Of a stretch of 64,000 nt of DNA, positions 1 to 64,000 are shown piece by piece; position 1 is the stretch's first letter, and every line of letters starts with the position of its first letter. Under the pieces are notes generated by a model that searched no databases, was not told where the DNA came from, and saw nothing but the letters and a program-made list of their open reading frames with translations. Made by a program: the position numbers and the translations under genes. This DNA comes from Clostridium sp. BJN0013 (lineage in GTDB: Bacteria; Bacillota; Clostridia; Clostridiales; Clostridiaceae), in NCBI RefSeq assembly GCF_040939125.1, contig NZ_CP162495.1:992001-1056000 (forward strand), given 5' to 3'.

Positions 1-138
1 GGATTTGCAAAAGAAGTTGCGGACAGAGTTATATTTATGGATGGAGGAAAAATAGTTGAACAGGGGTCTCCTGAAGATATATTTTCTAATCCTAAAGAGG
101 CCAGAACAAAAGCTTTCTTAGACAAAGTTATCAAGTGA
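1..138 (+). CDS. ABC transporter ATP-binding protein, C-terminal end (partial)
   Basis: This is the last 45 codons of a gene that begins before the window. The visible protein has the post-H-loop segment of polar amino acid ABC ATPases (GlnQ/ArtP type): [20 protein letters not shown], then [21 protein letters not shown]. In that family the subunit hydrolyses ATP on the cytoplasmic side to power uptake of amino acids such as glutamine, histidine or arginine. The arginine biosynthesis genes follow about 180 bp downstream, which fits amino acid uptake but does not prove the substrate. The TGA stop lies inside the edge of a dispersed repeat. Family call is secure; substrate is unknown. Confidence 0.85.
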
Positions 139-229
139 TTCTTAGAAGAACTTATCTAGGGCTTAACAATGATTATCCCCAATTTTAAACAAGTTTGGGG
201 TGATGGCAGTGATAGCCTTCGGATGAAAT
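130..229 (+). repeat. Dispersed multi-hairpin repeat, degenerate copy A
   Basis: It begins with ATCAAGTGATTCTTAG, identical to the edge of copy C near 13972, followed by AGAACTTATC and, at the far end, CCTTCGGAT, which matches the end of copy B. The middle is diverged and contains a small hairpin, TCCCC...GGGG. The first bases overlap the stop codon of the preceding ABC gene. Confidence 0.6.
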
Positions 230-320
230 AATATTTAGTTGAAGAAAAATTAGTTGTTAATCTTAATTTAGCTATTGGTATAGTAGATAAAAATTTTGAT
301 ATAATTTGGAGGTCTGATTT

Positions 321-1526
321 ATGAAGGATAAAGTTGTGTTGGCATATTCAGGAGGGCTGGATACCTCAATTATTATTCCCTGGCTTAAGGAAAATTACGA
401 TTTAGACGTTATTGCTGCTTGTATAGATGTAGGACAAGATGATGATATGGAGGAAGTAAGAAAAAAAGCTATAAGAACAGGGGCAATTAAAGTATATATT
501 GAAGATGTGAAGGAAGAATTTGTGAGGGATTATTTATTTAGTGCAGTAAAAGCTCATATATTGTATGAAGATGCATATTTACTTGGAACTTCTCTTGCAA
601 GACCGCTTATGGCAAAAAGATTGGTAGAAATAGCCCATGCAGAAGGAGCTAAGTATATAGCTCATGGATGTACTGGGAAAGGTAATGATCAGGTGCGTTT
701 TGAAGTAGGAGTAGCAAGTTTTGATCCTGAAATAGGTATAATAGCACCCTGGAGAATATGGGATATAAAATCTAGGGAAGATGCTATAGATTATGCAAAC
801 TCTAAAGGTGTAGAAGTACCTGTAACTAAAGAAAAAATATATTCAAATGATAAAAATATATGGCATGTAAGCCATGAAGGTGGAGATTTAGAGGATCCTA
901 AAAATGAACATAAAACCAGCATGTATTTTATGACAACTCCTCCTGAAAAAGCAAAGGATGAGGTTTCTTATGTAGAGTTGTATTTTGAACAGGGCATTCC
1001 TAAAAAGTTAAATGAAAAAGAATTACCTCCTGTAGAAATGCTAAAAGCTCTTAATAAGTTAGGTGGAGAAAATGGAATTGGAATAGTAGATATGGTAGAA
1101 AATAGATTAGTTGGCATGAAATCAAGAGGGGTTTATGAAACACCAGGTGGAACAATATTATATGCTGCTCATGCTGCTCTTGAAAGATTGACTATAGATA
1201 AGAATACTGCACATTATAAACAGATAATATCTCAGAAATATGGAGAACTTGTATATGATGGGTTATGGTTCAGTCCTTTAAGGGAGGCATTGGATGCTTT
1301 TGTAGAAGTTACCCAAAAGAATGTAACGGGAAGTGTAAAGTTGAAACTTTATAAAGGAAATGTGATGACGGTTGGAATAGATGCATCACATGCCCTGTAT
1401 GATCAGGATATTTCATCTTTTGGAGCAAGTGATTTGTACAGTCATAAAGATGCAGAAGGATTTATTAAATTATTTAGTCTTCCATATAAGATTAAAGCTA
1501 TGATAGAAAAGGAGAAAGGAAATTAG
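321..1526 (+). CDS. argG: Argininosuccinate synthase
   Basis: Joins citrulline and aspartate with ATP to give argininosuccinate, the penultimate step of arginine synthesis, in the cytoplasm. The ATP-pyrophosphatase P-loop SGGLDTS is at residues 10-16, with the later family signatures [13 protein letters not shown] and a long conserved C-terminal region. The length of 401 residues is normal for the family. TTGGAGG lies about 9 bases before the ATG and sets the start. argH follows after only 2 bases, so the two genes form one operon. A TATAAT-like -10 element (about 299-304) lies close to the start, so the leader may be very short. No operator could be identified with confidence. Confidence 0.97.
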
Positions 1527-1528
1527 TT

Positions 1529-2845
1529 ATGAAGCTTTGGGGCGGAAGATTTAAAAAATCTGAAAGTAAACTTATGGAGGATTTTAATAGTTCTCTAAGT
1601 TTTGATAGACAACTTTATAGGGAAGATATAGAAGGAAGCATGGTTCATGTTAGAATGCTTGCTAAATGTAATATTTTATCTAATGAAGAAAGTAAAGTTA
1701 TATTGAGTGGATTAGAGTCTATATTAAAAGATATAGAAGAAGATAGACTTAAAGTAGAAGGAGATTATGAAGATATACATAGCTTTGTGGAGATTAATTT
1801 AATAGAGAGGATAGGACAAGTAGCAAAAAAATTACATACCGCTAGAAGTAGAAATGATCAAGTAGCATTAGATTTTAGATTATATACTAAGAGAAAGGCT
1901 CTGGAAGTAGTTGAAAATATAGAGTATCTTCAGGATGTGATAAAAAATCTTGGTGATAAAAATAGTGTAATAATGCCGGGATATACTCATCTACAGAGGG
2001 CCCAGGTAGTAACTTTTAAACATCACATAATGGCATATTACCATATGCTTAAAAGAGATAGGCAAAGAATATTAAATGCTGTTGACATTATGGATGAGAG
2101 TCCTTTAGGGTGCTGTGCTCTAGCGGGAACCACTTATAACATAGATAGGAATTTTACTGCTAAGGAATTGGGATTTAAAAAACCTGTAGATAATTTTTTG
2201 GATGGCGTAAGTGACAGAGATTATGTTATAGAATTAATATCAGATTTTTCTATAATAATGATGCATTTAAGCCGTTTAAGTGAAGAACTTATATTATGGA
2301 GCAGTAAAGAATTTGATTTTATACAAATAGATGATGAATTTTCCACAGGAAGCAGCATAATGCCTCAGAAGAAGAATCCTGATGCTGCAGAACTTATAAG
2401 AGGCAAAACTGGGAGAGTATATGGGTCACTCATATCACTGCTAACTACTATGAAAGGTATTCCTCTTGCCTATAATAAAGATATGCAGGAAGATAAGGAA
2501 CAGCTTTTTAACTCCTTAGATACTGTATTAAGCTGCCTTAAAATTATGAGTGGCATGCTCTCCACATTAAAAGTCAATGAAAGAAATACCTTTAATGCAG
2601 TTAAAAGAGGTTTTTTAAATGCCACAGAAGCAGCAGATTATTTAGTTAATAAAGGTATGGCCTTTAGGGATGCACATAAGGTAATTGGTGAAATTGTGCT
2701 GTATTGTGAAGATAAAAATAAAGCTATAGAAGATATTTCTTTAGATGAGTTAAAAAAATTCAGTTCTCTTTTTTCAGAGGATGTATATAATTTTATAGAT
2801 TATAAAAATACATTAAATAGAGGAATTAAAAAGAATTTAAAGTAA
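1529..2845 (+). CDS. argH: Argininosuccinate lyase
   Basis: Cleaves argininosuccinate to arginine and fumarate, completing arginine synthesis. It belongs to the fumarase/aspartase superfamily: the signature GSSIMPQKKNPD begins near residue 274 and contains the mobile catalytic serine loop, and the HTARSRNDQVA substrate-binding motif lies near residue 106. The length of 438 residues is slightly short of the typical 450-470, with the difference at the C-terminus. The start ATG is 2 bases after the argG stop, and the end of argG (GAAAGGA) provides the ribosome binding site. A strong bidirectional hairpin follows the gene and ends the operon. Confidence 0.97.
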   Translation: MKLWGGRFKKSESKLMEDFNSSLSFDRQLYREDIEGSMVHVRMLAKCNILSNEESKVILSGLESILKDIEEDRLKVEGDYEDIHSFVEINLIERIGQVAKKLHTARSRNDQVALDFRLYTKRKALEVVENIEYLQDVIKNLGDKNSVIMPGYTHLQRAQVVTFKHHIMAYYHMLKRDRQRILNAVDIMDESPLGCCALAGTTYNIDRNFTAKELGFKKPVDNFLDGVSDRDYVIELISDFSIIMMHLSRLSEELILWSSKEFDFIQIDDEFSTGSSIMPQKKNPDAAELIRGKTGRVYGSLISLLTTMKGIPLAYNKDMQEDKEQLFNSLDTVLSCLKIMSGMLSTLKVNERNTFNAVKRGFLNATEAADYLVNKGMAFRDAHKVIGEIVLYCEDKNKAIEDISLDELKKFSSLFSEDVYNFIDYKNTLNRGIKKNLK

Positions 2846-2849
2846 TAGA

Positions 2850-2900
2850 TACCCTAAAAAGTGGAAAACTTGATTAAAAAGTTTTCCACTTTTTAGGGTA
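2850..2900. terminator. Bidirectional intrinsic terminator after argGH
   Basis: A perfect 21-bp inverted repeat (TACCCTAAAAAGTGGAAAACT and its complement) surrounds a 9-base loop. A- and T-rich runs inside the arms let it act in both directions, between argH and the convergent small membrane protein gene. Confidence 0.85.
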
Positions 2901-2917
2901 AATAATTGGTTTAACAA

Positions 2918-3145
2918 TTATTTAACTTCACCCGCATCTCTTGAATCTCCGGCAATTCTTTCTTTTCCGAAAAATGAAAGAGCATATAATCCTCCGAGGC
3001 CTACAATGGCGTATAATACTCGAGTGAATGTAGACATTGTTCCAAATAGTGCTGCTATAAGATCAAATCTAAAAAATCCAATTAGTCCCCAATTTAGAGC
3101 ACCTATTACAACTAATATTAATGCAATAATATCTAGTGTTTTCAT
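2918..3145 (-). CDS. DUF378 family small membrane protein
   Basis: A 75-residue protein of the DUF378 (YuzA-like) family, recognised by the N-terminal pattern LDIIALILVVIGALNWGLIG followed by a second hydrophobic helix, YAIVGLGGLYALSFF. Two membrane spans are expected, with a short charged tail. Function is not known for the family. It is transcribed alone, convergent with argH; AAGGAGATGTAAGTT precedes the ATG on the minus strand. No link to arginine metabolism is implied. Confidence 0.85.
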   Translation of the reverse strand: MKTLDIIALILVVIGALNWGLIGFFRFDLIAALFGTMSTFTRVLYAIVGLGGLYALSFFGKERIAGDSRDAGEVK

Positions 3146-3247
3146 AACTTACATCTCCTTTTTATTTTATATAAATATATTGTGCCCATATTTATTATTT
3201 CCATATTCTTAAAATTTATAAGCTAAAAATAAAAAGAAGATAAAAAA

Positions 3248-3733
3248 CTAATGTCCGCTGTCTAAGATATCTATATTTAAACTTCTATCTACAGGTTGAA
3301 AAAGAGATATGATAGTATCTGTTCTCTGTACTCCATCTACAGATTGTATTTTATTCATAAGCAAATTTTGTAAATCAGTTATATTTTTACAAATTACTTT
3401 TATAAATATTGAATATTCTCCAGTAGTGTAATGGATCTCCACAATTTCTTTTATGTTCTCTAATTGTTCCAGGGTCTCTTTAAAAGATTTAGCTTTATCA
3501 AGGTATATGCCGATAAAACCACATACATCGTATCCTATTTTGGAGTTGTCAATTATAAGTTTAGTACCTTTTATTATGTGCATATCTTGCATCTTTTTCA
3601 TTCTAACATGTATGGTTCCACCACTTACGTGACATTTTCTAGCTATTTCTAGAAAAGGAGTTCTTGAGTCCTTTAAAAGAATATCAAGAATTTGAAGGTC
3701 TAAATCATCTAATCCATTAATTTTTAAGCTCAA
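3248..3733 (-). CDS. asnC: Lrp/AsnC family regulator, probably AsnC
   Basis: A 161-residue transcription factor with an N-terminal winged helix (LDDLDLQILDILLKDSRTPF, recognition helix near GGTIHVRMKKM) and a C-terminal RAM ligand-binding domain (about residues 70-150, with IVEIHYTTGEYSIFIKV). In this family the RAM domain binds an amino acid and drives octamer assembly. The gene is divergent from asnA with about 390 bp between them. In Escherichia coli AsnC is likewise divergent from asnA, activates it and represses itself, so the same role is a good inference here. The gene symbol rests on that context rather than on a diagnostic residue. Confidence 0.85.
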   Translation of the reverse strand: MSLKINGLDDLDLQILDILLKDSRTPFLEIARKCHVSGGTIHVRMKKMQDMHIIKGTKLIIDNSKIGYDVCGFIGIYLDKAKSFKETLEQLENIKEIVEIHYTTGEYSIFIKVICKNITDLQNLLMNKIQSVDGVQRTDTIISLFQPVDRSLNIDILDSGH

Positions 3734-4019
3734 TTTACATTTCCTCCTTTTTAAAATCTATTAAAATCAATTTAGTTTTTTAATAAAATTTAAATTAATA
3801 TAATTTGCTATAGTTTAAATAGATAGCAATCCTATAATAACATTATATCAGAAACTTTATCAAATTAATAATTTGAAACGTTATCATTAACACATAATTT
3901 TTAATTACTCAATTAAAGATGGAGCTGACTGATAAATAAATAAATTTCAATAATACTAATTAATAATATTGTAATTTATGCAAAAAAGTATTATTATATT
4001 GTTAAAGAAATAAAAAGCA
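3734..4019. promoter_or_regulatory. asnC-asnA divergent intergenic region
   Basis: Very AT-rich and gene-free. It contains short self-complementary stretches, such as repeated TTAATAAT/ATTATTAA and GAAACTTTATCAAATTAATAATTTGAAACGTT-like half sites around 3850-3895 (two GAAAC.TTATCA copies), which are candidates for AsnC binding. I see no T-box or riboswitch consensus. Confidence 0.35.
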
Positions 4020-4088
4020 AAGGGGTGTAGCAGCGCTCATCCCTCACTTTGAAGAAGCTGGGTTAGTTAATTGCAGCCTTCGGATAAA
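4020..4088 (+). repeat. Dispersed multi-hairpin repeat, partial copy B
   Basis: Matches the distal third of the repeat: GTGTAGCAGCGCTCATCCCTCACTTTGAAGAAG-type sequence, then TTAGTTAATTGCAGCCTTCGGATAA. It lies between the asnC-asnA promoter region and the asnA ribosome binding site, so it is probably transcribed as part of the asnA leader. Confidence 0.7.
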
Positions 4089-4120
4089 ACTATTAAGAAT
4101 ATTGAGGGAGGTTTTTATAT

Positions 4121-5095
4121 ATGAAAACATATGTATTAAAAGATGAGAGGGAAAGGGAATTAAAACTTTTAGATGAAGCAATTGGAAAAATTAAAAGAGA
4201 AAAATTACCTAGTATACTTAAGATACAGCAAGCAATTTTAAGATCAGTAGATGATTATATGTATAAAAATGGAGTAGTGAGACTTTTACCTAACATGATA
4301 TCTCCTATAACAGATCCGCTTTGCCACAGCGTAGAAGAATGTGATTTTACTTATGGAGGTCAAAAATTCAATGTTACAAAGTCCATGATATTCCATAAAC
4401 AGCTGGCCTTGTCAAGTCCATATTTACAAAAGATATACATTGTATCTCCTAATGTAAGGTTAGAACTTCCAGAAAGAGGAGATACCAGACATTTATTTGA
4501 ATTTACTCAAATAGATTTTGAATTTAAGGATGCAACTATGGATACCATATTTGAATTTATGGAAGGATTAATAGAACAAGCATTTTCCTATATAAAAGAA
4601 GAGTGCAAAGAGGAGTTTAGAAAATTAGAAATAGGAACTTCTCATTTAGATATATCGGGACCTTTTGAAAGACACACTACTCAAGAGTTAGAGGCTAAAT
4701 ATGGAAAAGATTTTGAAGCTCTTGCTTCAAAAGAAGCAACTAAACCTTTCTGGCTCATAAACCACAAGAGAGAGTTTTATGATGCTGAAGATTTAGAAAA
4801 TATGGGAACTTATAAAAACTATGATTTAATATGGCCTATGGGTTATGTAGAAGGATTAAGCGGTGGAGAAAGGGAATATGAATATGACAGAATTATTACA
4901 AGAATGAGAGAAGTAGGCATGGATGAAGAGGCTATGGAAGATTATATTAAACTGGCCAAAAGAGGAGAAATTCCCAAAACAGCTGGAGCTGGATTTGGAG
5001 TTGAAAGAATGACCAGGTTTGTTTGTCAACAGGATGATATTGATGAAGTTACTGTATTTAGTAGAAAACCAGGAAAAGGTAAATATATATTTTAA
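4121..5095 (+). CDS. asnA: Aspartate-ammonia ligase (asparagine synthetase A)
   Basis: Makes asparagine from aspartate, ammonia and ATP through an aspartyl-adenylate, in the cytoplasm. It is a class II aminoacyl-tRNA synthetase-like homodimer. The 324-residue length fits the family, and the characteristic segments are present: the VRLLPNMISPITDPL region, GGQKFNVTKSMIFHKQ, HLFEFTQIDFEF, and the C-terminal motif 3 GAGFGVERMTRFVCQ with the ATP-binding arginine. GAGGGAGG precedes the ATG. The divergent AsnC-type gene and the adjacent terminator point to a single-gene unit under AsnC control. Confidence 0.97.
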   Translation: MKTYVLKDERERELKLLDEAIGKIKREKLPSILKIQQAILRSVDDYMYKNGVVRLLPNMISPITDPLCHSVEECDFTYGGQKFNVTKSMIFHKQLALSSPYLQKIYIVSPNVRLELPERGDTRHLFEFTQIDFEFKDATMDTIFEFMEGLIEQAFSYIKEECKEEFRKLEIGTSHLDISGPFERHTTQELEAKYGKDFEALASKEATKPFWLINHKREFYDAEDLENMGTYKNYDLIWPMGYVEGLSGGEREYEYDRIITRMREVGMDEEAMEDYIKLAKRGEIPKTAGAGFGVERMTRFVCQQDDIDEVTVFSRKPGKGKYIF

Positions 5096-5125
5096 AAAAA
5101 GGCTGATTTAGGACAGCCTTTTTTT
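5094..5125 (+). terminator. Intrinsic terminator of asnA
   Basis: AAAAAAAGGCTG, an 8-base loop, then CAGCCTTTTTTT immediately after the asnA stop codon. Confidence 0.9.
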
Positions 5126-5212
5126 AATATATAAAAAGCTCTCTATTATTTATTTTTCTACGTTTAAAGTATATAATAATATAAAGATAGATAAATTAAA
5201 GGAGGAAATGAA

Positions 5213-5569
5213 ATGCCTTCATGGTTGAATATAGCATTACAAGTACTGTTTATGACAGTATTGGTGATAATTTTTTATAGGCTATTAAAATCCCATATAC
5301 TATATAGATTTCACCCTAATAAATGGCTGATTCTTATATTATCTATATGTGCCTTTTTTTTGCCACCTGTAATTTCAGCTTATTTTAAATACAATCTAAG
5401 TGGTACTATATGGCAATATATTTCTTCTGCCCTGTTTTTAATCTTATTTTTATGGTTTGTAGATTTAAAGAATGGGGGTATATATACTGACAGAAGAAAA
5501 TCTTCCAAGAGTAAAGACATAAGAATAAGGCCTAAAGCTAAGCCTAATAGAGTGAATAAGAAAAAATAA
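5213..5569 (+). CDS. Small membrane protein of unknown function
   Basis: A 118-residue protein with three probable membrane spans (about residues 6-24, 38-56 and 66-84) and a strongly basic cytoplasmic tail rich in Lys and Arg (DRRKSSKSKDIRIRPKAKPN). I do not recognise a named family. AAAGGAGG before the ATG supports real translation. It stands alone between the asnA terminator and the carbonic-anhydrase-like gene. The positively charged tail could contact membrane lipids or nucleic acid, but that is speculation. Confidence 0.75.
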   Translation: MPSWLNIALQVLFMTVLVIIFYRLLKSHILYRFHPNKWLILILSICAFFLPPVISAYFKYNLSGTIWQYISSALFLILFLWFVDLKNGGIYTDRRKSSKSKDIRIRPKAKPNRVNKKK

Positions 5570-5678
5570 GAAATCAAGGTGTAAATATAATACTTTTATA
5601 TCAAGATTAAATTGATTGTAATTTAGTTAGGTATAATTTACTTTAATAAAATACTAATTTTTAAGGGAGTGCGGGTTT

Positions 5679-6197
5679 ATGATAAGAAAGTTTAAATACT
5701 ATATTCCAGAATTGGATGAAAGCTGTTTTATAGCAGATAATGCAGAGGTTATAGGAAAAGTTAAACTTTGTGAGGATGTGAGTATATGGTTTGGAGCTGT
5801 ACTTAGGGGAGATCTAAATCACATATATGTGGGAAAAGGGAGTAATGTACAAGATAATTGTACTATACATACAAGTCTAGAGGAGAATCCTACGGAGATA
5901 GGAGAATATGTTACTATAGGACATAATGCTATAATACATGGAGGAAAAGTTGGAGATTATTCTTTAATAGGAATGGGTTCTATAATTTTAGATAATGCGG
6001 AAATTGGGACAGAGACTATTATAGGAGCAGGAAGTCTTGTAACTAAAAATAAAAAAATACCTTCTGGGGTATTATGTATGGGTTCTCCGGCAAAAGTTAT
6101 AAGGAAACTTACTACTGAGGAAAAAAAGTTTCTAAGACATTCGGCAGAGGAATACATTAGACAATCTAGAAGTTATAAGCAATATGTAATAATATAA
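5679..6197 (+). CDS. Gamma carbonic anhydrase family protein
   Basis: A 172-residue left-handed beta-helix protein built from hexapeptide repeats (V/I-G-x-x-S/A type) and a C-terminal helix. The three zinc ligands of the gamma carbonic anhydrase/YrdA/PaaY group are in place: His64 in CTIHTS, and His82 and His87 in IGHNAIIHG. The family forms trimers with metal at the subunit interfaces; some members hydrate CO2 and others are acyl-CoA thioesterases or of unknown activity. The N-terminal residues (KYYIPELDESCFIADNAEVIG) are typical. It is monocistronic. The exact substrate cannot be decided from sequence. Confidence 0.9.
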   Translation: MIRKFKYYIPELDESCFIADNAEVIGKVKLCEDVSIWFGAVLRGDLNHIYVGKGSNVQDNCTIHTSLEENPTEIGEYVTIGHNAIIHGGKVGDYSLIGMGSIILDNAEIGTETIIGAGSLVTKNKKIPSGVLCMGSPAKVIRKLTTEEKKFLRHSAEEYIRQSRSYKQYVII

Positions 6198-6310
6198 ATC
6201 TTATATAATAACTGAAATATATAATACAAATAATTTTAAATATGATTTAGTCACCTATTTTATTAGAAAAGTATAGATATATATTAACATAAATAATTAG
6301 GAGATTAAAT

Positions 6311-7582
6311 ATGCCCATTTTTAAATTAGGATCTAGAGGCACTGAAGTTATGCACATACAGGCAACTCTAAAAAAAATAGGATATAATCCTGGAGCAATA
6401 GATGGAATATATGGTACAGATACTAAAGCAGCAGTAGAAATTTTTCAGAGAAATCATGGCTTAACTGTAGATGGAATAATAGGATCTGCTACTTATAGAA
6501 TTTTGAGAAGTTTTATGTTAGGGTATGATATATATACTATTAGAACAGGAGATACTCTATACAACATAGCTAAAAAATATGGAACTGATGTGTATGACAT
6601 AATAGTAGCAAATCCAGGAATAGAACCTTTTGGATTAATTCCTGGAGTGAAAGTCAAGGTACCTTATAATATAGATGTAGTAGATACAAATATAGATTAT
6701 ACCTATGATATATTGGAAACGGATCTTATGGGACTAGAAGCTAGATATCCCTTTATAACTGTTGGCAGTATAGGTGAAAGTGTACTTGGAAAGCAGCTTT
6801 ACTATGTGAGGCTTGGTGTAGGAACTAATGAAGTATCATATAATGGAGTTCATCATTCACTGGAATGGATAACGGCTCCACTTTTGATGAAATTTATAGA
6901 AAATTTTGCTAGAGCCTATAGCCGGGGAGAAAATATAAGAGGATATAATATAGGGGATATATGGAGAAATAGTAGTATATATATAGTTCCCATGGTAAAC
7001 CCTGATGGAGTAGAACTTGTTTTAAATGGATTAAGTAGAAATAATCCTTTCTACTATGACTTGAAGAGGTGGAACAATAACAGTGAAGATTTCTCTAAAG
7101 ATTGGCAAGCCAATAATAGAGGGGTAGATATTAATCATAATTATGACGCAGGATGGCAACTTTCAAAAGAAGCAGAAGCTTCTTATGGGGTATATGGACC
7201 TGGACCTACCAGGTATTCAGGACCTTATCCTGTATCAGAACCTGAAACAAAGGCTATGGTGGGGTTTACAAATAATCATAATTTTAGGTTGGTGTTAGCT
7301 TATCACAGTCAGGGTGAAGTTATTTATTGGCAGTATGATGAAGTAACTCCTTCAGAGTCAAGAAGGATAGGAGAATTGTTTGCTAAGGCCAGTGGTTATT
7401 CTTTAGCGGAAACTACTGGAATAGCATCTTATGCTGGATATAAAGATTGGTTTATACAAGATCACAAAAGACCTGGGTTTACTATAGAAGTAGGCAAAGG
7501 GAAAAACCCTCTTCCTATAAGTCAATTTGACAAAATATATGATGATAATGAGGAAATACTTCTATTGGCATCTGTAATATGA
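6311..7582 (+). CDS. Peptidoglycan-binding/LysM/M14 peptidase, gamma-D-glutamyl-diamino acid endopeptidase type
   Basis: A 423-residue cell-wall hydrolase in three parts: a PG_binding_1 domain (residues about 5-66, with IQATLKKIGYNPGAIDGIYG), one LysM domain (about 76-118, YTIRTGDTLYNIAKKYG), and an M14 zinc carboxypeptidase domain (about 135-420). The zinc site is HxxE at His182-Glu185 and a later His332 in AYHSQG; the catalytic glutamate is probably Glu393 in FTIEVGKG. This layout matches Bacillus endopeptidase I, which cuts the D-Glu-diamino acid bond in spore or cell-wall peptides. No signal peptide is visible, as in forespore or mother-cell enzymes of this type. A strong hairpin overlaps the stop codon. 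Confidence 0.92.
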   Translation: MPIFKLGSRGTEVMHIQATLKKIGYNPGAIDGIYGTDTKAAVEIFQRNHGLTVDGIIGSATYRILRSFMLGYDIYTIRTGDTLYNIAKKYGTDVYDIIVANPGIEPFGLIPGVKVKVPYNIDVVDTNIDYTYDILETDLMGLEARYPFITVGSIGESVLGKQLYYVRLGVGTNEVSYNGVHHSLEWITAPLLMKFIENFARAYSRGENIRGYNIGDIWRNSSIYIVPMVNPDGVELVLNGLSRNNPFYYDLKRWNNNSEDFSKDWQANNRGVDINHNYDAGWQLSKEAEASYGVYGPGPTRYSGPYPVSEPETKAMVGFTNNHNFRLVLAYHSQGEVIYWQYDEVTPSESRRIGELFAKASGYSLAETTGIASYAGYKDWFIQDHKRPGFTIEVGKGKNPLPISQFDKIYDDNEEILLLASVI

Positions 7583-7614
7583 TATATTCCACCTTTTAGG
7601 GTGGAATATATCAT
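7579..7614. terminator. Bidirectional hairpin terminator
   Basis: A perfect 15-bp stem (ATGATATATTCCACC and its complement) with a 6-base loop overlaps the stop codon of the peptidase gene. It separates two convergent genes. Confidence 0.8.
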
Positions 7615-7655
7615 ATTAAAAATACATAGGATTTAAATACAACTATCAAAAAATT

Positions 7656-8078
7656 TTATTTGTATATATCTACTAAAAGGCCACTTATATCATCAATAGT
7701 AGCAGCTACACTTAAATTTTCTTTCTGTTCACTCATTAATAATGAGGTAAGTTCTTCTAGCTTTCTATCTATGGTATCTACAGTTATAAAATATTGTGTT
7801 TGCCAAAAGCTTATATCTTTTTTTACATTATACATATACTTTAACACTGATTCTAAATATTCTTGTATCATTTTTTTATAGATTTTAACGTCTGCATAAC
7901 ATTTTGTTATAGATAATCTATTTCCTTTTTTCTTAATATTGTCAAACATATTTTTTAGTTCTTGTTCAGATTTTTTTCCCATCTGGGAATTAAAACTTTG
8001 AGAAAAATCCTTTTTTATTGTCATACTTTTATTTTTAGAAGAAGGAGCAGAAGATCTACCAATTCTAGAAATTTCCAT
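7656..8078 (-). CDS. YaaR family protein (DUF327)
   Basis: A 140-residue protein with the DUF327/YaaR pattern: a short variable N-terminus, SFNSQMGKKSEQELKNMFDNIKKKG, then YKKMIQEYLESVLKYMYNVKKDISFW and an all-helical C-terminus ending in GLLVDIYK. It is cytoplasmic and predicted to be largely helical. The function of the family is not established. It is a single gene, convergent with the peptidase and divergent from the Ca2+ ATPase gene. Confidence 0.88.
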   Translation of the reverse strand: MEISRIGRSSAPSSKNKSMTIKKDFSQSFNSQMGKKSEQELKNMFDNIKKKGNRLSITKCYADVKIYKKMIQEYLESVLKYMYNVKKDISFWQTQYFITVDTIDRKLEELTSLLMSEQKENLSVAATIDDISGLLVDIYK

Positions 8079-8247
8079 AATTTACCTCCACACTTTTATT
8101 AAAATACACTTATAAATTATTATATATAATATTTCCGTAAAAACATAGTGAAATTATATTAAAAATAAAGTTAGGATGTAATAATTATTTAAAATAAGTA
8201 TAAGATTATACTAAATTCAAAAAATACAACAAAGGGTAGGTGATTTT

Positions 8248-10869
8248 ATGTGGTTTAAAAAAAGCAGCAAAGAGGTAACAGAGGAATTGAATACAGATTC
8301 TATAAATGGTATTACCAGTGAAGAAGCAAAGATCAGAATAGAAAAATATGGACAAAACAAATTGGCAGAGAAAAAGAAAAAGTCAATTTTAGTGCTTTTA
8401 TTTGAACAGATAAATGATGTTCTTATATATATACTTCTGGCTGCAGCAGTGGTTTCTGCATTACTTAATGAAATAAGTGATGCAATTATAATAGGGATTG
8501 TAATTGTATTAAATGCAGTTATAGGCTTGATACAGGAAGCGAAGGCAGAAAAGGCACTGGAATCTTTGAAGAAACTTTCCGTACCCAAGGCACTGGTAAA
8601 AAGAGATGGAAAAGTTATAGAAATTTCTTCTGAAGATGTAGTCATTGGAGATATAGTGATTTTAGATGCGGGTAAATATGTTCCCTGTGATTTAAGATTA
8701 ATAGAAAGTGCAAATTTAAAAATAGAAGAATCAGCTTTAACGGGAGAATCTGTGCCTTCAGAAAAATATGCAGAGGGTATTTTAGAAGAAGATGATGTAG
8801 CCCTTGGAGATCAAAGAAATATGGCTTTTATGTCTACGTTAGTTACTTATGGAAGAGGTGTAGGGGTGGCTGTAGCTACAGGCATGAATACGGAAATAGG
8901 GAAAATAGCAAAAATGCTTCATGAAGATAGTAAAAATTTAACTCCACTTCAAAAAAAATTGGCTCAGCTCGGAAAAATGTTAGGTTTTGTAGTACTTATA
9001 ATTTGTATTCTTATGTTTGCAGTAGCTGTGATTCAAAAGAGAGATTTATTTGAAATGTTTCTAACGGCCATAAGTCTAGCGGTAGCTGCCATTCCAGAAG
9101 GCCTTCCAGCTATGGTTACTATAGTACTTGCAGTGGGAGTACAGAGAATGATAAGAAAGAATGCCATAGTGAGAAAGCTTCCGGCTATAGAGACATTAGG
9201 TTCTGTAAATATAATATGTTCTGATAAGACTGGAACCCTAACTCAAAATAAGATGACTGTTACAAAGTTTTATGCAGATGATACATTAGACAGTATTCTA
9301 AAGTTAGATGAAAATAATTTTATACATAAGAGACTTATAGAGAATATGGTACTTTGTAATGATGCCACTTATTCTGAAAATTCACAAACAGGAGATCCTA
9401 CAGAAATTGCACTTTTAGAACTTGGTTTTAAGTTTAATATATTTAAAGATAGTGAAAGTAAATCCCATACTAGGGTAAATGAAATACCTTTTGATTCTGA
9501 TAGGAAGCTTATGACCACTTTAAATGAATATGGGGATAAGTATCATGTGATTACAAAAGGTGCGGTAGATAACTTAATAAAAATCTGCAGTTATATGTAT
9601 TTGGGAGGTCATGTAGTAGATTTCACAGAAGAATTAAAATCTAAAGTGATTTCAGCTTCTGATTCAATGTCAAAAGATGCTCTTAGAGTACTTGCAACTG
9701 CCGTTAAGACGGAGAATTCATCAGATATTAAAATTGATTCCATGGAAAATGAATTGATCTTTGTAGGACTTGTGGGAATGATAGATCCTCCTAGAGAAAA
9801 TGTAAAGAAATCTATAGAAGAATGTAAAAACTCTGGTATAATAACTGTTATGATTACAGGAGACCATAAAAATACTGCCTATGCCATAGCAAAAGAGCTG
9901 GGTATAGCAGAGGATAGTTCTCAGGTAATACTGGGAGCTGAATTTGATAGAATGTCAGAAGATGAAGTCGTAAATAAAATTGATGATTTAAGAGTCTTTG
10001 CAAGAGTGTCTCCAGAGCACAAGGTAAGAATAGTTAAAGCTTTAAAACAAAAAGGGAATATAGTATCTATGACTGGAGATGGTGTAAATGATGCACCTTC
10101 TTTGAAAGCAGCTGATATAGGAGTAGCTATGGGTATTACTGGAACAGATGTGGCAAAGGGTGCTTCTGATATGATACTTACGGATGACAATTTTTCAACT
10201 ATTGTGGAAGCTGTAAAGGAAGGAAGGAATATATACAATAACATAAGAAAATCTATAACATTTCTTCTTTCTTGTAATATAGGGGAGCTAATAGCCTTAT
10301 TTATAGGAATAGTGTTAGGGTGGCCTGCAATTTTAAGACCTATTCATCTGCTTTGGGTAAATCTTATAACAGATAGTTTGCCTGCTTTGGCATTAGGAGT
10401 AGATCCAGATGATCCTGATATAATGAAAGAAAAACCTAGAAATCAAAAAGAAGGATTATTTTCAGGAAGAAGTGGTGTATTTTTAATAGGAAATGGTATT
10501 TTAATAGGTATACTTACCTTGTCTGCCTTTTATATAGGTATTAAGGTATATCCAAATTCTGTTATGCATGCACAAACTATGTCTTTTGCAGTACTTAGCA
10601 TATCTCAACTCTTGTATACTTTAAGTATCAGACATAATAAAAAGTCTATATTTGAAATTGGAATTTTTACCAATAAATATTTAATAGGGGCTATAATTTT
10701 AGGTATAATACTTCAGAATATAGTTATCACGGTACCTTTCTTAGCTTCAGTATTTAAGGTATTTACTCTTACACCAAATGACTGGATGTTTGTTATTCTC
10801 CTGTCACTTATACCTCTTATTATAAATGAGATTGCAAAAATAATTTATAATAAAGTAGAGCGAAAGTAA
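8248..10869 (+). CDS. P-type cation-transporting ATPase, Ca2+ (PMCA/SERCA-like)
   Basis: An 873-residue P2-type ATPase that probably exports Ca2+ across the cytoplasmic membrane. Features in order: N-terminal cation ATPase domain, actuator TGES at residue 165, PEGLP of transmembrane helix 4 near 283, phosphorylation motif DKTGTLTQNK with Asp326, nucleotide-binding region, hinge TGDGVNDAP near 609, and the C-terminal transmembrane bundle with NLITDSLPALALGVD near 705. The PEGLPA and NxxTD motifs match bacterial Ca2+ pumps rather than Na+/K+ or Mn2+ forms, but the ion is inferred. AAGGGTAGGTG precedes the ATG. A terminator follows. Confidence 0.93.
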   Translation: MWFKKSSKEVTEELNTDSINGITSEEAKIRIEKYGQNKLAEKKKKSILVLLFEQINDVLIYILLAAAVVSALLNEISDAIIIGIVIVLNAVIGLIQEAKAEKALESLKKLSVPKALVKRDGKVIEISSEDVVIGDIVILDAGKYVPCDLRLIESANLKIEESALTGESVPSEKYAEGILEEDDVALGDQRNMAFMSTLVTYGRGVGVAVATGMNTEIGKIAKMLHEDSKNLTPLQKKLAQLGKMLGFVVLIICILMFAVAVIQKRDLFEMFLTAISLAVAAIPEGLPAMVTIVLAVGVQRMIRKNAIVRKLPAIETLGSVNIICSDKTGTLTQNKMTVTKFYADDTLDSILKLDENNFIHKRLIENMVLCNDATYSENSQTGDPTEIALLELGFKFNIFKDSESKSHTRVNEIPFDSDRKLMTTLNEYGDKYHVITKGAVDNLIKICSYMYLGGHVVDFTEELKSKVISASDSMSKDALRVLATAVKTENSSDIKIDSMENELIFVGLVGMIDPPRENVKKSIEECKNSGIITVMITGDHKNTAYAIAKELGIAEDSSQVILGAEFDRMSEDEVVNKIDDLRVFARVSPEHKVRIVKALKQKGNIVSMTGDGVNDAPSLKAADIGVAMGITGTDVAKGASDMILTDDNFSTIVEAVKEGRNIYNNIRKSITFLLSCNIGELIALFIGIVLGWPAILRPIHLLWVNLITDSLPALALGVDPDDPDIMKEKPRNQKEGLFSGRSGVFLIGNGILIGILTLSAFYIGIKVYPNSVMHAQTMSFAVLSISQLLYTLSIRHNKKSIFEIGIFTNKYLIGAIILGIILQNIVITVPFLASVFKVFTLTPNDWMFVILLSLIPLIINEIAKIIYNKVERK

Positions 10870-10879
10870 TAATCTATTT

Positions 10880-10915
10880 CTAAGCTTTAAGAGTATTTAA
10901 ATTCTTAAAGCTTAG
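10880..10915. terminator. Hairpin between convergent ATPase and cvfB genes
   Basis: CTAAGCTTTAAGA and its exact complement surround a 10-base AT loop. It sits directly between two converging genes. Confidence 0.75.
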
Positions 10916-10931
10916 AACTTCAAAAAATTTT

Positions 10932-11804
10932 TTAAAGATTTTTAAGTTTTGTGCCTTTCTCATCCTGTGTTATTAAGTTTCTTTTCATAAGTCCGCCTAA
11001 GGCATTTTTAAAGTAATTTTTACTTTCATGAAAAACACGTTTTATATCTTCAGGAGAGCTCTTGTCATTATAAGGCATAAATCCATTGTGATTTTTCAGA
11101 TAATTTAAAATAGATTCTTCCAGGGATATTCTTTCATATTTGGGCGTTTTTCTTGGAGTAAGACCTAGTTTACCATCTTCATATATGTTCTTTATCCTAA
11201 GCTTTAGTTCATCACCGGGATAAAGATTTATGTAATATTCATTTTTTAGTATTACACCCCTATAAAGATTATCCACAGCTGTCATGGCACTGCCGTTAGT
11301 TTGAAATCCATAGACTATGCCAGTTACTTCAGAACCTATAATATATTTTTGTTCTATTTGTTCTGGTTTAGTATCAGTTATTGTAAAGAGATATTTATCT
11401 ATATCTGTGGTAGCTGCTATTCTGTTGGTTTTATCTAAATATATGTAAAAAAGATAATACTTTTCAGGAAGCAGTGGGTATTTTTGCTCTGAAAGGGGTA
11501 CAAGAACATCTCTTTCCAGTCCTATGTCTATAAAACTTCCAAAACTTGTATTTGATACTACTTTTAAATAAGCAAGGTTTTCTACTGTAGCTTTAGGAGC
11601 CTTTAAAGTGGCTATCAGTCTGTCCTTTGAATCTTTGTATATAAAAGCATTTACTTCATCTCCCACAGAGAGAAGATCTTCTTCATCATTACTTTTTGGA
11701 AGAAGTATATCATCTTTAGTTTTACCGGTTTGTGCATCCAGATAATATCCGAAAGATGCTTTCCTAACTATTTTTAGAGTATTAAATTTTCCTATAAAAA
11801 TCAA
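10932..11804 (-). CDS. cvfB: CvfB/YitL family S1 RNA-binding protein
   Basis: A 290-residue protein with three successive S1-like beta-barrel segments (about residues 5-65, 70-135, 150-215) and a C-terminal winged helix (about 225-285, with HNGFMPYNDKSSPEDIKRVF), the layout of CvfB. In Staphylococcus CvfB binds RNA and affects virulence gene expression; its role in clostridia is not known to me. The diagnostic text includes GYYLDAQTGKTKDDILLP and FGSFIDIGLERDVLVP. Translation appears to start at TTG with AAAGGAAGTG upstream. It is monocistronic and convergent with the Ca2+ ATPase. Confidence 0.9.
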   Translation of the reverse strand: MIFIGKFNTLKIVRKASFGYYLDAQTGKTKDDILLPKSNDEEDLLSVGDEVNAFIYKDSKDRLIATLKAPKATVENLAYLKVVSNTSFGSFIDIGLERDVLVPLSEQKYPLLPEKYYLFYIYLDKTNRIAATTDIDKYLFTITDTKPEQIEQKYIIGSEVTGIVYGFQTNGSAMTAVDNLYRGVILKNEYYINLYPGDELKLRIKNIYEDGKLGLTPRKTPKYERISLEESILNYLKNHNGFMPYNDKSSPEDIKRVFHESKNYFKNALGGLMKRNLITQDEKGTKLKNL

Positions 11805-12058
11805 TTAATTTTCACTTCCTTTATATTTCCTAAATTTCATCCACAGCTTATTATATACTATTATTATTATTTATGTCAGCCAATTTTATAAAACTTATTT
11901 TAATATAATAAAATAACTTTTGAAATTGATAGTACATTTTTAAAATATATAATTTAGAGAAGGAAATTCATATACCTGAAGAACAAATATTTTGTATCTA
12001 TACTTATAATACATATAAGTATATAATAAGATTAGACTATTACCAAGGAGGAAGAAAT

Positions 12059-13987
12059 ATGTCATCAATGGATTTTATAAGGATAGCAGCAGCATGCCCC
12101 TTAACAAATGTAGCAGATATAGAATTTAATTTAAATAATATAAAGATATGTATAGATAAGGCTTTAGCAGAAAAATCAAAACTTGTGGTATTTCCAGAGC
12201 TTTCCATGACATCCTATACCTGTGCAGATCTTTTTGAACAGCAATTGCTCCTGGAAAAATCCACAGAGGCTTTAAAAAAGCTTTGTGATTATTCCAAGGA
12301 TAAAGATATACTTATAGCAGTAGGAGCACCTCTTGTATTTAATTATTGCTTATACAATTGTGCTTATATAATATTTGATGGGGAAATTTTGGGCATTGTT
12401 CCTAAAAGCTATATTCCAAACTATGAAGAGTTTTATGAAAAAAGGTGGTTTACAGAAGGACTGCATATTATAGATGAGAGGGTGGATTTGTATTTTCAAA
12501 AGGACATACCTTTTGGAGTAAATCTAATATTTGTCTGTGAAAAATTTAAATTTGCTTTTGAAATATGTGAGGATTTGTGGGCCGTAATACCTCCAAGCAG
12601 TTATTTAACCCTTATGGGTGCAAATATCATAGGAAATCTTTCAGCATCCAATGAAATTGTAAGTAAATCTTTTTATAGAAGAAATTTAGTATCCTCTCAA
12701 AGTGCCAGGTGTATGTGTTCCTACATGTATGTTTCATCTGGAGTATTTGAATCCTCTACAGATTTAGTATTTAGTGGAGATCTGTGTATTTGTGAAAACG
12801 GTACAGTATTAAAAGCCAACCAGAGATTTAACAGGAAAAATGAAGTTATCACTTCAATTGTAGATTTGGGTAGATTGAATAACCAAAGGCTGAAAAATGT
12901 GAGCTTTAGGGATAATATAAAAAAACTTTCACAGAAGTCTGTAAACGTAGAATTTCAGTTTAAAACTCTAGATTATGGAGAATTTGATAGAAGTGTTGAT
13001 AAACATCCTTTTGTGCCATCAAGTGGAGATGAGAGAGAAATAAGATGTAGAGAGATATTTAACATACAGACTTCTGCCCTGGCAAAAAGAGTAAGCCATA
13101 CTAATTTGAAAAAAGCGGTTATAGGTATATCTGGAGGACTTGATTCCACTTTAGCATTGTTAGTTACAGTGAAAACCTTTGACATTCTTAAAATTTCAAG
13201 GAAAAATATAATAGCTATAACTATGCCGGGGTTTGGAACTACAGACAGGACTTATAATAATGCAGTGAGTTTATGTAAAAATTTAGGTGCGGAACTTAGA
13301 GAAATAAATATAGTGGCTTCCTGTCTCCAACATTTTAAAGATATATCCCATGACAGGGATATACATGATGTAACTTATGAGAATGTTCAGGCAAGAGAAA
13401 GAACCCAAATTATAATGGATATAGCCAACAAAGAAGGTGGCTTAGTAATTGGTACAGGAGATCTATCGGAACTGGCTCTTGGATGGTGTACTTATAATGG
13501 AGATCATATGTCTATGTATGGGGTAAATTGTTCTGTGCCTAAAACTCTTGTAAGATATCTGGTTAGATATGCAGCAGATAGGGAAGTTTCAAAAAATATA
13601 GCAGATATTTTAATAGATATATTAAATACTCCTGTAAGTCCAGAACTACTTCCTAAAGGAAAAGACGGTGAAATATGTCAAAAAACTGAAGATATAGTGG
13701 GACCTTATGAACTTCATGATTTCTTCTTGTATTATTTTGTAAGACATAATTATTCCCACAAAAAAATATTGTTTTTAGCAAAACATGCATTTAAAGAGGA
13801 TTATGATAGTAGTGTTATTGAAAAGTGGCTTAATATATTTATAAAGAGATTTTTTACCCAGCAGTTTAAGCGTTCTGCCATTCCAGATGGTCCTAAGGTG
13901 GGTACTGTAAGTTTATCTCCAAGAGGGGATTGGAGAATGCCTTCAGATGCCAGCTTTAATTTGTGGATTGAATCAAGTGATTCTTAG
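12059..13987 (+). CDS. nadE: Glutamine-dependent NAD+ synthetase
   Basis: Makes NAD+ from deamido-NAD+, ATP and ammonia released from glutamine. The 642 residues hold an N-terminal nitrilase/amidase domain with the triad Glu47 (VFPELSM), Lys116 (VPKSYIPNY) and Cys170 (FEICEDLW), and a C-terminal synthetase domain with the pyrophosphatase loop SGGLDS at residue 358 and a TGDLSELALGW segment. The full two-domain form is intact. AAGGAGGAAG lies before the ATG. The last codons (Ser-Ser-Asp-Ser-stop) coincide with the edge of a dispersed repeat, so the native C-terminus may have been slightly altered by the repeat. Confidence 0.95.
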   Translation: MSSMDFIRIAAACPLTNVADIEFNLNNIKICIDKALAEKSKLVVFPELSMTSYTCADLFEQQLLLEKSTEALKKLCDYSKDKDILIAVGAPLVFNYCLYNCAYIIFDGEILGIVPKSYIPNYEEFYEKRWFTEGLHIIDERVDLYFQKDIPFGVNLIFVCEKFKFAFEICEDLWAVIPPSSYLTLMGANIIGNLSASNEIVSKSFYRRNLVSSQSARCMCSYMYVSSGVFESSTDLVFSGDLCICENGTVLKANQRFNRKNEVITSIVDLGRLNNQRLKNVSFRDNIKKLSQKSVNVEFQFKTLDYGEFDRSVDKHPFVPSSGDEREIRCREIFNIQTSALAKRVSHTNLKKAVIGISGGLDSTLALLVTVKTFDILKISRKNIIAITMPGFGTTDRTYNNAVSLCKNLGAELREINIVASCLQHFKDISHDRDIHDVTYENVQARERTQIIMDIANKEGGLVIGTGDLSELALGWCTYNGDHMSMYGVNCSVPKTLVRYLVRYAADREVSKNIADILIDILNTPVSPELLPKGKDGEICQKTEDIVGPYELHDFFLYYFVRHNYSHKKILFLAKHAFKEDYDSSVIEKWLNIFIKRFFTQQFKRSAIPDGPKVGTVSLSPRGDWRMPSDASFNLWIESSDS

Positions 13988-14123
13988 ATTAAGGTGGAGT
14001 TTGCTCATAAAGAATTGCTTTTCTCTATCTAAACCTTAAAAGAACTTATCCAGGCGTGTAGTAGCAGTGCTTATTTTTCACTTTGGAGAACATGGGAGTG
14101 TTAGCAATTGATATCATTTAAAT
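13972..14123 (+). repeat. Dispersed multi-hairpin repeat, copy C (internally deleted)
   Basis: It begins ATCAAGTGATTCTTAG inside the end of nadE, continues with GGTGGAGTTTGCTCATAAAG and TTTCTCTATCTAAACCTTA, then jumps to the distal module AGAACTTATCCAGGCGTGTAG...GCAGTGCTTA...GGGAGTGTTAGCAATTG. The central hairpin module present in copies D and K is missing. Confidence 0.85.
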
Positions 14124-14147
14124 AAAGTATTTTAGAAAGGAGGATAT

Positions 14148-14573
14148 ATGTATAACAGTATTATTTTATGGGTTATAATTGGAATAGCAGCTTTATCGTT
14201 GGACATAATAACAAGTAGTTTTTTATTTGTATGGTTTACAGTAGGAGCTATTGGAGCAATTATAGCTGAAATATTAAATTATCCTTTTATAATTCAGCTT
14301 ATAGTATTTGTGGTAATTAGTGCAGTATTTATAATTATCTGTTACCCAATAGTGAAAAAAAATATTAAAAAATATGTAAAACCTACTCCTCTTAGAGAAG
14401 AGACCTATGTGGGAAAGGAAATTGTTGTGGATGAAGAAATGGTAAAAAATAATGGCTTAAAAATTGATGGAGTTTACTGGAATATAAAAAAACAGGGATA
14501 TACTTTAAAAAAAGGGGACATAGTAAAAGTAATTGCAATAGAAGGGAATAGATTAGTTATAGAAAAAATATGA
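14148..14573 (+). CDS. NfeD-like membrane protein
   Basis: A 141-residue short-form NfeD protein: two membrane spans (about residues 5-30 and 45-70) and a C-terminal OB-fold (about 80-141, with ETYVGKEIVVDEEM and GDIVKVIAIEGNRLVIEK). Short NfeD proteins act with SPFH/band-7 proteins, and the very next gene encodes one 56 bp downstream, so they form an operon. The pair is thought to organise membrane microdomains. AAAGGAGG precedes the ATG. Confidence 0.9.
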   Translation: MYNSIILWVIIGIAALSLDIITSSFLFVWFTVGAIGAIIAEILNYPFIIQLIVFVVISAVFIIICYPIVKKNIKKYVKPTPLREETYVGKEIVVDEEMVKNNGLKIDGVYWNIKKQGYTLKKGDIVKVIAIEGNRLVIEKI

Positions 14574-14629
14574 GCATGTGTATGTTAGGACAATCATCAA
14601 TTATTTATAGTTGAAGGAGGATAAGTATT

Positions 14630-15574
14630 ATGGGTAAAATTATAATTTTAATTATAGTTATAATTATTTTAGCAGCGGTGGTGTCTTCTATTAAAATTGT
14701 AAATACAGGATATGTTACAATTGTAGAGAGACTGGGGCAATTTCACAGAGTACTTCAGCCAGGGTGGCACTTTATAATTCCTTTTATTGATTTTGTAAGG
14801 AGAAAGGTTTCAACTAAACAGCAGATACTGGATATTGAACCTCAAAGTGTTATAACCAAAGATAATGTAAAAATATCTATAGATAATGTTATTTTCTATA
14901 GAGTATTAAGTCCAAAGGATGCTATATACAATATAGAAGATTATAGGGCAGGTATAGTTTTTTCAACCATTACCAATATGAGAAATATCGTAGGTAACAT
15001 GACTTTAGATGAGGTGCTTTCAGGAAGAGATCAAATAAATGGAGAACTTTTAAGAGTGGTAGATGATATAACAGATGCCTATGGAATAAAAATATTATCT
15101 GTAGAGATCAAAAATATCATGCCTCCTTCTGAAATACAACAGGCTATGGAAAAACAGATGAGGGCTGAAAGAGATAAAAGAGCCGTAATACTTCAGGCAG
15201 AAGGACAAAAACAAAGTGATATAGCCAGAGCAGAAGGGGAAAAACAGGCTAAAATACTTCAAGCCGAAGCTGAAAAGGAAGCAAATATTAGAAGGGCAGA
15301 AGGACTTAGACAATCTCAAATGCTGGAAGCAGAAGGTAAGGCAATGGCAATAAAATCTGTCGCAGAAGCAGAAGCTGAAGCTATTAATTTAGTGAATAGA
15401 TCCATAATAGATTCTGGCACAGATGAAAAGGTAATAGCTTTAAAACAAATAGAGGCATTAAAAGAAATGGCTAAAAATCCAGCGAATAAACTTATACTTC
15501 CAAATGAAGCAGTATCTTCTCTTGGAAATATGGCAGCAATAGCTGATATGCTGCAAGTAAATAAAGTTAAATAA
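14630..15574 (+). CDS. SPFH/band 7 family protein (stomatin/QmcA-like)
   Basis: A 314-residue protein with one N-terminal membrane helix (residues 4-20), a band 7/SPFH domain (about 22-185, with TGYVTIVERLGQFHRVLQPG) and a coiled-coil tail rich in Ala, Glu and Gln (about 180-260). This is the slipin/QmcA layout; such proteins form large membrane-bound oligomers. Partnership with the preceding NfeD gene is conserved in many bacteria. The strong RBS GAAGGAGG and a following terminator define the end of a two-gene operon. Confidence 0.92.
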   Translation: MGKIIILIIVIIILAAVVSSIKIVNTGYVTIVERLGQFHRVLQPGWHFIIPFIDFVRRKVSTKQQILDIEPQSVITKDNVKISIDNVIFYRVLSPKDAIYNIEDYRAGIVFSTITNMRNIVGNMTLDEVLSGRDQINGELLRVVDDITDAYGIKILSVEIKNIMPPSEIQQAMEKQMRAERDKRAVILQAEGQKQSDIARAEGEKQAKILQAEAEKEANIRRAEGLRQSQMLEAEGKAMAIKSVAEAEAEAINLVNRSIIDSGTDEKVIALKQIEALKEMAKNPANKLILPNEAVSSLGNMAAIADMLQVNKVK

Positions 15575-15593
15575 ATTTAAAGTAAGATATAGA

Positions 15594-15636
15594 GTCTGAC
15601 AAGGTTAATAGAATAACTTGTCAGGCTTTATTTTTT
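15594..15636 (+). terminator. Intrinsic terminator of the nfeD-SPFH operon
   Basis: CTGACAAG, a 13-base loop, CTTGTCAG, then GCTTTATTTTTT. Its T-run merges into the start of repeat copy D. Confidence 0.85.
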
Positions 15637-15835
15637 ATCCGAACGCGGTAATTAGTTAGCACCCAAGCTTCTTCAAAGTGGGGGGTAAGCACTGCTATGC
15701 GCCTGGATAAGTTCTTCCCCTAAAGGATAACGTATTCTAAGTGCTAAAGGCACTAAGAATACTGTTAATAAGGTTCAGTTGGAGAAAAGCATTTCTTATA
15801 AGCAAACTCCACCTGAACCTTAGAATTACTTGATA
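15635..15835 (-). repeat. Dispersed multi-hairpin repeat, full-length copy D
   Basis: A complete copy in the opposite orientation to copy K at 60621. Modules in window order: TTATCC...GGATAA with an internal AAGCACTGC segment; TTCTTCCCCTAAAGGATAACG; a hairpin GTATTCTAAGTG/CACTAAGAATAC; AAGGTTCAG.TGGAG paired with CTCCACCTGAACCTT; end TTACTTGATA. Nearly every base agrees with copy K over about 200 bp. Confidence 0.9.
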
Positions 15836-15976
15836 TATTTTAGATGGAATGGGCAAGTAATTGTAATATTATAGAATATACTAATATATAATAAAGTATC
15901 AAGTGGTTGTGAAACAGTTGAAACTAAAGAAGAAAATAAAATCTAATATTAAAAATAGATGAAGGGTGTGATATTT

Positions 15977-18421
15977 ATGAAAGCTATAATAATGGCAGGA
16001 GGAGAAGGAACCAGGTTAAGGCCCCTAACCTGTAACATACCTAAACCCATGATGCCCATTATGGATAAACCTATAATGGAGTATGCCTTAGAACTACTTA
16101 AAAATACGGGAATAGAAGATATTGGAGTCACCCTACAATATTTGCCCGATGAAATAATAAATTATTTTGGGGATGGCAAAGATTTTGGAGTAAATATAAG
16201 TTATTTTATAGAGGAAACCCCATTAGGTACTGCAGGAAGTGTTAAAAATGGAGAGGCATTTTTAAATGACACCTTTATTGTTATAAGTGGAGATGCCCTT
16301 ACAGATATAGATTTATCCAGAGCAATTGCCTATCATAAGAGTAAAGATGCTGTAGCCACTTTGGTACTTAAGCAGGAATCAGTACCATTAGAATTTGGAG
16401 TGGTAGTTACAGATGATAAAGGAAAGGTAACTGGTTTTTTGGAAAAGCCGGGATGGGGGGAAGTATTCAGTGACAAGATAAATACAGGAATATATATTTT
16501 AGAACCGGATATTTTTAAATATTATGATAAAAATAAGAAATTTGATTTCAGCAGAGACCTTTTTCCTATTTTGCTTAGGGAAAAAGTACCTGTGTTTGGG
16601 TATGTATCACAGGGATATTGGTGTGATATAGGAAATATTGATCAGTATATGAAATGTCATTTTGATGTATTGAAGGGGCTTGCAAATATAAATATAAAAG
16701 CAGAGAAGTATGGAGAAGATATATGGATGGGAGAAGACTGTGAAATAAGTCCTCAGGCTAAAATTTTAAGGCCTGTATATATAGGGAGGGGCAGTAAAAT
16801 ATATAAGAATGCCCAAATTGGTCCTTATACTATATTAGGAGAAAATAATATTATCTCTCAGGATGCCACCATAAAAAGAAGCATACTTTTTAATAACTGT
16901 TATATAGGGGACAAGGCGCAAATAAGAGGCGCCGTACTTTGTAAGAAAGTTCAAGTTGAATCTCAGTGTTCTGTATTTGAAGAAGCTGCCCTTGGAAATG
17001 ACACTATCATAAAGGATAAGGCCATAATAAAGCCGGGAGTTAAAATATGGCCCAATAAGATAATAGAAAGCGGCACTTTGGTAAGTTCTAATATTATATG
17101 GAAAGAAAAAGCATCAAAATCCATTTTTGGCAAAAATGGTATTAGTGGAGAGATAAATGTAGATATAACTCCAGAGTTTGTATCAAAGCTTGGTTCTGCC
17201 TATGGCTCTGTTCTAAAGGCAGATTCCAGGGTTGCTATAGCCTGCAGTGATAATGGAGCGGCACAGATGTTCAAATATTCCCTGGCCACAGGGCTTTTAT
17301 CCATGGGTATGGAAGTTATAGACTTAAAAAAGATGCCAATGGTCTTTATAAGGCAGTCAATTCTTTTTTTTGGAGCTCAGGCAGGAATTTATGTATGTGT
17401 AAATAGAAGTACGCCGGAGAAGGTTACTATAATATTTATGGATAAAAATGGTCTTAATATAGACAGAGCTATAGAGAGAAAGATAGAAAGTAGTTTTATA
17501 AGAGAAGATTTTAGGAGAGTTAGATCAGATAAGTTTAAACATATGGAACATATATACAATTGTCTGGAGTATTATGAAAGACAGCTTATAAATGGACTTT
17601 CTCTCGAAAATATAAAAATTCAGAAATATAGGGCAATTTTAAGTATAGAAGATCCTATGGTACTCGAAGTAATAAGTGAAATTTTAAGAGAGCTTAAAGT
17701 AGAGGTAAAACTTTATGATAGATTTGGAGATACCAAAGGGCTGGCCAAAAAAGTTGTAGAAGATAGTGCGAGCTTTGGAATTGAAATAGATGAGGAATGT
17801 AAAAAACCAGTTATTATAGATGAAAAGGGAAGTATAATAAAGGACAATCTATATGATGCTTTAAATGCACTGGTTATGCTTAAAACCCATGACATAAAAA
17901 TTTTAGTAGTTCCAGTTACAGCCTCTTCCACCATGGAAAAGCTGGCAAAAATATGTGGATGTAAATTTATAAGGACTAAGACCGCCCATAAATTTATACT
18001 GGAAACTTATTTAAAAAATACTCCTTATTTAAGTGAGAGGGATATAGTAAGTGCATATCTTATGACATTAGATGCAGTAAGTGTATGTGCCATGATTATT
18101 AATTTTATGGCAAATTGCAACAGAACTCTTTCCCAGATAACTTCTACTATTCCTCAATACTATACTTTGAAAAAAGAGATAAAGTGTCCTTGGAATATGA
18201 AAGGGAGACTAATGAGAAATTTAATAGAAGAAAATACTTCAAAATCTATAGATTTAATTGAAGGGGTAAAACTTAATTTTGAAGACGGATGGGTTTTAGT
18301 GATGCCGGATGCAGATGAACCTTTATGTAAGATATATACAGAGTGCAGTGATTATAAAAAGCTTAATAAACTTACAGATGATATTTTAAATAAAATTACT
18401 ACTATAACTAAAGAATACTAA
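15977..18421 (+). CDS. Nucleotidyltransferase / hexapeptide / phosphomutase-like fusion (mannose-1-phosphate guanylyltransferase family)
   Basis: An 814-residue fusion protein. Residues 1-230 are a sugar-phosphate nucleotidyltransferase (MAGGEGTRLRPLT, then LGTAGSVKN and EKPGWG); about 250-370 are hexapeptide beta-helix repeats; about 375-814 resemble alpha-D-phosphohexomutase. Such fusions are usually annotated as mannose-1-phosphate guanylyltransferases. The mutase catalytic loop (normally TASHNP) is replaced by VNRSTPEK near residue 470, so the mutase half is probably catalytically dead or altered. I chose the ATG at 15977 because AAGGGTGTGA sits correctly before it; an in-frame ATG 18 bases earlier lacks a good RBS. 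Role in cell-surface polysaccharide supply is inferred. Confidence 0.88.
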   Translation: MKAIIMAGGEGTRLRPLTCNIPKPMMPIMDKPIMEYALELLKNTGIEDIGVTLQYLPDEIINYFGDGKDFGVNISYFIEETPLGTAGSVKNGEAFLNDTFIVISGDALTDIDLSRAIAYHKSKDAVATLVLKQESVPLEFGVVVTDDKGKVTGFLEKPGWGEVFSDKINTGIYILEPDIFKYYDKNKKFDFSRDLFPILLREKVPVFGYVSQGYWCDIGNIDQYMKCHFDVLKGLANINIKAEKYGEDIWMGEDCEISPQAKILRPVYIGRGSKIYKNAQIGPYTILGENNIISQDATIKRSILFNNCYIGDKAQIRGAVLCKKVQVESQCSVFEEAALGNDTIIKDKAIIKPGVKIWPNKIIESGTLVSSNIIWKEKASKSIFGKNGISGEINVDITPEFVSKLGSAYGSVLKADSRVAIACSDNGAAQMFKYSLATGLLSMGMEVIDLKKMPMVFIRQSILFFGAQAGIYVCVNRSTPEKVTIIFMDKNGLNIDRAIERKIESSFIREDFRRVRSDKFKHMEHIYNCLEYYERQLINGLSLENIKIQKYRAILSIEDPMVLEVISEILRELKVEVKLYDRFGDTKGLAKKVVEDSASFGIEIDEECKKPVIIDEKGSIIKDNLYDALNALVMLKTHDIKILVVPVTASSTMEKLAKICGCKFIRTKTAHKFILETYLKNTPYLSERDIVSAYLMTLDAVSVCAMIINFMANCNRTLSQITSTIPQYYTLKKEIKCPWNMKGRLMRNLIEENTSKSIDLIEGVKLNFEDGWVLVMPDADEPLCKIYTECSDYKKLNKLTDDILNKITTITKEY

Positions 18422-18539
18422 AATATCTTCTACTTGTTATTTATTTTTATATACTTTAAAATTATATATAACAGATAAAAAACAGTAAATAATATATAAA
18501 AGTAGGATCAATTTTTAGTAGCATAGGTGTGATTATATT

Positions 18540-21500
18540 ATGAGTATAAGGTTTATATATGGAAGGGCAGGTAGTGGCAAAAGTTATTATTGTCTTGAAG
18601 ATATTAAAAAAAGAATACAAAAAGGTAGTGACAGAAATCTAATACTTCTAGTTCCAGAACAATTTTCCTTTCAGGCAGAGAAAAATTTAATAAAGTCAAT
18701 AGGAGAAAAGGGAACTTTAAAGGCGCAGGTGCTTAGTTTTAGAAGGATGGCTGAAAAAGTATTTGATGAAGTAGGAGGAGGAATTAAAAAACACATAAAT
18801 GATGCGGGCAAAAATATACTTTTGTATAAAATAATAGAAGAAAATAAGAATAAATTAAAAGTTTACAAAACTTCTGCAAAAAAACGGGGTTTTGTAAACT
18901 TGGTTTCAGATATAATAGGAGAATTGAAGAAGTACAATATATCTCCTGAAATCTTAAAGGAAAATTTAGATAGGATAGAAAATAAAAGTTTAAAAAATAA
19001 GTTAGAAGATATAGGAATGTTATTTTTGGAATTTCAAAATAGGCTTAGTAAAAATTATATAGATTTAGAAGATACATTGCACAGCCTATGTGAAAAATTA
19101 GATAAGTCTACTATTTTTAAAAATGCAGAGGTTTGGATAGATGAATTTTCCACTTTTACCCCCCAGGAATACAGTGTAATAGAAAAAATTATGTGCAGTG
19201 CGTATCGAGTAAATATAACCTTATGTATGGATGCATTGGGGGAATATTCAGAAAGGGAAAGCATGGACTTGTTTTTACCTATTAAAATTACAGAGCAAAA
19301 GATTTTACAAATAGCAAAAGAAAATAATATAACCTATCACAAACCAGTAAATTTAAGGTGTAGTCCCTGCTATAGATTTAAAAATAGTACCGCACTTCAA
19401 CACCTTCAACATTCTTTGTTCTCATATCCTTATAAGAGTTATGAAGAATCTACAGAAGACATAAAGATATTCAAAGCTTTAAATAAATATACTGAAATAG
19501 ATTATATTGCAAGAGACATAGTAAAAGCTTGCAGGGACAAAAATCTTAGATTTAAGGATATTGCGGTGGTTACAGGAGATTTAGATGAATATGAAAATTT
19601 AATAAAAGCAGTATTTAATCAATATGACATACCTTATTTTATAGATAGAAAAAGAGAAATTATTCATAACCAAATTGTAGTTTTAATAATTTCTGCCGTT
19701 GAGATATTGGCTAAAAACTGGTCTTATGAGTCTGTGTTTAGATATTTAAAAACAGGACTTTTGGATTTAGAATTTGATGATATAGATATGCTGGAGAATT
19801 ATGTGCTGGCTAATGGAATAAGGGGAAAACAATGGCTGGATACAAAACCTTGGAGTTTTAAGATAAATTATGGTAATTTTAAAGAGGGTGACTGTGAAGA
19901 GGAGGAAGAATATTTAAATAGAATAAATTTCATAAGGAATAAGGTTAGAGAACCAATTTTAAAACTTTCTTCTGATATAAAAGGAAGGAAAAAAGGAAGG
20001 CATATATGTGAGGGATTATATAATTTTTTATGTGAGTTAAAAATACCAGAAAAGGTAGAAGAACTTATAATAGAATTCAGAAATAGTGATAAATTAGATA
20101 AGGCAAATGAGTATAGTCAAATCTGGGATATAGTGGTAGATGTATTGGATCAAATTGTAGACGTAATAGGAGACCAATCTTTTGGTATGGAAATATTTAA
20201 CGAACTATTGGTAATAGGTTTTTCGCAATATGAAATAGGGGTAATACCTCCTGCGTTAGATCAAGTTTTGGTAAGTAATATAACCAGAATAAAGAGTTAT
20301 AATATAAGTGCACTCTACATAGCTGGCGTCAATGATGGAATCTTTCCTGTAACTATATTGCCAGAGGGAATTTTTACAGATCAGGATAGGGATGAACTTA
20401 AGGAAAATGGATTGGAAATAGCACCTAATACAAGAAGCAGGGCTTTCGAAGAACAATTTTTAATATATTCTACATTAACCATAGTAGATAAATATTTAAC
20501 ATTGACTTATTCTATGAGCGATGAAGAAGGGAAAGCTAAAAGACCTTCTGTCGTTATATCCATGATAAAAAAATTATTTCCTAAATTACAGGAAAAAAGC
20601 AATTTGTTGGATGCATCAGGCTGTGAAGAGGGAATAGAAGCTGTAAACAGTCCTAAAGCCACCTTTAATATGTTAATTTCAAATATAAGGAAAAATTTAG
20701 GCCATAAAGAAAATATAAATTTACTTTGGATAGGTGTCTATAGGTGGTACAGAGAACATGAAATCTGGAATAAAAGACTAGAGACAGTGTTAGGTGCATT
20801 TTATTACAATAATGAAATTAAAATTTCAGATTTAGCTAAGATTAGAAGGCTTTATGGAAAACATCTAAATATGAGCGTTTCAAGGTTAGAAAAATTTGCA
20901 CAATGTCCTTTTGGGTATTTTGTACAATATGGACTTAAAGTTAAAGACAGGGAAATGTATAGTTTAAGTGCTCCAGATCTAGGAAGCTTTATGCATGGCA
21001 TACTTGAAAGATTTTCTATTAAGCTAAAAGAAAAAAATTTAACCTGGGAGAGTGTAGATGAAAGATATTGCGAAGAAAATGTAAAGGCTTTAATAGATAA
21101 TGCTTTAGACAATAGTCCTAATTTCATACTAAACAGTTCTAAAAAATATAAACATATTACAGATAAATTAAAGAAAACACTTACAAGGTCGGTATGGCTT
21201 ATAGCACAACATATGAAAAAAGGGAATTTTATACCTAGGGCCTATGAACTTGTCTTTGGTGAAATAGGTGATTTTCCTTCTATTTCAATAGAGTTAGATT
21301 CAGGAGAAAAAGTTAGTCTTACAGGAAAAGTAGACAGAGTAGATACAGCAAGGGAAGATATAACAACTTATATTAGAATAGTAGATTATAAATCAGGTAC
21401 CAAGGAATTTAGACTTTCTGACGTATATTATGGTTTTCAATTACAGCTTTTAATATATTTGGATGCTATACTTACAGAGTTTGATAAAATGACTAAAGGG

Positions 21501-21992
21501 AAATCTATTCCTGCTGGATTACTATATTTTAAGTTACAAGACCCCATACTAAAGACTAAAGGAAATATATCTGACCATGAAATAGAAGATAGAATAACTA
21601 AAAGTTTAAAAATGGATGGATTGCTTTTAAATGATGTAAATGTAATAAAAAAGATGGATACTAGTATGGAAAAGAGTTCAGATATTATATCTGTTTCCAT
21701 AAAGAAGGATGGAAATCTTTCTAAGTCCAAATCGTCATTGGCCACAAGAAAGCAGTTTGAAATTCTAAGGAAGTATGTAAAAAAAACTATAGCAGATTTA
21801 TGTAAAAAAATATTGGCTGGAAATATAGAAGTTACCCCTTATAAAAATAAAACTAAAAATGGCTGTAGTTATTGTGAATATTCGGCTATATGTCAATTTG
21901 ATACTTCTATAAAAGGAAATAAATATAGAATAATTGAAGATAAAAGTGATGAAGAAATATGGAGGAGTATAGAAAATAAAATTGAAGAATAG
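18540..21992 (+). CDS. addB: AddB subunit of the ATP-dependent helicase-nuclease AddAB
   Basis: A 1150-residue AddB, which with AddA processes double-strand DNA ends for recombinational repair and recognises Chi. The N-terminal Walker A GRAGSGKS is at residues 8-15. A RecB-type nuclease domain lies near the C-terminus (RIVDYKSGTKEF near residue 950), and the four iron-sulfur cysteines are Cys789, Cys1109, Cys1112 and Cys1118 (CPFGYF, then CSYCEYSAIC). Length is normal. In most Firmicutes addA lies directly downstream, but here surE follows, so addA must be elsewhere or absent. RBS is AGGTGTGA. Confidence 0.95.
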   Translation: MSIRFIYGRAGSGKSYYCLEDIKKRIQKGSDRNLILLVPEQFSFQAEKNLIKSIGEKGTLKAQVLSFRRMAEKVFDEVGGGIKKHINDAGKNILLYKIIEENKNKLKVYKTSAKKRGFVNLVSDIIGELKKYNISPEILKENLDRIENKSLKNKLEDIGMLFLEFQNRLSKNYIDLEDTLHSLCEKLDKSTIFKNAEVWIDEFSTFTPQEYSVIEKIMCSAYRVNITLCMDALGEYSERESMDLFLPIKITEQKILQIAKENNITYHKPVNLRCSPCYRFKNSTALQHLQHSLFSYPYKSYEESTEDIKIFKALNKYTEIDYIARDIVKACRDKNLRFKDIAVVTGDLDEYENLIKAVFNQYDIPYFIDRKREIIHNQIVVLIISAVEILAKNWSYESVFRYLKTGLLDLEFDDIDMLENYVLANGIRGKQWLDTKPWSFKINYGNFKEGDCEEEEEYLNRINFIRNKVREPILKLSSDIKGRKKGRHICEGLYNFLCELKIPEKVEELIIEFRNSDKLDKANEYSQIWDIVVDVLDQIVDVIGDQSFGMEIFNELLVIGFSQYEIGVIPPALDQVLVSNITRIKSYNISALYIAGVNDGIFPVTILPEGIFTDQDRDELKENGLEIAPNTRSRAFEEQFLIYSTLTIVDKYLTLTYSMSDEEGKAKRPSVVISMIKKLFPKLQEKSNLLDASGCEEGIEAVNSPKATFNMLISNIRKNLGHKENINLLWIGVYRWYREHEIWNKRLETVLGAFYYNNEIKISDLAKIRRLYGKHLNMSVSRLEKFAQCPFGYFVQYGLKVKDREMYSLSAPDLGSFMHGILERFSIKLKEKNLTWESVDERYCEENVKALIDNALDNSPNFILNSSKKYKHITDKLKKTLTRSVWLIAQHMKKGNFIPRAYELVFGEIGDFPSISIELDSGEKVSLTGKVDRVDTAREDITTYIRIVDYKSGTKEFRLSDVYYGFQLQLLIYLDAILTEFDKMTKGKSIPAGLLYFKLQDPILKTKGNISDHEIEDRITKSLKMDGLLLNDVNVIKKMDTSMEKSSDIISVSIKKDGNLSKSKSSLATRKQFEILRKYVKKTIADLCKKILAGNIEVTPYKNKTKNGCSYCEYSAICQFDTSIKGNKYRIIEDKSDEEIWRSIENKIEE

Positions 21993-22048
21993 GACGTTAA
22001 TAATTTTTGATTTGAATATACATTATAATTAGCATTGGAGGATAAAGA

Positions 22049-22786
22049 ATGAGATTATTGTTGACTAACGATGATGGAATAATGGCGGAAGGAATACACG
22101 TACTGGCTAAACATTTTGAAAAAGATAATGAAGTTATAATTGCAGCACCGGATATACAACGAAGTGGCAGCGGTCATTGCATAACTACTGTACCAGGTGA
22201 ATTAACTGTACAGGAAGTAAAACTTAAAGGAATAAATTCAAAAGCTTATAGCATTAATGGTACTCCAGCAGATTGTGCCAGATTAGGAGTGCGAAAATTG
22301 GGAAATGATCAAATAGATATGGTTATATCTGGAATAAATAATGGCTTTAATTTAGGTATAGACTCATTATATTCTGGAACTGTATCTGCAGCTATAGAAG
22401 CTGCTATATGTGAGGTGCCTTCCATAGCTGTATCCCTTGATACTAAGGGAGGAAATTATGATTACAATATAGCAGCGGAATATGCTCTGGAAGTTTTCTC
22501 TATATATAAAGATAAATATAAAGGTAAAGATGAAAATATAGTTTTAAGTTTAAATGTACCATGTTTACCTAGGGAGGAAATAAAGGGGTTAAAGGTATGC
22601 AGAGTTGGATTCAAATATCATCTTCAGGAAATATATGATAAGGGAGAAAAGATAGAAGAGCTAAGTTACAATTATACGGACATATATTATGTGAAAAGAG
22701 GATATGCGGCACTTAGTCCCTTGCACTATGATTTAACTAATTATAAAATATTAGAGGATGTTAATAATCTTTTTGCTGAAAAATAA
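22049..22786 (+). CDS. surE: 5'/3'-nucleotidase SurE
   Basis: A 245-residue phosphatase that removes phosphate from nucleoside 5'- and 3'-monophosphates using a divalent metal. The N-terminal metal site LLLTNDDG (Asp8, Asp9), the APDIQRSGSG loop and GINNGFNLGIDSLYSGTVSAA are all characteristic. Length is normal. It starts 56 bp after addB on the same strand with TTGGAGG before ATG, so cotranscription with addB is possible. Confidence 0.96.
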   Translation: MRLLLTNDDGIMAEGIHVLAKHFEKDNEVIIAAPDIQRSGSGHCITTVPGELTVQEVKLKGINSKAYSINGTPADCARLGVRKLGNDQIDMVISGINNGFNLGIDSLYSGTVSAAIEAAICEVPSIAVSLDTKGGNYDYNIAAEYALEVFSIYKDKYKGKDENIVLSLNVPCLPREEIKGLKVCRVGFKYHLQEIYDKGEKIEELSYNYTDIYYVKRGYAALSPLHYDLTNYKILEDVNNLFAEK

Positions 22787-22882
22787 TATGTATGTATTTA
22801 AACTATATATTGTATTTTTCTTGATCTAGAATTATAGATATATCAGTTCTAATTATACAAAACAAGAGGAGGAAAATTTTTA

Positions 22883-23530
22883 ATGAAACTATTTATAGAT
22901 ACTGCTAATGTTGATGAAATAAGAAAAGCTAATGAGATGGGTATAATATGTGGAGTTACAACTAACCCTTCCTTAATTGCTAAGGAAGGCAGAAATTTTA
23001 AAGAAGTGGTAAAAGAAATAACTGATATAGTAGACGGTCCTATTAGTGCAGAAGTAATAAGTTTAGAATCTGAAGGTATGATAAAGGAAGCTAGAGAACT
23101 TGTAAAAATACATAAGAATATTGTAATAAAAATTCCAATGACACAAGAGGGGCTAAAAGCAGTGAAAGTTCTTTCACAGGAAGGGATAAAGACCAATGTA
23201 ACTTTAATTTTTTCTGGAGCACAGGCACTTTTAGCTGCAAAAGCGGGAGCTACATATGTAAGTCCGTTCCTTGGAAGACTAGATGATATAGGTATGGATG
23301 GAATTAAATTAATAGAGGAAATAGTAACCATATTTAAAGTACAAAATATAGTTACTGAAATTATAGCTGCTAGTATAAGAGGACCTATACATGTGGTTAA
23401 ATCTGCTGCAGTAGGATCTCATATTGCTACAGTTCCATATAAAGTTTTAATGCAGATGTGTAAACATCCTTTAACTGATCTTGGAATAGAAAGATTTCTT
23501 AAAGATTGGGAAACTGTTTCTGACAAATAA
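22883..23530 (+). CDS. Transaldolase/fructose-6-phosphate aldolase family protein
   Basis: A 215-residue small transaldolase (TalC/FSA group), a cytoplasmic TIM-barrel class I aldolase. The Schiff-base lysine is Lys83 in NIVIKIPMT; the N-terminus [10 protein letters not shown] and [13 protein letters not shown] are signature sequences. The short form includes genuine transaldolases (pentose phosphate pathway) and fructose-6-phosphate aldolases; sequence alone does not settle which, though in clostridia lacking a long transaldolase the former is likely. AGAGGAGG precedes the ATG. Confidence 0.93.
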
Positions 23531-23590
23531 TATGTATTATACAATTACTAAATTTGTCATTAATTATATAATAATTTTCAGAATACATAG

Positions 23591-23619
23591 TTGACATAAT
23601 AAATTGGTTGTTATATAAT
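23591..23619 (+). promoter_or_regulatory. Fully consensus housekeeping promoter
   Basis: TTGACA at 23591-23596, a 17-base spacer, and TATAAT at 23614-23619: a perfect sigma-A type promoter. No protein gene follows on this strand before the terminator at 23873, so it appears to drive a non-coding RNA. Confidence 0.88.
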
Positions 23620-23625
23620 GACTAT

Positions 23626-23898
23626 GAAATAAAAGTTAATTGAGTATAAATTGTAGATAACTGATTATATTCTGAAATATACGCAAGCTTTTTTTTGAAC
23701 TACATTATTTAAACGGAAGTTCAATATTTAGATGGGTACATGTATCCTCTGTTAGTTGTTAATACGAGGAAGATGAAGACATCTGTGAGGACATCCACCT
23801 GTAGTTATATAGGTGTCAAAATAAAGCTTATCGGTATTTTGGATGAGTGTAATCGTTAAGGTTATGATTTTTAAAGAGAGATTTTAATCTCTCTTTTT
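23626..23898 (+). ncRNA. Putative abundant structured non-coding RNA, about 270 nt
   Basis: Bounded by a perfect promoter and an intrinsic terminator, with no credible reading frame inside. Several local helices can be drawn: TTGAAC/GTTCAA (about 23695-23723), TCCTC/GAGGA (about 23755-23770), AGATG/CATCT (about 23771-23783) and CACCT/AGGTG (about 23796-23815), and the segment GGACATCC can pair with GGATGAGTG near 23841. I see no SRP Alu/helix-8 consensus, no tmRNA or RNase P signature and no riboswitch core I know. Clostridial stand-alone RNAs of this size include the raiA-motif RNA; membership is a guess. Existence as a transcript is well supported, identity is open. Confidence 0.6.
23873..23898 (+). 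terminator. Intrinsic terminator of the ncRNA unit
   Basis: AAAGAGAGATT, then AATCTCTCTTTTT: an 8-10 bp stem with a T-run. It lies just before the 3' end of the opposing gene. Confidence 0.85.
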
Positions 23899-23942
23899 AC
23901 GTAATTATATAGTGAAAGCGGTGATATTAATAGAGATTGATG

Positions 23943-24902
23943 TTAGTTAATTGATTCTGCTATAGATATTATAGACTCTTTAGATATGTTACCATATAAG
24001 GTGTATTCAATATTATCTTTAGTCCATGCTATTTGTACTATAGGAGAATCTGAAGCAGCAGAGCCATTATTTATATATATGTAGCCTTGAATTTCATCAT
24101 TAATAGATACTTTTTCCCCAGGAATACTAGAAGAAAGTTTTTTACTTTGAGTTAATTTGAAATATTTATTTTCAGGACTGCTGTAATCTATAGTTATAAT
24201 TTTTTCTGTTTCTATATCTTCGGGAATATGTATATCTGTCAGTTTAAAATTTTCTGGTATATAAGAAGGCATAGAAATTGTTCCTCCAAAATAATTTTGA
24301 GCATTAGCAAGACTTACCATATCTGGAGAAATAGTAGTATTTTTATTTAACTCTTCTGTTGGATTTGTAATGGGTTCATCTTCAGGTTCTGGATTTTCAT
24401 TTTTAGCTATGTATTCAGTATTATCATTTAATTTGGGTTGCGGATCTTTAGTAGTATTGTTATTATTTATATTTGAATCTGAAGTAGAGTTAGAGTTTGA
24501 ATCTACATCTTTTTTGGTGTTTTGAGAAATTTCACTGTTAATTGAGGAATTCTCTGTAGAAGGTATAGATTTTTTTGATTTATCTTCTGTAGTTTTTAAT
24601 TCCGTATCTGTGGATTTTCCTATAATTTTATCTAAGGCTTTAATAGACACTCTTGCAATAGGATTATTATATATATATTTCTTAGCTATATCGTTATGGA
24701 AATTAGCATAATAATATTGATAATCTATTAAAGTAAATACAATTATTGCAGTAAATATACCTATAGCATATATAGGTTTTAATTTTAATCTTTTTTTACG
24801 TTTACATTTTTTTAGAGTACTATCTTTTAACTTTTCAGTTACATGAATGTCTTTTAAAACTAAATTAGTTATTTCCCTTAAATTTCTCATGTTATCCTTC
24901 AT
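23943..24902 (-). CDS. Membrane protein with C-terminal DUF4367-like domain, probable anti-sigma partner
   Basis: About 319 residues: a basic N-terminal cytoplasmic part, one membrane helix (IYAIGIFTAIIVFTLIDY, near residue 50), a long low-complexity linker rich in Ser, Asn, Thr and Glu, and a C-terminal extracytoplasmic domain (about 205-319) resembling DUF4367 (GGTISMPSYIPENFKLTDIH and a VQIAWTKDNIEYTLYG ending). It overlaps the end of the ECF sigma gene in another frame, typical of sigma/anti-sigma pairs. The start is uncertain: GTG at 24917, ATG at 24902 or ATG at 24890, the last having AAGGA close by. A zinc-finger anti-sigma motif is not visible. Confidence 0.78.
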   Translation of the reverse strand: MKDNMRNLREITNLVLKDIHVTEKLKDSTLKKCKRKKRLKLKPIYAIGIFTAIIVFTLIDYQYYYANFHNDIAKKYIYNNPIARVSIKALDKIIGKSTDTELKTTEDKSKKSIPSTENSSINSEISQNTKKDVDSNSNSTSDSNINNNNTTKDPQPKLNDNTEYIAKNENPEPEDEPITNPTEELNKNTTISPDMVSLANAQNYFGGTISMPSYIPENFKLTDIHIPEDIETEKIITIDYSSPENKYFKLTQSKKLSSSIPGEKVSINDEIQGYIYINNGSAASDSPIVQIAWTKDNIEYTLYGNISKESIISIAESIN

Positions 24903-25413
24903 ATTCAATACTACCACCTATATTATATTTTAATATTCCTCTTGCTCTATAAAGTCTGCTTCTTACAGTACCTTCAGGTATCTTTAAAATTTTACTTATT
25001 TCGGAGGTGGACAACTCCTGATAATAATACAAAAGTATAACTTCCTTGTATTTTTTTGGCAAATCCATAACCTTTTTTAAAACATCTTCGTATTCAATAT
25101 TTTTAATTACCGTATCTTCTATGTCATTTAAATTCTCTGTAGAATTAAATATTCCATATTCAGTATCATCAAATCGTAGAACTTTTTTTATCCAACAACT
25201 TCTAAGTATATCTCTACAGGTGTTTATAGTTATAGTAAGTATCCAAGTTTTTTCACTGCTTTTGCCGTTGAATTTATGAAAGTTCTTATAAACTTTTACA
25301 AATACATCTTGAAAGACATCTTCTGCTAGGTGTATATCCTTAAGGTAAATATAAGCAGTTCGCAGTATGTCATTTCCATAACAATTCATTAGCCTTTCCA
25401 GCTCTTTGTCCAA
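24892..25413 (-). CDS. ECF-type RNA polymerase sigma factor
   Basis: A 173-residue extracytoplasmic function sigma factor that redirects RNA polymerase to a small regulon. Region 2 (about residues 10-75: LRTAYIYLKDIHLAEDVFQDVFVKV, then KTWILTITINTCRD) and region 4 (about 112-165: YYQELSTSEISKILKIPEGTVRSRLYRAR) are complete. Translation starts at TTG behind AAAGGAGG. The downstream overlapping membrane protein probably restrains it. No target promoter could be identified, although ECF operons are often self-regulated. Confidence 0.93.
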   Translation of the reverse strand: MDKELERLMNCYGNDILRTAYIYLKDIHLAEDVFQDVFVKVYKNFHKFNGKSSEKTWILTITINTCRDILRSCWIKKVLRFDDTEYGIFNSTENLNDIEDTVIKNIEYEDVLKKVMDLPKKYKEVILLYYYQELSTSEISKILKIPEGTVRSRLYRARGILKYNIGGSIEYEG

Positions 25414-25901
25414 ATTATCCTCCTTTCTCTATATTAGACGGAATATACATATTTTATGCTCCTGCTTTATGGACATATTTTCATAGTGTTAATTAAAAAA
25501 TATGAGTTATTCCGTAATTCTATATATAGGTTATAATTTTTATCTTGTGTAAAAATTATTATTTTTTTAGTTATATAACTGTTTTTGATATGCATTTTTG
25601 AGTAATCCTTATTAAAACACTCATTATAATTAATTTTAAATTAGGAATTTTAAACTGTAAAGTATTTAAATTTTCTTGAAATTAATATTTTTAAAATATA
25701 ATTAGAATTGGGTGTTAGTTAATTTCAGTCTTTAGATAAAATTTTATTAACAAATTATATGTTTTTGTATATAATAAAATTAAATAAATTTATATTTTAA
25801 TTTTAAAAATAAAAATATTTTATAATATTTTGCTTGATTATATTAAATTTATGTAGTATTATGAAACTGTAAATTTAATACATAGTAAATTAATAATAAT
25901 T
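25414..25901. other. Gene-free AT-rich region upstream of the T-box
   Basis: Nearly 490 bp with no credible reading frame. It contains a short remnant of the dispersed repeat at 25707-25742 and, close to its right end (about 25830-25860), TTGCTT and TAGTAT spaced 18 bases apart, a plausible promoter for the T-box transcript. Confidence 0.5.
25707..25742 (+). repeat. Dispersed repeat remnant, copy E
   Basis: GGTGTTAGTTAATTTCAGTC, then TTTAGATAAAA: the terminal segment of the repeat only, compare GTATTAGTTAATTCTAGC and TTCGGATAA in copy K. Confidence 0.5.
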
Positions 25902-26186
25902 GCGATGATGAGAAGAGTAGATTACACAAAACTGCAAGAGAGAATTCCCCTTGGGTGTAAGGGAGTTTTGGTGGGAGGTAATTGAAGTGCATCTTGGAGC
26001 ACTGAGTTGAATCTTAGTAGATTTCAGCGTGTACGTACGTTAAAACGTTGAGGTATGATTGTACCAATAAAGAGTTTTCACATGTAAACTTGTATTTATA
26101 TAGTTTTTATTAAGTTTATATGGGATAAACAGAGTGGAACCGCGGAAGTAACCTTCTGCCTCTGTACAGAGGCAGAAGGTTTTTAT
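25902..26186 (+). ncRNA. T-box leader, probably cysteine-specific
   Basis: The conserved T-box AGAGTGGAACCGCGG is at 26131-26145 and is followed by a 15-bp terminator stem (ACCTTCTGCCTCTGT and its complement) with TTTTTATT. Upstream is a long stem I region that begins GATGAGAAGAGTAGATT. On its 3' side the segment GAAGTGCATC carries TGC at 25988-25990, a plausible cysteine specifier. A T-box senses uncharged tRNA and prevents termination. In Clostridium acetobutylicum the ubiG-mccBA operon is known to be under a cysteine T-box, and the same genes follow here, beyond an insertion sequence. The specifier assignment is inference. Confidence 0.92.
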
Positions 26187-26195
26187 TGTCTATAT

Positions 26196-26880
26196 GAAAA
26201 CCACCTGCTATGCAGGTGTGTTCAGAATAGCTTAAGCGGTGAACAAAAAACCTCACTTTGATAAAATAGAAGAGGTCTCGTCAACCAAATCTATAATCAA
26301 AGGAGGTTTGCCCTAAATGGACAGTAATAGTTTATCACATACTAAATGGAGATGTAAATATCATGTAGTATTTTCACCCAAATATAGAAGAAAAGAAATA
26401 TATGGAGAAAAAAGAAAAGAGATAGGAAAAATATTAAGGAAACTTTGTGAATGGAAAGGTGTAGAAATAATAGAGGCGAATGCATGTGAAGATCATATAC
26501 ATATGCTTTTATCGATACCACCAAAGACAAGTGTTTCAAGTTTTATGGGATTCTTGAAGGGAAAAAGTAGTCTAATGATATTTGAGAGATTTTCAAATTT
26601 AAAATATAAATATGGAAATAGGCACTTTTGGTGCAGAGGATTCTATGTAGACACAGTTGGAAAAAATAAAAAAGCAATAGAAGAATATATAAGAAATCAA
26701 CAGAAAGAAGATATGATCGCCGACCAAGTAAGTATGAAGGAATACATGGACCCTTTTAAGGGTAGCAAGTAACATAAATTGCGGCTGGCGAGATCTTTAA
26801 GATGCCTTGAGGCATAATGCTGGTAATGTGCCCTTATAGGGCTTAGGAAAAACCACCAGCTAAGCTGGTGGATATTTATT
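26196..26880 (+). mobile_element. IS200/IS605-family insertion sequence (tnpA only)
   Basis: About 685 bp. The left end carries the subterminal hairpin CACCTGC/GCAGGTG (26202-26218) and the right end CCACCAGC/GCTGGTGG (26853-26871), as in single-strand transposing IS200 elements, which have no terminal inverted repeats. It sits between the T-box terminator and ubiG, in the same orientation. AAACCTC at 26248-26254 can pair with GAGGTTT at 26303-26309, covering the tnpA ribosome binding site. Confidence 0.88.
26317..26772 (+). CDS. tnpA: IS200-type transposase TnpA (Y1 HUH)
   Basis: A 151-residue single-strand DNA transposase. The HUH motif is His60-Ile-His62 in CEDHIHMLLS and the catalytic tyrosine is Tyr124 in IEEYIRNQQ; SPKYRRKEIYG and KGKSSLMIFE are typical. 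Length is normal and the frame is intact, so it may be active. No TnpB is present. The AGGAGG RBS lies in a segment able to pair with upstream AAACCTC, a known way IS200 limits transposase translation. Confidence 0.95.
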   Translation: MDSNSLSHTKWRCKYHVVFSPKYRRKEIYGEKRKEIGKILRKLCEWKGVEIIEANACEDHIHMLLSIPPKTSVSSFMGFLKGKSSLMIFERFSNLKYKYGNRHFWCRGFYVDTVGKNKKAIEEYIRNQQKEDMIADQVSMKEYMDPFKGSK

Positions 26881-26959
26881 TTTCAAAATTCCGGAATTTG
26901 AAAAACATTTTTTATTTAGAATTAAAAATTAATTGTGTATTTTAGGAGGATAAATAATT

Positions 26960-27592
26960 ATGAATTCAGTAGCTTATTTTGATTCTATTGCAGATAAATG
27001 GAATGTAATTAGGGAAGATTATTTTGAGGATAGATTAAAGTATATTGTGCTTTCTAAGTTTAATATAAAGGATAAAATATGTGCAGATCTGGGCTGTGGA
27101 ACAGGATTTATTTCTTTAGCTCTATCTTCAGAAGCAAAATTGGTGTTTTCTATAGATAATTCTAGAAATATGTTAAAAGAATTGCATAATACATCTTCAA
27201 ATAGAGGAATAAAAAATATATATCCTATAAAAGGTTCTGCAGTGGATATTCCTTTATTTGATGAATCTATAGATGCTGTTTATATGAATATGGCACTTCA
27301 TCATGTTGTGGATGCTGAAAAAGTAGTAAAAGAAGCCTATAGAATTCTAAAAAATAAAGGGACATTTATCATATCAGATGTAGAAGAACATGATGGAGAG
27401 TGGGCAAGAATTGAAATGCATGATGAATGGCTGGGATTTTCCCATGAACAAATAAAACATTGGATGGATGAAGCAGGATTTAAAAAAATAGGGATTGAGA
27501 CTACAGATCTAAAAGGTAAGGCTTATTCAAGTAAAGGTGAATATACTGAAACAGGAATATTTATGGCGAGTGGGGTCAAGGAAGGAGAATAA
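26960..27592 (+). CDS. ubiG: SAM-dependent methyltransferase of the ubiG-mccBA operon
   Basis: A 210-residue class I methyltransferase: motif I is CADLGCGTGFISLAL (residues about 34-48), followed by the acidic SIDNS strand and a VYMNMALHHVV segment. In C. acetobutylicum and C. perfringens the gene called ubiG is the first of a sulfur operon that converts methionine to cysteine; the enzyme is thought to act on an S-adenosylmethionine-linked step, not ubiquinone. Here it stands directly before mccB (3 bp) and mccA, confirming the context. GGAGGA precedes the ATG. The IS200 upstream separates it from its T-box. Confidence 0.88.
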   Translation: MNSVAYFDSIADKWNVIREDYFEDRLKYIVLSKFNIKDKICADLGCGTGFISLALSSEAKLVFSIDNSRNMLKELHNTSSNRGIKNIYPIKGSAVDIPLFDESIDAVYMNMALHHVVDAEKVVKEAYRILKNKGTFIISDVEEHDGEWARIEMHDEWLGFSHEQIKHWMDEAGFKKIGIETTDLKGKAYSSKGEYTETGIFMASGVKEGE

Positions 27593-27595
27593 TTA

Positions 27596-28741
27596 ATGAA
27601 AATTGAGTCATTGTTGATACATGGAGGAATAGATGGAGATAAAATTACAGGAGCAGTTAGTGTACCCATATATCAAACTTCTACTTACAAACAAGAAGCA
27701 CTTGGTAAAAATAGCGGCTATGAATACTCACGGACAGGAAATCCCACAAGAGAAGCTGTAGAAAAGTTAATTGCGGATTTAGAAGGAGGATACAGAGGTT
27801 TTGCCTTTGCATCAGGACTTGCTGCTATATCAGCAGTACTTATGCTTTTTAAAAGTGGAGATAAGGTAATACTTTCTAGTAATGTATATGGAGGAACTTT
27901 TAGAGTTGTAGATAAGATATTTAAAAATTTTAATTTAGAGTATGAATTAGTAGATACCAGTAATCTGGAAAAAGTTAAAGAGAGTCTTAATCGAAATCAA
28001 AATGTTAAAGCAATATTTATTGAAACTCCCACTAATCCACTTATGACTATAACGGATATAGCGGGGATAAGTGAAATTGCCAGAAAAAATAAAGTGATGA
28101 CTATTGTAGATAATACCTTTATGACTCCATATCTGCAAAAACCTATAGAATTGGGAGCTGATATAGTACTTCATAGTGCCACTAAATATTTAGGAGGACA
28201 CAGTGATTTAATTGCTGGTCTTCTGGTAGTAAATAATGAAGAATTAGGAGAGAAAATTCACTTTATTCAAAATTCTACAGGAGGGATATTAAGTCCATTT
28301 GACAGCTGGCTTCTCATAAGGGGAATAAAAACACTGTCTGTTAGAATGGACAGACATGATGAAAATACTAAATATATAGCTGATTTTTTAAAAGGCAATA
28401 GTTTGATAGAAAAAATATACTATCCAGGGTTTTCTACTGATGATTATGAAATTCAAAAATCTCAGGCAAAAGGGCAGGGTGCAATTATATCCTTTGTGTT
28501 AAGGAGTAAATTGGATATAAATAAGTTTTTTAAAGGCTTGAAGCTTATAACTTTGGGAGAAAGTCTGGGAGGAGTGGAGTCTTTGATATGCCATCCAGCC
28601 ACTATGACCCATGCAGCAGTACCTTATGATATAAGACAGGAAATCGGAATAGAAGATGGGCTAATTAGGCTATCTGTGGGACTTGAAAATAAAGAAGACC
28701 TGGTAGAAGATTTGAAAAATGCATTGGAATCTGCAAAATAA
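27596..28741 (+). CDS. mccB: Cystathionine gamma-lyase / homocysteine gamma-lyase
   Basis: A 381-residue PLP enzyme of the Cys/Met metabolism family. The PLP lysine is Lys197 in HSATKYLGGHSD; YEYSRTGNPTREAVE and the C-terminal SLGGVESLICHPATMTHA are signatures. In the mcc pathway it splits cystathionine to cysteine, ammonia and 2-oxobutyrate, the second step of reverse transsulfuration. It starts 3 bp after ubiG and 20 bp before mccA, so translation is likely coupled. Similar enzymes act as gamma-synthases; operon context favours the lyase. Confidence 0.93.
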   Translation: MKIESLLIHGGIDGDKITGAVSVPIYQTSTYKQEALGKNSGYEYSRTGNPTREAVEKLIADLEGGYRGFAFASGLAAISAVLMLFKSGDKVILSSNVYGGTFRVVDKIFKNFNLEYELVDTSNLEKVKESLNRNQNVKAIFIETPTNPLMTITDIAGISEIARKNKVMTIVDNTFMTPYLQKPIELGADIVLHSATKYLGGHSDLIAGLLVVNNEELGEKIHFIQNSTGGILSPFDSWLLIRGIKTLSVRMDRHDENTKYIADFLKGNSLIEKIYYPGFSTDDYEIQKSQAKGQGAIISFVLRSKLDINKFFKGLKLITLGESLGGVESLICHPATMTHAAVPYDIRQEIGIEDGLIRLSVGLENKEDLVEDLKNALESAK

Positions 28742-28761
28742 TATAATGGAGGGGTACCAAT

Positions 28762-29673
28762 ATGGTTTATTATAATGACATAAAAGAAATGATAGGAAAT
28801 ACTCCCATACTAAAATTAAATAACCTTAATGTAAAGAAAAATGTTGGTATATTTGCCAAGTTGGAGAATTTTAATCCAGGAGGAAGTGTAAAAGACAGAA
28901 TTGGAGTATATATGATAGATGGTGCGGAGAAAAAAGGCTTTTTAAATAAGGGGTATACCATAGTGGAAGCTACAGCAGGAAATACAGGATTGGGAATTGC
29001 ACTTGGAGCATTAAATAGAGGATATAAGGTTATATTTGTAGTCCCTGAAAAATTTTCTCAAGAAAAACAGATATTGATGAAAGCATTAGGGGCAGAAATA
29101 ATAAACACTCCAAAAGAAAAAGGTATGTTAGGTGCCATAGAAAAATCCCAGGAACTTCTTAATAATATACCGAATTCAATTTCATTAAAGCAATTTGAAA
29201 ATAAGGATAACCCTAAGGCACATTACCTTACTACAGGTCCTGAAATATATATGGATATGGAGGGAAATATAGATTATCTTGTAGCTGGTGCGGGCAGCGG
29301 TGGAACTTTTACAGGTATTGTAAAGTATTTGAAAGAAAAAAATAAAAATATAAAATCAATTTTAGTTGATCCAGAAGGTTCTACTATGGGAGGAGGAGCT
29401 GAAGGATGCTATGGCATTGAAGGTATAGGTAATAACTTTATTCCTGATACTATGGATATGAGTTTAGTAGATAAAATCATAAAAGTGAATGATGAAGAAG
29501 CCTTTTATATGGTAAGGAAACTGGCTGAAAAAGAAGGATTAATAGTTGGCTCTTCCTCAGGTGCAGCTATGGCAGGAGTCCTAAAATTAGTACAATCTAT
29601 AGATAAAGGAAATATAGTTGTAATATTTCCAGATAGAGGTGATAGATATTTTAGTAAAAATATTTATCATTAA
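28762..29673 (+). CDS. mccA: Cystathionine beta-synthase / cysteine synthase family (MccA)
   Basis: A 303-residue fold-type II PLP enzyme. The PLP lysine is Lys44 in GGSVKDRIG; ATAGNTGLG binds the substrate carboxylate and GSGGTFTG binds the phosphate. Together with MccB it converts homocysteine plus (O-acetyl)serine through cystathionine to cysteine. Length is normal. GGAGGGG lies before the ATG. It is the last gene of the operon. In C. acetobutylicum an antisense RNA with an S-box lies downstream of mccA; I looked on the opposite strand here and saw no S-box consensus. Confidence 0.92.
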   Translation: MVYYNDIKEMIGNTPILKLNNLNVKKNVGIFAKLENFNPGGSVKDRIGVYMIDGAEKKGFLNKGYTIVEATAGNTGLGIALGALNRGYKVIFVVPEKFSQEKQILMKALGAEIINTPKEKGMLGAIEKSQELLNNIPNSISLKQFENKDNPKAHYLTTGPEIYMDMEGNIDYLVAGAGSGGTFTGIVKYLKEKNKNIKSILVDPEGSTMGGGAEGCYGIEGIGNNFIPDTMDMSLVDKIIKVNDEEAFYMVRKLAEKEGLIVGSSSGAAMAGVLKLVQSIDKGNIVVIFPDRGDRYFSKNIYH

Positions 29674-29741
29674 GCTAGAACAGAAATAGAATTAATGAAT
29701 ATAATGATTAATGATAATAAATAAAAAAGGAGCGCCTATAT

Positions 29742-30623
29742 TTGAATATATACGTAGTTCGTCCTGGCGATTCTATATGGTCTATAGCTAGAAGGTTTGG
29801 CGTTACACCAGATAGTATTATAGATGCTAATAGTATTCAGCCTCAGTTAAGTTTAGTAGTGGGAGAATCACTTGTAGTTCCAACCAAAGAAAGAGCATAC
29901 AGAGTAAGACCGGGAGATTCACTATGGTCTATATCTGAAAGATTTGGTGTCTCTGTAAATAGTATAGCCCAATTAAATAATATTTCCGATCCTTCATCTA
30001 TTTATCCTGGAATGATACTTAGAATACCAGATAAATCAAAAAATTATGGTGTTATTGAAACTAATGCTTTTATACAACCTTCTAATGCTGATAGGGAAAC
30101 CGTGATTGTAAATAATGTAGCTCCATATTTGACTTATATAACTCCTTTTAGTTATCATGTTACAGCAAAAGGAGGATTAACTCCGCTTAGAGATGAAACT
30201 ATTATTAGTGTGGCAAGAAATAACAGAGTAGCACCATTGCTTTCTGTGACAAATTTATCGGGAGCAAATTTTGACACAGAGTTAATAAGTAATATATTAA
30301 ATAATGAAAACCTTCAAAATACTTTAATAGATAATATAATAAACATCATGGATGAAAAATCCTATTATGGAGTTATAGTGGATTTTGAAAGGATTCCACC
30401 TTCTGATAGAGAAGAATATAATAATTTTCTTAGAAAATTAGTATCAAGAGCCCACCCATTAGGATATGTGGTAGGAACAGCATTAGCACCTAAAACATAT
30501 GATGTAACAGTTGGTGCTTGGCATGGAGCTCATGATTATAGAGTTCATGGTGAGATAGTTGATTTTGTTATAATAATGACTTATGAGTGGGGGTGGTCAG
30601 GAGGTGCTGACCGGATTAATTAA
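29742..30623 (+). CDS. LysM-GH18 spore germination/cortex-lytic protein, 5' part (interrupted)
   Basis: The first 288 codons belong to a YaaH/SleL-type protein: LysM 1 (residues 2-46, YVVRPGDSIWSIARRFG), LysM 2 (about 51-96, YRVRPGDSLWSISERFG) and a GH18 barrel from about 110, with catalytic Glu216 in GVIVDFERIPP. Such proteins bind cortex peptidoglycan and act in spore germination. The GH18 domain breaks off in YEWGWSGG, where a 17.8 kb element begins; the last 5 codons and the TAA are element sequence. The remainder of the gene is at 48391-48823. Start is TTG behind AAAAGGAG. As it stands the product lacks half its catalytic barrel and is presumably inactive until excision. Confidence 0.9.
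   Translation: MNIYVVRPGDSIWSIARRFGVTPDSIIDANSIQPQLSLVVGESLVVPTKERAYRVRPGDSLWSISERFGVSVNSIAQLNNISDPSSIYPGMILRIPDKSKNYGVIETNAFIQPSNADRETVIVNNVAPYLTYITPFSYHVTAKGGLTPLRDETIISVARNNRVAPLLSVTNLSGANFDTELISNILNNENLQNTLIDNIINIMDEKSYYGVIVDFERIPPSDREEYNNFLRKLVSRAHPLGYVVGTALAPKTYDVTVGAWHGAHDYRVHGEIVDFVIIMTYEWGWSGGADRIN
30595..30620 (+). other. Left attachment site (attL)
   Basis: Core GGTCAGGAGG followed by the element-side arm TGCTGACCGGATTAAT. The arm is the reverse complement of the element-side arm at the right edge. Confidence 0.85.
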
Positions 30624-30625
30624 CA

Positions 30626-32164
30626 TCACTTTCGTAAAAAGATCTGCAGCTCCTTTGTACTACTATCCCATATAATTTTATCAAATATAATTTTAGCAAG
30701 TCGCTTCTTTTGTTCCATAGATTCAGTGTGTAAAAACTGTTTAATGCTATTGTGAAGTAAATTTACATTTGCTTTGTCGGTAGTATTAAACAGTTTTTCC
30801 CTTTCAAGTTTCAATAATTCCTCTTTAAGCATATTGTTTTCCTGGGTGAGTTCTTCTATCCTCCCGGTAAGTGATTTAGCCGCATCCTTACTTAACAATA
30901 TCATTTTGTCTATTAAACTATCTATTGCCTTTTTGTTTGAATCCAGCTTTTTATTAATGTTTTTTATATCGTTGCCTATATTGGAGACATTGGATTTCTG
31001 TTTATTTTTATTATGATATTCAACTAATTTTTCTTTGTCACGCATGCTTTCCAAAAAATCATTAATTTTATTTTCAGCCATGTCAACTCTGAGGGAAAGA
31101 TTATCACAGCCATTTTGTCTATATCTTTTTCCACTGCATGTAAAATAATATCTTCTGGTTCCGTCACTTCTCTGTCTGCCAGGAGAAACTCCCATACCAG
31201 AGCCACATTTGCACTTCATAATTCCACCGGTAAGAAAGGTAAAACTGCTTTCATGGGGATGAGGGGCAACGGTTTTTTCTTCAAGCTGATTTTGGACGGC
31301 AATCCATAAATTTAAATCTACAACAGCTTCATGTTTGGATACACCAACTAACATATTTTTATCTTTCCATGCCTTAACACCTTTATATCTTGGCCTTCGA
31401 TTATAAGGCAAAAATCCACGTCCATTCGGTTCTCCATAGACAGTATAACCTCTGTTTTTTAAATAAGCTATGGACTGTTCTGTGGCCTTTAAATAGGTTG
31501 GGTTGGTAAGAATACCATAGATGGTTTTGGGATTATATTTCAGCCCCTTAAGCTTAAAATATTTGTGTATTTCAAAAGCAGTATAACCACTGGCGTATTT
31601 TTTAAATATTTCTTTTATATTATCTGCTTCTTTTTCCTTCTTTAAATAAGATACTTCTTTTCCACCTTCCTTAATTCTCTCTATAGAATATCCTGTTGGA
31701 GCAGTTCCACCACTCCAACGACCCATCTTTGCAAGTTCTCTCATATTGTCCTTTACTCTTTGGGCAATATTCATTCTTTCCATTTCAGCAAATGAAGCCA
31801 GAAGCATCATCATCATTTTTCCTATAGGAGTAGAAGGGTCAAAACCTTCTGTAACAGATACAAGTTTCACATTTAATTTGTCCAGTTCGTCAAATACATT
31901 TACAAAGTCCACTATATTTCTGGCTATACGATCTATTTTGTAAACTGCCACCACATCAAATTGTTTAAGTTTAACCAGATGCATCATTCTTTTAAAATCA
32001 GGTCTGTTTATATTACCTCCGGAAAAACCTTCATCCTCAAATATTTCAAATTTACATTCTTCATTTTCTCTTTCAAAATATCTTTTGCAAATTGCTATTT
32101 GATTTTTTATACTTTCTCCAGTATCTGTTTCTACTGATTTACGGCTGTATATGGCAATATTCAT
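30626..32164 (-). CDS. Large serine recombinase (SpoIVCA-like integrase/excisionase)
   Basis: A 512-residue recombinase with an N-terminal resolvase catalytic domain (residues 1-150; nucleophile Ser7 in IYSRKS, arginines in YKIDRIARN and SFAEMERMNIAQRVK), a Recombinase domain (about 160-270), a zinc ribbon (CKCGSGMG...CSGKRYRQNGC, about 325-365) and a coiled coil (about 385-480). It cuts both strands through a phosphoserine and recombines attP/attB or attL/attR. It reads toward and ends 21 bp from the left element edge, the position SpoIVCA and SprA occupy in their elements. The frame is intact, so excision is possible. RBS is AAAAAGGGG before ATG. Confidence 0.95.
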   Translation of the reverse strand: MNIAIYSRKSVETDTGESIKNQIAICKRYFERENEECKFEIFEDEGFSGGNINRPDFKRMMHLVKLKQFDVVAVYKIDRIARNIVDFVNVFDELDKLNVKLVSVTEGFDPSTPIGKMMMMLLASFAEMERMNIAQRVKDNMRELAKMGRWSGGTAPTGYSIERIKEGGKEVSYLKKEKEADNIKEIFKKYASGYTAFEIHKYFKLKGLKYNPKTIYGILTNPTYLKATEQSIAYLKNRGYTVYGEPNGRGFLPYNRRPRYKGVKAWKDKNMLVGVSKHEAVVDLNLWIAVQNQLEEKTVAPHPHESSFTFLTGGIMKCKCGSGMGVSPGRQRSDGTRRYYFTCSGKRYRQNGCDNLSLRVDMAENKINDFLESMRDKEKLVEYHNKNKQKSNVSNIGNDIKNINKKLDSNKKAIDSLIDKMILLSKDAAKSLTGRIEELTQENNMLKEELLKLEREKLFNTTDKANVNLLHNSIKQFLHTESMEQKKRLAKIIFDKIIWDSSTKELQIFLRK

Positions 32165-32196
32165 TTATATTAAATTCCCCTTTTTACAATATATAA

Positions 32197-32231
32197 GATT
32201 AAATTTAAATTAAATTAGTTTAAATTTAATC
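32197..32231. promoter_or_regulatory. Perfect 13-bp inverted repeat, candidate operator
   Basis: GATTAAATTTAAA, 9 bases, then TTTAAATTTAATC. It lies 33 bp upstream of the recombinase start and just upstream of the -10 box (32241-32246) of an opposing RNA, so a bound regulator could affect both. Confidence 0.5.
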
Positions 32232-32252
32232 AAATCGTGGTATAATATATTT

Positions 32253-32338
32253 AAAAGAAGCCGTTGCGGTTTTTAAGTTTTAAGATGTTTTTGGTTTAAC
32301 TAAAATGCACTTTGTCAGAAAGGTGCATTTTTACTTTT
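32253..32338 (+). ncRNA. Candidate antisense RNA of type I toxin-antitoxin module 1
   Basis: A TATAAT at 32241-32246 is followed by a short unit that ends in a hairpin AAATGCACTTT/AAAGGTGCATTT and a T-rich tail (32303-32340). It runs opposite to, and overlaps the 3' end of, the small hydrophobic protein gene at 32331-32510. The same promoter, hairpin and order recur at 45002-45100. Confidence 0.6.
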
Positions 32339-32510
32339 TTGAGTTTTTATCTTCAGCAGTCATAGAAATTTCACTTTCAGTCAAATTTCCAACCGAAGAC
32401 TTACCTTTAATTTCAAGTCTATCTTTTAAATATGTTCCTACAATCACCATAGCTGTCAAGCCAAGTGATGTAACACATATAAATCCTAATGCAATGATAG
32501 TTTCACTCAA
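32331..32510 (-). CDS. Small hydrophobic peptide, candidate type I toxin (module 1)
   Basis: A 59-residue peptide starting at TTG behind AGAGGAGGTGG: one strong membrane helix (LGFICVTSLGLTAMVIVGTYL) then a charged tail (KDRLEIKGK...EISMTAEDKNSKK). The start is set by alignment with the paralogue at 45090-45281, which has the same RBS layout. Its mRNA would begin near 32606 (ATTATA, the -10 box in reverse, at 32613-32618). ACCGCAACG in the 5' leader region (32537-32545) is exactly complementary to CGTTGCGGT in the 3' region (32262-32270), the long-range pairing typical of TxpA/BsrG-type toxin mRNAs. B. subtilis txpA also sits in a skin element. Toxicity is inferred. Confidence 0.6.
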   Translation of the reverse strand: MSETIIALGFICVTSLGLTAMVIVGTYLKDRLEIKGKSSVGNLTESEISMTAEDKNSKK

Positions 32511-32545
32511 ATTCGCCACCTCCTCTGCTGTCAATTACCGCAACG

Positions 32546-32861
32546 ACCTCTTTTGCAAGAGATAAATTCCGGGAGGTGGCTAACTAAAAACATTTTTATT
32601 CTCTTGGTAAATATTATAGCATATCTATAGTTTAATAATGTATTCTTTATATAAATTAGATGAGATATTATGAATTATTAAAGTGGACCAGTGCTATCTG
32701 ATGGGTATAGGTATTTATCTAGAAGTGAAATATCCATATCATTGAGTGAGGCAGAAGTTTATATTCCTTGTAGTATTTGTTATCCACTACAATACAACAT
32801 ATTGTATAATTAGTTCAGGCTTTTTTATCCAATGAATTGTCAGATTAATTGAAACACCTTG
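32546..32861. other. Leader of TA module 1 and gene-free spacer
   Basis: Up to 32620 this is the 5' leader and promoter of the toxin mRNA. From 32620 to 32861 I see no gene. AAAGTGGACCAGTG near 32680 resembles an insertion-sequence end, but no transposase or matching second end is visible. Confidence 0.4.
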
Positions 32862-33086
32862 TTAAGAGGCTTCTGATTGTATATTTTTACTCTCCAATAA
32901 TTTATTCCATTTAGCTTTAGAAATATGGTACTCTTCTGCCTGGGCCAATTTTGTAAATTCAACAGCTTTATTGTGATTAGCCTTAACAACCTGTTCAATT
33001 TCTTCTAAAGTTACCTTGAAAAATTCTTTTTTATTGTTTACCATGTTAACTTTTCTATTGTTAAAAGCTTTATGTTTTATTAACAT
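32862..33086 (-). CDS. Hypothetical protein
   Basis: A 74-residue charged protein without membrane segments, containing VTLEEIEQVVKANHNKAVEFTK and YHISKAKWNKLLES, which suggests two or three helices. I do not recognise the family. Its start overlaps the end of the next upstream gene by 17 bases on the same strand; a second ATG at 33044 is an alternative start. Both ribosome binding sites are weak. It forms an operon with the upstream membrane protein and repressor. Confidence 0.45.
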   Translation of the reverse strand: MLIKHKAFNNRKVNMVNNKKEFFKVTLEEIEQVVKANHNKAVEFTKLAQAEEYHISKAKWNKLLESKNIQSEAS

Positions 33087-33360
33087 TAGTCAGCTCTACA
33101 TTTATATTTTTTAATTTTTCTTCTGCAGTATTAATTTCAATATTGATTTTTTTCAAGTCTTCTTTTTTAGTGTCAAGAGATTTATTTTTTAATTCTTCTA
33201 TTTGTGTCAATAAAGACATATGTTCTGTGCGAATTACCTTGTTTTCCTTTGCTTTTAGCCATAATAAAATAATTCCTAGTATAGCAGGAATAATAAAGAT
33301 GGAGAAAGCAAAAATCAGTGAAATGAGCCAAGTCTGTAGGTACCATTTTCTTTTATACAT
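33070..33360 (-). CDS. Small membrane protein with coiled-coil tail
   Basis: A 96-residue protein: one long hydrophobic segment (about residues 10-36, LISLIFAFSIFIIPAILGII), then a coiled-coil tail rich in Lys and Glu (about 45-96). I chose the ATG at 33360, which has GGGGAG 8 bases upstream; an in-frame start at 33417 would overlap the repressor gene and lacks a good RBS. It follows the repressor in the same transcript, the usual place of phage lysogenic-conversion or exclusion genes. Function is unknown. Confidence 0.6.
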   Translation of the reverse strand: MYKRKWYLQTWLISLIFAFSIFIIPAILGIILLWLKAKENKVIRTEHMSLLTQIEELKNKSLDTKKEDLKKINIEINTAEEKLKNINVELTNVNKT

Positions 33361-33382
33361 ATAATGTCTCCCCAAAAATAAA

Positions 33383-34039
33383 CTATTTATTCTTTTTCTT
33401 TCTTTTTTGAATAACAAATTCTATAAAATTTTTTATATCTTCAACATCATCATCTGTTATATCCTCACCGTCAAAATGTGCTGCCAATGTTTTTATCTCA
33501 TTCTCTTTTACTAGTTCTGATATTTTTTCATATGATGTGTTTTCTTTAGGATTAAGAGTAGTTCTATCATCTGAATTACCAAGTAGGTAATCTACTGATA
33601 CGTTGAAAAAGTTAGCTATTTCTAATAACGTTTCTGTATCTGGTTTTCTTTGATTTAACTCATATTTTGAAATGGCTGTATTTTGCATGTTGAGTTTTTG
33701 TGCCAATTCTTTTTGAGTTAGACCCTTTTCTTTACGTAATAATTTTAATCTAGCACCAAACTCACCGTTTATTATATATTCCTCATGTGTATTTATATCT
33801 TTAGTTATTTTATTATCAATATATCCAGACACTTCCATAAATTCCTCATACGAAACATTACCATATGAAGCATTAGATAATCTTTTCAAAATGTCAGGAG
33901 TAGGAGGATTATCTAATCTTTGATTAATATATTTTGATAAATAAGTTCTATTTACACCACTATCTTCTGCGTATTGTGATATTCTTCTGTCTCTCATTGC
34001 TTTTTCTATTAGAAATTTAAATTTTTTCTTGTCAAACAT
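33383..34039 (-). CDS. XRE-family phage repressor with two HTH domains
   Basis: A 218-residue protein with an N-terminal HTH-like region (residues about 5-55: ISQYAEDSGVNRTYLSKYINQ) and a second, classic XRE HTH (about 90-145: LKLLRKEKGLTQKELAQKLN, NTAISKYELNQRKP, DYLLGNSDD), then a helical tail ending in Lys residues. It is divergent from a small HTH gene at 34200 across a 160-bp control region, the cI/cro arrangement of prophages. It lacks a LexA-type or ImmA-type peptidase domain of its own. It presumably keeps the element's early genes silent. Confidence 0.88.
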   Translation of the reverse strand: MFDKKKFKFLIEKAMRDRRISQYAEDSGVNRTYLSKYINQRLDNPPTPDILKRLSNASYGNVSYEEFMEVSGYIDNKITKDINTHEEYIINGEFGARLKLLRKEKGLTQKELAQKLNMQNTAISKYELNQRKPDTETLLEIANFFNVSVDYLLGNSDDRTTLNPKENTSYEKISELVKENEIKTLAAHFDGEDITDDDVEDIKNFIEFVIQKRKKKNK

Positions 34040-34067
34040 ATAATCACTCCTCTATATTAATATTAAT

Positions 34068-34190
34068 TATAAGCGTGAAAAAATTCAACAAGTGAAAGCG
34101 TAAAATTTTTTCACGATATTTTGTGAAAATTATTGACGGTAGGTGCAAATGTTGCTATACTAAAACTGTGAAAAAAATTAACAACAAGGA
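34068..34190. promoter_or_regulatory. Repressor/cro control region with repeated operators
   Basis: Several copies of a GTGAAAAAA(A)TT motif in both orientations: GTGAAAAAATTCAAC (about 34075), AATTTTTTCAC facing TTTTGTGAAAATT (about 34106-34131) and GTGAAAAAAATTAAC (about 34168). Another, GTGAAAAAAATTAACA, lies at about 34416 just past the Cro-like gene. A promoter for the plus-strand gene is TTGACG (34134) with TATACT (34156). The repeats are probable binding sites for the divergent repressor. Confidence 0.7.
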
Positions 34191-34199
34191 GGTAGAAAA

Positions 34200-34418
34200 G
34201 TGAAGCCTAATATTAATAATATTCAAAAGCTTATTGATGAAAAATTTAATGGCAATCAGTTAGGTTTTGCTAGAACCATTGGTGTAGACAGAACCCAAGT
34301 GTCTATGTTACTAAATCATGGGGATAGAGTTGGAGCTAAATTTTACGGTGGATTAATTGCTCTATGCGAACAGGAAGGATTAAATTATAGAAATTATATA
34401 AATTTGCTTAAAACGTGA
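34200..34418 (+). CDS. Small HTH protein, Cro-like
   Basis: A 72-residue protein, almost entirely one helix-turn-helix domain (QLGFARTIGVDRTQVSMLLNHGDRVG). It starts at GTG behind AAGGAGG. Position and orientation opposite the repressor fit a Cro-type early regulator. A further operator-like motif overlaps its stop codon, so the next transcript may also be repressed. Confidence 0.72.
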   Translation: MKPNINNIQKLIDEKFNGNQLGFARTIGVDRTQVSMLLNHGDRVGAKFYGGLIALCEQEGLNYRNYINLLKT

Positions 34419-34486
34419 AAAAAATTAACATAAGTAAACAAAAGGAGGTCGTGTGATAGATGCAAAGCTCCATCTACTTAACACCT

Positions 34487-34780
34487 TTAAGAAAAGCTAT
34501 GTCGGTCATGTTCTTGCCAGCAACCTTCCACCATAGTTAAATCTTTTGATATGGTATCAACATCTTTCTTTATTGATTGTATGTCACCGGAAATACTGGA
34601 TAAATCATGTTTCATGTTTTCTTGCTCAGCTTTTACAACATCAACTTTATGCTCAAGAGCTTTAAGTATTTGAGTGTTTTCAGATGTTTGAGATTGAAGT
34701 CCATCAAATTTGGATTCAAGCCCATTAAGCTGAGATTGCATTGATTCAAGGACTTTTAATATTTTTTCTTCATTGTTTAT
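34487..34780 (-). CDS. Small coiled-coil phage protein, start codon probably altered
   Basis: The secure part (34487-34741, 84 residues) is a continuous coiled coil: LNGLESKFDGLQSQTSENTQ, ALEHKVDVVKAEQENMKHDL, DIQSIKKDVDTISKDL. The frame stays open upstream for 13 more codons that read INNEEKILKVLES, and AAAGGA sits 8 bases before the first of these codons, ATA at 34780-34778. The expected start is therefore ATA where an ATG would be usual; either AUA is used, or the gene starts weakly at 34741, or it is dying. The C-terminus TMVEGCWQEHDRHSFS looks atypical. Function unknown. Confidence 0.5.
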   Translation of the reverse strand: MNNEEKILKVLESMQSQLNGLESKFDGLQSQTSENTQILKALEHKVDVVKAEQENMKHDLSSISGDIQSIKKDVDTISKDLTMVEGCWQEHDRHSFS

Positions 34781-34798
34781 GGAATCATTCCTTTCGAT

Positions 34799-35111
34799 TT
34801 ATTTCAGAGATTGTATAAATTTGGACAATAGCTCCAATTGTTCTGGAGTTAAATCCTTAGCACTGTTTAAAAGTTCTTTGAGTCCAGAGGTAAGTGTTAC
34901 ATGATCTGAACTTATCATCATTGAAAAATTCAGAAAGAGTTATATTAAATATTTCACATAATTTAAATAAATTATCCATAGAACATTTCTTGATATTATT
35001 CTCTAAACCTGAAATAAAGCTTTGGTGGACATTCATTTTATATCCAAGTTCTTTGGTAGTTAATTTATTTAATTTATGTAATTCACGAATTCGAGTGCCA
35101 ATATCAAACAT
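34799..35111 (-). pseudogene. XRE-family regulator, frameshifted
   Basis: The N-terminal 66 or so residues form an XRE HTH (IRELHKLNKLTTKELGYKMN, HQSFISGLENNIKKC, FNITLSEFFNDD). The frame then runs into an unrelated tail and stops at 34857. In the neighbouring frame, sequence from about 34917 to 34799 encodes SSDHVTLTSGLKELLNSAKD then LTPEQLELLSKFIQSLK, a typical tail for these regulators. A 1-base gain or 2-base loss near 34918 explains it. The shorter HTH product might still bind DNA. Confidence 0.7.
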
Positions 35112-35276
35112 AATTAAAAACTCCCTTTATAACCTTCAGGTAATTATATAATATATTTTATTTTTTCATAATTCAAGCCATACAAAAAATATTACCTATA
35201 GGTATAAAAAAGTACTTAATTTTATTGCTCATAAGCAATAAAATTATATTAAATTAATGACTAGGAGGTATTAAAA

Positions 35277-35507
35277 ATAATCAGAGAGATAATTGATGAA
35301 CTTACTTCAATAAGAATAAAAAACAAAATAACAATGGATGAACTTTCTTTAAAATCAAGAGTAAGTCAAAAACATGTTAGTAATATAAAGAATCACAAAG
35401 CTACTCCAACAGTTGAAACTTTAAATAAGATTGCTAATGCTTTAGGAGCAGATATTCAACTAACAATTAATAAACATAGTTTCCAAATGGCAAAGGAGGT
35501 CGTGTGA
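35277..35507 (+). CDS. XRE-type HTH protein lacking a canonical start codon
   Basis: A 76-codon open frame encodes an HTH protein: REIIDELTSIRIKNKITMDE, LSLKSRVSQKHVSNIKNHKA, TPTVETLNKIANALGADIQL. AGGAGGT (35263-35269) is 8 bases before its first sense codon, ATA at 35277, and there is no ATG, GTG or TTG near the RBS; the first ATG is 18 codons in, inside the HTH. So either AUA is used as start, or the ATG has mutated. Its TGA overlaps the start of the next gene. Missed by standard gene finding. Confidence 0.6.
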   Translation: MIREIIDELTSIRIKNKITMDELSLKSRVSQKHVSNIKNHKATPTVETLNKIANALGADIQLTINKHSFQMAKEVV

Positions 35508-35764
35508 TGGATACAAAACTAGAGCAACAAGTTAAAGAATTAGGGCAAAGTGGAGCTGCACTTGAGGAGCAAGTTCAAGAACAGCCTAATGAAAAAATAA
35601 AAGAAGTTAATACTAGAATACAATGTTTTCTGATAAATTATTCCAGATATATTGATTCAACTATGCTGGAAGTTAAAAAAGGAAAAGAGATTGATGAAAA
35701 AGCTATTTATGCATTAAATGATGCAGTTAGAACTATTGCTTATATTAAAAGAATCTTAGAATAA
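35507..35764 (+). CDS. Hypothetical phage-type protein
   Basis: An 85-residue acidic, helical protein (KLEQQVKELGQSGAALEEQV..., then TRIQCFLINYSRYIDSTMLE) with no membrane segment. AAAGGAGGTCGTGTG precedes the ATG; the same string also occurs at about 34439, showing a duplicated translation-start region. The GTG at 35504 is an alternative start. It follows the HTH gene with overlap and is probably cotranscribed. I do not recognise the family. Confidence 0.55.
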   Translation: MDTKLEQQVKELGQSGAALEEQVQEQPNEKIKEVNTRIQCFLINYSRYIDSTMLEVKKGKEIDEKAIYALNDAVRTIAYIKRILE

Positions 35765-35982
35765 AGGCTACTTCACAATATCTTTTCCCATTCATAAACT
35801 ATCTGTATTGTAACAAAAGAAGCAGTGTAATAAGCTCATGTACAATTTAAATATATCAAAATTTGATGTAGATATAAATATGTAAAATTCTACATCTACA
35901 AGAATATCTAGCCTGAATTTTACAGCAAAGGGGGTGACAGAGTGATAGGAGTTGTATAAAGGAAGCCAGAGAAGAAAGGGGA

Positions 35983-36459
35983 ATGACACAACAAGAGTTG
36001 GGTCAGGTAAGTTTTTTATCAGATAAGATGATAAGTGCTGTGGAAACTGGGAGAAGGAGTCTTACGAAGGAAACTTCTAAAATTATTTGCAAAAAGTTAA
36101 ATAATCCTAGAGTTTATTTTGAAATGGCCAGTGAAATAACAGGTGATGTATTTAGTCTTAATTGGCTGGATGGAGGAACTGCCGACTTACATAGGGCAGT
36201 AGTAAGGGAAAAGGTTATAGAAGAACTTGGTGAAGCAGTACAAGCTATAACGATTGTCAAAACCTATAAAAATCCTAAAACATGTAGTGGCAAAGATATA
36301 GAAGATATAACTAAAAGCATACAGGAGGCCATAGATGTATATAATGCAAGTGCCATTTATATATCGGTGATGTGTACAGAATTTAACTTGGACATTAAAG
36401 AAATATTTAGATTACAAAAAGAAAAATTAATTAACAGAGGTTATCTGATAAGAAAATGA
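35983..36459 (+). CDS. HTH/nucleotide-associated phage protein with damaged 5' end
   Basis: The intact frame of 158 residues begins within an XRE HTH (MTQQELGQVSFLSDKMISAV, ETGRRSLTKETSKIICKKLN) and continues into a helical domain (LHRAVVREKVIEELGEAVQA, DITKSIQEAIDVYNASAIYI). Upstream codons in frame read CIKEAREERG, the usual beginning of the HTH helix, and an RBS (AAAGGGGGTGACAGA) with GTG lies at 35943, but a 1-base loss near 35955 puts GTG out of frame. So the first 13 or so residues are lost and translation may restart at ATG 35983 (AAAGGGGA upstream). Function is unknown. Confidence 0.6.
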   Translation: MTQQELGQVSFLSDKMISAVETGRRSLTKETSKIICKKLNNPRVYFEMASEITGDVFSLNWLDGGTADLHRAVVREKVIEELGEAVQAITIVKTYKNPKTCSGKDIEDITKSIQEAIDVYNASAIYISVMCTEFNLDIKEIFRLQKEKLINRGYLIRK

Positions 36460-36541
36460 AATGTGTGAATTGCTCTTAACAATAGTAACCATATAAATTT
36501 ATTTGAATAATATGATAGTAGCATTCTTAAAGGAGGATCTT

Positions 36542-36700
36542 ATGAGAAAGAAAAGAGAAAATGATGATGACATAAAAGTGGTTGTCATGAATCCTGAATA
36601 TATGCCTCTAGCTCGGGAAAGAATGTTTGATTTTTTCTATGAAAAGTTTCAAAGGGAACAGCAAGAAAAAGATGAAGATAAACTTAAAGATGCAAAATAG
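36542..36700 (+). CDS. Small charged protein
   Basis: A 52-residue protein (MRKKRENDDDIKVVVMNPEY, then MPLARERMFDFFYEKFQREQ and an acidic-basic tail). The ATG at 36542 follows AAAGGAGG closely and was preferred over an upstream in-frame ATG at 36503 without RBS. Small proteins of this kind are common in clostridial prophage early regions; no function is known. Confidence 0.6.
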   Translation: MRKKRENDDDIKVVVMNPEYMPLARERMFDFFYEKFQREQQEKDEDKLKDAK

Positions 36701-36845
36701 TTAACAGGGCTTTTTAGCCTTTTATAAAAAATTGTTTTGTAGAAAAATATAGACATACCCCAGAATATGTTATGAAACATATCTTTGGAATGTGACAATT
36801 TTAAAAAAATAATTATTTTAAATATCAATGGGAGGAGGAAAAAGG

Positions 36846-37016
36846 ATGTTGGAAATAATAATTCCAAAGGACAACATAAAGCTGGATAGGCAAATTGAGG
36901 CATTAGAATGGCAAATAGAGCATGATACCAGTGAAAAAGACAGATGTATCCATAGAGCAGCTCATGACAAGTTAGCTAAAGAGAGAGAAAAAGGGATAAT
37001 AAATAAAAATAGATGA
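36846..37016 (+). CDS. Small charged protein
   Basis: A 56-residue helical protein (MLEIIIPKDNIKLDRQIEAL, EWQIEHDTSEKDRCIHRAAH). GGGAGGAGG precedes it, and ATG 36846 fits the spacing better than the in-frame ATG 36828. Family unknown. The region from its stop to the insertion sequence end at 37058 has no gene. Confidence 0.5.
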   Translation: MLEIIIPKDNIKLDRQIEALEWQIEHDTSEKDRCIHRAAHDKLAKEREKGIINKNR

Positions 37017-37057
37017 AATTAGCATGTTTATGCATCAAGCAGTAAAAAGATAGGTAA

Positions 37058-38480
37058 TTGCGAAACTCACTGATAAAAATGAATAAAAGATGATGAGAAG
37101 TTTTAAAAATGCAGTTAGAAGATTAAAGGCAAATTTTCACGATTTGGAATAGTTAAATTGAAAAAAAGGGTGCAAGAAATAGAACCATGCTTAATTGAAA
37201 ATTTAAGTATAGCTAATATCTATGCAACCAATGGTTTTAGGATCCATTTCATTTTAGGATAGACGAATTTCATTGTTGGAATTCCTGAACGTAAGTGTGT
37301 TTTGCTTCCTTGTCGTTTCATGGGTAGAGAATGGTCATGAGGGCAGCATGGGATACCATCTTCATTCAAAGGACAATCGGATTCTTCTGGTGCAAGCTTA
37401 GTTTTTAGTGGAATATATGCTTTTTCAAACTTTAGTTCTTGAAAAAGATATTGATAAATTTCAATACTATCAAAAGCAGCGTCACCTAAAAAAGTTCTAG
37501 GATTTATCAAAGGATGTTTTTCAAAAAAATCCTTAAGGACAGGTATAAGTGCTTTAGAATCAGCAAGGGACTTATCTTCATCAGGAGAATTGGATTTTTT
37601 CTCAACAACGATATCTGGGTGAGTCTTAAGAAAATCTTGGTTGTAAAATGAAATATCTCTTACAATACCAAGGCCGTTGGTTACAATGCCAAATTTAAAA
37701 GCGTAACAAAAATGACTGTTAATGTACATCTGCTGAATGGCCGGGTTAGCTGCAGCATGAGAAGGCATAGCCCTGTAAGCAGCTTTATAAGGGTCATAAG
37801 AATCATCCAGACCATGTGTCTTCTTAAAAGCTTTAAGTTGTTTTATGATGCGGTTAGCATATTTAGGGTTGTTTTCAGTGACGAAAGTTTCAATACCAGA
37901 AGTATCAAAAATAGTCATAGAAGCAAGTTTTGCATCAATTTGTTGGCATATTGGTTCAGTAATATCAACAAGATTATGGAACATCAATTGTAAGTCTAGA
38001 ATAAAATCCTGTTTAAAACGTGTGAATTTAGAAGCATCAGGAACTTTTAAGAAACCGCAGAAATCCCTTAACTCTTGAGAATATTTAAGAAAAATAATCA
38101 AAAGGGAATCTGTAGGAATAGAAAAAATACGCTGTAAAATCAAAGCACTAATCATAGCATAAAGCTGATATTTTCGTGGTCTTCCAGTAGAAGCATAAAA
38201 ATGATTTATAAAAGAAGCTGGAATTAAATCATCCAGATTAATAGTATCTTCAAGTAGAGAAAGAAACTGGGGCTTGTTGTTTTCAAATTTTTCTTTACAA
38301 TCAGAAAAAACTTCTGCCAAAGAAAGCTGTTTATGTGGTATCATATGTATATAACTCCTTTCTGAGGTATATGGTGATTTTGTTTGTTGATTAATTCAAT
38401 TTTACCATAAATCAGTGAGGAGTTATTCTATTTTATAACAAAAAATATACCGCATTTATGCGGGTTGTAGCGTTTCGCAA
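37058..38480 (-). mobile_element. IS1182-like insertion sequence with internal deletion
   Basis: Ends with imperfect inverted repeats TTGCGAAACTC (37058-37068) and GCGTTTCGCAA (38470-38480), 10 of 11 matching. It carries one transposase gene on the minus strand. The transposase lacks its C-terminal third, so the copy is likely non-autonomous. No clear target duplication was found. Confidence 0.65.
37220..38344 (-). pseudogene. DUF772/IS1182-type transposase, C-terminally deleted
   Basis: A 374-residue product. The N-terminal DUF772 domain (SFINHFYASTGRPRKYQLYA) and the DDE-type middle (MTIFDTSGIETF with the first Asp, TFLGDAAFDS with the second) are present. After GIPTMKFVYPKMKWI the sequence goes straight to LKPLVA-stop; family members have roughly 100 more residues here, with the ERSINHFK-type segment bearing the catalytic Glu. 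An internal deletion that keeps the frame and the last residues explains this. It should be inactive. Confidence 0.75.
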
Positions 38481-38520
38481 ACGCCTATAAGTAAAAAGAA
38501 ATTGAAAGGAGAAAGAAAAT

Positions 38521-39123
38521 ATGAACATAAAAAAATTATCTAAATCAATTCAAAATTATATTGAAGATGGATGTGCCTATATAGCAATATACAAGAAGGG
38601 TCGTTCATGGGATCATGAGATATTAGATTGTGATTCAGAGGATGAGCTTAAAAATGATAGTGAGTTAAAGGAACTTTATCTCATGGATAAAAATGTAATT
38701 GTAGTTAATGGAGAAGTTGATAACTTTGGTACCAACACCCTTTCTGATATTGAATACAGAATTAGAACCAATTATGAAAAAGGTATCGGTCAAATTTATT
38801 TTCAGGCTGAATTTACTAGTGAGAGTTTAGAAGATGAAAAAATGATTAAAAATTGCTCCCGAAAATCAAAAAAAGTTGCAGGAGTAATAAAACAATTATT
38901 TGAAAATTCCGGCATTGAAGTGACACAGAGGGAATTTAAAGATATATTGCAAATTGCAACAGATGATATAAGAGAAAATCGGCTTAAGTTTGGAAAGAAG
39001 ACAAGTATGGAGCAGATGTTTACTATAGCAGTTAGTGGCTATGAGGTAATGAAGAGAGTGATGCCATTTGATATGTCCTGGCCGATAAATAATGCAAATA
39101 AAGAATTTCTTAAATACGCATAA
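38521..39123 (+). CDS. Hypothetical protein
   Basis: A 200-residue soluble protein, acidic in its N-terminal half (ILDCDSEDELKNDSELKELY) and helical in its C-terminal half (VAGVIKQLFENSGIEVTQRE, GYEVMKRVMPFDMSWP). I do not recognise a domain. AAAGGAGAAAG before the ATG supports expression and a terminator follows the stop codon directly, so it is a single-gene unit, perhaps cargo of the element. Confidence 0.6.
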   Translation: MNIKKLSKSIQNYIEDGCAYIAIYKKGRSWDHEILDCDSEDELKNDSELKELYLMDKNVIVVNGEVDNFGTNTLSDIEYRIRTNYEKGIGQIYFQAEFTSESLEDEKMIKNCSRKSKKVAGVIKQLFENSGIEVTQREFKDILQIATDDIRENRLKFGKKTSMEQMFTIAVSGYEVMKRVMPFDMSWPINNANKEFLKYA

Positions 39124-39126
39124 AAA

Positions 39127-39150
39127 AAGCCCTCGCCAAAGGGCACAAAA
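39127..39150 (+). terminator. Intrinsic terminator
   Basis: AAAGCCCT, a short loop, AGGGC directly after the stop of the hypothetical gene. A second small hairpin, CCAATTCT/AGAATTGG, lies at about 39167-39187. Confidence 0.65.
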
Positions 39151-39290
39151 TTAAACAATTCATATTCCAATTCTATCGCAGAATTGGGGAAAAATCAAGA
39201 TTTATAATATAGAGAAGTCAATTTAATGGCTTCTCTGAAAGGATATAGTATCTATGGCAGACAAATTAGTCTAATTAGGAGGGTATGTAA

Positions 39291-39425
39291 ATGAAAGTAT
39301 CAATATGGAATAAACAAGATTCTATTAATGGAGTAGAGGCTCAGACAATATTGGTCTCCAGGAAAGATTTGCAAAATGCTGAAGAGGTTGTCTTAATAGC
39401 TGATGATACAGGTAAGAGTAACTAA
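39291..39425 (+). CDS. Small phage-tail-module protein
   Basis: A 44-residue protein (MKVSIWNKQDSINGVEAQTI, LVSRKDLQNAEEVVLIADDT). AGGAGGG precedes the ATG. Proteins of this kind sit between tail-fibre genes and xkdX in clostridial prophages; an xkdX-like gene is 200 bp downstream here. No biochemical role is known. Confidence 0.55.
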   Translation: MKVSIWNKQDSINGVEAQTILVSRKDLQNAEEVVLIADDTGKSN

Positions 39426-39631
39426 TATTGAACTACCAAAAACATTATATGTTGTTATGGGATTGACAGATATTACTTTAACAGCTTTACAGATAGGTTA
39501 GAAATATGCAGATAAGTTGCAACAAGGACAACAAGCATCATCTCCAACAGTCACCTCAACAGCAATTAGACACTATACAACAAATACAAGCACGGATATT
39601 ATTAGCTTTAGTACAAGGAGGTTTAATGTAA
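39426..39631 (+). pseudogene. Decayed phage gene between tail-module proteins
   Basis: Fragments in shifting frames with several stops: a piece rich in Gln (IQQIQARILLALVQGGLM) ends just before the XkdX-like gene and resembles the end of small tail-associated proteins. No single frame spans the region. Confidence 0.4.
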
Positions 39632-39769
39632 ATGGATTGGTTTAAAATATATACACAATATTATAATGCAGGGTACTACAATAATGATTCTTTAAAAGTA
39701 TTTGTTGCTAAAAATAAAATAACAGTAGAACAGTATAAAACTATTGCAGGTGTAGATTATGTTGCTTAG
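39632..39769 (+). CDS. xkdX: XkdX-family phage protein
   Basis: A 45-residue protein with the XkdX pattern: MDWFKIYTQYYNAGYYNNDS, then KVFVAKNKITVEQYKTIAGV. XkdX is a small conserved protein of unknown function encoded at the end of tail-fibre operons in Bacillus PBSX and many clostridial prophages. ACAAGGAGG precedes the ATG. After the TAG the frame stays open for 12 codons, so the stop may be a late nonsense change. A terminator follows. Confidence 0.72.
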   Translation: MDWFKIYTQYYNAGYYNNDSLKVFVAKNKITVEQYKTIAGVDYVA

Positions 39770-39813
39770 GAAAACTATTTAGTGGCACAGGATATAACAG
39801 CACAATAAACCAC

Positions 39814-39855
39814 AAGGCAAAATAGGAGCTAGAGATAGCTTATTATTTTGCCTTT
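39814..39855 (+). terminator. Terminator of the phage tail remnant
   Basis: AAGGCAAAATA and TATTTTGCCTT form an 11-bp stem with a 19-base loop. Confidence 0.65.
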
Positions 39856-39916
39856 AAGAAAATATGGTACCATTAATTATAAAAGTAAAATAAAATTATA
39901 TTCTATTTTTTCCGCC

Positions 39917-40237
39917 TCATTCACACATCATATTGAGGACAGGAATTAGTGACTTCCCTCTTTCGGATAAAGAATATTCAACCCTTGGAGGAATTTGAGG
40001 ATATTCAGTTCGTACAATCAACTTATCTGATTCCAGCTCTTTTAAGTTGATGCTTAAAGTTTTGTATGAAATTGTACCAATGCATCTTTTTAATTCATTA
40101 TATCGAATTACTGGTTTGTATTCGGCAAGCCAATATAGAATAATCATCTTGTACTTGCCCCCAATTAGTGATAAGGTATAACCAAAATCTGTGTCTTTGA
40201 TATCAATTCCAGTTGGACTACAATCTTCTATTGCCAT
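39917..40237 (-). CDS. HxlR-family transcriptional regulator
   Basis: A 106-residue winged-helix protein with the HxlR pattern (LSLIGGKYKMIILYWLAEYK, RYNELKRCIGTISYKTLSIN, LKELESDKLIVRTEYPQIPP, RVEYSLSERGKSLIPVL). Family members sense reactive electrophiles or thiol stress through an N-terminal cysteine; here Cys6 is close to the start. It is divergent from a flavoprotein gene 122 bp away, the usual target arrangement. Confidence 0.9.
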   Translation of the reverse strand: MAIEDCSPTGIDIKDTDFGYTLSLIGGKYKMIILYWLAEYKPVIRYNELKRCIGTISYKTLSINLKELESDKLIVRTEYPQIPPRVEYSLSERGKSLIPVLNMMCE

Positions 40238-40359
40238 ATGATACTCTCCTTTATGTTAGTATATAACCAAAATGTGCGTACTTCATTTTTTATCTATTGT
40301 ATTATATAATTTAGTGAAATTCAATGGAATTTAAAGTATAAAATTTAAGGAGGTAAATT

Positions 40360-40905
40360 ATGAAAAAGAATATTTTGGTTTTAACAGGGAGCCCCAGAAA
40401 GGGCGGGAATAGCGATTTAATGGCAGACTCCTTTATAGAAGGAGCTATTAAATCAGGACATAAAGTAACCAAATATGAAACTGCAACTAAACATATAGAA
40501 GGATGCAGAGCTTGTGATACTTGTTTTAGCAAAGGTATGGCCTGTTCATTTCAAGATGATTTTAATGAACTGACACCCTTATTGGAAAAAACTGACTTAA
40601 TTGTATTTGCAACGCCACTTTACTGGTATACATTTCCTACACAAATAAAGGCTGTTATTGATAAATTGTATTCTTTTATTGTAGGCCAAAAGCCTTTGAA
40701 AATAAAAGAGTGTATGCTATTGGTATGTGGTGAGGAAAAGGATGAGAAAAAATTCGATGGAATTATCAAATCCTATGAGCTTATTGCCATTAATAGGGGG
40801 TGGAATGATATAGGAAAGTTGATTGTTCCTGGTGTAATTGATAAGGGTGATATTAAAAATACTGATGCATTAAAAAAAGCAAAGGAATTAGGTATAAGAA
40901 TATAA
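40360..40905 (+). CDS. NADPH-dependent FMN reductase / iron-sulfur flavoprotein-like
   Basis: A 181-residue flavodoxin-fold protein. The FMN phosphate loop is LTGSPRKGGNSD (residues 8-19), a cysteine cluster CRACDTCFSKGMAC (about 49-62) resembles the iron-sulfur flavoprotein family, and FATPLYWYTFPTQIKAVIDK is the second flavin-binding segment. It probably reduces quinones or other electrophiles under control of the divergent HxlR protein. AAGGAGG precedes the ATG. It is cargo not needed for the element. Confidence 0.88.
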   Translation: MKKNILVLTGSPRKGGNSDLMADSFIEGAIKSGHKVTKYETATKHIEGCRACDTCFSKGMACSFQDDFNELTPLLEKTDLIVFATPLYWYTFPTQIKAVIDKLYSFIVGQKPLKIKECMLLVCGEEKDEKKFDGIIKSYELIAINRGWNDIGKLIVPGVIDKGDIKNTDALKKAKELGIRI

Positions 40906-40927
40906 ATGATGTATCTAACATTTTGTT

Positions 40928-41086
40928 ATAGGAAATAATGTTTGGATTGGTGGTGGAGCGATAATATGTCCAGGAGTAAAAATTGGAGATAACGTAACTA
41001 TAGGAGCAGGTAGTGTCATAACTAAAGATATACCAGGTAATGTAACCGTGGCAGGAAATCCATGCAGGGTTATTAAAAATATTTAA
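40928..41086 (+). pseudogene. Maltose/galactoside O-acetyltransferase, C-terminal fragment
   Basis: Fifty-two codons in one frame encode the end of a hexapeptide acetyltransferase ([46 protein letters not shown]). No start or N-terminal part lies upstream, where the flavoprotein gene ends, so only a fragment has survived a rearrangement. Confidence 0.8.
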
Positions 41087-41429
41087 CCTTACATAAATTT
41101 TTTATGTTGTGACGTAATAGAAACATAGAACGAAGCCACGGGGCAGTTACTATGGGGTTTCAATATCCCTCATTATATCCTTAAGTTTAATATTTTCTTA
41201 TGTTTTGGCACAGAATCTAGAGTAAACTGTAAGATACACCTACAATTGTTGAATTTTTACTTGATTACATACATACTTTCCCCCTTCCCATAGTTAATGA
41301 ACTAATCACAATCTCCATAATCTATGCCGTTTTAGTATTTTTATCTGGTGGTCCTGAAATTATCGGTTCTATTTTTCTCCTGGTTACCATTTTGCCACTA
41401 CAGCATGGACATTTATTTATATCTATCCC

Positions 41430-42864
41430 CTAACCTACGGACAGCTAATAACCATATAAATGGGAATTAAAATTTGTATAGAAATATTCTGAAAATAATA
41501 AAAAGCACCAATTCATAGTATAAAATTGATTTGCAGCACAATTTTACTAGAAAAGGTGGCTTATTATGATCAATGATCAAGAATATATTACTACAGAATT
41601 AAAAAAAATACTAGAAAAAATGATAATTTTATCATCATACCGTTTAAATAACTTAATAGCTATAGTTGTAGGAATAATAGTTTCACAGTCAGTTATATTA
41701 TCCAAAATATCTCAAGAGCTGAAGGATTCCTATTCTTCAGGTACAGAAGAAAGTAAAATTAAAAGATTGAGAAGATTTTTAACTAACAAGGCTATTAATT
41801 GTGAGAAAATATATGAATTCTTCGCATATAGGTTACTACAAAAGTATAAAAGTCATTCAAAGAAAATATATATAATTTTTGATCACACAACTATTATAGA
41901 TAAATTTGTTATATTACAGTTTTCTTTAAAAGTGGGAAGAAGGGCAGTTCCCCTGTGGTATAAGATGTTCTTATATAAAGATGAGGGAAGTAAAGATTTC
42001 AAGTATATTAAACAAGGACTTAATTTTATACATAAAATAGTAGTTCCCTATAATTTTGATGTTACAATTTTAGCAGACAGGGGATTTAAAAGTGTCGATT
42101 TGTTTAAGTTTATAGATAAGACTTTAAAATTCAAGTATTGTATCAGGTGTACAAAAAATTTAAAAATATCAATATGCGGTAAACCAAATATAAAAAAGCT
42201 GGGAAATATAATACCTTTAAAGGGAAAGACAAGACACTTTTACAATGTAAAATTAACATCTAAAAAATATATATGCAATCTGGCAGTCTGCAGGGCAGAA
42301 AGTTCTGATGATACCTGGTTCATAGCAAATAATTTAGAACAGACCTTTTCAATTAGAGAATATAAAAAAAGATTTGATATAGAAGAAATGTTTAAAGATT
42401 TTAAATCTGGTGGGTTCAATTTAGAAGGTACCTGGACACATAATATCCAGTATGCAAGAACCTTATATTTATGCATTTGTATAGCTTACTGCTGGATGAT
42501 AACCCTTGGAACATCTTGTACAAAAGATAAGAAAAATAAACTTATTGGGGCTACAAAAACATTGAGAGACAAACAGGTAAGAATCTACAGCTTATTTAGG
42601 GCTGGAGTTAAATGGTTCAAAAGATGTTATTATTCTTTAAGAAATACCTATTATTTAAAAATTGCTTTTACATTATATGAATATTAGTTCCTTTTATTTA
42701 CATTGACATAAAACACTGTTATAAGTATAAATTTATACTTACATTTTAATCAATTTATTCAATAATAATCAATTAGGAATATGATTAAATCCTTGAGTAT
42801 AAACATCAACATCAATCATTATACTTTAATGGAATTTTATATAAATTTACTGTCCGTAGGTCAG
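41430..42864 (+). mobile_element. IS4-family insertion sequence nested in the IS91-like element
   Basis: 1435 bp. Terminal inverted repeats CTAACCTACGGACAG (41430-41444) and CTGTCCGTAGGTCAG (42850-42864) match at 14 of 15 positions. A 10-bp direct repeat TATCTATCCC flanks both sides (41420-41429 and 42865-42874). The clean duplication shows a recent insertion, later than the decay of its host element. Confidence 0.9.
41566..42687 (+). CDS. IS4-family DDE transposase
   Basis: A 373-residue transposase, intact. The catalytic acidic residues are visible: Asp in IIFDHTTI, Asp in TILADRGFKS, and Glu in the YREK-type motif YKKRFDIEEMFKDFKSGGFN. Length and order fit IS4-group elements. AAAAGGTGG precedes the ATG. 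The intact frame plus the perfect flanking duplication suggest an element that was recently active. Confidence 0.9.
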   Translation: MINDQEYITTELKKILEKMIILSSYRLNNLIAIVVGIIVSQSVILSKISQELKDSYSSGTEESKIKRLRRFLTNKAINCEKIYEFFAYRLLQKYKSHSKKIYIIFDHTTIIDKFVILQFSLKVGRRAVPLWYKMFLYKDEGSKDFKYIKQGLNFIHKIVVPYNFDVTILADRGFKSVDLFKFIDKTLKFKYCIRCTKNLKISICGKPNIKKLGNIIPLKGKTRHFYNVKLTSKKYICNLAVCRAESSDDTWFIANNLEQTFSIREYKKRFDIEEMFKDFKSGGFNLEGTWTHNIQYARTLYLCICIAYCWMITLGTSCTKDKKNKLIGATKTLRDKQVRIYSLFRAGVKWFKRCYYSLRNTYYLKIAFTLYEY

Positions 42865-43944
42865 TATCTATCCCTGCAACTTTTAAAAGAAACTCTGCTG
42901 TTGTTAAATTTAATTTAGCTTGGCTTTCACTCAACAGAACTTTAAGAATCATCTTACATTTTTTAAGTTTTGTTCTACGGTTGCGATTACATTAGAATCC
43001 CATAATGTCTTATCTTAATAAATTTAGGCGGCAGCACATGCATTAAAAATCTATGTATGAATTCTTCAGCTTTAACTGTCATAACTTTTTCTTTATTATT
43101 ATCCCGGTAATCTCTCCACTTAAAACTCACAAGTCCATTTTCAAGAGCAAGGATTCTGTTGTTTGAAATTGCAACCCCGTGTGCATATCTTCCTAAATAT
43201 TCAAATACATGTTCGCTGCTCTTAAATGGAGATTTACAATAAACCACCCATTCTTTTTTATACAACTTGTCTAAAAAGCAGTGAAAAACATCCTTGTATC
43301 TTAAATCTTCAATGTCGGCAGTAAATTTTAATTTGGCATTGCTGTAGTATTCTTTTTTTAGATAGTATAAAAATTTTCCACGAAATTTTGCAGACAGGAC
43401 CTTAACAGGTATAAAAAAATCTTTCTTAGAATTAATCCACCTTACCCCATCAAAAGATATTCCGCCTCCGGTAACTATACAATGAATATGGGGATGATTC
43501 ATAAGATTTTGTTCCCAAGTATGCAGTATTGTTGTAAAACCTATTTCTGCACCAAGATACTTTGCGTCCTTTGAAAGTTCCAGAAGAGTTTCTGATACAG
43601 ACTTAAACAAAATAGAATACATCTCTTTCTGATTTGTAAGTACCAAAAAATTCAGTTCTTCAGGTATAGTAAATACAACATGAAAATATGGTACCTGTAA
43701 TAAGTCATTTTTTCTATCTTCAATCCATTTTTCTTTTTTTAATGTCTGGCATTTAGGACAGTGTCTATCTCTACAAGAATTATAAGAAATTTTAATATGT
43801 CCGCATTCTTCACATTCGTCCATGTGACCGCCTAACTTTGATGTCCTGCATGAGATAATATTCCGAATTACCTTTTTAACGTGGAATGGCAGTTTATGTT
43901 TTTGGCAATACTCGTCTCCATGCTTAAGAAAAATATCCTGCAGC

Positions 43945-44794
43945 TCAATCATTTTCTATACCTATAAGTATATCCAGTGGACTTTTTATATTTAATAAAT
44001 CCATTCTTCTGAGGTGTAGATATATAGTGGTAGTAGTTATCCTTGTATGTCCTAAAAGTCTCTGGATATAGCAAATATCCGTTCCAGTATCCAAAAGATG
44101 TGTTGCAAAACTATGTCTCAGTGTATGTACTGTTGCAGGTTTAGTAATCTCTGCTTTTTCCTTTGATTTCTGAAATACCCTTTGAACGCTGCGTGGTGTT
44201 ATGGCATCAGTCCTATATCTTCCTGAAAACAAATATTCTTTAGGTTTATATTTTTTCCAGTACTCCCTTAGAACTTGAAAGTTTAATTTTGATAAAAGTG
44301 AATATCGATCTTTTTTACCTTTACCCTGCCTTATAAATATTTGCATATTTTTACTGTCTATATCTGTTACTTTGAGATTGCAAACCTCACTTACCCTTAA
44401 TCCTGCAGAATAAATTGTCATAAAAATTGCCTTATGTTTAATATTTGGGGTAGTATCAAAAATAGCTTTTATCTCTTCAGGCGATAATACAACAGGCAGT
44501 CTTCTACGTTCTTTTATTCTCGGAATTTTATTAATATCCCAGGTTCGGTTTAAGACTTTTATATATAAAATTTTAAGAGCTGCATAAATTGAACCTACAG
44601 GATCCTTCTGTTAAACATCTTTTTGTGATACAACAGTGTAAATACTCACGTATTTCTTTCTCACCCAATAAATTAGGTGATTTTTTATAGTATTTTGCAA
44701 AATTGCCAACGTGATTAAGATAATATTTTGTAGTAATTGGACTGTACCCTTTTAAATCCATATAGATTTTCATTTGTTTTCTTAACTCTGACAT
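43945..44794 (-). pseudogene. Tyrosine recombinase/integrase, frameshifted
   Basis: The N-terminal SAM-like part (44573-44794: KGYSPITTKYYLNHVGNFAK) and the catalytic part (43945-44421: TIYSAGLRVSEVCNLKVTDI, HTLRHSFATH, LLGHTRITTTTIYLHL) are in different frames; the linker sequence SIYAALKILYIKVLNRTWDI is found in the second frame. A 1-base indel near 44600 separates them. The catalytic half keeps the Arg, His-x-x-Arg, Lys-loop and Tyr residues. The gene overlaps the transposase start by 8 bp. Such integrase-IS91 pairs are common. Confidence 0.85.
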
Positions 44795-45013
44795 GATAAC
44801 AAAGTGGTATTTACATAAAAATAAATATCACTTTTAAAATACATGTCTTTAAATTTTACCACAAAAGTTTAAATTACTTACAACGCAGCCATCACTTAAT
44901 AGTGGTTTCGTTCTGATTTACTATTGCGAACCATTGTAATTTTGTTTTTGTATAAAATATAATACATTAAGATTAAGTGTTTAAAATAAAATATAATGTG
45001 GTATAATATATGT

Positions 45014-45100
45014 ATAAGAAGCCGTTGGGGTTTTAAAAATCAGATTGTTTTTAATTAATCAAAGTGCACTCAGTGGGATGGGTGCATTTTTACTTTTTTG
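45014..45100 (+). ncRNA. Candidate antisense RNA of type I toxin-antitoxin module 2
   Basis: TATAAT at 45002-45007, then a short unit ending in the hairpin AAGTGCAC/GTGCATTT with a T-rich tail. It is laid out exactly like the unit at 32253-32338 and overlaps the end of the opposing toxin-like gene. Confidence 0.6.
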
Positions 45101-45281
45101 AATGATTATTTTCATCATCAACAGTAATAGAAATTTCATTACTATCCCTAAACTTACTTTTATGTTTAAGTATAGCTTTTCCCTTTAAGTATGCCAACAT
45201 AGCAAAAATTGCTGTAGTACCCAATGTTATGCCCGTTGTTGTTATGCATACCACGGAGACGATAATAACGTAAGCATTCAT
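45090..45281 (-). CDS. Small hydrophobic peptide, candidate type I toxin (module 2)
   Basis: A 63-residue peptide with one hydrophobic helix (VIIVSVVCITTTGITLGTTA) and a tail ending NEISITVDDENNHSKK, which parallels the tail EISMTAEDKNSKK of the peptide at 32331. ATG 45281 follows AGAGGGGGTGAC; a more upstream in-frame start is less likely. The leader has ACCGCAACG at 45308-45316, complementary with one mismatch to CGTTGGGGT at 45023-45031 in the 3' region. The -10 box of the mRNA is ATTATA in reverse at 45383-45388. The two modules differ in sequence but keep every regulatory part. Confidence 0.6.
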   Translation of the reverse strand: MNAYVIIVSVVCITTTGITLGTTAIFAMLAYLKGKAILKHKSKFRDSNEISITVDDENNHSKK

Positions 45282-45417
45282 ATTGTCACCCCCTCTGCTG
45301 CTAATTAACCGCAACGACCTCTTTGAAAGAGATGAAACACTGGAGGGTGACTAACTAAAAACATATTCATTCTCTTAATGATATTATAGCATAATTTTAT
45401 AGTAAAAAATAATTATT

Positions 45418-45445
45418 GCCCCGGTTTTCCGGGGCTTTATTTTTT
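45418..45445 (+). terminator. Hairpin terminator
   Basis: GCCCCGG, four bases, CCGGGGC, then TTTATTTTTTT. The gene it once served is not visible. Confidence 0.7.
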
Positions 45446-45530
45446 TATATAAAATTGGAATATTGAGCAGGAATATACATATTATTGTAGAAGTACTTAT
45501 ATGTAATAATTGAAAGGGGGAGAGAAATAA

Positions 45531-45713
45531 ATGAAAGTCACAGGAATAATTCTTATTATTGTAGGAGTTGCTGGAATAATAGTGGGTTGTGTCGTGCGCG
45601 GCAACATAGGAATAGCTGCTATAATAGGAGCTTTAGCAGGATTAATATCAGGAATAGGATTTATTTTGGCAGACAAAAAGATTGAATTATTATCCAATAA
45701 TAAGAGTTCTTAA
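45531..45713 (+). CDS. Small two-helix membrane protein
   Basis: A 60-residue protein with two hydrophobic helices rich in Gly, Ile and Ala (GIILIIVGVAGIIVGCVV and IAAIIGALAGLISGIGFILA) joined by an Arg-Gly turn, and a short polar tail. GAAAGGGGG precedes the ATG and a terminator follows 55 bp past the stop, so it is probably expressed on its own. A holin-like or stress-membrane role is possible but not supported by any motif. Confidence 0.6.
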   Translation: MKVTGIILIIVGVAGIIVGCVVRGNIGIAAIIGALAGLISGIGFILADKKIELLSNNKSS

Positions 45714-45767
45714 TTTATTCTATACTGGTGGAAAGAGATCAAATATATAAGTACTCCTAAAAAAGAT

Positions 45768-45799
45768 AAAAGCCCTGGACTAATCCCAGGGCTTTTATT
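45768..45799 (+). terminator. Intrinsic terminator
   Basis: AAAAGCCCTGG, six bases, CCAGGGCTTTT. A classic rho-independent terminator. Confidence 0.9.
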
Positions 45800-46495
45800 G
45801 AATTATGGTAAAAACATACTAAGCAAGATAATAAAGCATTTATAGGAGCATTATTATTATATCCAATTTACCATGTTTTATGTTTATTCAAAAGTTGGAG
45901 TATTTAAGGAAGCTCACACCTCGAATGATACCGGCTTTATTTTATGTCTAAATATAAATACCATATTTACAAATGAAGCAGTAGATACAAAAGCTCAATC
46001 TCAATTAAAATAATATAATAAAAAAACAAAGGAGCATTAATAATTTGCTCTTTTTCTAATTAAGCATTTCAGCCCGCCCACAATGTTTACATGTATCATT
46101 AATAAGAGCTATTTTAACTGTGTTGCTCCTACAGAGTCGGAAAAGGATACACAGATTGCAAAGATACAACAAGATTTAGCAGCAGCACAAGCTGAAAATA
46201 CTCAATTAAAGCAAACTATTGCTAGTATACAGAGTGCTGCAGGTGCTGTGCAGAATACGAATATCTCTACAGCTGTTGTAAATGCAGAAAATAAAACAAC
46301 GCAGGATACTTCTATTGCTCAAACTGAGTAGTAACAGTTTAAGAAATATTCAATGTATTTTAACACTTCACATAGAAAAACATTAAGATAACATTGGAAT
46401 AACATGGGTGTTGCATTAAATTGTCATAAAGGATAGCTAGAATATTAAATATAGCAGCTGCAATAAATAACTTAAAAATTCAGGAGGTAATAAAA
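45800..46495. other. Decayed region with a doubtful coiled-coil frame
   Basis: No well-supported gene. A frame at 46083-46331 encodes an 82-residue coiled-coil-like sequence (TQIAKIQQDLAAAQAENTQL) with no RBS; it may be the tail end of a lost phage gene. A small hairpin terminator GAGCATTAATAATTTGCTC lies at about 46033-46055. Confidence 0.4.
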
Positions 46496-46741
46496 ATGTT
46501 AAAAATGAAATATAAGGTACTCTCAGCTGTAATGCTTGCAACACCATTGTTACTTAATACAGGAATTGCTACGACAGTTAGCGCATGTTCTGCCAATAGC
46601 AAACCAGGTGTAGTTTGTAAATCTAAATATAAAGCACCTGCCAAACCAGCACAAAAGGTAGTAAACAAGCATAAAGTTAAGGCATCAAATACTAAACCAG
46701 CACCAAAAGTAGTGCATTCAGCAGCAAATGCTAGAAGATAG
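46496..46741 (+). CDS. Small secreted basic protein
   Basis: An 81-residue protein with an N-terminal signal peptide (MKYKVLSAVMLATPLLLNTG, cleavage likely after VSA) and a mature part rich in Lys, Ala and Pro (KSKYKAPAKPAQKVVNKHKV). GGAGG precedes the ATG. Its signal peptide closely matches that of the larger protein at 47163-47915, so the two are related. Nothing indicates the target; it might bind the anionic cell wall. Confidence 0.65.
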   Translation: MLKMKYKVLSAVMLATPLLLNTGIATTVSACSANSKPGVVCKSKYKAPAKPAQKVVNKHKVKASNTKPAPKVVHSAANARR

Positions 46742-47162
46742 CAGTATTGTAATATGAATAGCCTATTGGGATTTTCTCGGTAGGCTTATTTCATAGAATT
46801 AGGTTAATAGGGTAAATTTATTAAATAAGAGAGAAGTATAACAATTGCATAATGAAAAAAGTGGACCCCTTTGTCAAGACAAAGTTCAAGACTAATGCAC
46901 TATTTTATTCATTATCATTTACAGAAGAAGAAATTAACGAATTAAATACTATATAAAGGATTATTTTAGTACTTTCCTTCATTTTTGCTATTGATAATAT
47001 TTGTTTCTGCCATTAGATTAGAAGAGCCATAAAATATAAAAATAGAGATAATTACAATAAGATTATCTCTATTTAAAGTTTATTAAAAATGTTAAAAATT
47101 ATAATACTTCATATCGTCCTTATTTAGCAATAATATATTATACTTTTAATCAGTAAATGCAT
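46742..47162. other. Gene-free region
   Basis: About 420 bp without a credible gene. AAAAGTGGACCCCTTTGTCAAG (about 46857) resembles the end of an IS3-type element and is followed by an orphan 25-codon frame, but no transposase is present. Confidence 0.4.
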
Positions 47163-47915
47163 TTAATGTTGTATTAGTACTGCTTGATTCTGAGTTAAGA
47201 CTCCTATTATTACTAAAATATTTAATTGAGATCTTAAATTTTTTGTCGTTAAATTACCTTTATTAAATAAATTTAATATTGTTGTCTTTTGATCTTGAGT
47301 TATAGTTCCTGCTGTTACTAAATTGTCTAATTTAGTTTTAATATCCTCAAGAGAGAAACTTGTATTTGAAATAGTTGTTGAATTATCTACATTAGACACT
47401 GGTACTGTTGGTTTTACTGGTGCTGGTATTTTCCAATTAGAACCCCAACTAGTAAATGCATTTAATATTGAATATTCTTGACTAGCAGTTGTAGTTCCTG
47501 CTGATACTAAGGCATCTAATTGAGCCTTAAAGGTTTCTCCTGTTGTTATTTTGTTATTATAATACAAATTTAATATTATTGTTTCTTGATCTTGAGTTAT
47601 AATTCCTGCTACTACTAAATTATCTAATTTAGTCTTAAAATCTGAAAAAGAATAATTACATGAAGTATGAATTATAGTTGGTGTGTACTGGTGGACAGGA
47701 TATGTATTAATTCTATCAGAATATCCTTGGTCGTTGAATTTTGAATGATCACTCGGATTGCTGTATCCTGTATTATTTCTTGAATTATTGCTTATGCTAT
47801 TACATCCTGAATTTTTACCATAATTTGCATGAACTGTTGTAGTAACTCCTGTATTCAATAATAATGGTGCTGCTATTACCAAAGTTGAAAGTAATTTGTA
47901 TTTCATTCTTTGCAT
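47163..47915 (-). CDS. Secreted protein with four helical repeats
   Basis: A 250-residue secreted protein: signal peptide (MKYKLLSTLVIAAPLLLNTG, cleavage after HA), a linker rich in Asn, Ser and Gly, then four related modules of about 30 residues: FKTKLDNLVVAGIITQDQET, FKAQLDALVSAGTTTASQEY, IKTKLDNLVTAGTITQDQKT and LRSQLNILVIIGVLTQNQAV, with a Pro-rich spacer after the second. The modules look like short helical hairpins, as in DUF2680-like wall-associated proteins, but that match is weak. The signal peptide is shared with 46496-46741. AAGGGGG precedes the ATG. Confidence 0.7.
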   Translation of the reverse strand: MQRMKYKLLSTLVIAAPLLLNTGVTTTVHANYGKNSGCNSISNNSRNNTGYSNPSDHSKFNDQGYSDRINTYPVHQYTPTIIHTSCNYSFSDFKTKLDNLVVAGIITQDQETIILNLYYNNKITTGETFKAQLDALVSAGTTTASQEYSILNAFTSWGSNWKIPAPVKPTVPVSNVDNSTTISNTSFSLEDIKTKLDNLVTAGTITQDQKTTILNLFNKGNLTTKNLRSQLNILVIIGVLTQNQAVLIQH

Positions 47916-48372
47916 CACTTTTTCCCCCTTAAATCTTATATATTAGTTAACATTATATACTAAAATTGTATTTTCAAGGTCAATTATCTGTGTGAACTTT
48001 ATGTTATCGTAAAATTAACACAGGTACTGATGCAAAAACATAGTTTGAATGTAATAATATGTAATGATTTAACAACAAAATACATGGAATGAGGGTCTCC
48101 TGAATGAAAAAGTTTAAAGAATTATAGTATTATTTGTTACAATAAACATTTTATTATTTTTAAATATACCCATATTTACAGCAATAATTACAAGATCTAA
48201 ATAACCGTCCTTAAAATAACATCTTAGAATCTTGACCATATTAGATTGGATGTAGTGGTTAAAAATTATTTTTAATTTAGTTTTGGTTAGGAAAGAACAA
48301 GGTTTATAATTATAGTTATTACTTTTATAATAAGTATAATACAAGTAATTAAGTCATTTTTAAATAATGTTG
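47916..48372. other. Gene-free right end of the element
   Basis: About 455 AT-rich bases between the secreted protein gene and attR. I see only a minimal frame (ATGAAAAAGTTTAAAG, near 48103) and no RNA signature. A small excision factor could be hidden here, but nothing supports one. Confidence 0.4.
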
Positions 48373-48390
48373 ATTAATCCGGTCAGGAGG
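48373..48390 (+). other. Right attachment site (attR)
   Basis: Element-side arm ATTAATCC followed by the core GGTCAGGAGG and the chromosomal GH18 sequence. The arm ATTAATCCGGTCAG is the exact reverse complement of CTGACCGGATTAAT at the left edge. Confidence 0.85.
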
Positions 48391-48823
48391 ACCACCTATG
48401 GCGGTTGCACCAATTAATGAAGTACGTAAAGTAATAAATTATGCAGTAAGTGTAATTCCACCTAAAAAAATAATGATGAGTATTCCTTTATATGGATATG
48501 ATTGGACACTTCCTTATACTCCAGGAGGTGAATTTGCGGAAAGTATTGGAAATCAAGAAGCAATAAATAGAGCTAGAAGATATGGAGCACAAATTAAATA
48601 TGATACTAAAGCTGAGTCTCCTTACTATAACTATATAGATGAAGAAGGTAGAGAGCATGTAGTATGGTTTGAAGATGCAAGAAGTGTAGAGGCAAAGTAT
48701 AAGCTTGTAAATGAATATGGACTAAGGGGAGTAAGCTACTGGCAATTATCTAAGGAATTTCAGCAAAATTGGCAAGTTCTAGATAATATGTTTCAGATTA
48801 CAAAGGTTATACCAGCTGAATAA
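48391..48823 (+). CDS. LysM-GH18 spore germination/cortex-lytic protein, 3' part (separated by the element)
   Basis: Codes for the C-terminal 143 residues of the GH18 barrel: PPMAVAPINEVRKVINYAVS, MSIPLYGYDWTLPYTPGG, ARSVEAKYKLVNEYGLRGVS, then YWQLSKEFQQNWQVL. After excision of the 17.8 kb element these residues follow WGWSGG of the 5' part without a frame break, giving about 431 residues, the normal length of two-LysM GH18 spore proteins. On its own the fragment has no proper RBS. Both halves retain intact coding sequence without stops, which implies that the restored gene has been under selection. Confidence 0.92.
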
Positions 48824-48839
48824 ATATAGATTTTTTTAT

Positions 48840-48882
48840 TTTATATGGGCATGGATTTTGGCGAAAATCATATGTCCATTAT
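48840..48882 (+). terminator. Terminator of the GH18 gene
   Basis: ATGGGCAT.GATTTT, four bases, AAAATC.ATATGTCCAT, then TATTTTTG. Confidence 0.75.
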
Positions 48883-48896
48883 TTTTGTTCAAAATA

Positions 48897-48926
48897 GAAC
48901 TACCTACTGTGCAGGTAAGTTCATAT
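48897..48926 (+). repeat. Remnant of an IS200-type left end
   Basis: GAACTACCTACTGTGCAGGT, then AAGTTCA, closely resembles the hairpin end of the IS200 at 26196 (AACCACCTGCTATGCAGGTG, then TGTTCA). No transposase follows. Confidence 0.45.
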
Positions 48927-48961
48927 GTAGATGTAAAGAGTATTAATAAACTTTTTTGAAA

Positions 48962-49111
48962 TTTATCCAAAGTTCGCAATTAGCTGGAACTTCCATCATC
49001 TTCTTCAAAGTAGGACGTAGCACTGCTGTACCCATGGAGTTCTTTTAAGGTTCAGATGGAGAAAGCAATCCTTATGAGCAAACTCCATCTGAATCTAGAA
49101 ATCACTTGATA
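48962..49111 (-). repeat. Dispersed multi-hairpin repeat, copy F
   Basis: TTTATCC...CGCAATTAGCTGG, CACTGCTGTACCCATGGAGT, then a hairpin AAGGTTCAGATGGAG/CTCCATCTGAATCT and ACTTGATA. The central AAGTGC hairpin module is absent. In the TTCAGxTGGAG stem the base pair is A-T where copy K has G-C. Confidence 0.85.
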
Positions 49112-49122
49112 GAAATTTAAGA

Positions 49123-49929
49123 TCATGATAATGCCAGCTTTTCATAATGTTTATATAGAGAGTGAAAATCCCCGGTATAATTTTTCTGCCAGGGTTTTTT
49201 CTTTCCACAAAAGTGGATTATAGAAGTATTATTAATAATATAATCCATATTAATATCTCCCTTGCTTAGAAGTCTATTATATTTGTAGTATCTGGGATCA
49301 TAATTAAATAGTATCTCATCAATTTTTTTTATATGTTTAGAATATAATGCATTAATTATATCTTGATCCGGTAGAATAAGTTTGTTTTTATTTTTTTCTA
49401 CAAATTTATAGATTTGCTCTTCTTGTATTACTTTTTTATGGAGAGCGATATTCATTAAAAGAACTCCAGAGTTGTAATATGTTTCAATTTCGTAAGGCTT
49501 TAACCTTAATTTATTAATCTCTTTAACTGGCAATGTATTATGATATGCTGCAGCATAAAGATATTTAGAAATATCAATATCATATAATTTCCTTATTTCA
49601 TTTATAACAATAATATCTGGATCGAGATATAATATTTTATTTATAGTTGAAGGTAGGAATTTAAATGCCAGCAGCCTATAATACATTTCTTTAGTATAGT
49701 GTTTCGTTAAAGGTGCATCTTTAAAGTATTCATTTTTTATAGTTATAATAAAAAGTTCATGACCTTCTTTTTCTATAAATTTATTTATATCATAGAGTTC
49801 AGTTTCTTTTATATTTGAATGCATCATATAAATACAAAATTTTTCTTTTGGATTATTCAGAAATAATGATTTAAGCATAACCCTTAGTGGTTTTAAATAA
49901 TTTGAATCTAATGTAACAAGAATGTTCAT
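49123..49929 (-). CDS. Glycosyltransferase family 8 protein
   Basis: A 268-residue GT8 retaining glycosyltransferase (LgtC/general stress protein A type): N-terminal MNILVTLDSNYLKPLRVMLK, the metal-binding DPD in KILYLDPDIIVI (about residue 105), YYNSGVLLMNI (about 155) and IIHFCGKKKPWQ near the end. It transfers a hexose from a UDP-sugar; acceptor unknown. I chose the ATG at 49929 (GGAG upstream); the longer frame starts inside the adjacent repeat. It is bracketed by repeat copies F and G on both sides. Confidence 0.9.
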   Translation of the reverse strand: MNILVTLDSNYLKPLRVMLKSLFLNNPKEKFCIYMMHSNIKETELYDINKFIEKEGHELFIITIKNEYFKDAPLTKHYTKEMYYRLLAFKFLPSTINKILYLDPDIIVINEIRKLYDIDISKYLYAAAYHNTLPVKEINKLRLKPYEIETYYNSGVLLMNIALHKKVIQEEQIYKFVEKNKNKLILPDQDIINALYSKHIKKIDEILFNYDPRYYKYNRLLSKGDINMDYIINNTSIIHFCGKKKPWQKNYTGDFHSLYKHYEKLALS

Positions 49930-49954
49930 CTGTATTTTCTCCATGTTAATAATT

Positions 49955-50103
49955 TTATCCGAAGTTTGCAATTAGCTAACACTCTCATCTTCTTCAAAAT
50001 GGGAGATAAGCACTGCTGCACCTATACATAAGTTCTTCCAAAGTTCACAGGGAAAAGTATTCTTTATAAGCAAACTCTACATGAACCTTAGGAGCACTTG
50101 ATA
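49955..50103 (-). repeat. Dispersed multi-hairpin repeat, copy G
   Basis: TTTATCCGAAGTTTGCAATT, AGCTAACACTCTCATCTTC, AAGCACTGCTGCACC, AAGTTCTTCC, a weaker terminal hairpin and ACTTGATAAA. It lies immediately upstream of the GT8 start codon, so it may be part of that gene's leader. Confidence 0.85.
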
Positions 50104-50164
50104 AATTTACTATATCATAAATTTTCACATCTTAGAATCATAAGTTAAAAGTTATATATAAGAG

Positions 50165-51070
50165 TTATGTAAAAAAATCAGAATTTTCTTCATAACTTTT
50201 ATTTTTTACATATGAAATAAAGTTATGAACTGCAGGGGCAAAATATTTATTTTTTTTGTAAGCTAGATGAATTTGTCTAGAATATTTAATATTTTTAATA
50301 TGTAGTTTTTTAACTTTAGCATATTTAAGAGCAGGTGCTTCAGCTATAATAGATACTCCAAAATTTGCAGCCACTAAGGCAGAAAGAGCATACTCATCAG
50401 AAGCTTCACAGATGATTTTTGGATGTAAATTCTTACTCTTTAATAACTTTGAAGTGAGTTTACCCAATCCGGAAGCCTTATCATAGCCTACTAAAGGGTA
50501 AGGTTCAATATCTTTTAGATCAACACTATTCAGTTTTGCCAGAGGATGATCCAGAGGAACAATCACAAATAGTTTTTGATCAAAAATAGGAATAAAAGTT
50601 ATATCCGGTTCATCTTCTACATAAGATGCAAATATTAAATCATATTTATCGTTTTTTAAACCCTCTATTAATTCATCAGTAATCCCCTGCTTAAAAGTAA
50701 AGGTAACATTTTTGTTTTCTTTTAGATTTAAAAAACTGCGTACTGTTTTTGGAATATAATATTGGGATAATGGGAAAATGTATGCTATATCAACATGACC
50801 TCGATCACTACTGGCTAATTGTTTCATATCTTTTTTAGCAGTATCCAAGTCATGTAATATTTTTTCTACATAGTTTAAAAATATTAAACCGTATTTTGTT
50901 AGCGCAACATTTCTACCACTTTTTTCAAATAGACAAAGTTCAAATTCTTCTTCTAAATTTGACATAGATTTACTCAGACTAGGCTGGGATATATTTAATT
51001 TTACAGCTGCTTGTCTAAAATGTTGTAAGTGAGCAATTTCCCTAAAATAATATAATTGATTTAAATTCAT
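50165..51070 (-). CDS. LysR-family transcriptional regulator
   Basis: A 301-residue LTTR: N-terminal winged helix (LYYFREIAHLQHFRQAAVKL, NISQPSLSKSMSNLEEEFEL, CLFEKSGRNVALTKYG), a linker helix, and a periplasmic-binding-protein-like effector domain (about 90-290). It is divergent from aroD (424 bp apart), the standard LTTR arrangement, and probably activates the aroD-aroE-reductase operon in response to a pathway intermediate. Frame intact. Confidence 0.92.
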   Translation of the reverse strand: MNLNQLYYFREIAHLQHFRQAAVKLNISQPSLSKSMSNLEEEFELCLFEKSGRNVALTKYGLIFLNYVEKILHDLDTAKKDMKQLASSDRGHVDIAYIFPLSQYYIPKTVRSFLNLKENKNVTFTFKQGITDELIEGLKNDKYDLIFASYVEDEPDITFIPIFDQKLFVIVPLDHPLAKLNSVDLKDIEPYPLVGYDKASGLGKLTSKLLKSKNLHPKIICEASDEYALSALVAANFGVSIIAEAPALKYAKVKKLHIKNIKYSRQIHLAYKKNKYFAPAVHNFISYVKNKSYEENSDFFT

Positions 51071-51222
51071 TGAGTCATCTATCTCCTGTACAATAAAGAT
51101 AACATGAATGATAACAAAAAGCTATTAATAAATAGTAAAACATATATTAGAATTATCAAAGATATTGAACTATAATATAAATATAGTATGTTAAAAAAGT
51201 AACTAAGTTGTTTATTGCTCTG
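51071..51222. promoter_or_regulatory. LysR-aroD divergent promoter region, LysR side
   Basis: AT-rich and gene-free. It should hold the LTTR box (T-N11-A type), but several candidates exist and none stands out. The region continues through the palindrome at 51223 and repeat copy H to the aroD RBS. Confidence 0.4.
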
Positions 51223-51259
51223 ATACCATTTATAATACTTAAAGTATTATAAATGGTAT
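51223..51259. promoter_or_regulatory. 37-bp near-perfect palindrome
   Basis: ATACCATTTATAATACTT, one base (A), then its exact complement AAGTATTATAAATGGTAT. It lies between two divergent genes, so it is not an ordinary end-of-gene terminator, and it has no following T-run. Confidence 0.7.
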
Positions 51260-51269
51260 GGTATTTAAT

Positions 51270-51441
51270 TTATCCAAATGCGGTAATTAGCTAACCTCTT
51301 TCCAGTTTCTTTAAAGTAGGGGATTAAACATTGCTAAGTCTATGGATAAGTTCTTCCCCTAAAGAATACTGTTAATAAGGTTTAGATGGAGAAAAGTATT
51401 CATCATGAGTAAACTCTACCTGAACCTAAAAATTACTTGAT
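51270..51441 (-). repeat. Dispersed multi-hairpin repeat, copy H
   Basis: TTATCCAAATGCGGTAATTA, CTATGGATAAGTTCTTCCCC, TAAAGAATACTGTTAATAAG, a terminal hairpin GGTTTAGATGGAG/CTCTACCTGAACC and TTACTTGAT. It is nearly full length but lacks the stem of the central hairpin. It is located in the aroD leader. Confidence 0.85.
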
Positions 51442-51494
51442 TTTAATAGACTATATTGAAATAAATATTTAAACTCTAGGAGGGGAAATTAAAA

Positions 51495-52262
51495 ATGGCA
51501 AGTATAGTTAAAGTAAGAGATATAAAATTAGGTGAAGGAATTCCTAAAATTGCAGTTCCATTTGTGGGGTGTAATGAAGAGGAAATAATGGAAGAAATAA
51601 GCTGCCTGAAAACAATTAAACTTGATATTGTAGAATGGAGAATTGATCATTACAAGTATGTAGAAAATATTGAAAAAGTGAATAAACTTTTACAAAAAAT
51701 AAGAAAAAACTTAAATAATATTCCTATATTAGTGACTTTCAGAACTGTTAAAGAAGGTGGAAAAAAGAAAATCAGTTTGGAATATTATATAGAACTTAAT
51801 AAAGCAATTGCAGCTACTGGGAATGCTGATATGGTAGATATTGAATTATTTGTAGCAGAAGATGAAGTGGTAAAAAAAATTGTAGGGGATCTTCATAAAT
51901 ATAATGTAAAGGTAATTATGTCAAATCATGATTTTCATAAAACGCCAGATAAAGATGAATTAATATCAAGAATGTGTAAGATGCAGCAGTTAGGTGCAGA
52001 TGTAGCTAAGATAGCAGTAATGCCATGTAATACAAAAGACGTACTGGAACTTTTAAATGCTACTGATGAGATGAAATGTAGACATAATGATACTCCAATT
52101 ATTACCATGTCTATGGGAGCTCTTGGTGTTATTAGTCGTTTAGCAGGTGAAACTTTTGGTTCAGCACTGACTTTTGGCTCAGCTAAAGTTGCATCCGCTC
52201 CAGGACAATTAGAAGCCAATGAATTATATAAGGTGCTTCAGCTCATTAGTACATATAGATAA
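51495..52262 (+). CDS. aroD: 3-dehydroquinate dehydratase, type I
   Basis: Converts 3-dehydroquinate to 3-dehydroshikimate by a Schiff-base mechanism. 255 residues, normal for type I. The key residues are visible: Glu48/Arg50 region in VEWRIDHY, His145 in SNHDFHKTP and Schiff-base Lys172 in DVAKIAVMP; the SMGALGVISRL and SAPGQLE segments complete the active site. It is divergent from a LysR gene and followed by an aroE and a flavin reductase rather than by other chorismate genes, which suggests use in quinate/shikimate breakdown. CTAGGAGGGG precedes the ATG. Confidence 0.96.
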   Translation: MASIVKVRDIKLGEGIPKIAVPFVGCNEEEIMEEISCLKTIKLDIVEWRIDHYKYVENIEKVNKLLQKIRKNLNNIPILVTFRTVKEGGKKKISLEYYIELNKAIAATGNADMVDIELFVAEDEVVKKIVGDLHKYNVKVIMSNHDFHKTPDKDELISRMCKMQQLGADVAKIAVMPCNTKDVLELLNATDEMKCRHNDTPIITMSMGALGVISRLAGETFGSALTFGSAKVASAPGQLEANELYKVLQLISTYR

Positions 52263-52436
52263 TTTAAAAGAAATATAATAAAAAACCCCTCCAAATGTTT
52301 TATCATAGTAAGTGACCAAACAAACCAAGTAAAACAAAGGGATAGGGTTCACATATTATAATGTCATTATATAATATTAAGCCAGTAACTGACAAGTATA
52401 AAATATGAAATTTAAATTAAAAGGAGAAGATTTATT

Positions 52437-53252
52437 ATGACTCAAAAAATTACAGGACATACAGAACTTATAGGATTAATTGCATATCCAATCAGGCATT
52501 CAAGTTCACCGGAGATGCATAATGAGGCATTTCAAAAATTAGGTTTGGATTATGCTTATCTTGCTTTTGAGGTTGGTAATGAGGACTTAGAAGACACTAT
52601 AAAGGGATTTAGAGCAATGAAAGTACGTGGTTCTAATGTATCAATGCCCAATAAAACTGTGGTGCACAAATATCTTGATAAGTTATCAGAGGCTGCAGAA
52701 CTTTGTGGAGCAGTTAATACAATTGTAAACGATAATAATGTGTTAACTGGACATATTACAGATGGAATTGGATATATGAAATCATTAGAAGATGCAGGAA
52801 TTGATGTAATAGGTAAGAAAATCACAGTTGCAGGAGCAGGTGGCGCAGCTACAGCAATTGAAATACAGGCTGCTTTGGACGGTGTGGCTGAAATATCAAT
52901 ATTCAATCGGAAAGATAAATTTTTCGAAAGAGGTAAAAAAACGATAAGGGATATTAATAAAAGAACTAAATGTAAAGCAACTTTATATGATTTAGAAGAT
53001 TTGGATAAATTAAAGGAAGAAATTGCAGATAGCTGTTTATTTGCAAATGCAACTGGAGTTGGAATGAAACCTTTAGAAGGACAAACATATATTCCTGATA
53101 CAAGCTTTTTTAGGCCTGATTTAATTGTAACAGATACAGTTTATGAACCAAGAGAAACAGAATTATTAAAAATGGCTAAAAAAGTTGGATGTAGAACTAT
53201 GAACGGTTTGGGTATGATGTTATTCCAGGGAGCTGCTGCTTTTAAATTATAG
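52437..53252 (+). CDS. aroE: Shikimate/quinate dehydrogenase, C-terminus cut by an amber codon
   Basis: Interconverts shikimate (or quinate) and its 3-dehydro form with NAD(P). 271 residues: substrate domain with SSSPEMHNEAF and VSMPNKTVVHKYLD (catalytic Lys), Rossmann loop GAGGAATAIEIQ. The frame ends FQGAAAFKL-TAG, but it stays open for 18 further codons (MGKDMPIEHMKKVLNIEY, to 53309), which match the normal C-terminal helix of the paralogue at 60829-61698 (FKLYTGLEMPVDEIK). A single change, probably TAT to TAG, removed the last helix. Activity may be reduced. The protein resembles the quinate/shikimate YdiB-like group by context only. Confidence 0.9.
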   Translation: MTQKITGHTELIGLIAYPIRHSSSPEMHNEAFQKLGLDYAYLAFEVGNEDLEDTIKGFRAMKVRGSNVSMPNKTVVHKYLDKLSEAAELCGAVNTIVNDNNVLTGHITDGIGYMKSLEDAGIDVIGKKITVAGAGGAATAIEIQAALDGVAEISIFNRKDKFFERGKKTIRDINKRTKCKATLYDLEDLDKLKEEIADSCLFANATGVGMKPLEGQTYIPDTSFFRPDLIVTDTVYEPRETELLKMAKKVGCRTMNGLGMMLFQGAAAFKL

Positions 53253-53443
53253 ATGGGAAAAGATATGCCTATTGAACACATGAAAAAGGTATTAAATATT
53301 GAATATTGAATACTAATTTTTAAAATATTTGTGAATAATTATTCGAAATATTTAATAATAAGCATGCAATATATATAGAAAAAATTTATATATATTGCAT
53401 TTATAATTGATTATATAAATATATTTACAATGGAGGAACAAAG

Positions 53444-55441
53444 ATGAAAAAATATAAACATATTTTTAACCCATTAAAAGTAAAAAATATGATATTAAAA
53501 AATAGAATAGTTATGCCACCTATGGGTACCAATTATGCAGGACAAAATGGAGAAATAAGAGAAGAACATGTTAAATATTATGAACAAAGGGCTAAAGGAG
53601 AAACAGGATTAATAATTGTAGAAAATGCTGCAGTAGATTTTCCATTAGGATCAAATGGAACAACACAGCTTAGAATAGATCATGACAGCTTTATACCTGC
53701 TTTATATAACCTAACTGAGAGATTACACAAATATGGTGCAAATGTGGCAATGCAGATTAATCACTCAGGAGCTTCAGCTGTACCAGATAGAATAGGCTGT
53801 CAGGCTGTATCTTCTTCAAATATTCCATCTAAAACTGGTGGTTCAATTCCAAGGACTTTAGAAAGAAAAGAAATATTAGATATAATTGAGAAGTATGCTA
53901 AAGCGGCAAAAAGAGTTCAGATAGCTGGTTTTGATGCAGTGGAAATACATGCAGGACATTCCTATTTAATCAGTCAATTTTTATCACCAATTTATAATAA
54001 ACGTAGGAATGAATTTGGTGGAAATATTGAAAACAGAGCTAGATTTGGGAGAATGATAATTGATAGTGTAAGAAGGGAAATAGGACCTATGTTCCCTATA
54101 ATACTAAGAGTTAGTGCAGATGAGCTTATACCAGGGGGCAATACATTACAAGATACACTGAGAATATTAGAATATTTGAATGATGAAGTCGATATTTTTG
54201 ATGTATCTGCAGCTTTAAATGATTCATTACAATATCAGATAGATAAGATGGCTCTTGAAGATGGATGGCGTTCATATATGTCTCAAGCGGTAAAGGAAAA
54301 GTTTAATAAGCCAACCATTACAACAGGAAATATAAGAACTCCAGGAGTGGCTGAGGAAATATTAGTTCAAGGTAAGGCTGATTTAATAGGAATGGGAAGA
54401 GGATTGATTGCTGAGTCTAAATGGGGATTGAAAGTTAAAAATGGAGAAGAAGATATGCTTAGAAAATGTATATCCTGTAATATTGGATGTGCAGGTCATA
54501 GAATAGGCTTAAACAGACCAATTAGATGTACAGTTAATCCTGATACTATATATGAAGATGAATATAAAAATAAAAGAGTAAAGAAGCAAACTAATGTAGT
54601 AGTTATCGGAGGAGGAACAAGTGGTCTTGAAGCTGCTTGTACAGCAGCAGAATTGGGATGTAATACTTTCCTATTTGAAAAAAAACCTTATTTGGGTGGA
54701 TTAGCAAAAGAGATTTCAAAATTTCCAGATAAATATAGAGTTTCTTATTTACCGGAGTATTTAATTAACAGAGCTGAGAAGTTAAACAATTTAACCATAT
54801 TTACTAATACTGAAGGTAATGTTAAATTAATAGATATTGTAAAACCAGGTATTATAGTAAATGCCACAGGTTCAAAACCTTTATTACCACCTATAAAAGG
54901 TCTATTAGATAATATTGATAAAGAAGGAGGAAAATTATATTCCATATTTGGATTATTGAACAGAATAGATCAATTTGAAAATATGAATCTTGATGGCAAA
55001 AAAATAGTAGTCATTGGTGGAGGAGCAGTAGGGTTAGATGTTGTGGAATTCTTCTCTGAAAGAAAAGCAAAGACTTCTATAGTTGAAATGTTACCTACAA
55101 TTGGAAAAGATTTAGATGTAATTACTAAGATTTCTGTAAAAGAAATAGTAAAAAAATATGATGTTAATGTAAATACAAATACAGCTCTTACAGAAGTGGC
55201 ATCGGATCATTTTAAAGTGAAAAAAGATGATAGGGAAATAGTTATGAATTTTGACTATGGTTTTGTGTGTCTTGGTATGAGAGCTGAAAATCAGGGATTA
55301 GAAGAATTAAAAGATTATTTTAAAGAAAAAAATGTAGAAATAGTTAATATAGGAGATAGTTTTAGGGCAAGAAAAATAATAGATGGAGTTAAAGAGGGAA
55401 GAGACATTATCCTTGCATTAGAAAAGATAAAAGCTATTTAA
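53444..55441 (+). CDS. Fe-S flavin enoate reductase (2,4-dienoyl-CoA reductase/BaiCD/FldZ family)
   Basis: A 665-residue three-part enzyme: an OYE-type FMN barrel (residues 1-335, VMPPMGTNYAGQNGE, EIHAGHSYLISQFLSP), a 4Fe-4S cluster with Cys342, Cys345, Cys349 and Cys362, and a C-terminal FAD/NAD(P) domain (GGGTSGLEAA near residue 390, GGGAVGLDVVEFF near 527). Such enzymes use NAD(P)H to reduce activated C=C bonds next to a carbonyl. Being downstream of aroD-aroE, a natural substrate is 3-dehydroshikimate or a product of it, a conjugated enone/enoate. That is inference. GGAGGAAC precedes the ATG. Confidence 0.92.
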   Translation: MKKYKHIFNPLKVKNMILKNRIVMPPMGTNYAGQNGEIREEHVKYYEQRAKGETGLIIVENAAVDFPLGSNGTTQLRIDHDSFIPALYNLTERLHKYGANVAMQINHSGASAVPDRIGCQAVSSSNIPSKTGGSIPRTLERKEILDIIEKYAKAAKRVQIAGFDAVEIHAGHSYLISQFLSPIYNKRRNEFGGNIENRARFGRMIIDSVRREIGPMFPIILRVSADELIPGGNTLQDTLRILEYLNDEVDIFDVSAALNDSLQYQIDKMALEDGWRSYMSQAVKEKFNKPTITTGNIRTPGVAEEILVQGKADLIGMGRGLIAESKWGLKVKNGEEDMLRKCISCNIGCAGHRIGLNRPIRCTVNPDTIYEDEYKNKRVKKQTNVVVIGGGTSGLEAACTAAELGCNTFLFEKKPYLGGLAKEISKFPDKYRVSYLPEYLINRAEKLNNLTIFTNTEGNVKLIDIVKPGIIVNATGSKPLLPPIKGLLDNIDKEGGKLYSIFGLLNRIDQFENMNLDGKKIVVIGGGAVGLDVVEFFSERKAKTSIVEMLPTIGKDLDVITKISVKEIVKKYDVNVNTNTALTEVASDHFKVKKDDREIVMNFDYGFVCLGMRAENQGLEELKDYFKEKNVEIVNIGDSFRARKIIDGVKEGRDIILALEKIKAI

Positions 55442-55449
55442 GTACATCT

Positions 55450-55521
55450 ATCAAATAATTTAGGAGTTCAAGTGGAGTTTGCTTTATGAGCATGTACCTC
55501 TTTTGTCTATCTGAATCTTAA
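55450..55521 (+). repeat. Dispersed repeat, partial copy I
   Basis: ATCAAATAATTTAGGAGTTCAAGTGG-type start, GGAGTTTGCTTTATGAGCAT and GTCTATCTGAATCTTA: only the terminal hairpin module. It begins 8 bp past the reductase stop codon. Confidence 0.75.
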
Positions 55522-55527
55522 AACTCT

Positions 55528-55557
55528 AACTCTAACTTAAAGTAAGGTTAGAGTTTT
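55528..55557 (+). terminator. Intrinsic terminator of the aroD-aroE-reductase operon
   Basis: CTCTAAC..., then GTTAGAG followed by TTTTTTG. Confidence 0.75.
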
Positions 55558-55648
55558 TTGTCGTTTTTAGAATATATTTTTCTACAGTAGAAAATAATAT
55601 TAAAATATTATATAAAGTTACTATGCAGGAAGGAGAATTTTATAATCT

Positions 55649-56882
55649 ATGAAAATTATAAGGAAAAATATTTTTATAAGAATTACATGTATGTTTATAA
55701 CTGTAATTTTTATGATATTTCAAGGAGTTAGAGTAGCAGGTGCTTCTGAAAGTGGGTGAGGCATCTTTAAAGGAAAAGATGAATATATTGAAAAGAAGTA
55801 AAAAAGCCCACAATAATAAAAAATATTCCATGGCAATAAAGGGATATGATCAAATCATATTGGATAAGTCTCTACCCGCTCATATTATAAATGAAGCAAG
55901 GGTATGCAAGTTATTAGCTGAACAAAAAGCACCTGTTTTGAAAAAATATTCATTTTCACCTGATTTTATAGAAGTATGTGAAAATGGGAAAAAATATTAC
56001 AGAGATAATAAATGCAGTTATTTTTTATATGAAGATTACAATACTTTTAAAAAATACTTTAATCTTCAGCAGGATTGGGTGTATGTTGAATCCGAACATT
56101 TTAAATTTGATCATAAAGGCATACCTATGGTAAAGTACAATGATAAATTTTACTATAATACAGTAACTGTCTGTCAATATGGTTTATGGCTATATGATAA
56201 ATATATTGACAATAAAGAAGATAAAAAGAAATTTTTAAGTATAGCAGACTTTTTAATAGACAATATGAAAGAAGATGGTTCTTTCAGGTACGAATTTAAA
56301 TACCATCACTATGAACTTTTAAATGTGGGATGGACTTCTAGTATGTCCCAAGGCCAGGCATTGAGTGTATTTGCCAGGGCTTATAATTTAACTAAAGATA
56401 TTAAATATTTAAATTCCGGAGACAAAGTTTTAAAATATTTGCTTACTCCTATTTCTAAAGGTGGAGTAATGGATAATTTAGGAACATTAGATGAAAGACT
56501 TAAAGATAAAATATTCTTTCAGCAGTATGTAAATTCAACTTCTACTTATACTTTAAATGGATTCATATTTACTTTAATTGGCTTATATGATTGGAGCAAT
56601 GTAAATTGTCCAGGGAATATATATTATAGCAATATAGCCAGAGAATACTGGAATAAAGGTTTAAATAGTTTAAAATTTATAATACCTTATTATGATATAG
56701 GGGAATTTACAGCTTATGATCTATATCATATTGTAAAAAAATCAAAACCCAGTAGTTCTGATTTTTATCATTCAGTGCATATAGAACAAATGAATGCACT
56801 TTATAATATTACGAAAGACAACTATTTTAAAAACATAAGAGATATGTGGATTTCTTATGTTTCAGAACCAAATGAGTCTTAG
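55649..56882 (+). pseudogene. Secreted D-glucuronyl C5-epimerase-like protein, frameshifted
   Basis: A signal peptide (MKIIRKNIFIRITCMFITVI, then FMIFQGVRVAGASESG) begins at ATG 55649 with AAGGAGAA upstream, and its frame stops at 55757. The rest (from about 55752) continues in the next frame as a 380-residue protein with the C5-epimerase C-terminal domain: VTVCQYGLWLYDKYIDN, GWTSSMSQGQALSVFARAY, TLNGFIFTLIGLYDW and a FYHSVHIEQMNALYN ending. One extra base in AGTGGGTGAG explains the break. Such proteins act on uronic acid polymers outside the cell. The stop codon is inside repeat copy J. Confidence 0.8.
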
Positions 56883-56960
56883 AGGAACTTATCAAGGGAC
56901 TTGAATGTGTTTATCTCCTACTTTGAGGAAGTCAGGGTATTATCAATAATATTTTTATCT
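56870..56960 (+). repeat. Dispersed repeat, degenerate copy J
   Basis: GAGTCTTAGAGGAACTTATC, then AAGGGACTTGAATGTGTTTA, CTTTGAGGAAGTCAGGGTAT and TATCAATAATATTT: the first and distal modules joined. Its CTTAG supplies the TAG of the preceding gene. Confidence 0.6.
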
Positions 56961-57101
56961 GCTGCAATTTTAACAAAAGTCAAATTTTTTTATATAAGGT
57001 ATTGTAAAATACAATATTTTAAATATAAAATTAATGTAGGTATTATCTTAACTAATAAAATATATAATACTTTAAATATAATTGTGGAAGAGAGGATTTA
57101 C

Positions 57102-57872
57102 ATGGTTGATAATTTTGAAATAAAAGGTGAACAAAATGGGAGTATAAGAGGAATTATAAATAGACCCAGTATATCAGGCAAAATTCCCTGCATAATTTTC
57201 TGTCATGGGTTTATGGGAAATAAATTGGGTCATAATTTTATGTTTGTAAAAATAGCCAGAACCTTGGAAAAACTTAATATAGCTTCTATTAGATTCGATT
57301 TTAGGGGAAGTGGAGAAAGTGATGGGGATTTCAAGGATATTACCATATCCTCAGAAGTAGAAGACTGTAAAAGAGTACTGCAGTTTGCTAATTCTCTTGA
57401 TTATATTGATAAAAATAATATAAATATTTTAGGATTTAGTATGGGTGCTGCAATTGCTGTAGTAATTGCTTCTAGTTATTCTAATATAATCAAAAATTCT
57501 ATACTTATGAGTGCCGGATTCAATATGTATGATATATTTATTTCTGAAGCTACAGGAGATAGACTATATGAATTCTTAGAAAAGGGATACATAAACTTTG
57601 AAAATAACATACTTAGTGAAAAAGCTATAGAAGATGCATTTAATTATAGGGTTTTCGATTATTTAAAAGATATGAAAGGAAATACACTTATAATTCATGG
57701 TACAGAAGATAAATCCGTATACCCTTTATATGCAAGAAAAATTCAGCAATTATTGGGGAGTAAAGCTAAATTAAAATTTATTAAGGGAGCAGATCACTGC
57801 TATTCTAGTCCGGAGTATTATGCGGAATTGGTTAAAGAAATAGTACTTTTTGTAAAAGAATATATAATCTAA
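57102..57872 (+). CDS. Alpha/beta hydrolase (esterase)
   Basis: A 256-residue cytoplasmic hydrolase of the cinnamoyl/feruloyl-esterase-like group. The triad is Ser113 (GFSMGAA), Asp203 (HGTEDKSV) and His232 (ADHCYSS); the oxyanion region is FCHGFMGNK. The frame is open for 67 codons further upstream, but that stretch has no good RBS and its first part is repeat J, so I chose ATG 57102 with AGAGAGG upstream. Feruloyl-type esterases release hydroxycinnamates from esters such as chlorogenate, which would also release quinate, an attractive link to the neighbouring genes. Confidence 0.87.
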   Translation: MVDNFEIKGEQNGSIRGIINRPSISGKIPCIIFCHGFMGNKLGHNFMFVKIARTLEKLNIASIRFDFRGSGESDGDFKDITISSEVEDCKRVLQFANSLDYIDKNNINILGFSMGAAIAVVIASSYSNIIKNSILMSAGFNMYDIFISEATGDRLYEFLEKGYINFENNILSEKAIEDAFNYRVFDYLKDMKGNTLIIHGTEDKSVYPLYARKIQQLLGSKAKLKFIKGADHCYSSPEYYAELVKEIVLFVKEYII

Positions 57873-57901
57873 AAAGTACAAAGGTTTAGTATTTAAGATA
57901 A

Positions 57902-57968
57902 AACCAATACACACTAAAAGCATCCATGAATATATCTGAAAGATTTTTAGTGTGATAAATATTGGTTA
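57902..57968. terminator. Long hairpin between convergent genes
   Basis: AACCAATA.CACACTAAAA pairs with TTTTAGTGTG...TATTGGTT around a 24-base loop; it can end transcription from both sides. Confidence 0.7.
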
Positions 57969-58002
57969 TTATTTTACGTTAACTTAAGTATGATAGAAAA
58001 AA

Positions 58003-59307
58003 TTAGTCAGGAATTATAATACGTTTAGGCTTTCCTATGATGAATATGTAAGATAATGCTCCTATAATGGCCATACAAGAAACAAAAACTAATGCGGATG
58101 AATAAGAACCAGTTCTGGAAATTAAATAACCAACTATAGCAGGAGATAAGGCTCCACCCATGTTAGCTATAAAGTTATAGGTACCACCGCATAAACCTAC
58201 CAGATCTTTAGGGGCTATTTCAGATAATAATGCCCAGGAAATAGCTGATGCCATGCCTTGTCCGAAAAATGATATGGACATGAATGTAATAACAACGCTA
58301 ACATCTGTGGCATAATTAGATACCATGATTACAGAAGATAATAGTAATCCCACAATAACGGGAAGTTTACGTGAAAGTCCCAGTCCCAATTCTTTTGATA
58401 TCATCCAGTCGGACCATTTACCGGCTACAAGAACTCCGGCAATTGCTGCAAGATAAGGCATAGCCCCATAGATTCCAGCTTTTAATATAGCCATATCTTT
58501 TTCGTTTACAAGATAAGAAGGAAACCAAGTCATAAAAAAGAATAGTATGGCGGTTATAGCAAAACCTCCTATGTACATTCCCCATAATTGACGGCTGGTG
58601 AATAAATACTTTAGTTCTTTTTTATTAATCTTCTTTTGTTCTGATACTGTATCAGAAAGGCCTCCACCTTCTTTGATAAGATCGAGTTCTTCTTTATTAA
58701 CGCCTTTTGAATGAGCTGGATCATTATAATGTGTAAACCAAATAAAAGCAAATAAAAGTCCGAGTACACCTGTAATAATGAATATGACTCTCCAGCTAAA
58801 AGTTACTAGAAGCCAGGTGAGAATAGGGGTACAAAGGGCAAGACCTACATATTCAGAAGCAGTATAAGCACCAATGGCTAAACCTCGTTCTTTAGAAGGA
58901 AACCATGTAGTTACAATACGACCATTTGCAGGAAAAGCTGGAGCTTCGAAAAATCCAAGTCCAAGTCGACAAAATATCATGCTAGTAAAATTAAAAGTAA
59001 AAGTCACAATTGCAGTGAAAGCAGACCATCCACAAAGGGCAATTCCATATACCAATCTAGGACCAAATCTGTCTAGAAACCATCCGCTGGGAATCTGCAT
59101 AACAGTATATGACCAGCTTAAAGCGGAAAATATAAGTCCCATTTTAGCTGGATCCAGCATGAACTCTTTTGATAAAAATGGAGCAGCTACTGAAAGATTA
59201 GCTCTATCTAAGTAATTTATAAAAGTTATGGAACACACTAAAAAAAGTATAAACCATCTTTTCCCGGTGGGTTTATTTTCCAAGTTATTTACAATATTTT
59301 TTCTCAT
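58003..59307 (-). CDS. MFS transporter, anion:cation symporter (ACS) family
   Basis: A 434-residue, 12-helix transporter. ITFINYLDRANLSVAAPFLS, the MFS motif GWFLDRFGPRLVYG between helices 2 and 3, and LGFFEAPAFPANGRIVTTWF are typical of the ACS group that takes up sugar acids and aromatic acids with protons. It lies 19 bp downstream of another MFS gene on the same strand. Next to two aroE-reductase sets, quinate or shikimate is a likely substrate, but sequence alone does not show it. Confidence 0.92.
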   Translation of the reverse strand: MRKNIVNNLENKPTGKRWFILFLVCSITFINYLDRANLSVAAPFLSKEFMLDPAKMGLIFSALSWSYTVMQIPSGWFLDRFGPRLVYGIALCGWSAFTAIVTFTFNFTSMIFCRLGLGFFEAPAFPANGRIVTTWFPSKERGLAIGAYTASEYVGLALCTPILTWLLVTFSWRVIFIITGVLGLLFAFIWFTHYNDPAHSKGVNKEELDLIKEGGGLSDTVSEQKKINKKELKYLFTSRQLWGMYIGGFAITAILFFFMTWFPSYLVNEKDMAILKAGIYGAMPYLAAIAGVLVAGKWSDWMISKELGLGLSRKLPVIVGLLLSSVIMVSNYATDVSVVITFMSISFFGQGMASAISWALLSEIAPKDLVGLCGGTYNFIANMGGALSPAIVGYLISRTGSYSSALVFVSCMAIIGALSYIFIIGKPKRIIIPD

Positions 59308-59326
59308 TAATTGTTTATATATAGTA

Positions 59327-60535
59327 TTATATTGCTTTTTTCATGGAGTGTTTATTCACATATAATGCAAGTAAAATACCGATAATTGTAATTGCTATAT
59401 TGAATAAAATTACATATTTAGGTCCATATACACCTCCGGCGTTTGTAATAGCTCCAGCGATATTTAAAATAACATAATTCGCTATACTGGATGAAATCAT
59501 AACAATAGATGTAATTTTACCTTTATTTGTTGGAAACATAGAATTTGCTGTGGATACAGCTAATTGAAGTACACCACCTGCTGCAGAGTATCCAAGTACA
59601 AAGCCCCCAATTAAACAGATGGCAGGTGTTTCTACAAAGTATAAAATTATAAGCATAATTGTAGCAATTGTAGGGTAAATGGCCAGAATTCTCACTGGTT
59701 TAATAAATTTTTTCACTAGAAATGCAGTTACTAATATAGCAGTCATGGTTCCCAGTGAATAAAATGACTGAATTTTACTGGGATCAATCATCCCATACAG
59801 CTTTCCTAACTCTTGATTACAATTCAACCATAATTGAAAGGTAGATGTAGATGTAAATCCTATACAGATTATTGCTATACTAACTGGTGTAAATTTCATT
59901 TTTCCTTTTACAGGTTTAATGCCATTTTCTTCTGAATCATTAGTACGATTCATAGGAGGGAATGGCATAAATGCAATCAAAATAGCATCTATAATGATAA
60001 AAAGAGCTACTACAAGGAAAATAGTCTTATAAGATAGTTGATTTACTGCAACAAAACCAATCATAAATGGAAGTACAAATTGTCCTATAGATATAGAGAA
60101 CTTTGTAAACATGTTAGCTACGTCTCCTGAATTTACAAATATCTCTAAACATGATGGAGTAACGCAGGTATCTAAGAAAGAGTTAGCAGCACCTCCAATT
60201 AGTGCAAAGGCATAAGCAACATATAGATTTGGCGAAAATACAATGCCTACAAAATAAGCAGCGTAACAAGCCATTCCAATTAATCCAGAAATTCTTCTAC
60301 CAAATCTATCGGAAATAGGTCCTGAAAAAGGAAGTGTAATTAAACGGCCTAAACCTAAAGCAGCAATAACAGCAAGAACTACACTTACATCAAAGGTACC
60401 ATCGGCCAATGTTTTTGCACCCCAGGTACCTGCAAAATTTTGTTTATATTGTCCAAGGATAGATACTCCAATACCATGTACAAAATAAGTAAAATATAAT
60501 GCCAGTGCGGTAGGATAGTATTTTTTGTTATTCAT
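59327..60535 (-). CDS. MFS transporter
   Basis: A 402-residue, 12-helix major facilitator protein (YFVHGIGVSILGQYKQNFAG, LGRLITLPFSGPISDRFGRR). It belongs to a different MFS branch from the next gene. AAAGGAG lies before the ATG. Repeat copy K separates it from the upstream aroE-like pseudogene, and could contain a transcription stop. A role in uptake of the same class of hydroxy-acids is inferred from the cluster. Confidence 0.9.
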   Translation of the reverse strand: MNNKKYYPTALALYFTYFVHGIGVSILGQYKQNFAGTWGAKTLADGTFDVSVVLAVIAALGLGRLITLPFSGPISDRFGRRISGLIGMACYAAYFVGIVFSPNLYVAYAFALIGGAANSFLDTCVTPSCLEIFVNSGDVANMFTKFSISIGQFVLPFMIGFVAVNQLSYKTIFLVVALFIIIDAILIAFMPFPPMNRTNDSEENGIKPVKGKMKFTPVSIAIICIGFTSTSTFQLWLNCNQELGKLYGMIDPSKIQSFYSLGTMTAILVTAFLVKKFIKPVRILAIYPTIATIMLIILYFVETPAICLIGGFVLGYSAAGGVLQLAVSTANSMFPTNKGKITSIVMISSSIANYVILNIAGAITNAGGVYGPKYVILFNIAITIIGILLALYVNKHSMKKAI

Positions 60536-60620
60536 TTTTTTCTCCTTTCATGATCTCTTTAAATTATAAGTTTATTTAATAATAGGGACGGATGTGAAAA
60601 TCCATCCCTTTATTGTTAAA

Positions 60621-60823
60621 GTATCAAGTTATTCTTAGGTTCAGGTGGAGTTTGCTATAGAGAAATGCTTGTCTCCACCTGAACCTTATTAACAGTATTC
60701 TTAGTGTCTTTAGCACTTAGAATACGTTATCCTTTAGGGGAAGAACTTATCCAGACGCGTAGCAGTGCTTATATCCCATTTTAAAGAAGATGGGAGTATT
60801 AGTTAATTCTAGCGTTCGGATAA
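60621..60823 (+). repeat. Dispersed multi-hairpin repeat, full-length copy K
   Basis: Reference copy. Modules in order: GTATCAAG; stem TTCAGGTGGAG/CTCCACCTGAA; stem GTATTCTTAGTG/CACTTAGAATAC; CGTTATCCTTTAGGGGAAG; then CTTATCC...GGATAA enclosing GCAGTGCTTA and CCCAT/ATGGG. It matches copy D (15635) over its whole length in reverse orientation. It ends 5 bp from the stop of the aroE pseudogene. Confidence 0.9.
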
Positions 60824-60828
60824 GGTTT

Positions 60829-61698
60829 TTATTTAAAATATAGTTCTTTAATTTCATCTACAGGCATTTCTAATCCAGTATATAATTTAAAAGCTTCTGC
60901 TCCCTGCCATAGAAGCATTCCTAAACCACCTATTATTTTGCAGCCAGCAGCTTCTGCATCTTTTAAGAGTTTTGTTTTTTTTGGATGATATATAGTGTCT
61001 GCTACGATTAGATCTTTTCTAAAAATACTTGTATCTTTTATATTACTTTTATCCTCATTAGGGTGCATTCCAACAAGTGTTGCATTTATTAAAATATCAC
61101 TTGATGCAACTTCTTCATTAAGTTAATCTATATCATTTAAATCATATAGATTAACAATGCAGTCAGGAACTTCTTTTTTTATAGTTTCAACATTTTTTTT
61201 GGCTCTTTCATAAAAATTATCTTTTATGTTGAAAATAGAGATTTCTCTGCTGTCGTCTAAAGCACACCGTACCTGAATAGCTGTGGCAGCACCTCCAGAA
61301 CCCATAATAGTTATTTTCTTACCTTTTACTTCTACACCTTCTTCTTTTAAGCTGCGTACAAATCCAACTCCATCAGTGATATGACCTGTTAGTTTTCCAT
61401 TGTCATTAACTATGGTGTTAACTGCTCCAATAATACGTGCAGCAGGGGATAACTCGTCCATGTATTTAACCACTTCACTTTTACATGGCATGGTTACATT
61501 TAAACCTCTCATTTTAAAAGTTTTTATGGTTGCAATAGCGTCAGGTGCTTTTTCAAGTGCAATTTGAAAAGCTAAATATACATAATCTAAATTTAATTTT
61601 TCAAAACCATAATTATACATAACCGGTGATTTAGAATGATCTACCGGATCACCTATTAAGCCTAATAAACCTGTTTTTCCTGAAATGTCATTTTTCAT
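60829..61698 (-). pseudogene. aroE: Second shikimate/quinate dehydrogenase, nonsense mutated
   Basis: Encodes a complete AroE if one codon is read through: SKSPVMYNYGFEKL, NVTMPCKSEVVKYMDE with the catalytic Lys, GSGGAATAIQVR, then, after an in-frame TAA at about 61123-61125, LNEEVASSDILINATLVGMH and GGLGMLLWQGAEAFKLYTGL. The TAA stands where the paralogue at 52437 has Lys in LDKLKEE, so AAA to TAA is the simplest history. The frame is open on both sides, so inactivation seems recent. RBS GGAGG precedes the ATG at 61698. Confidence 0.88.
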
Positions 61699-61738
61699 GT
61701 CATAACCTCCTAAATTTGATTTTATCTAATAGGGTACT

Positions 61739-63661
61739 CTATATTTTTATTGCTACCTCGAAGGCTTCGGTAGTGGCATCTAATGCTCTACGTGCCTTTA
61801 CTGCATCACCTATAACATAGGTTTCTTTTATAGTTTTTTTCACTTCTTCACTTAGAGGATCATAAGCTCTGGATCCCATGGCAAGCACTACTGAATCAAA
61901 ACCATCTATTTTATCTGTTTTATCTTCTGACAAACTGTATTCGATACCGCCTTCAAAGAATTTGGTAACCTTTGCTCTGGTGATAGTCTTAATATTATAT
62001 TTTTGGAAATCTTCCATTAAAAACTTCCTATGTTCTGATATTACATCTGCTCCAACTTTATCACGGAATTCAATAACAGTGACATCATGGTTCTGTTCCC
62101 CAAGAAAAGCTGCAGTTTCACATCCAACCATTCCGCCGCCAACTACAAGAACCTTTTTCCCACAGCATTCCTTGCCATCAAGGAGATTCACTGCGTGAAT
62201 CAGTCCTGAATCATTTATACCTGGAATAGGGAGTACAAGAGGAGTTGCACCTGTTGCAATAATCACCACATCAGGAGATTCTTCTGCTATTATTTCAGAA
62301 TTAACTTTTGTATTTTTTCTTACTTTTACCCCATATTGTTTACATTTAGTAATATAACTGCGTACCATGTTTGTAAGATCTCCCTTTCCAGGAGGATAAG
62401 CCGCCAGTCTCATTTGTCCTCCAAGAGTATCGCAGGCCTCAAACAATGTTACATCATGACCTCGCAGGGCAGATATCCAGGCTGCATACATGCCTGCCAC
62501 TCCACCACCTACAACCATTACTTTCTTAATAACCTCTGCGGGTTTTAATTCAGATTCCCTGCCTACACATGGGTTCACAAGGCAGGTGATTGGTTTTCCC
62601 TGATACATGTTTGGAACACATCCCTGTAGACAACCAATACATGGAAGCATTTCGTCCAGACGACCTGCGGAAGCTTTATTAGGTGTATGGGGATCTGTAA
62701 GACTCTGACGTCCAAAGGCCACCAGGTCACATCGTCCTTCACGAACTAGAAGTTCTGCAAAATGAGGCTCTGTGAAACGTCCTACAGTAATAACCGGAAT
62801 ATCTACAGCACGTTTAATTTCTGTAACAAGCTCTGCACTGAATCCTCCATGCAGCACTGTAGGTGCCCACATATATTCGTCACGAAGGTGGATGGCACGG
62901 GAAACATGGAGAGCATCTACTCCCAAGTCTTCCAGATAGGCAGCAATTGCTGCGCTGTCATGTACATCAAGTCCTCCCGGCATTTCATCGGAACTATTGA
63001 TACGACAAATAATTGCTATGGAATGTCCTACTTTTTTACGTATGTTTTCAATGATAAGACAGGGAAGGCGCATTCTATTTTCAAAGCATCCCCCAAATTC
63101 ATCTACACGTTTATTTGTTCTTGGCGAGAGAAAGCTGTTAATTAAATATCCATGGGCACAATGCACTTCAACTGCATCGGCTCCAGCTTTCTTTGCACGA
63201 AGAGCTGCATCACCATAAAACTCTATTAGTTCATAGAGTTCTTTGGTAGTTATGGCTACAGGTATGTCACGTCCTACTGCTGAAGGAATTGCAGAGGCGG
63301 ATTTTATAGGATAGCCTGCAGCCTTTGCATTACCCTCAGGTCCTGCATGTTGAAGCTGTATTGATACTTTGGCGCCATTTTCATGACAGGCATCAATGAC
63401 ACCTTTAAAACTTTCTATTGTACTGTCATCATATAAACATGGTTTACGAAAACCGCCCTTTGCTTTCTTGTCTACAACTGTAGCTTCAAAGGTAATCAAT
63501 CCAAATCCTCCTTTAGCGCGCTCGCTGTAATAAGCTAAGGATCTATCACTCATAGAACCATCGGTATTGGCAAAATTATTACCCATAGGTGAAACTACGA
63601 AACGATTTGGTACTATTATTGGACCAATTTTTATTGGTTCAAACATAGATTTAAATTTCAT
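61739..63661 (-). CDS. Fe-S flavin enoate reductase (BaiCD/FldZ family), second copy
   Basis: A 640-residue homologue of the enzyme at 53444: OYE barrel (FEPIKIGPIIVPNRFVVSPM, EVHCAHGYLINSFLSPRTNK), 4Fe-4S motif CIGCLQGC...C, FAD domain (GGGVAGMYAA) and NAD(P) domain (GGGMVGCETAAFL). The codon choice here is less AT-rich than in the first copy and the two are clearly diverged, so this is not a recent duplicate. ATG 63661 is preferred because AAAGGA lies 10 bases before it. It heads the aroE-transporter group and follows an isomerase-like gene. Confidence 0.92.
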   Translation of the reverse strand: MKFKSMFEPIKIGPIIVPNRFVVSPMGNNFANTDGSMSDRSLAYYSERAKGGFGLITFEATVVDKKAKGGFRKPCLYDDSTIESFKGVIDACHENGAKVSIQLQHAGPEGNAKAAGYPIKSASAIPSAVGRDIPVAITTKELYELIEFYGDAALRAKKAGADAVEVHCAHGYLINSFLSPRTNKRVDEFGGCFENRMRLPCLIIENIRKKVGHSIAIICRINSSDEMPGGLDVHDSAAIAAYLEDLGVDALHVSRAIHLRDEYMWAPTVLHGGFSAELVTEIKRAVDIPVITVGRFTEPHFAELLVREGRCDLVAFGRQSLTDPHTPNKASAGRLDEMLPCIGCLQGCVPNMYQGKPITCLVNPCVGRESELKPAEVIKKVMVVGGGVAGMYAAWISALRGHDVTLFEACDTLGGQMRLAAYPPGKGDLTNMVRSYITKCKQYGVKVRKNTKVNSEIIAEESPDVVIIATGATPLVLPIPGINDSGLIHAVNLLDGKECCGKKVLVVGGGMVGCETAAFLGEQNHDVTVIEFRDKVGADVISEHRKFLMEDFQKYNIKTITRAKVTKFFEGGIEYSLSEDKTDKIDGFDSVVLAMGSRAYDPLSEEVKKTIKETYVIGDAVKARRALDATTEAFEVAIKI

Positions 63662-63709
63662 AAAAAGAATCATCCTTTCCCAAAATTAATTTATGGAATT
63701 TTTATTTCA

Positions 63710-64000
63710 TTATTTTAAATGTTCAGATACTTCAGGCCATGCCTTATCTAAAACTTTTTTTGCTGACTTAAAGGCACCTTGGGCAGCATATCGAACTCCC
63801 TTCTCAACAATAGGATCTGATATTGTCTCAACACCTATAGCTCGAGGACATACCCCATGTTCTTTTAACATACGTACAAATCCTGCAGTATCCCCATAAC
63901 CTTCTCCTGGGAACAGACGGTCATGCATTGATTCATCTCTCAATATCTTTTTAGGATATGGTCTGTCGTGAACATCACAGATTTGTATTGAAACTATTTT
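63710..64000 (-). CDS. Sugar phosphate isomerase/epimerase-like TIM barrel (partial)
   Basis: The C-terminal 96 residues of a gene that enters from beyond the window: [17 protein letters not shown], then [20 protein letters not shown] and [20 protein letters not shown]. This is the AP_endonuc_2/xylose isomerase-like fold used by IolE, hexulose epimerases and 3-dehydroshikimate dehydratases (QuiC/AsbF type); the IQICDVHD...LFPGEG metal-site strand pair is typical. In this neighbourhood a 3-dehydroshikimate dehydratase or an epimerase of a ring acid is plausible. It probably heads the operon containing the reductase. Confidence 0.75.

Follow-up and report, generated by a model that had tools for sequence, protein, structure and literature searches.

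A sleL/yaaH-type gene, encoding two LysM domains and a GH18 domain, is interrupted by a 17,786-bp element in Clostridium sp. BJN0013, and its split at the same spot in distant bacteria, together with an intact recombinase, points to repair of the gene through excision of the element at spore formation. The element lies within the window, the 64,000-nucleotide stretch of DNA that was analysed (Table 1), and is best read as a skin-like intervening element. It probably derives from a serine-integrase prophage at a conserved attB in sleL, of which it would be the domesticated remnant; its excision in sporulation would restore the gene. The prophage would have integrated at this attB where the codons for WGWSGG meet those for PP. 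In the sporulating mother cell a small element protein, for which the ORF at 36542-36700 is the candidate, would switch the recombinase to excision; recombination of attL with attR at the Gly-Gly codons would then release a circle of 17.8 kb, and the gene made whole would give a SleL-type cortical hydrolase. The element would be retained in the forespore and hence be inherited.

Table 1. Positions in the window of the split gene, its attachment sites and the element ORFs.
Feature	Position	Strand	Remarks
Promoter-like block GAAC-N16-AATATAAT upstream of sleL	29678..29705	+	pattern common to 15 upstream regions
sleL 5' part, two LysM and start of GH18, 288 codons	29742..30605	+	Pfam LysM x2; GH18 profile 72-182 of 317
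attL core GGTCAGGAGG	30595..30604	+	10-bp direct repeat; followed by phage-side arm TGCTGACCGGATTAATTAACAT
Large serine recombinase, 512 aa, intact	30626..32164	-	PF00239, PF07508, PF13408; phrog_95
Multicopy module upstream of recombinase	32200..32633	-	repeated in genome; 67-aa hydrophobic ORF at 32331-32534
Phage repressor-like HTH protein	33383..34039	-	
Phage HTH regulator	35983..36459	+	phrog_1124, E 9.3e-27
Small acidic ORF, 52 aa, candidate recombination directionality factor	36542..36700	+	conserved; pI 5.4
IS1182/IS5-like transposase-type ORF	37220..38344	-	DUF772; under NCBIfam curated cut-offs
Phage-type protein (LPD15)	38521..39123	+	partly common to ERI-2 element and L139
HxlR-type regulator (cargo)	39917..40237	-	
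FMN reductase/flavodoxin-like protein (cargo)	40360..40905	+	
IS4-type transposase	41566..42687	+	NCBIfam 145.8 bits, cut-off 152
IS91-type transposase	42987..43952	-	above NCBIfam curated cut-off
Tyrosine recombinase in two pieces	43945..44794	-	pieces 43945-44421 and 44573-44794
attR phage-side arm (part of ATGTTGATTAATCCGG)	48365..48380	+	
attR core GGTCAGGAGG	48381..48390	+	second copy of 10-bp repeat
sleL 3' part, remainder of GH18, 143 codons and stop	48392..48823	+	GH18 profile 212-316 of 317

The two gene halves were analysed separately, each on its own. The 5' half runs from a TTG start to ...MTYEWGWSGG, where the gene departs at 30605, and the 3' half continues as (GG)PPMAVAPINEVRK to its stop; the joints placed by the initial annotation were correct within a base or so. 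Its naming of the gene as SleL/YaaH was likewise confirmed by the two LysM domains and GH18 and by the intact orthologue in G011, which matched 'Cortical-lytic enzyme' (PDB 4s3j, E 4.5e-122) and 'Spore germination protein YaaH' (4s3k, E 3.1e-119) over nearly its full length; hydrolase activity is predicted. The deposited chains of both are single uninterrupted proteins, whereas the window gene is split. A promoter-like GAAC (once GCAC)-(16-17)-AATATAWT pattern lies 43-50 bp ahead of the last base of the start codon in 15/15 upstream regions printed. From homology only we infer that sleL is expressed in the mother cell. The halves might alternatively be made separately and function jointly or alone: the frame of the C half opens a few codons before the joint (in G060 directly after the recombinase stop) and is thus translatable, and both halves are constrained. 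The break, however, falls within GH18 and the natural orthologues are single chains, which makes this explanation very improbable.

What is expected of an intervening element was found at the joints, namely a short direct repeat with inverted arms (by eye) in the split coding sequence of a sporulation-type gene, natural empty sites in relatives, and the same site carried in frame by uninterrupted orthologues. The 10-bp core and the precise in-frame site had both been proposed from the window alone. A GGTCAG/CTGACC inverted repeat was found at attL, and the phage-side arm there, compared by eye, is almost the same as that of attR, ATGTTGATTAATCCGGTCAG, in inverted orientation. Comparison with genomes without the element, which the initial annotation had called for, gave a natural empty site in the relative G004, with 59/60 bases identical in the host flank of either joint and 28/60 and 15/60 on the element sides; against G011 the host sides matched at 57/60 and 59/60 and the element sides at 27/60 and 15/60. 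Since G004 keeps a natural uninterrupted site matching both host flanks, the split is beyond chance. The 3' part stands directly behind the 5' part in 35 of 38 sleL loci (exceptions L014, L043 and L044). Open sleL frames measured 430-445 aa in 13 genomes (G000 and G006 excluded; matches of at least 66% that begin at residue 1 or 2), versus 300 aa in the window genome (G000) and 305 aa in G006, while later-starting matches (G001, G181, G182, G642 and others) were taken as shorter unsplit genes.

The split state was found in other genomes, consistent with the intervening element first proposed. C. ljungdahlii ERI-2 (G006) has sleL split at the same Gly-Gly codons and shares with the window the gene, site, orientation and recombinase clade, its recombinase being 82% identical. 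Six Aneurinibacillus-family genomes and two other Bacilli also have the Gly-Gly split (G060, G061, G235, G237, G238, G239, G984 and G726), and the site is thus occupied in at least ten genomes. For G235, G239 and G060, where the search for repeat cores yielded only chance 6-mers (G235, G239) or an 8-mer out of register (G060), the joint was read from the codon register. Two further loci were discarded, G966 with about 40 bp and no element between its pieces despite a short frame, and G454 at a contig end. Besides ERI-2, the remaining 11 genomes of the genus that were compared all have an unsplit sleL, which counts against the reading, and at E 1e-60 only 82/206 family genomes matched the 5' half, so the gene is not universal. 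The recombinases of nine of the ten split-sleL genomes fell into three deeply separated clades; that of G239 was left out of the tree and reads in two frames, and at least one such element may therefore be stuck. There is about an even chance that endospore formers have a general 'developmental splice site' in the Gly-Gly-Pro-Pro of sleL, its codons having been adopted as attB by three or more unrelated lineages of serine recombinases in Clostridia and Bacilli; in several lineages the elements would be lasting and selected, and a small directionality protein of its own would serve each.

The element has its own site-specific recombinase, as do intervening elements of sporulation genes, adjoining attL and intact as the initial annotation stated, with Resolvase, Recombinase and Zn_ribbon_recom domains and a PHROG integrase match (E 6.7e-103). 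The closest recombinases found away from sleL belong to viral contigs (82-83% in L136 and L137, 67% in L138). The att core of the element recurs in phage relatives. Of these contigs, L138 (28.5 kb) carries an uninterrupted attP-like site, GGTCAGGAGGTGCT flanked by phage arms, and L136 (45 kb, 83%) terminates in an arm of the same type. Phage-collection matches to the window recombinase reached at most 32.5% among the matches listed, those to the Aneurinibacillus-type recombinase 43.8-44.8% (Geobacillus, Parageobacillus, Anoxybacillus and D6E phages) and those to the third clade 28.0-30.5%, both among the best matches listed. The viral contigs gave no confirmed relative of the Aneurinibacillus-type recombinase and matches of 24-30% only to the third clade. 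The viral relatives and the repressor-like HTH genes still in the element would suit active lysogeny, where the element, by its own or a helper-phage recombinase, excises on phage-type induction and not on a sporulation cue, with gene repair as a by-product. This is quite unlikely, as the lack of structural genes among the scanned ORFs and the transposase insertions leave little phage gain, and the interrupted gene is of spore type.

For excision controlled by sporulation, the 52-aa ORF is a candidate directionality factor, its function being predicted from conservation in phage contig L138 and the element of ERI-2. Five of the Aneurinibacillus-family elements share one small ORF and the Clostridium-type elements another, a pattern that a directionality factor should show. 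The pI of the candidates spans 5.25 to 9.16, which counts against them, and none matched a PHROGs family. A profile of the Clostridium small ORF matched 7 of 200 family genomes, including G025 and G084. The matches in G000 and G006 adjoin this recombinase clade; that in G182 is weak and about 1 kb from a 59% recombinase relative, that in G147 is weak and behind an unsplit sleL with no recombinase nearby by tblastn, and that in G195 is close to an unrelated recombinase. In a simple motif scan, the 200 bp preceding the window candidate lacked a sigma-E/K-like site, the ERI-2 candidate had weak ones only, and nothing convincing preceded the recombinase.

Decay of the element, also noted initially, was borne out by three transposase-type ORFs (nearest NCBIfam models IS1182, IS4 and IS91, of which only IS91 passed the curated cut-off) and the tyrosine recombinase in two pieces. 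The multicopy module has many genome copies, for example at 1671987-1672470 next to a recombinase at 1670359-1671945. When 18 element ORFs (8 + 10; transposase, cargo and many smaller ORFs lay outside the scan) were compared with PHROGs, no capsid/head, portal or terminase was recognised, only weak tail-needle-like (3.6e-4) and spanin-like (5.1e-4) matches being obtained; the structural and packaging genes of a complete temperate prophage were thus not found among these 18. Rfam at gathering threshold gave no match in 29500-49000, and no tRNA was found in the window. Elsewhere in this genome, two more elements with serine recombinases seem to interrupt genes of non-spore type, adjoining truncated frames that by eye are FAD oxidoreductase-like (L151) and ABC-type lipoprotein-like (L152), so a split gene alone says little. 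These two elements, the lack of head, portal and terminase families among the 18 ORFs scanned, the transposase-type ORFs, the undated insertion and the unsplit relatives would all agree with a plain prophage remnant that decays in a dispensable gene and seldom or never excises during the normal life cycle. That explanation is nevertheless unlikely, given that the recombinase, the att sites and both constrained gene halves are all intact, that the split recurs elsewhere and that the G235/G238 pair has apparently retained it while purifying selection acted on the two halves.

The initial annotation had argued from the intactness of the halves to selection. No clear relaxation of constraint was seen: dN/dS (NG86) was 0.113 for the N half and 0.088 for the C half against G011 (six neighbours 0.066-0.205), and 0.153 and 0.077 against G004 (neighbours 0.078-0.219). 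Codon changes assigned to the window branch numbered 4 nonsynonymous and 12 synonymous for the halves and 9 and 33 for three neighbours; a further 16 nonsynonymous and 32 synonymous ones in the halves were excluded as not polarisable. Both window halves thus appear about as constrained as their neighbours, but with the insertion undated the argument for selection carries little weight from the window by itself. It is stronger in G235/G238, whose DNA aligns across both joints at 86-88%, so that the two seem to have received the split from a shared ancestor. Here dN/dS was 0.092 for the N half, 0.027 for the C half and 0.069 for the recombinase, and both halves have apparently been kept under purifying selection while split; the higher dS of the recombinase (1.0, against 0.31 and 0.46 for the halves) counts against the skin-like reading.

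If the skin-like reading is true, a spore-lytic enzyme gene joins the small set of genes known to be rebuilt by DNA excision. To our knowledge, it would be the clearest case of elements with very different recombinases that occupy identical codons of one spore gene in two classes of bacteria. Selection for keeping such splits is testable by sequence alone in pairs such as G235/G238, and excision would be simple to test in two named strains, C. ljungdahlii ERI-2 and Aneurinibacillus terranovensis DSM 18919. In the literature searched, sleL was not named as a split gene.

Among known systems, SP-beta in spsM of Bacillus subtilis, with remnants in B. amyloliquefaciens, is described as excised in sporulation (PMC4191935). 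Like the sleL element it is a prophage or remnant with its own recombinase in a spore-envelope gene, and its remnants have retained the recombinase and lost phage genes; the gene differs, and excision is shown for SP-beta whereas for sleL it is inferred (PMC4191935). The acidic directionality factor SprB of SP-beta (PMC5025042) has its possible counterpart in the acidic candidate ORF of the window. The skin element in sigK of Clostridioides difficile (CD1231/CD1234) also uses a large serine recombinase with a small acidic factor (72 aa, pI 5.5), and its excision is reported to rebuild the sporulation gene; skin, however, interrupts a regulatory sigma gene and not a hydrolase gene, and sigma-E/SpoIIID control is reported as shown for its factor, that of the sleL element being a candidate (PMC5025042). 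Gin in gerE, described as not phage-like (PMC5595907), and vfbin in spoVFB and vrin in spoVR, both named in PMC4191935, are intervening elements in other sporulation genes. Yin, which interrupts yabG in a single strain of Clostridium botulinum, resembles the sleL element in being prophage-like with a serine-type recombinase just behind the 5' part, but it lies in another gene and is described as unique to that strain (PMC10747680), whereas the sleL site is occupied in at least ten genomes.

The initial annotation had placed a break in a two-LysM GH18 gene of the sleL/yaaH type (sleL), with a short core common to both joints, and both features were confirmed at the positions in the table, the spacing of the cores giving an element of 17,786 bp. 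Comparison with a relative lacking the element was in agreement, since G004 carries the natural uninterrupted site, to which the host sides of the joints were identical in 59/60 and 59/60 bases and the element sides in 28/60 and 15/60. The phage-side arms of attL (left joint) and attR (right joint), TTGATTAATCCGGTCAG and CTGACCGGATTAATTAAC, appear by eye as near inverted copies of one another, the shape expected for the site of a large serine integrase. The intact orthologue of another relative, G011, matched two PDB entries, one titled Cortical-lytic enzyme (4s3j; residues 3-426 of 429) and the other titled Spore germination protein YaaH (4s3k; residues 3-427). Neither half holds a whole GH18 domain because the break lies inside it. 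In isolate BL-3 sleL is whole, and a recombinase relic about 90 bp behind the gene (65% over 46 residues to the window-type recombinase, stops nearby) looks as if left over from a stacked element.

Coordinates of the features discussed, in window positions or by locus
Feature	Locus	Position	Detail
sleL 5' part	window	29742-30605	ends after WGWSGG
attL core	window	30595-30604	GGTCAGGAGG
attR core	window	48381-48390	GGTCAGGAGG
sleL continuation	window	from 48392	PPMAVAP
Serine recombinase	window		512 aa; 3' end towards attL, 21 bp from attL core
Candidate small ORF	window	36542-36700	51-53 aa class
~430-bp module	window	32200-32633	small hydrophobic ORF
~430-bp module	window	44980-45409	small hydrophobic ORF
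Recombinase relic	L012 (BL-3)	11385-11522	
sleL 3' part, ERI-2	L105	11583-12008	behind attR
sleL 3' part, ERI-2	L106	2421-2846	behind attR
863-aa and 518-aa ORFs	L107 (A. terranovensis contig with sleL 3' half)	13574-17726	upstream of recombinase
Recombinase of split copy	L131 (G239)	4136-5613	two overlapping frames
FAD-oxidoreductase-like frame abutted by a serine recombinase	L151 (window's genome, near 1,670 kb)	5744-6274	frame truncated, named by eye
ABC-type lipoprotein-like frame abutted by a serine recombinase	L152 (window's genome, near 698 kb)	10669-10923	frame truncated, named by eye

The same split recurs in other genomes. Within the window's family the 5' part was found at E 1e-60 in 82/206 genomes, and as a frame of about 300 aa in two rows, the window's own genome and G006, which agrees in places and values with the C. 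ljungdahlii ERI-2 genome of locus L014 and whose recombinase lies in the same place with 82% identity. Recombinase apart, the DNA common to the two elements in the stretches compared (L104-L106) came to 126 bp near 38.9 kb and about 290 bp surrounding the candidate small ORF. ERI-2 carries the sleL 3' part twice, on contigs C11 and C40, inside a 602-bp block with 96% identity between the copies. To judge from its match to L015, C40 looks like the native flank; by eye it has a citrate-lyase-alpha-like ORF, and C11 citrate-lyase-ligase- and aconitase-like ORFs. A citrate gene cluster may thus separate the two 3' copies, the contig order being inferred, and the arrangement looks like a stacked integration offering a choice of two 3' ends. 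In the Aneurinibacillus family the gene was found at E 1e-60 in 7/11 genomes and as a frame of 308-386 aa in five of them: Aneurinibacillus sp. Ricciae_BoGa-3 (G060), A. terranovensis (G061, halves on two contigs), G235, G237 and G238. A sixth, G239, has a split copy plus a whole one, and its element may be stuck, as the recombinase reads in two overlapping frames. The two large ORFs of A. terranovensis, which we take to resemble the DabA/DabB inorganic carbon transporter, may be element cargo. The Bacilli screen (n=398, 142 matches at E 1e-55) gave, among the matches listed, splits in G984 and G726; the Clostridia screen (n=391 drawn evenly, 70 matches at E 1e-55) gave the window's genome only, G454, with the gene at a contig end, not being counted as split. 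All split copies break at the identical residue, between WG(W/Y)(S/V)GG and PP. Among elements with both joints on one contig, the smallest is that of G239 at about 3.8 kb and the largest measures 17.8 kb. The joints have a common core of 10 bp in the window and G726 and of 12 bp in G984 and, by eye, in ERI-2 (TGGTCAGGTGGT); in the Aneurinibacillus group it is shorter, at 8 bp in G238, 7 bp in G237 or fewer in register.

In a tree of 26 recombinases the nine inserted in sleL form three clades, set apart by long branches of 0.84-1.92 changes per column, and the window's clade groups with viral contigs; the sleL-inserted label changes four times, at least two changes being forced by well-supported branches. 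Since the tree is without non-sleL relatives of the other two clades and the joins of long branches are unsure, independent choice of the sleL site by different recombinases is likely on these sequences rather than proved. The closest recombinases found outside sleL were on IMG/VR contigs: L136 (83%, 45 kb), L137 (82%, 38 kb), L138 (67%, 28.5 kb), L139 (59%) and L140 (an 80% fragment). In L138 an attP-like site is present, with GGTCAGGAGGTGCT flanked on both sides by phage arms; the L136 contig ends at the corresponding point. sleL was not found in the four viral-contig records searched; the ends of L136 and L137 are trimmed, so their target could lie beyond. L139 adjoins by eye an FAD-oxidoreductase-like frame, and thus a relative of the window recombinase uses another target.

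The window element retains phage-type regulators, small ORFs and an HxlR regulator and flavodoxin-like cargo pair, together with a tyrosine recombinase broken into two pieces and three types of transposase ORF (IS1182-, IS4- and IS91-like). Against PHROGs, 18 window ORFs (8 + 10) gave no match to capsid, terminase or portal families, and weak tail-needle-like and spanin-like matches. The ~430-bp module has many copies in the genome, several adjoining serine recombinases, and might, as a guess, act in addiction or resemble a type I toxin.

Small ORFs of the elements are candidate directionality factors. In five Aneurinibacillus-family elements the recurrent ORFs, among those listed, were the recombinase and one of 49-74 aa with the motif IVNAGIPERI / LVNSGIPERV, further ORFs being common to G235 and G238. 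The Clostridium clade has an ORF of 51-53 aa in the window, ERI-2 and L138, whose profile matched in 7 of 200 family genomes; the two best matches were the window and ERI-2 sleL elements, both used to build it, and a weak match in G182 had a recombinase of 59% identity at a distance of about 1 kb. SprB and CD1234, the factors of SP-beta and the C. difficile skin element, are acidic (PMC5025042). For the candidates, pI was 5.4 in the window, 5.79 in ERI-2, 5.25 in G235, 6.19 in G237, 7.84 in L138 and 9.16 in G060, and their charge is thus not uniform.

Intact halves had been read in the initial annotation as arguing for selection on the excised form. Neither dN/dS nor polarised counts gave a clear sign of relaxation, but the counts are small and the argument is weak for the window alone. 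Against G011 the 5' half had a dN/dS (NG86) of 0.113 and the 3' half one of 0.088, compared with 0.130, 0.096, 0.099, 0.122, 0.066 and 0.205 for neighbour genes; against G004 it was 0.153 and 0.077, with neighbours at 0.078-0.219. Polarised with outgroups G009/G010, and leaving out ambiguous changes (16 nonsynonymous and 32 synonymous in the halves), the window branch had 4 nonsynonymous/12 synonymous codon changes in the halves versus 9/33 in three upstream neighbours, and the sister stem, where the gene is whole, 6/8. Constraint while split is answered better by G235 and G238 than by the window. Their DNA aligns unbroken over 2,266 bp (88%) from left flank into element and over 3,751 bp (86%) from recombinase into right flank. 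The split therefore probably predates their parting, and yet dN/dS of the halves was 0.092 and 0.027. With a dS of 1.0, against 0.31 and 0.46 in the halves, the recombinase gene may have been exchanged.

A split by such an element is alone no evidence of a developmental switch, since the recombinases at L151 and L152 abut frames named by eye as non-spore ones, truncated as read from one side each. We infer the excision of the window element, its timing and its benefit. The sleL site is unusually conserved and repeatedly used. Among the matches listed in open-licence PubMed Central papers, supplementary tables aside, the split spore genes named were sigK, spsM, spoVFB, spoVR, gerE and yabG, and sleL/yaaH was not among them. 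As far as those matches go, sleL is a split gene new to the class, and the window element adds a new member to the spore-gene intervening elements already described.
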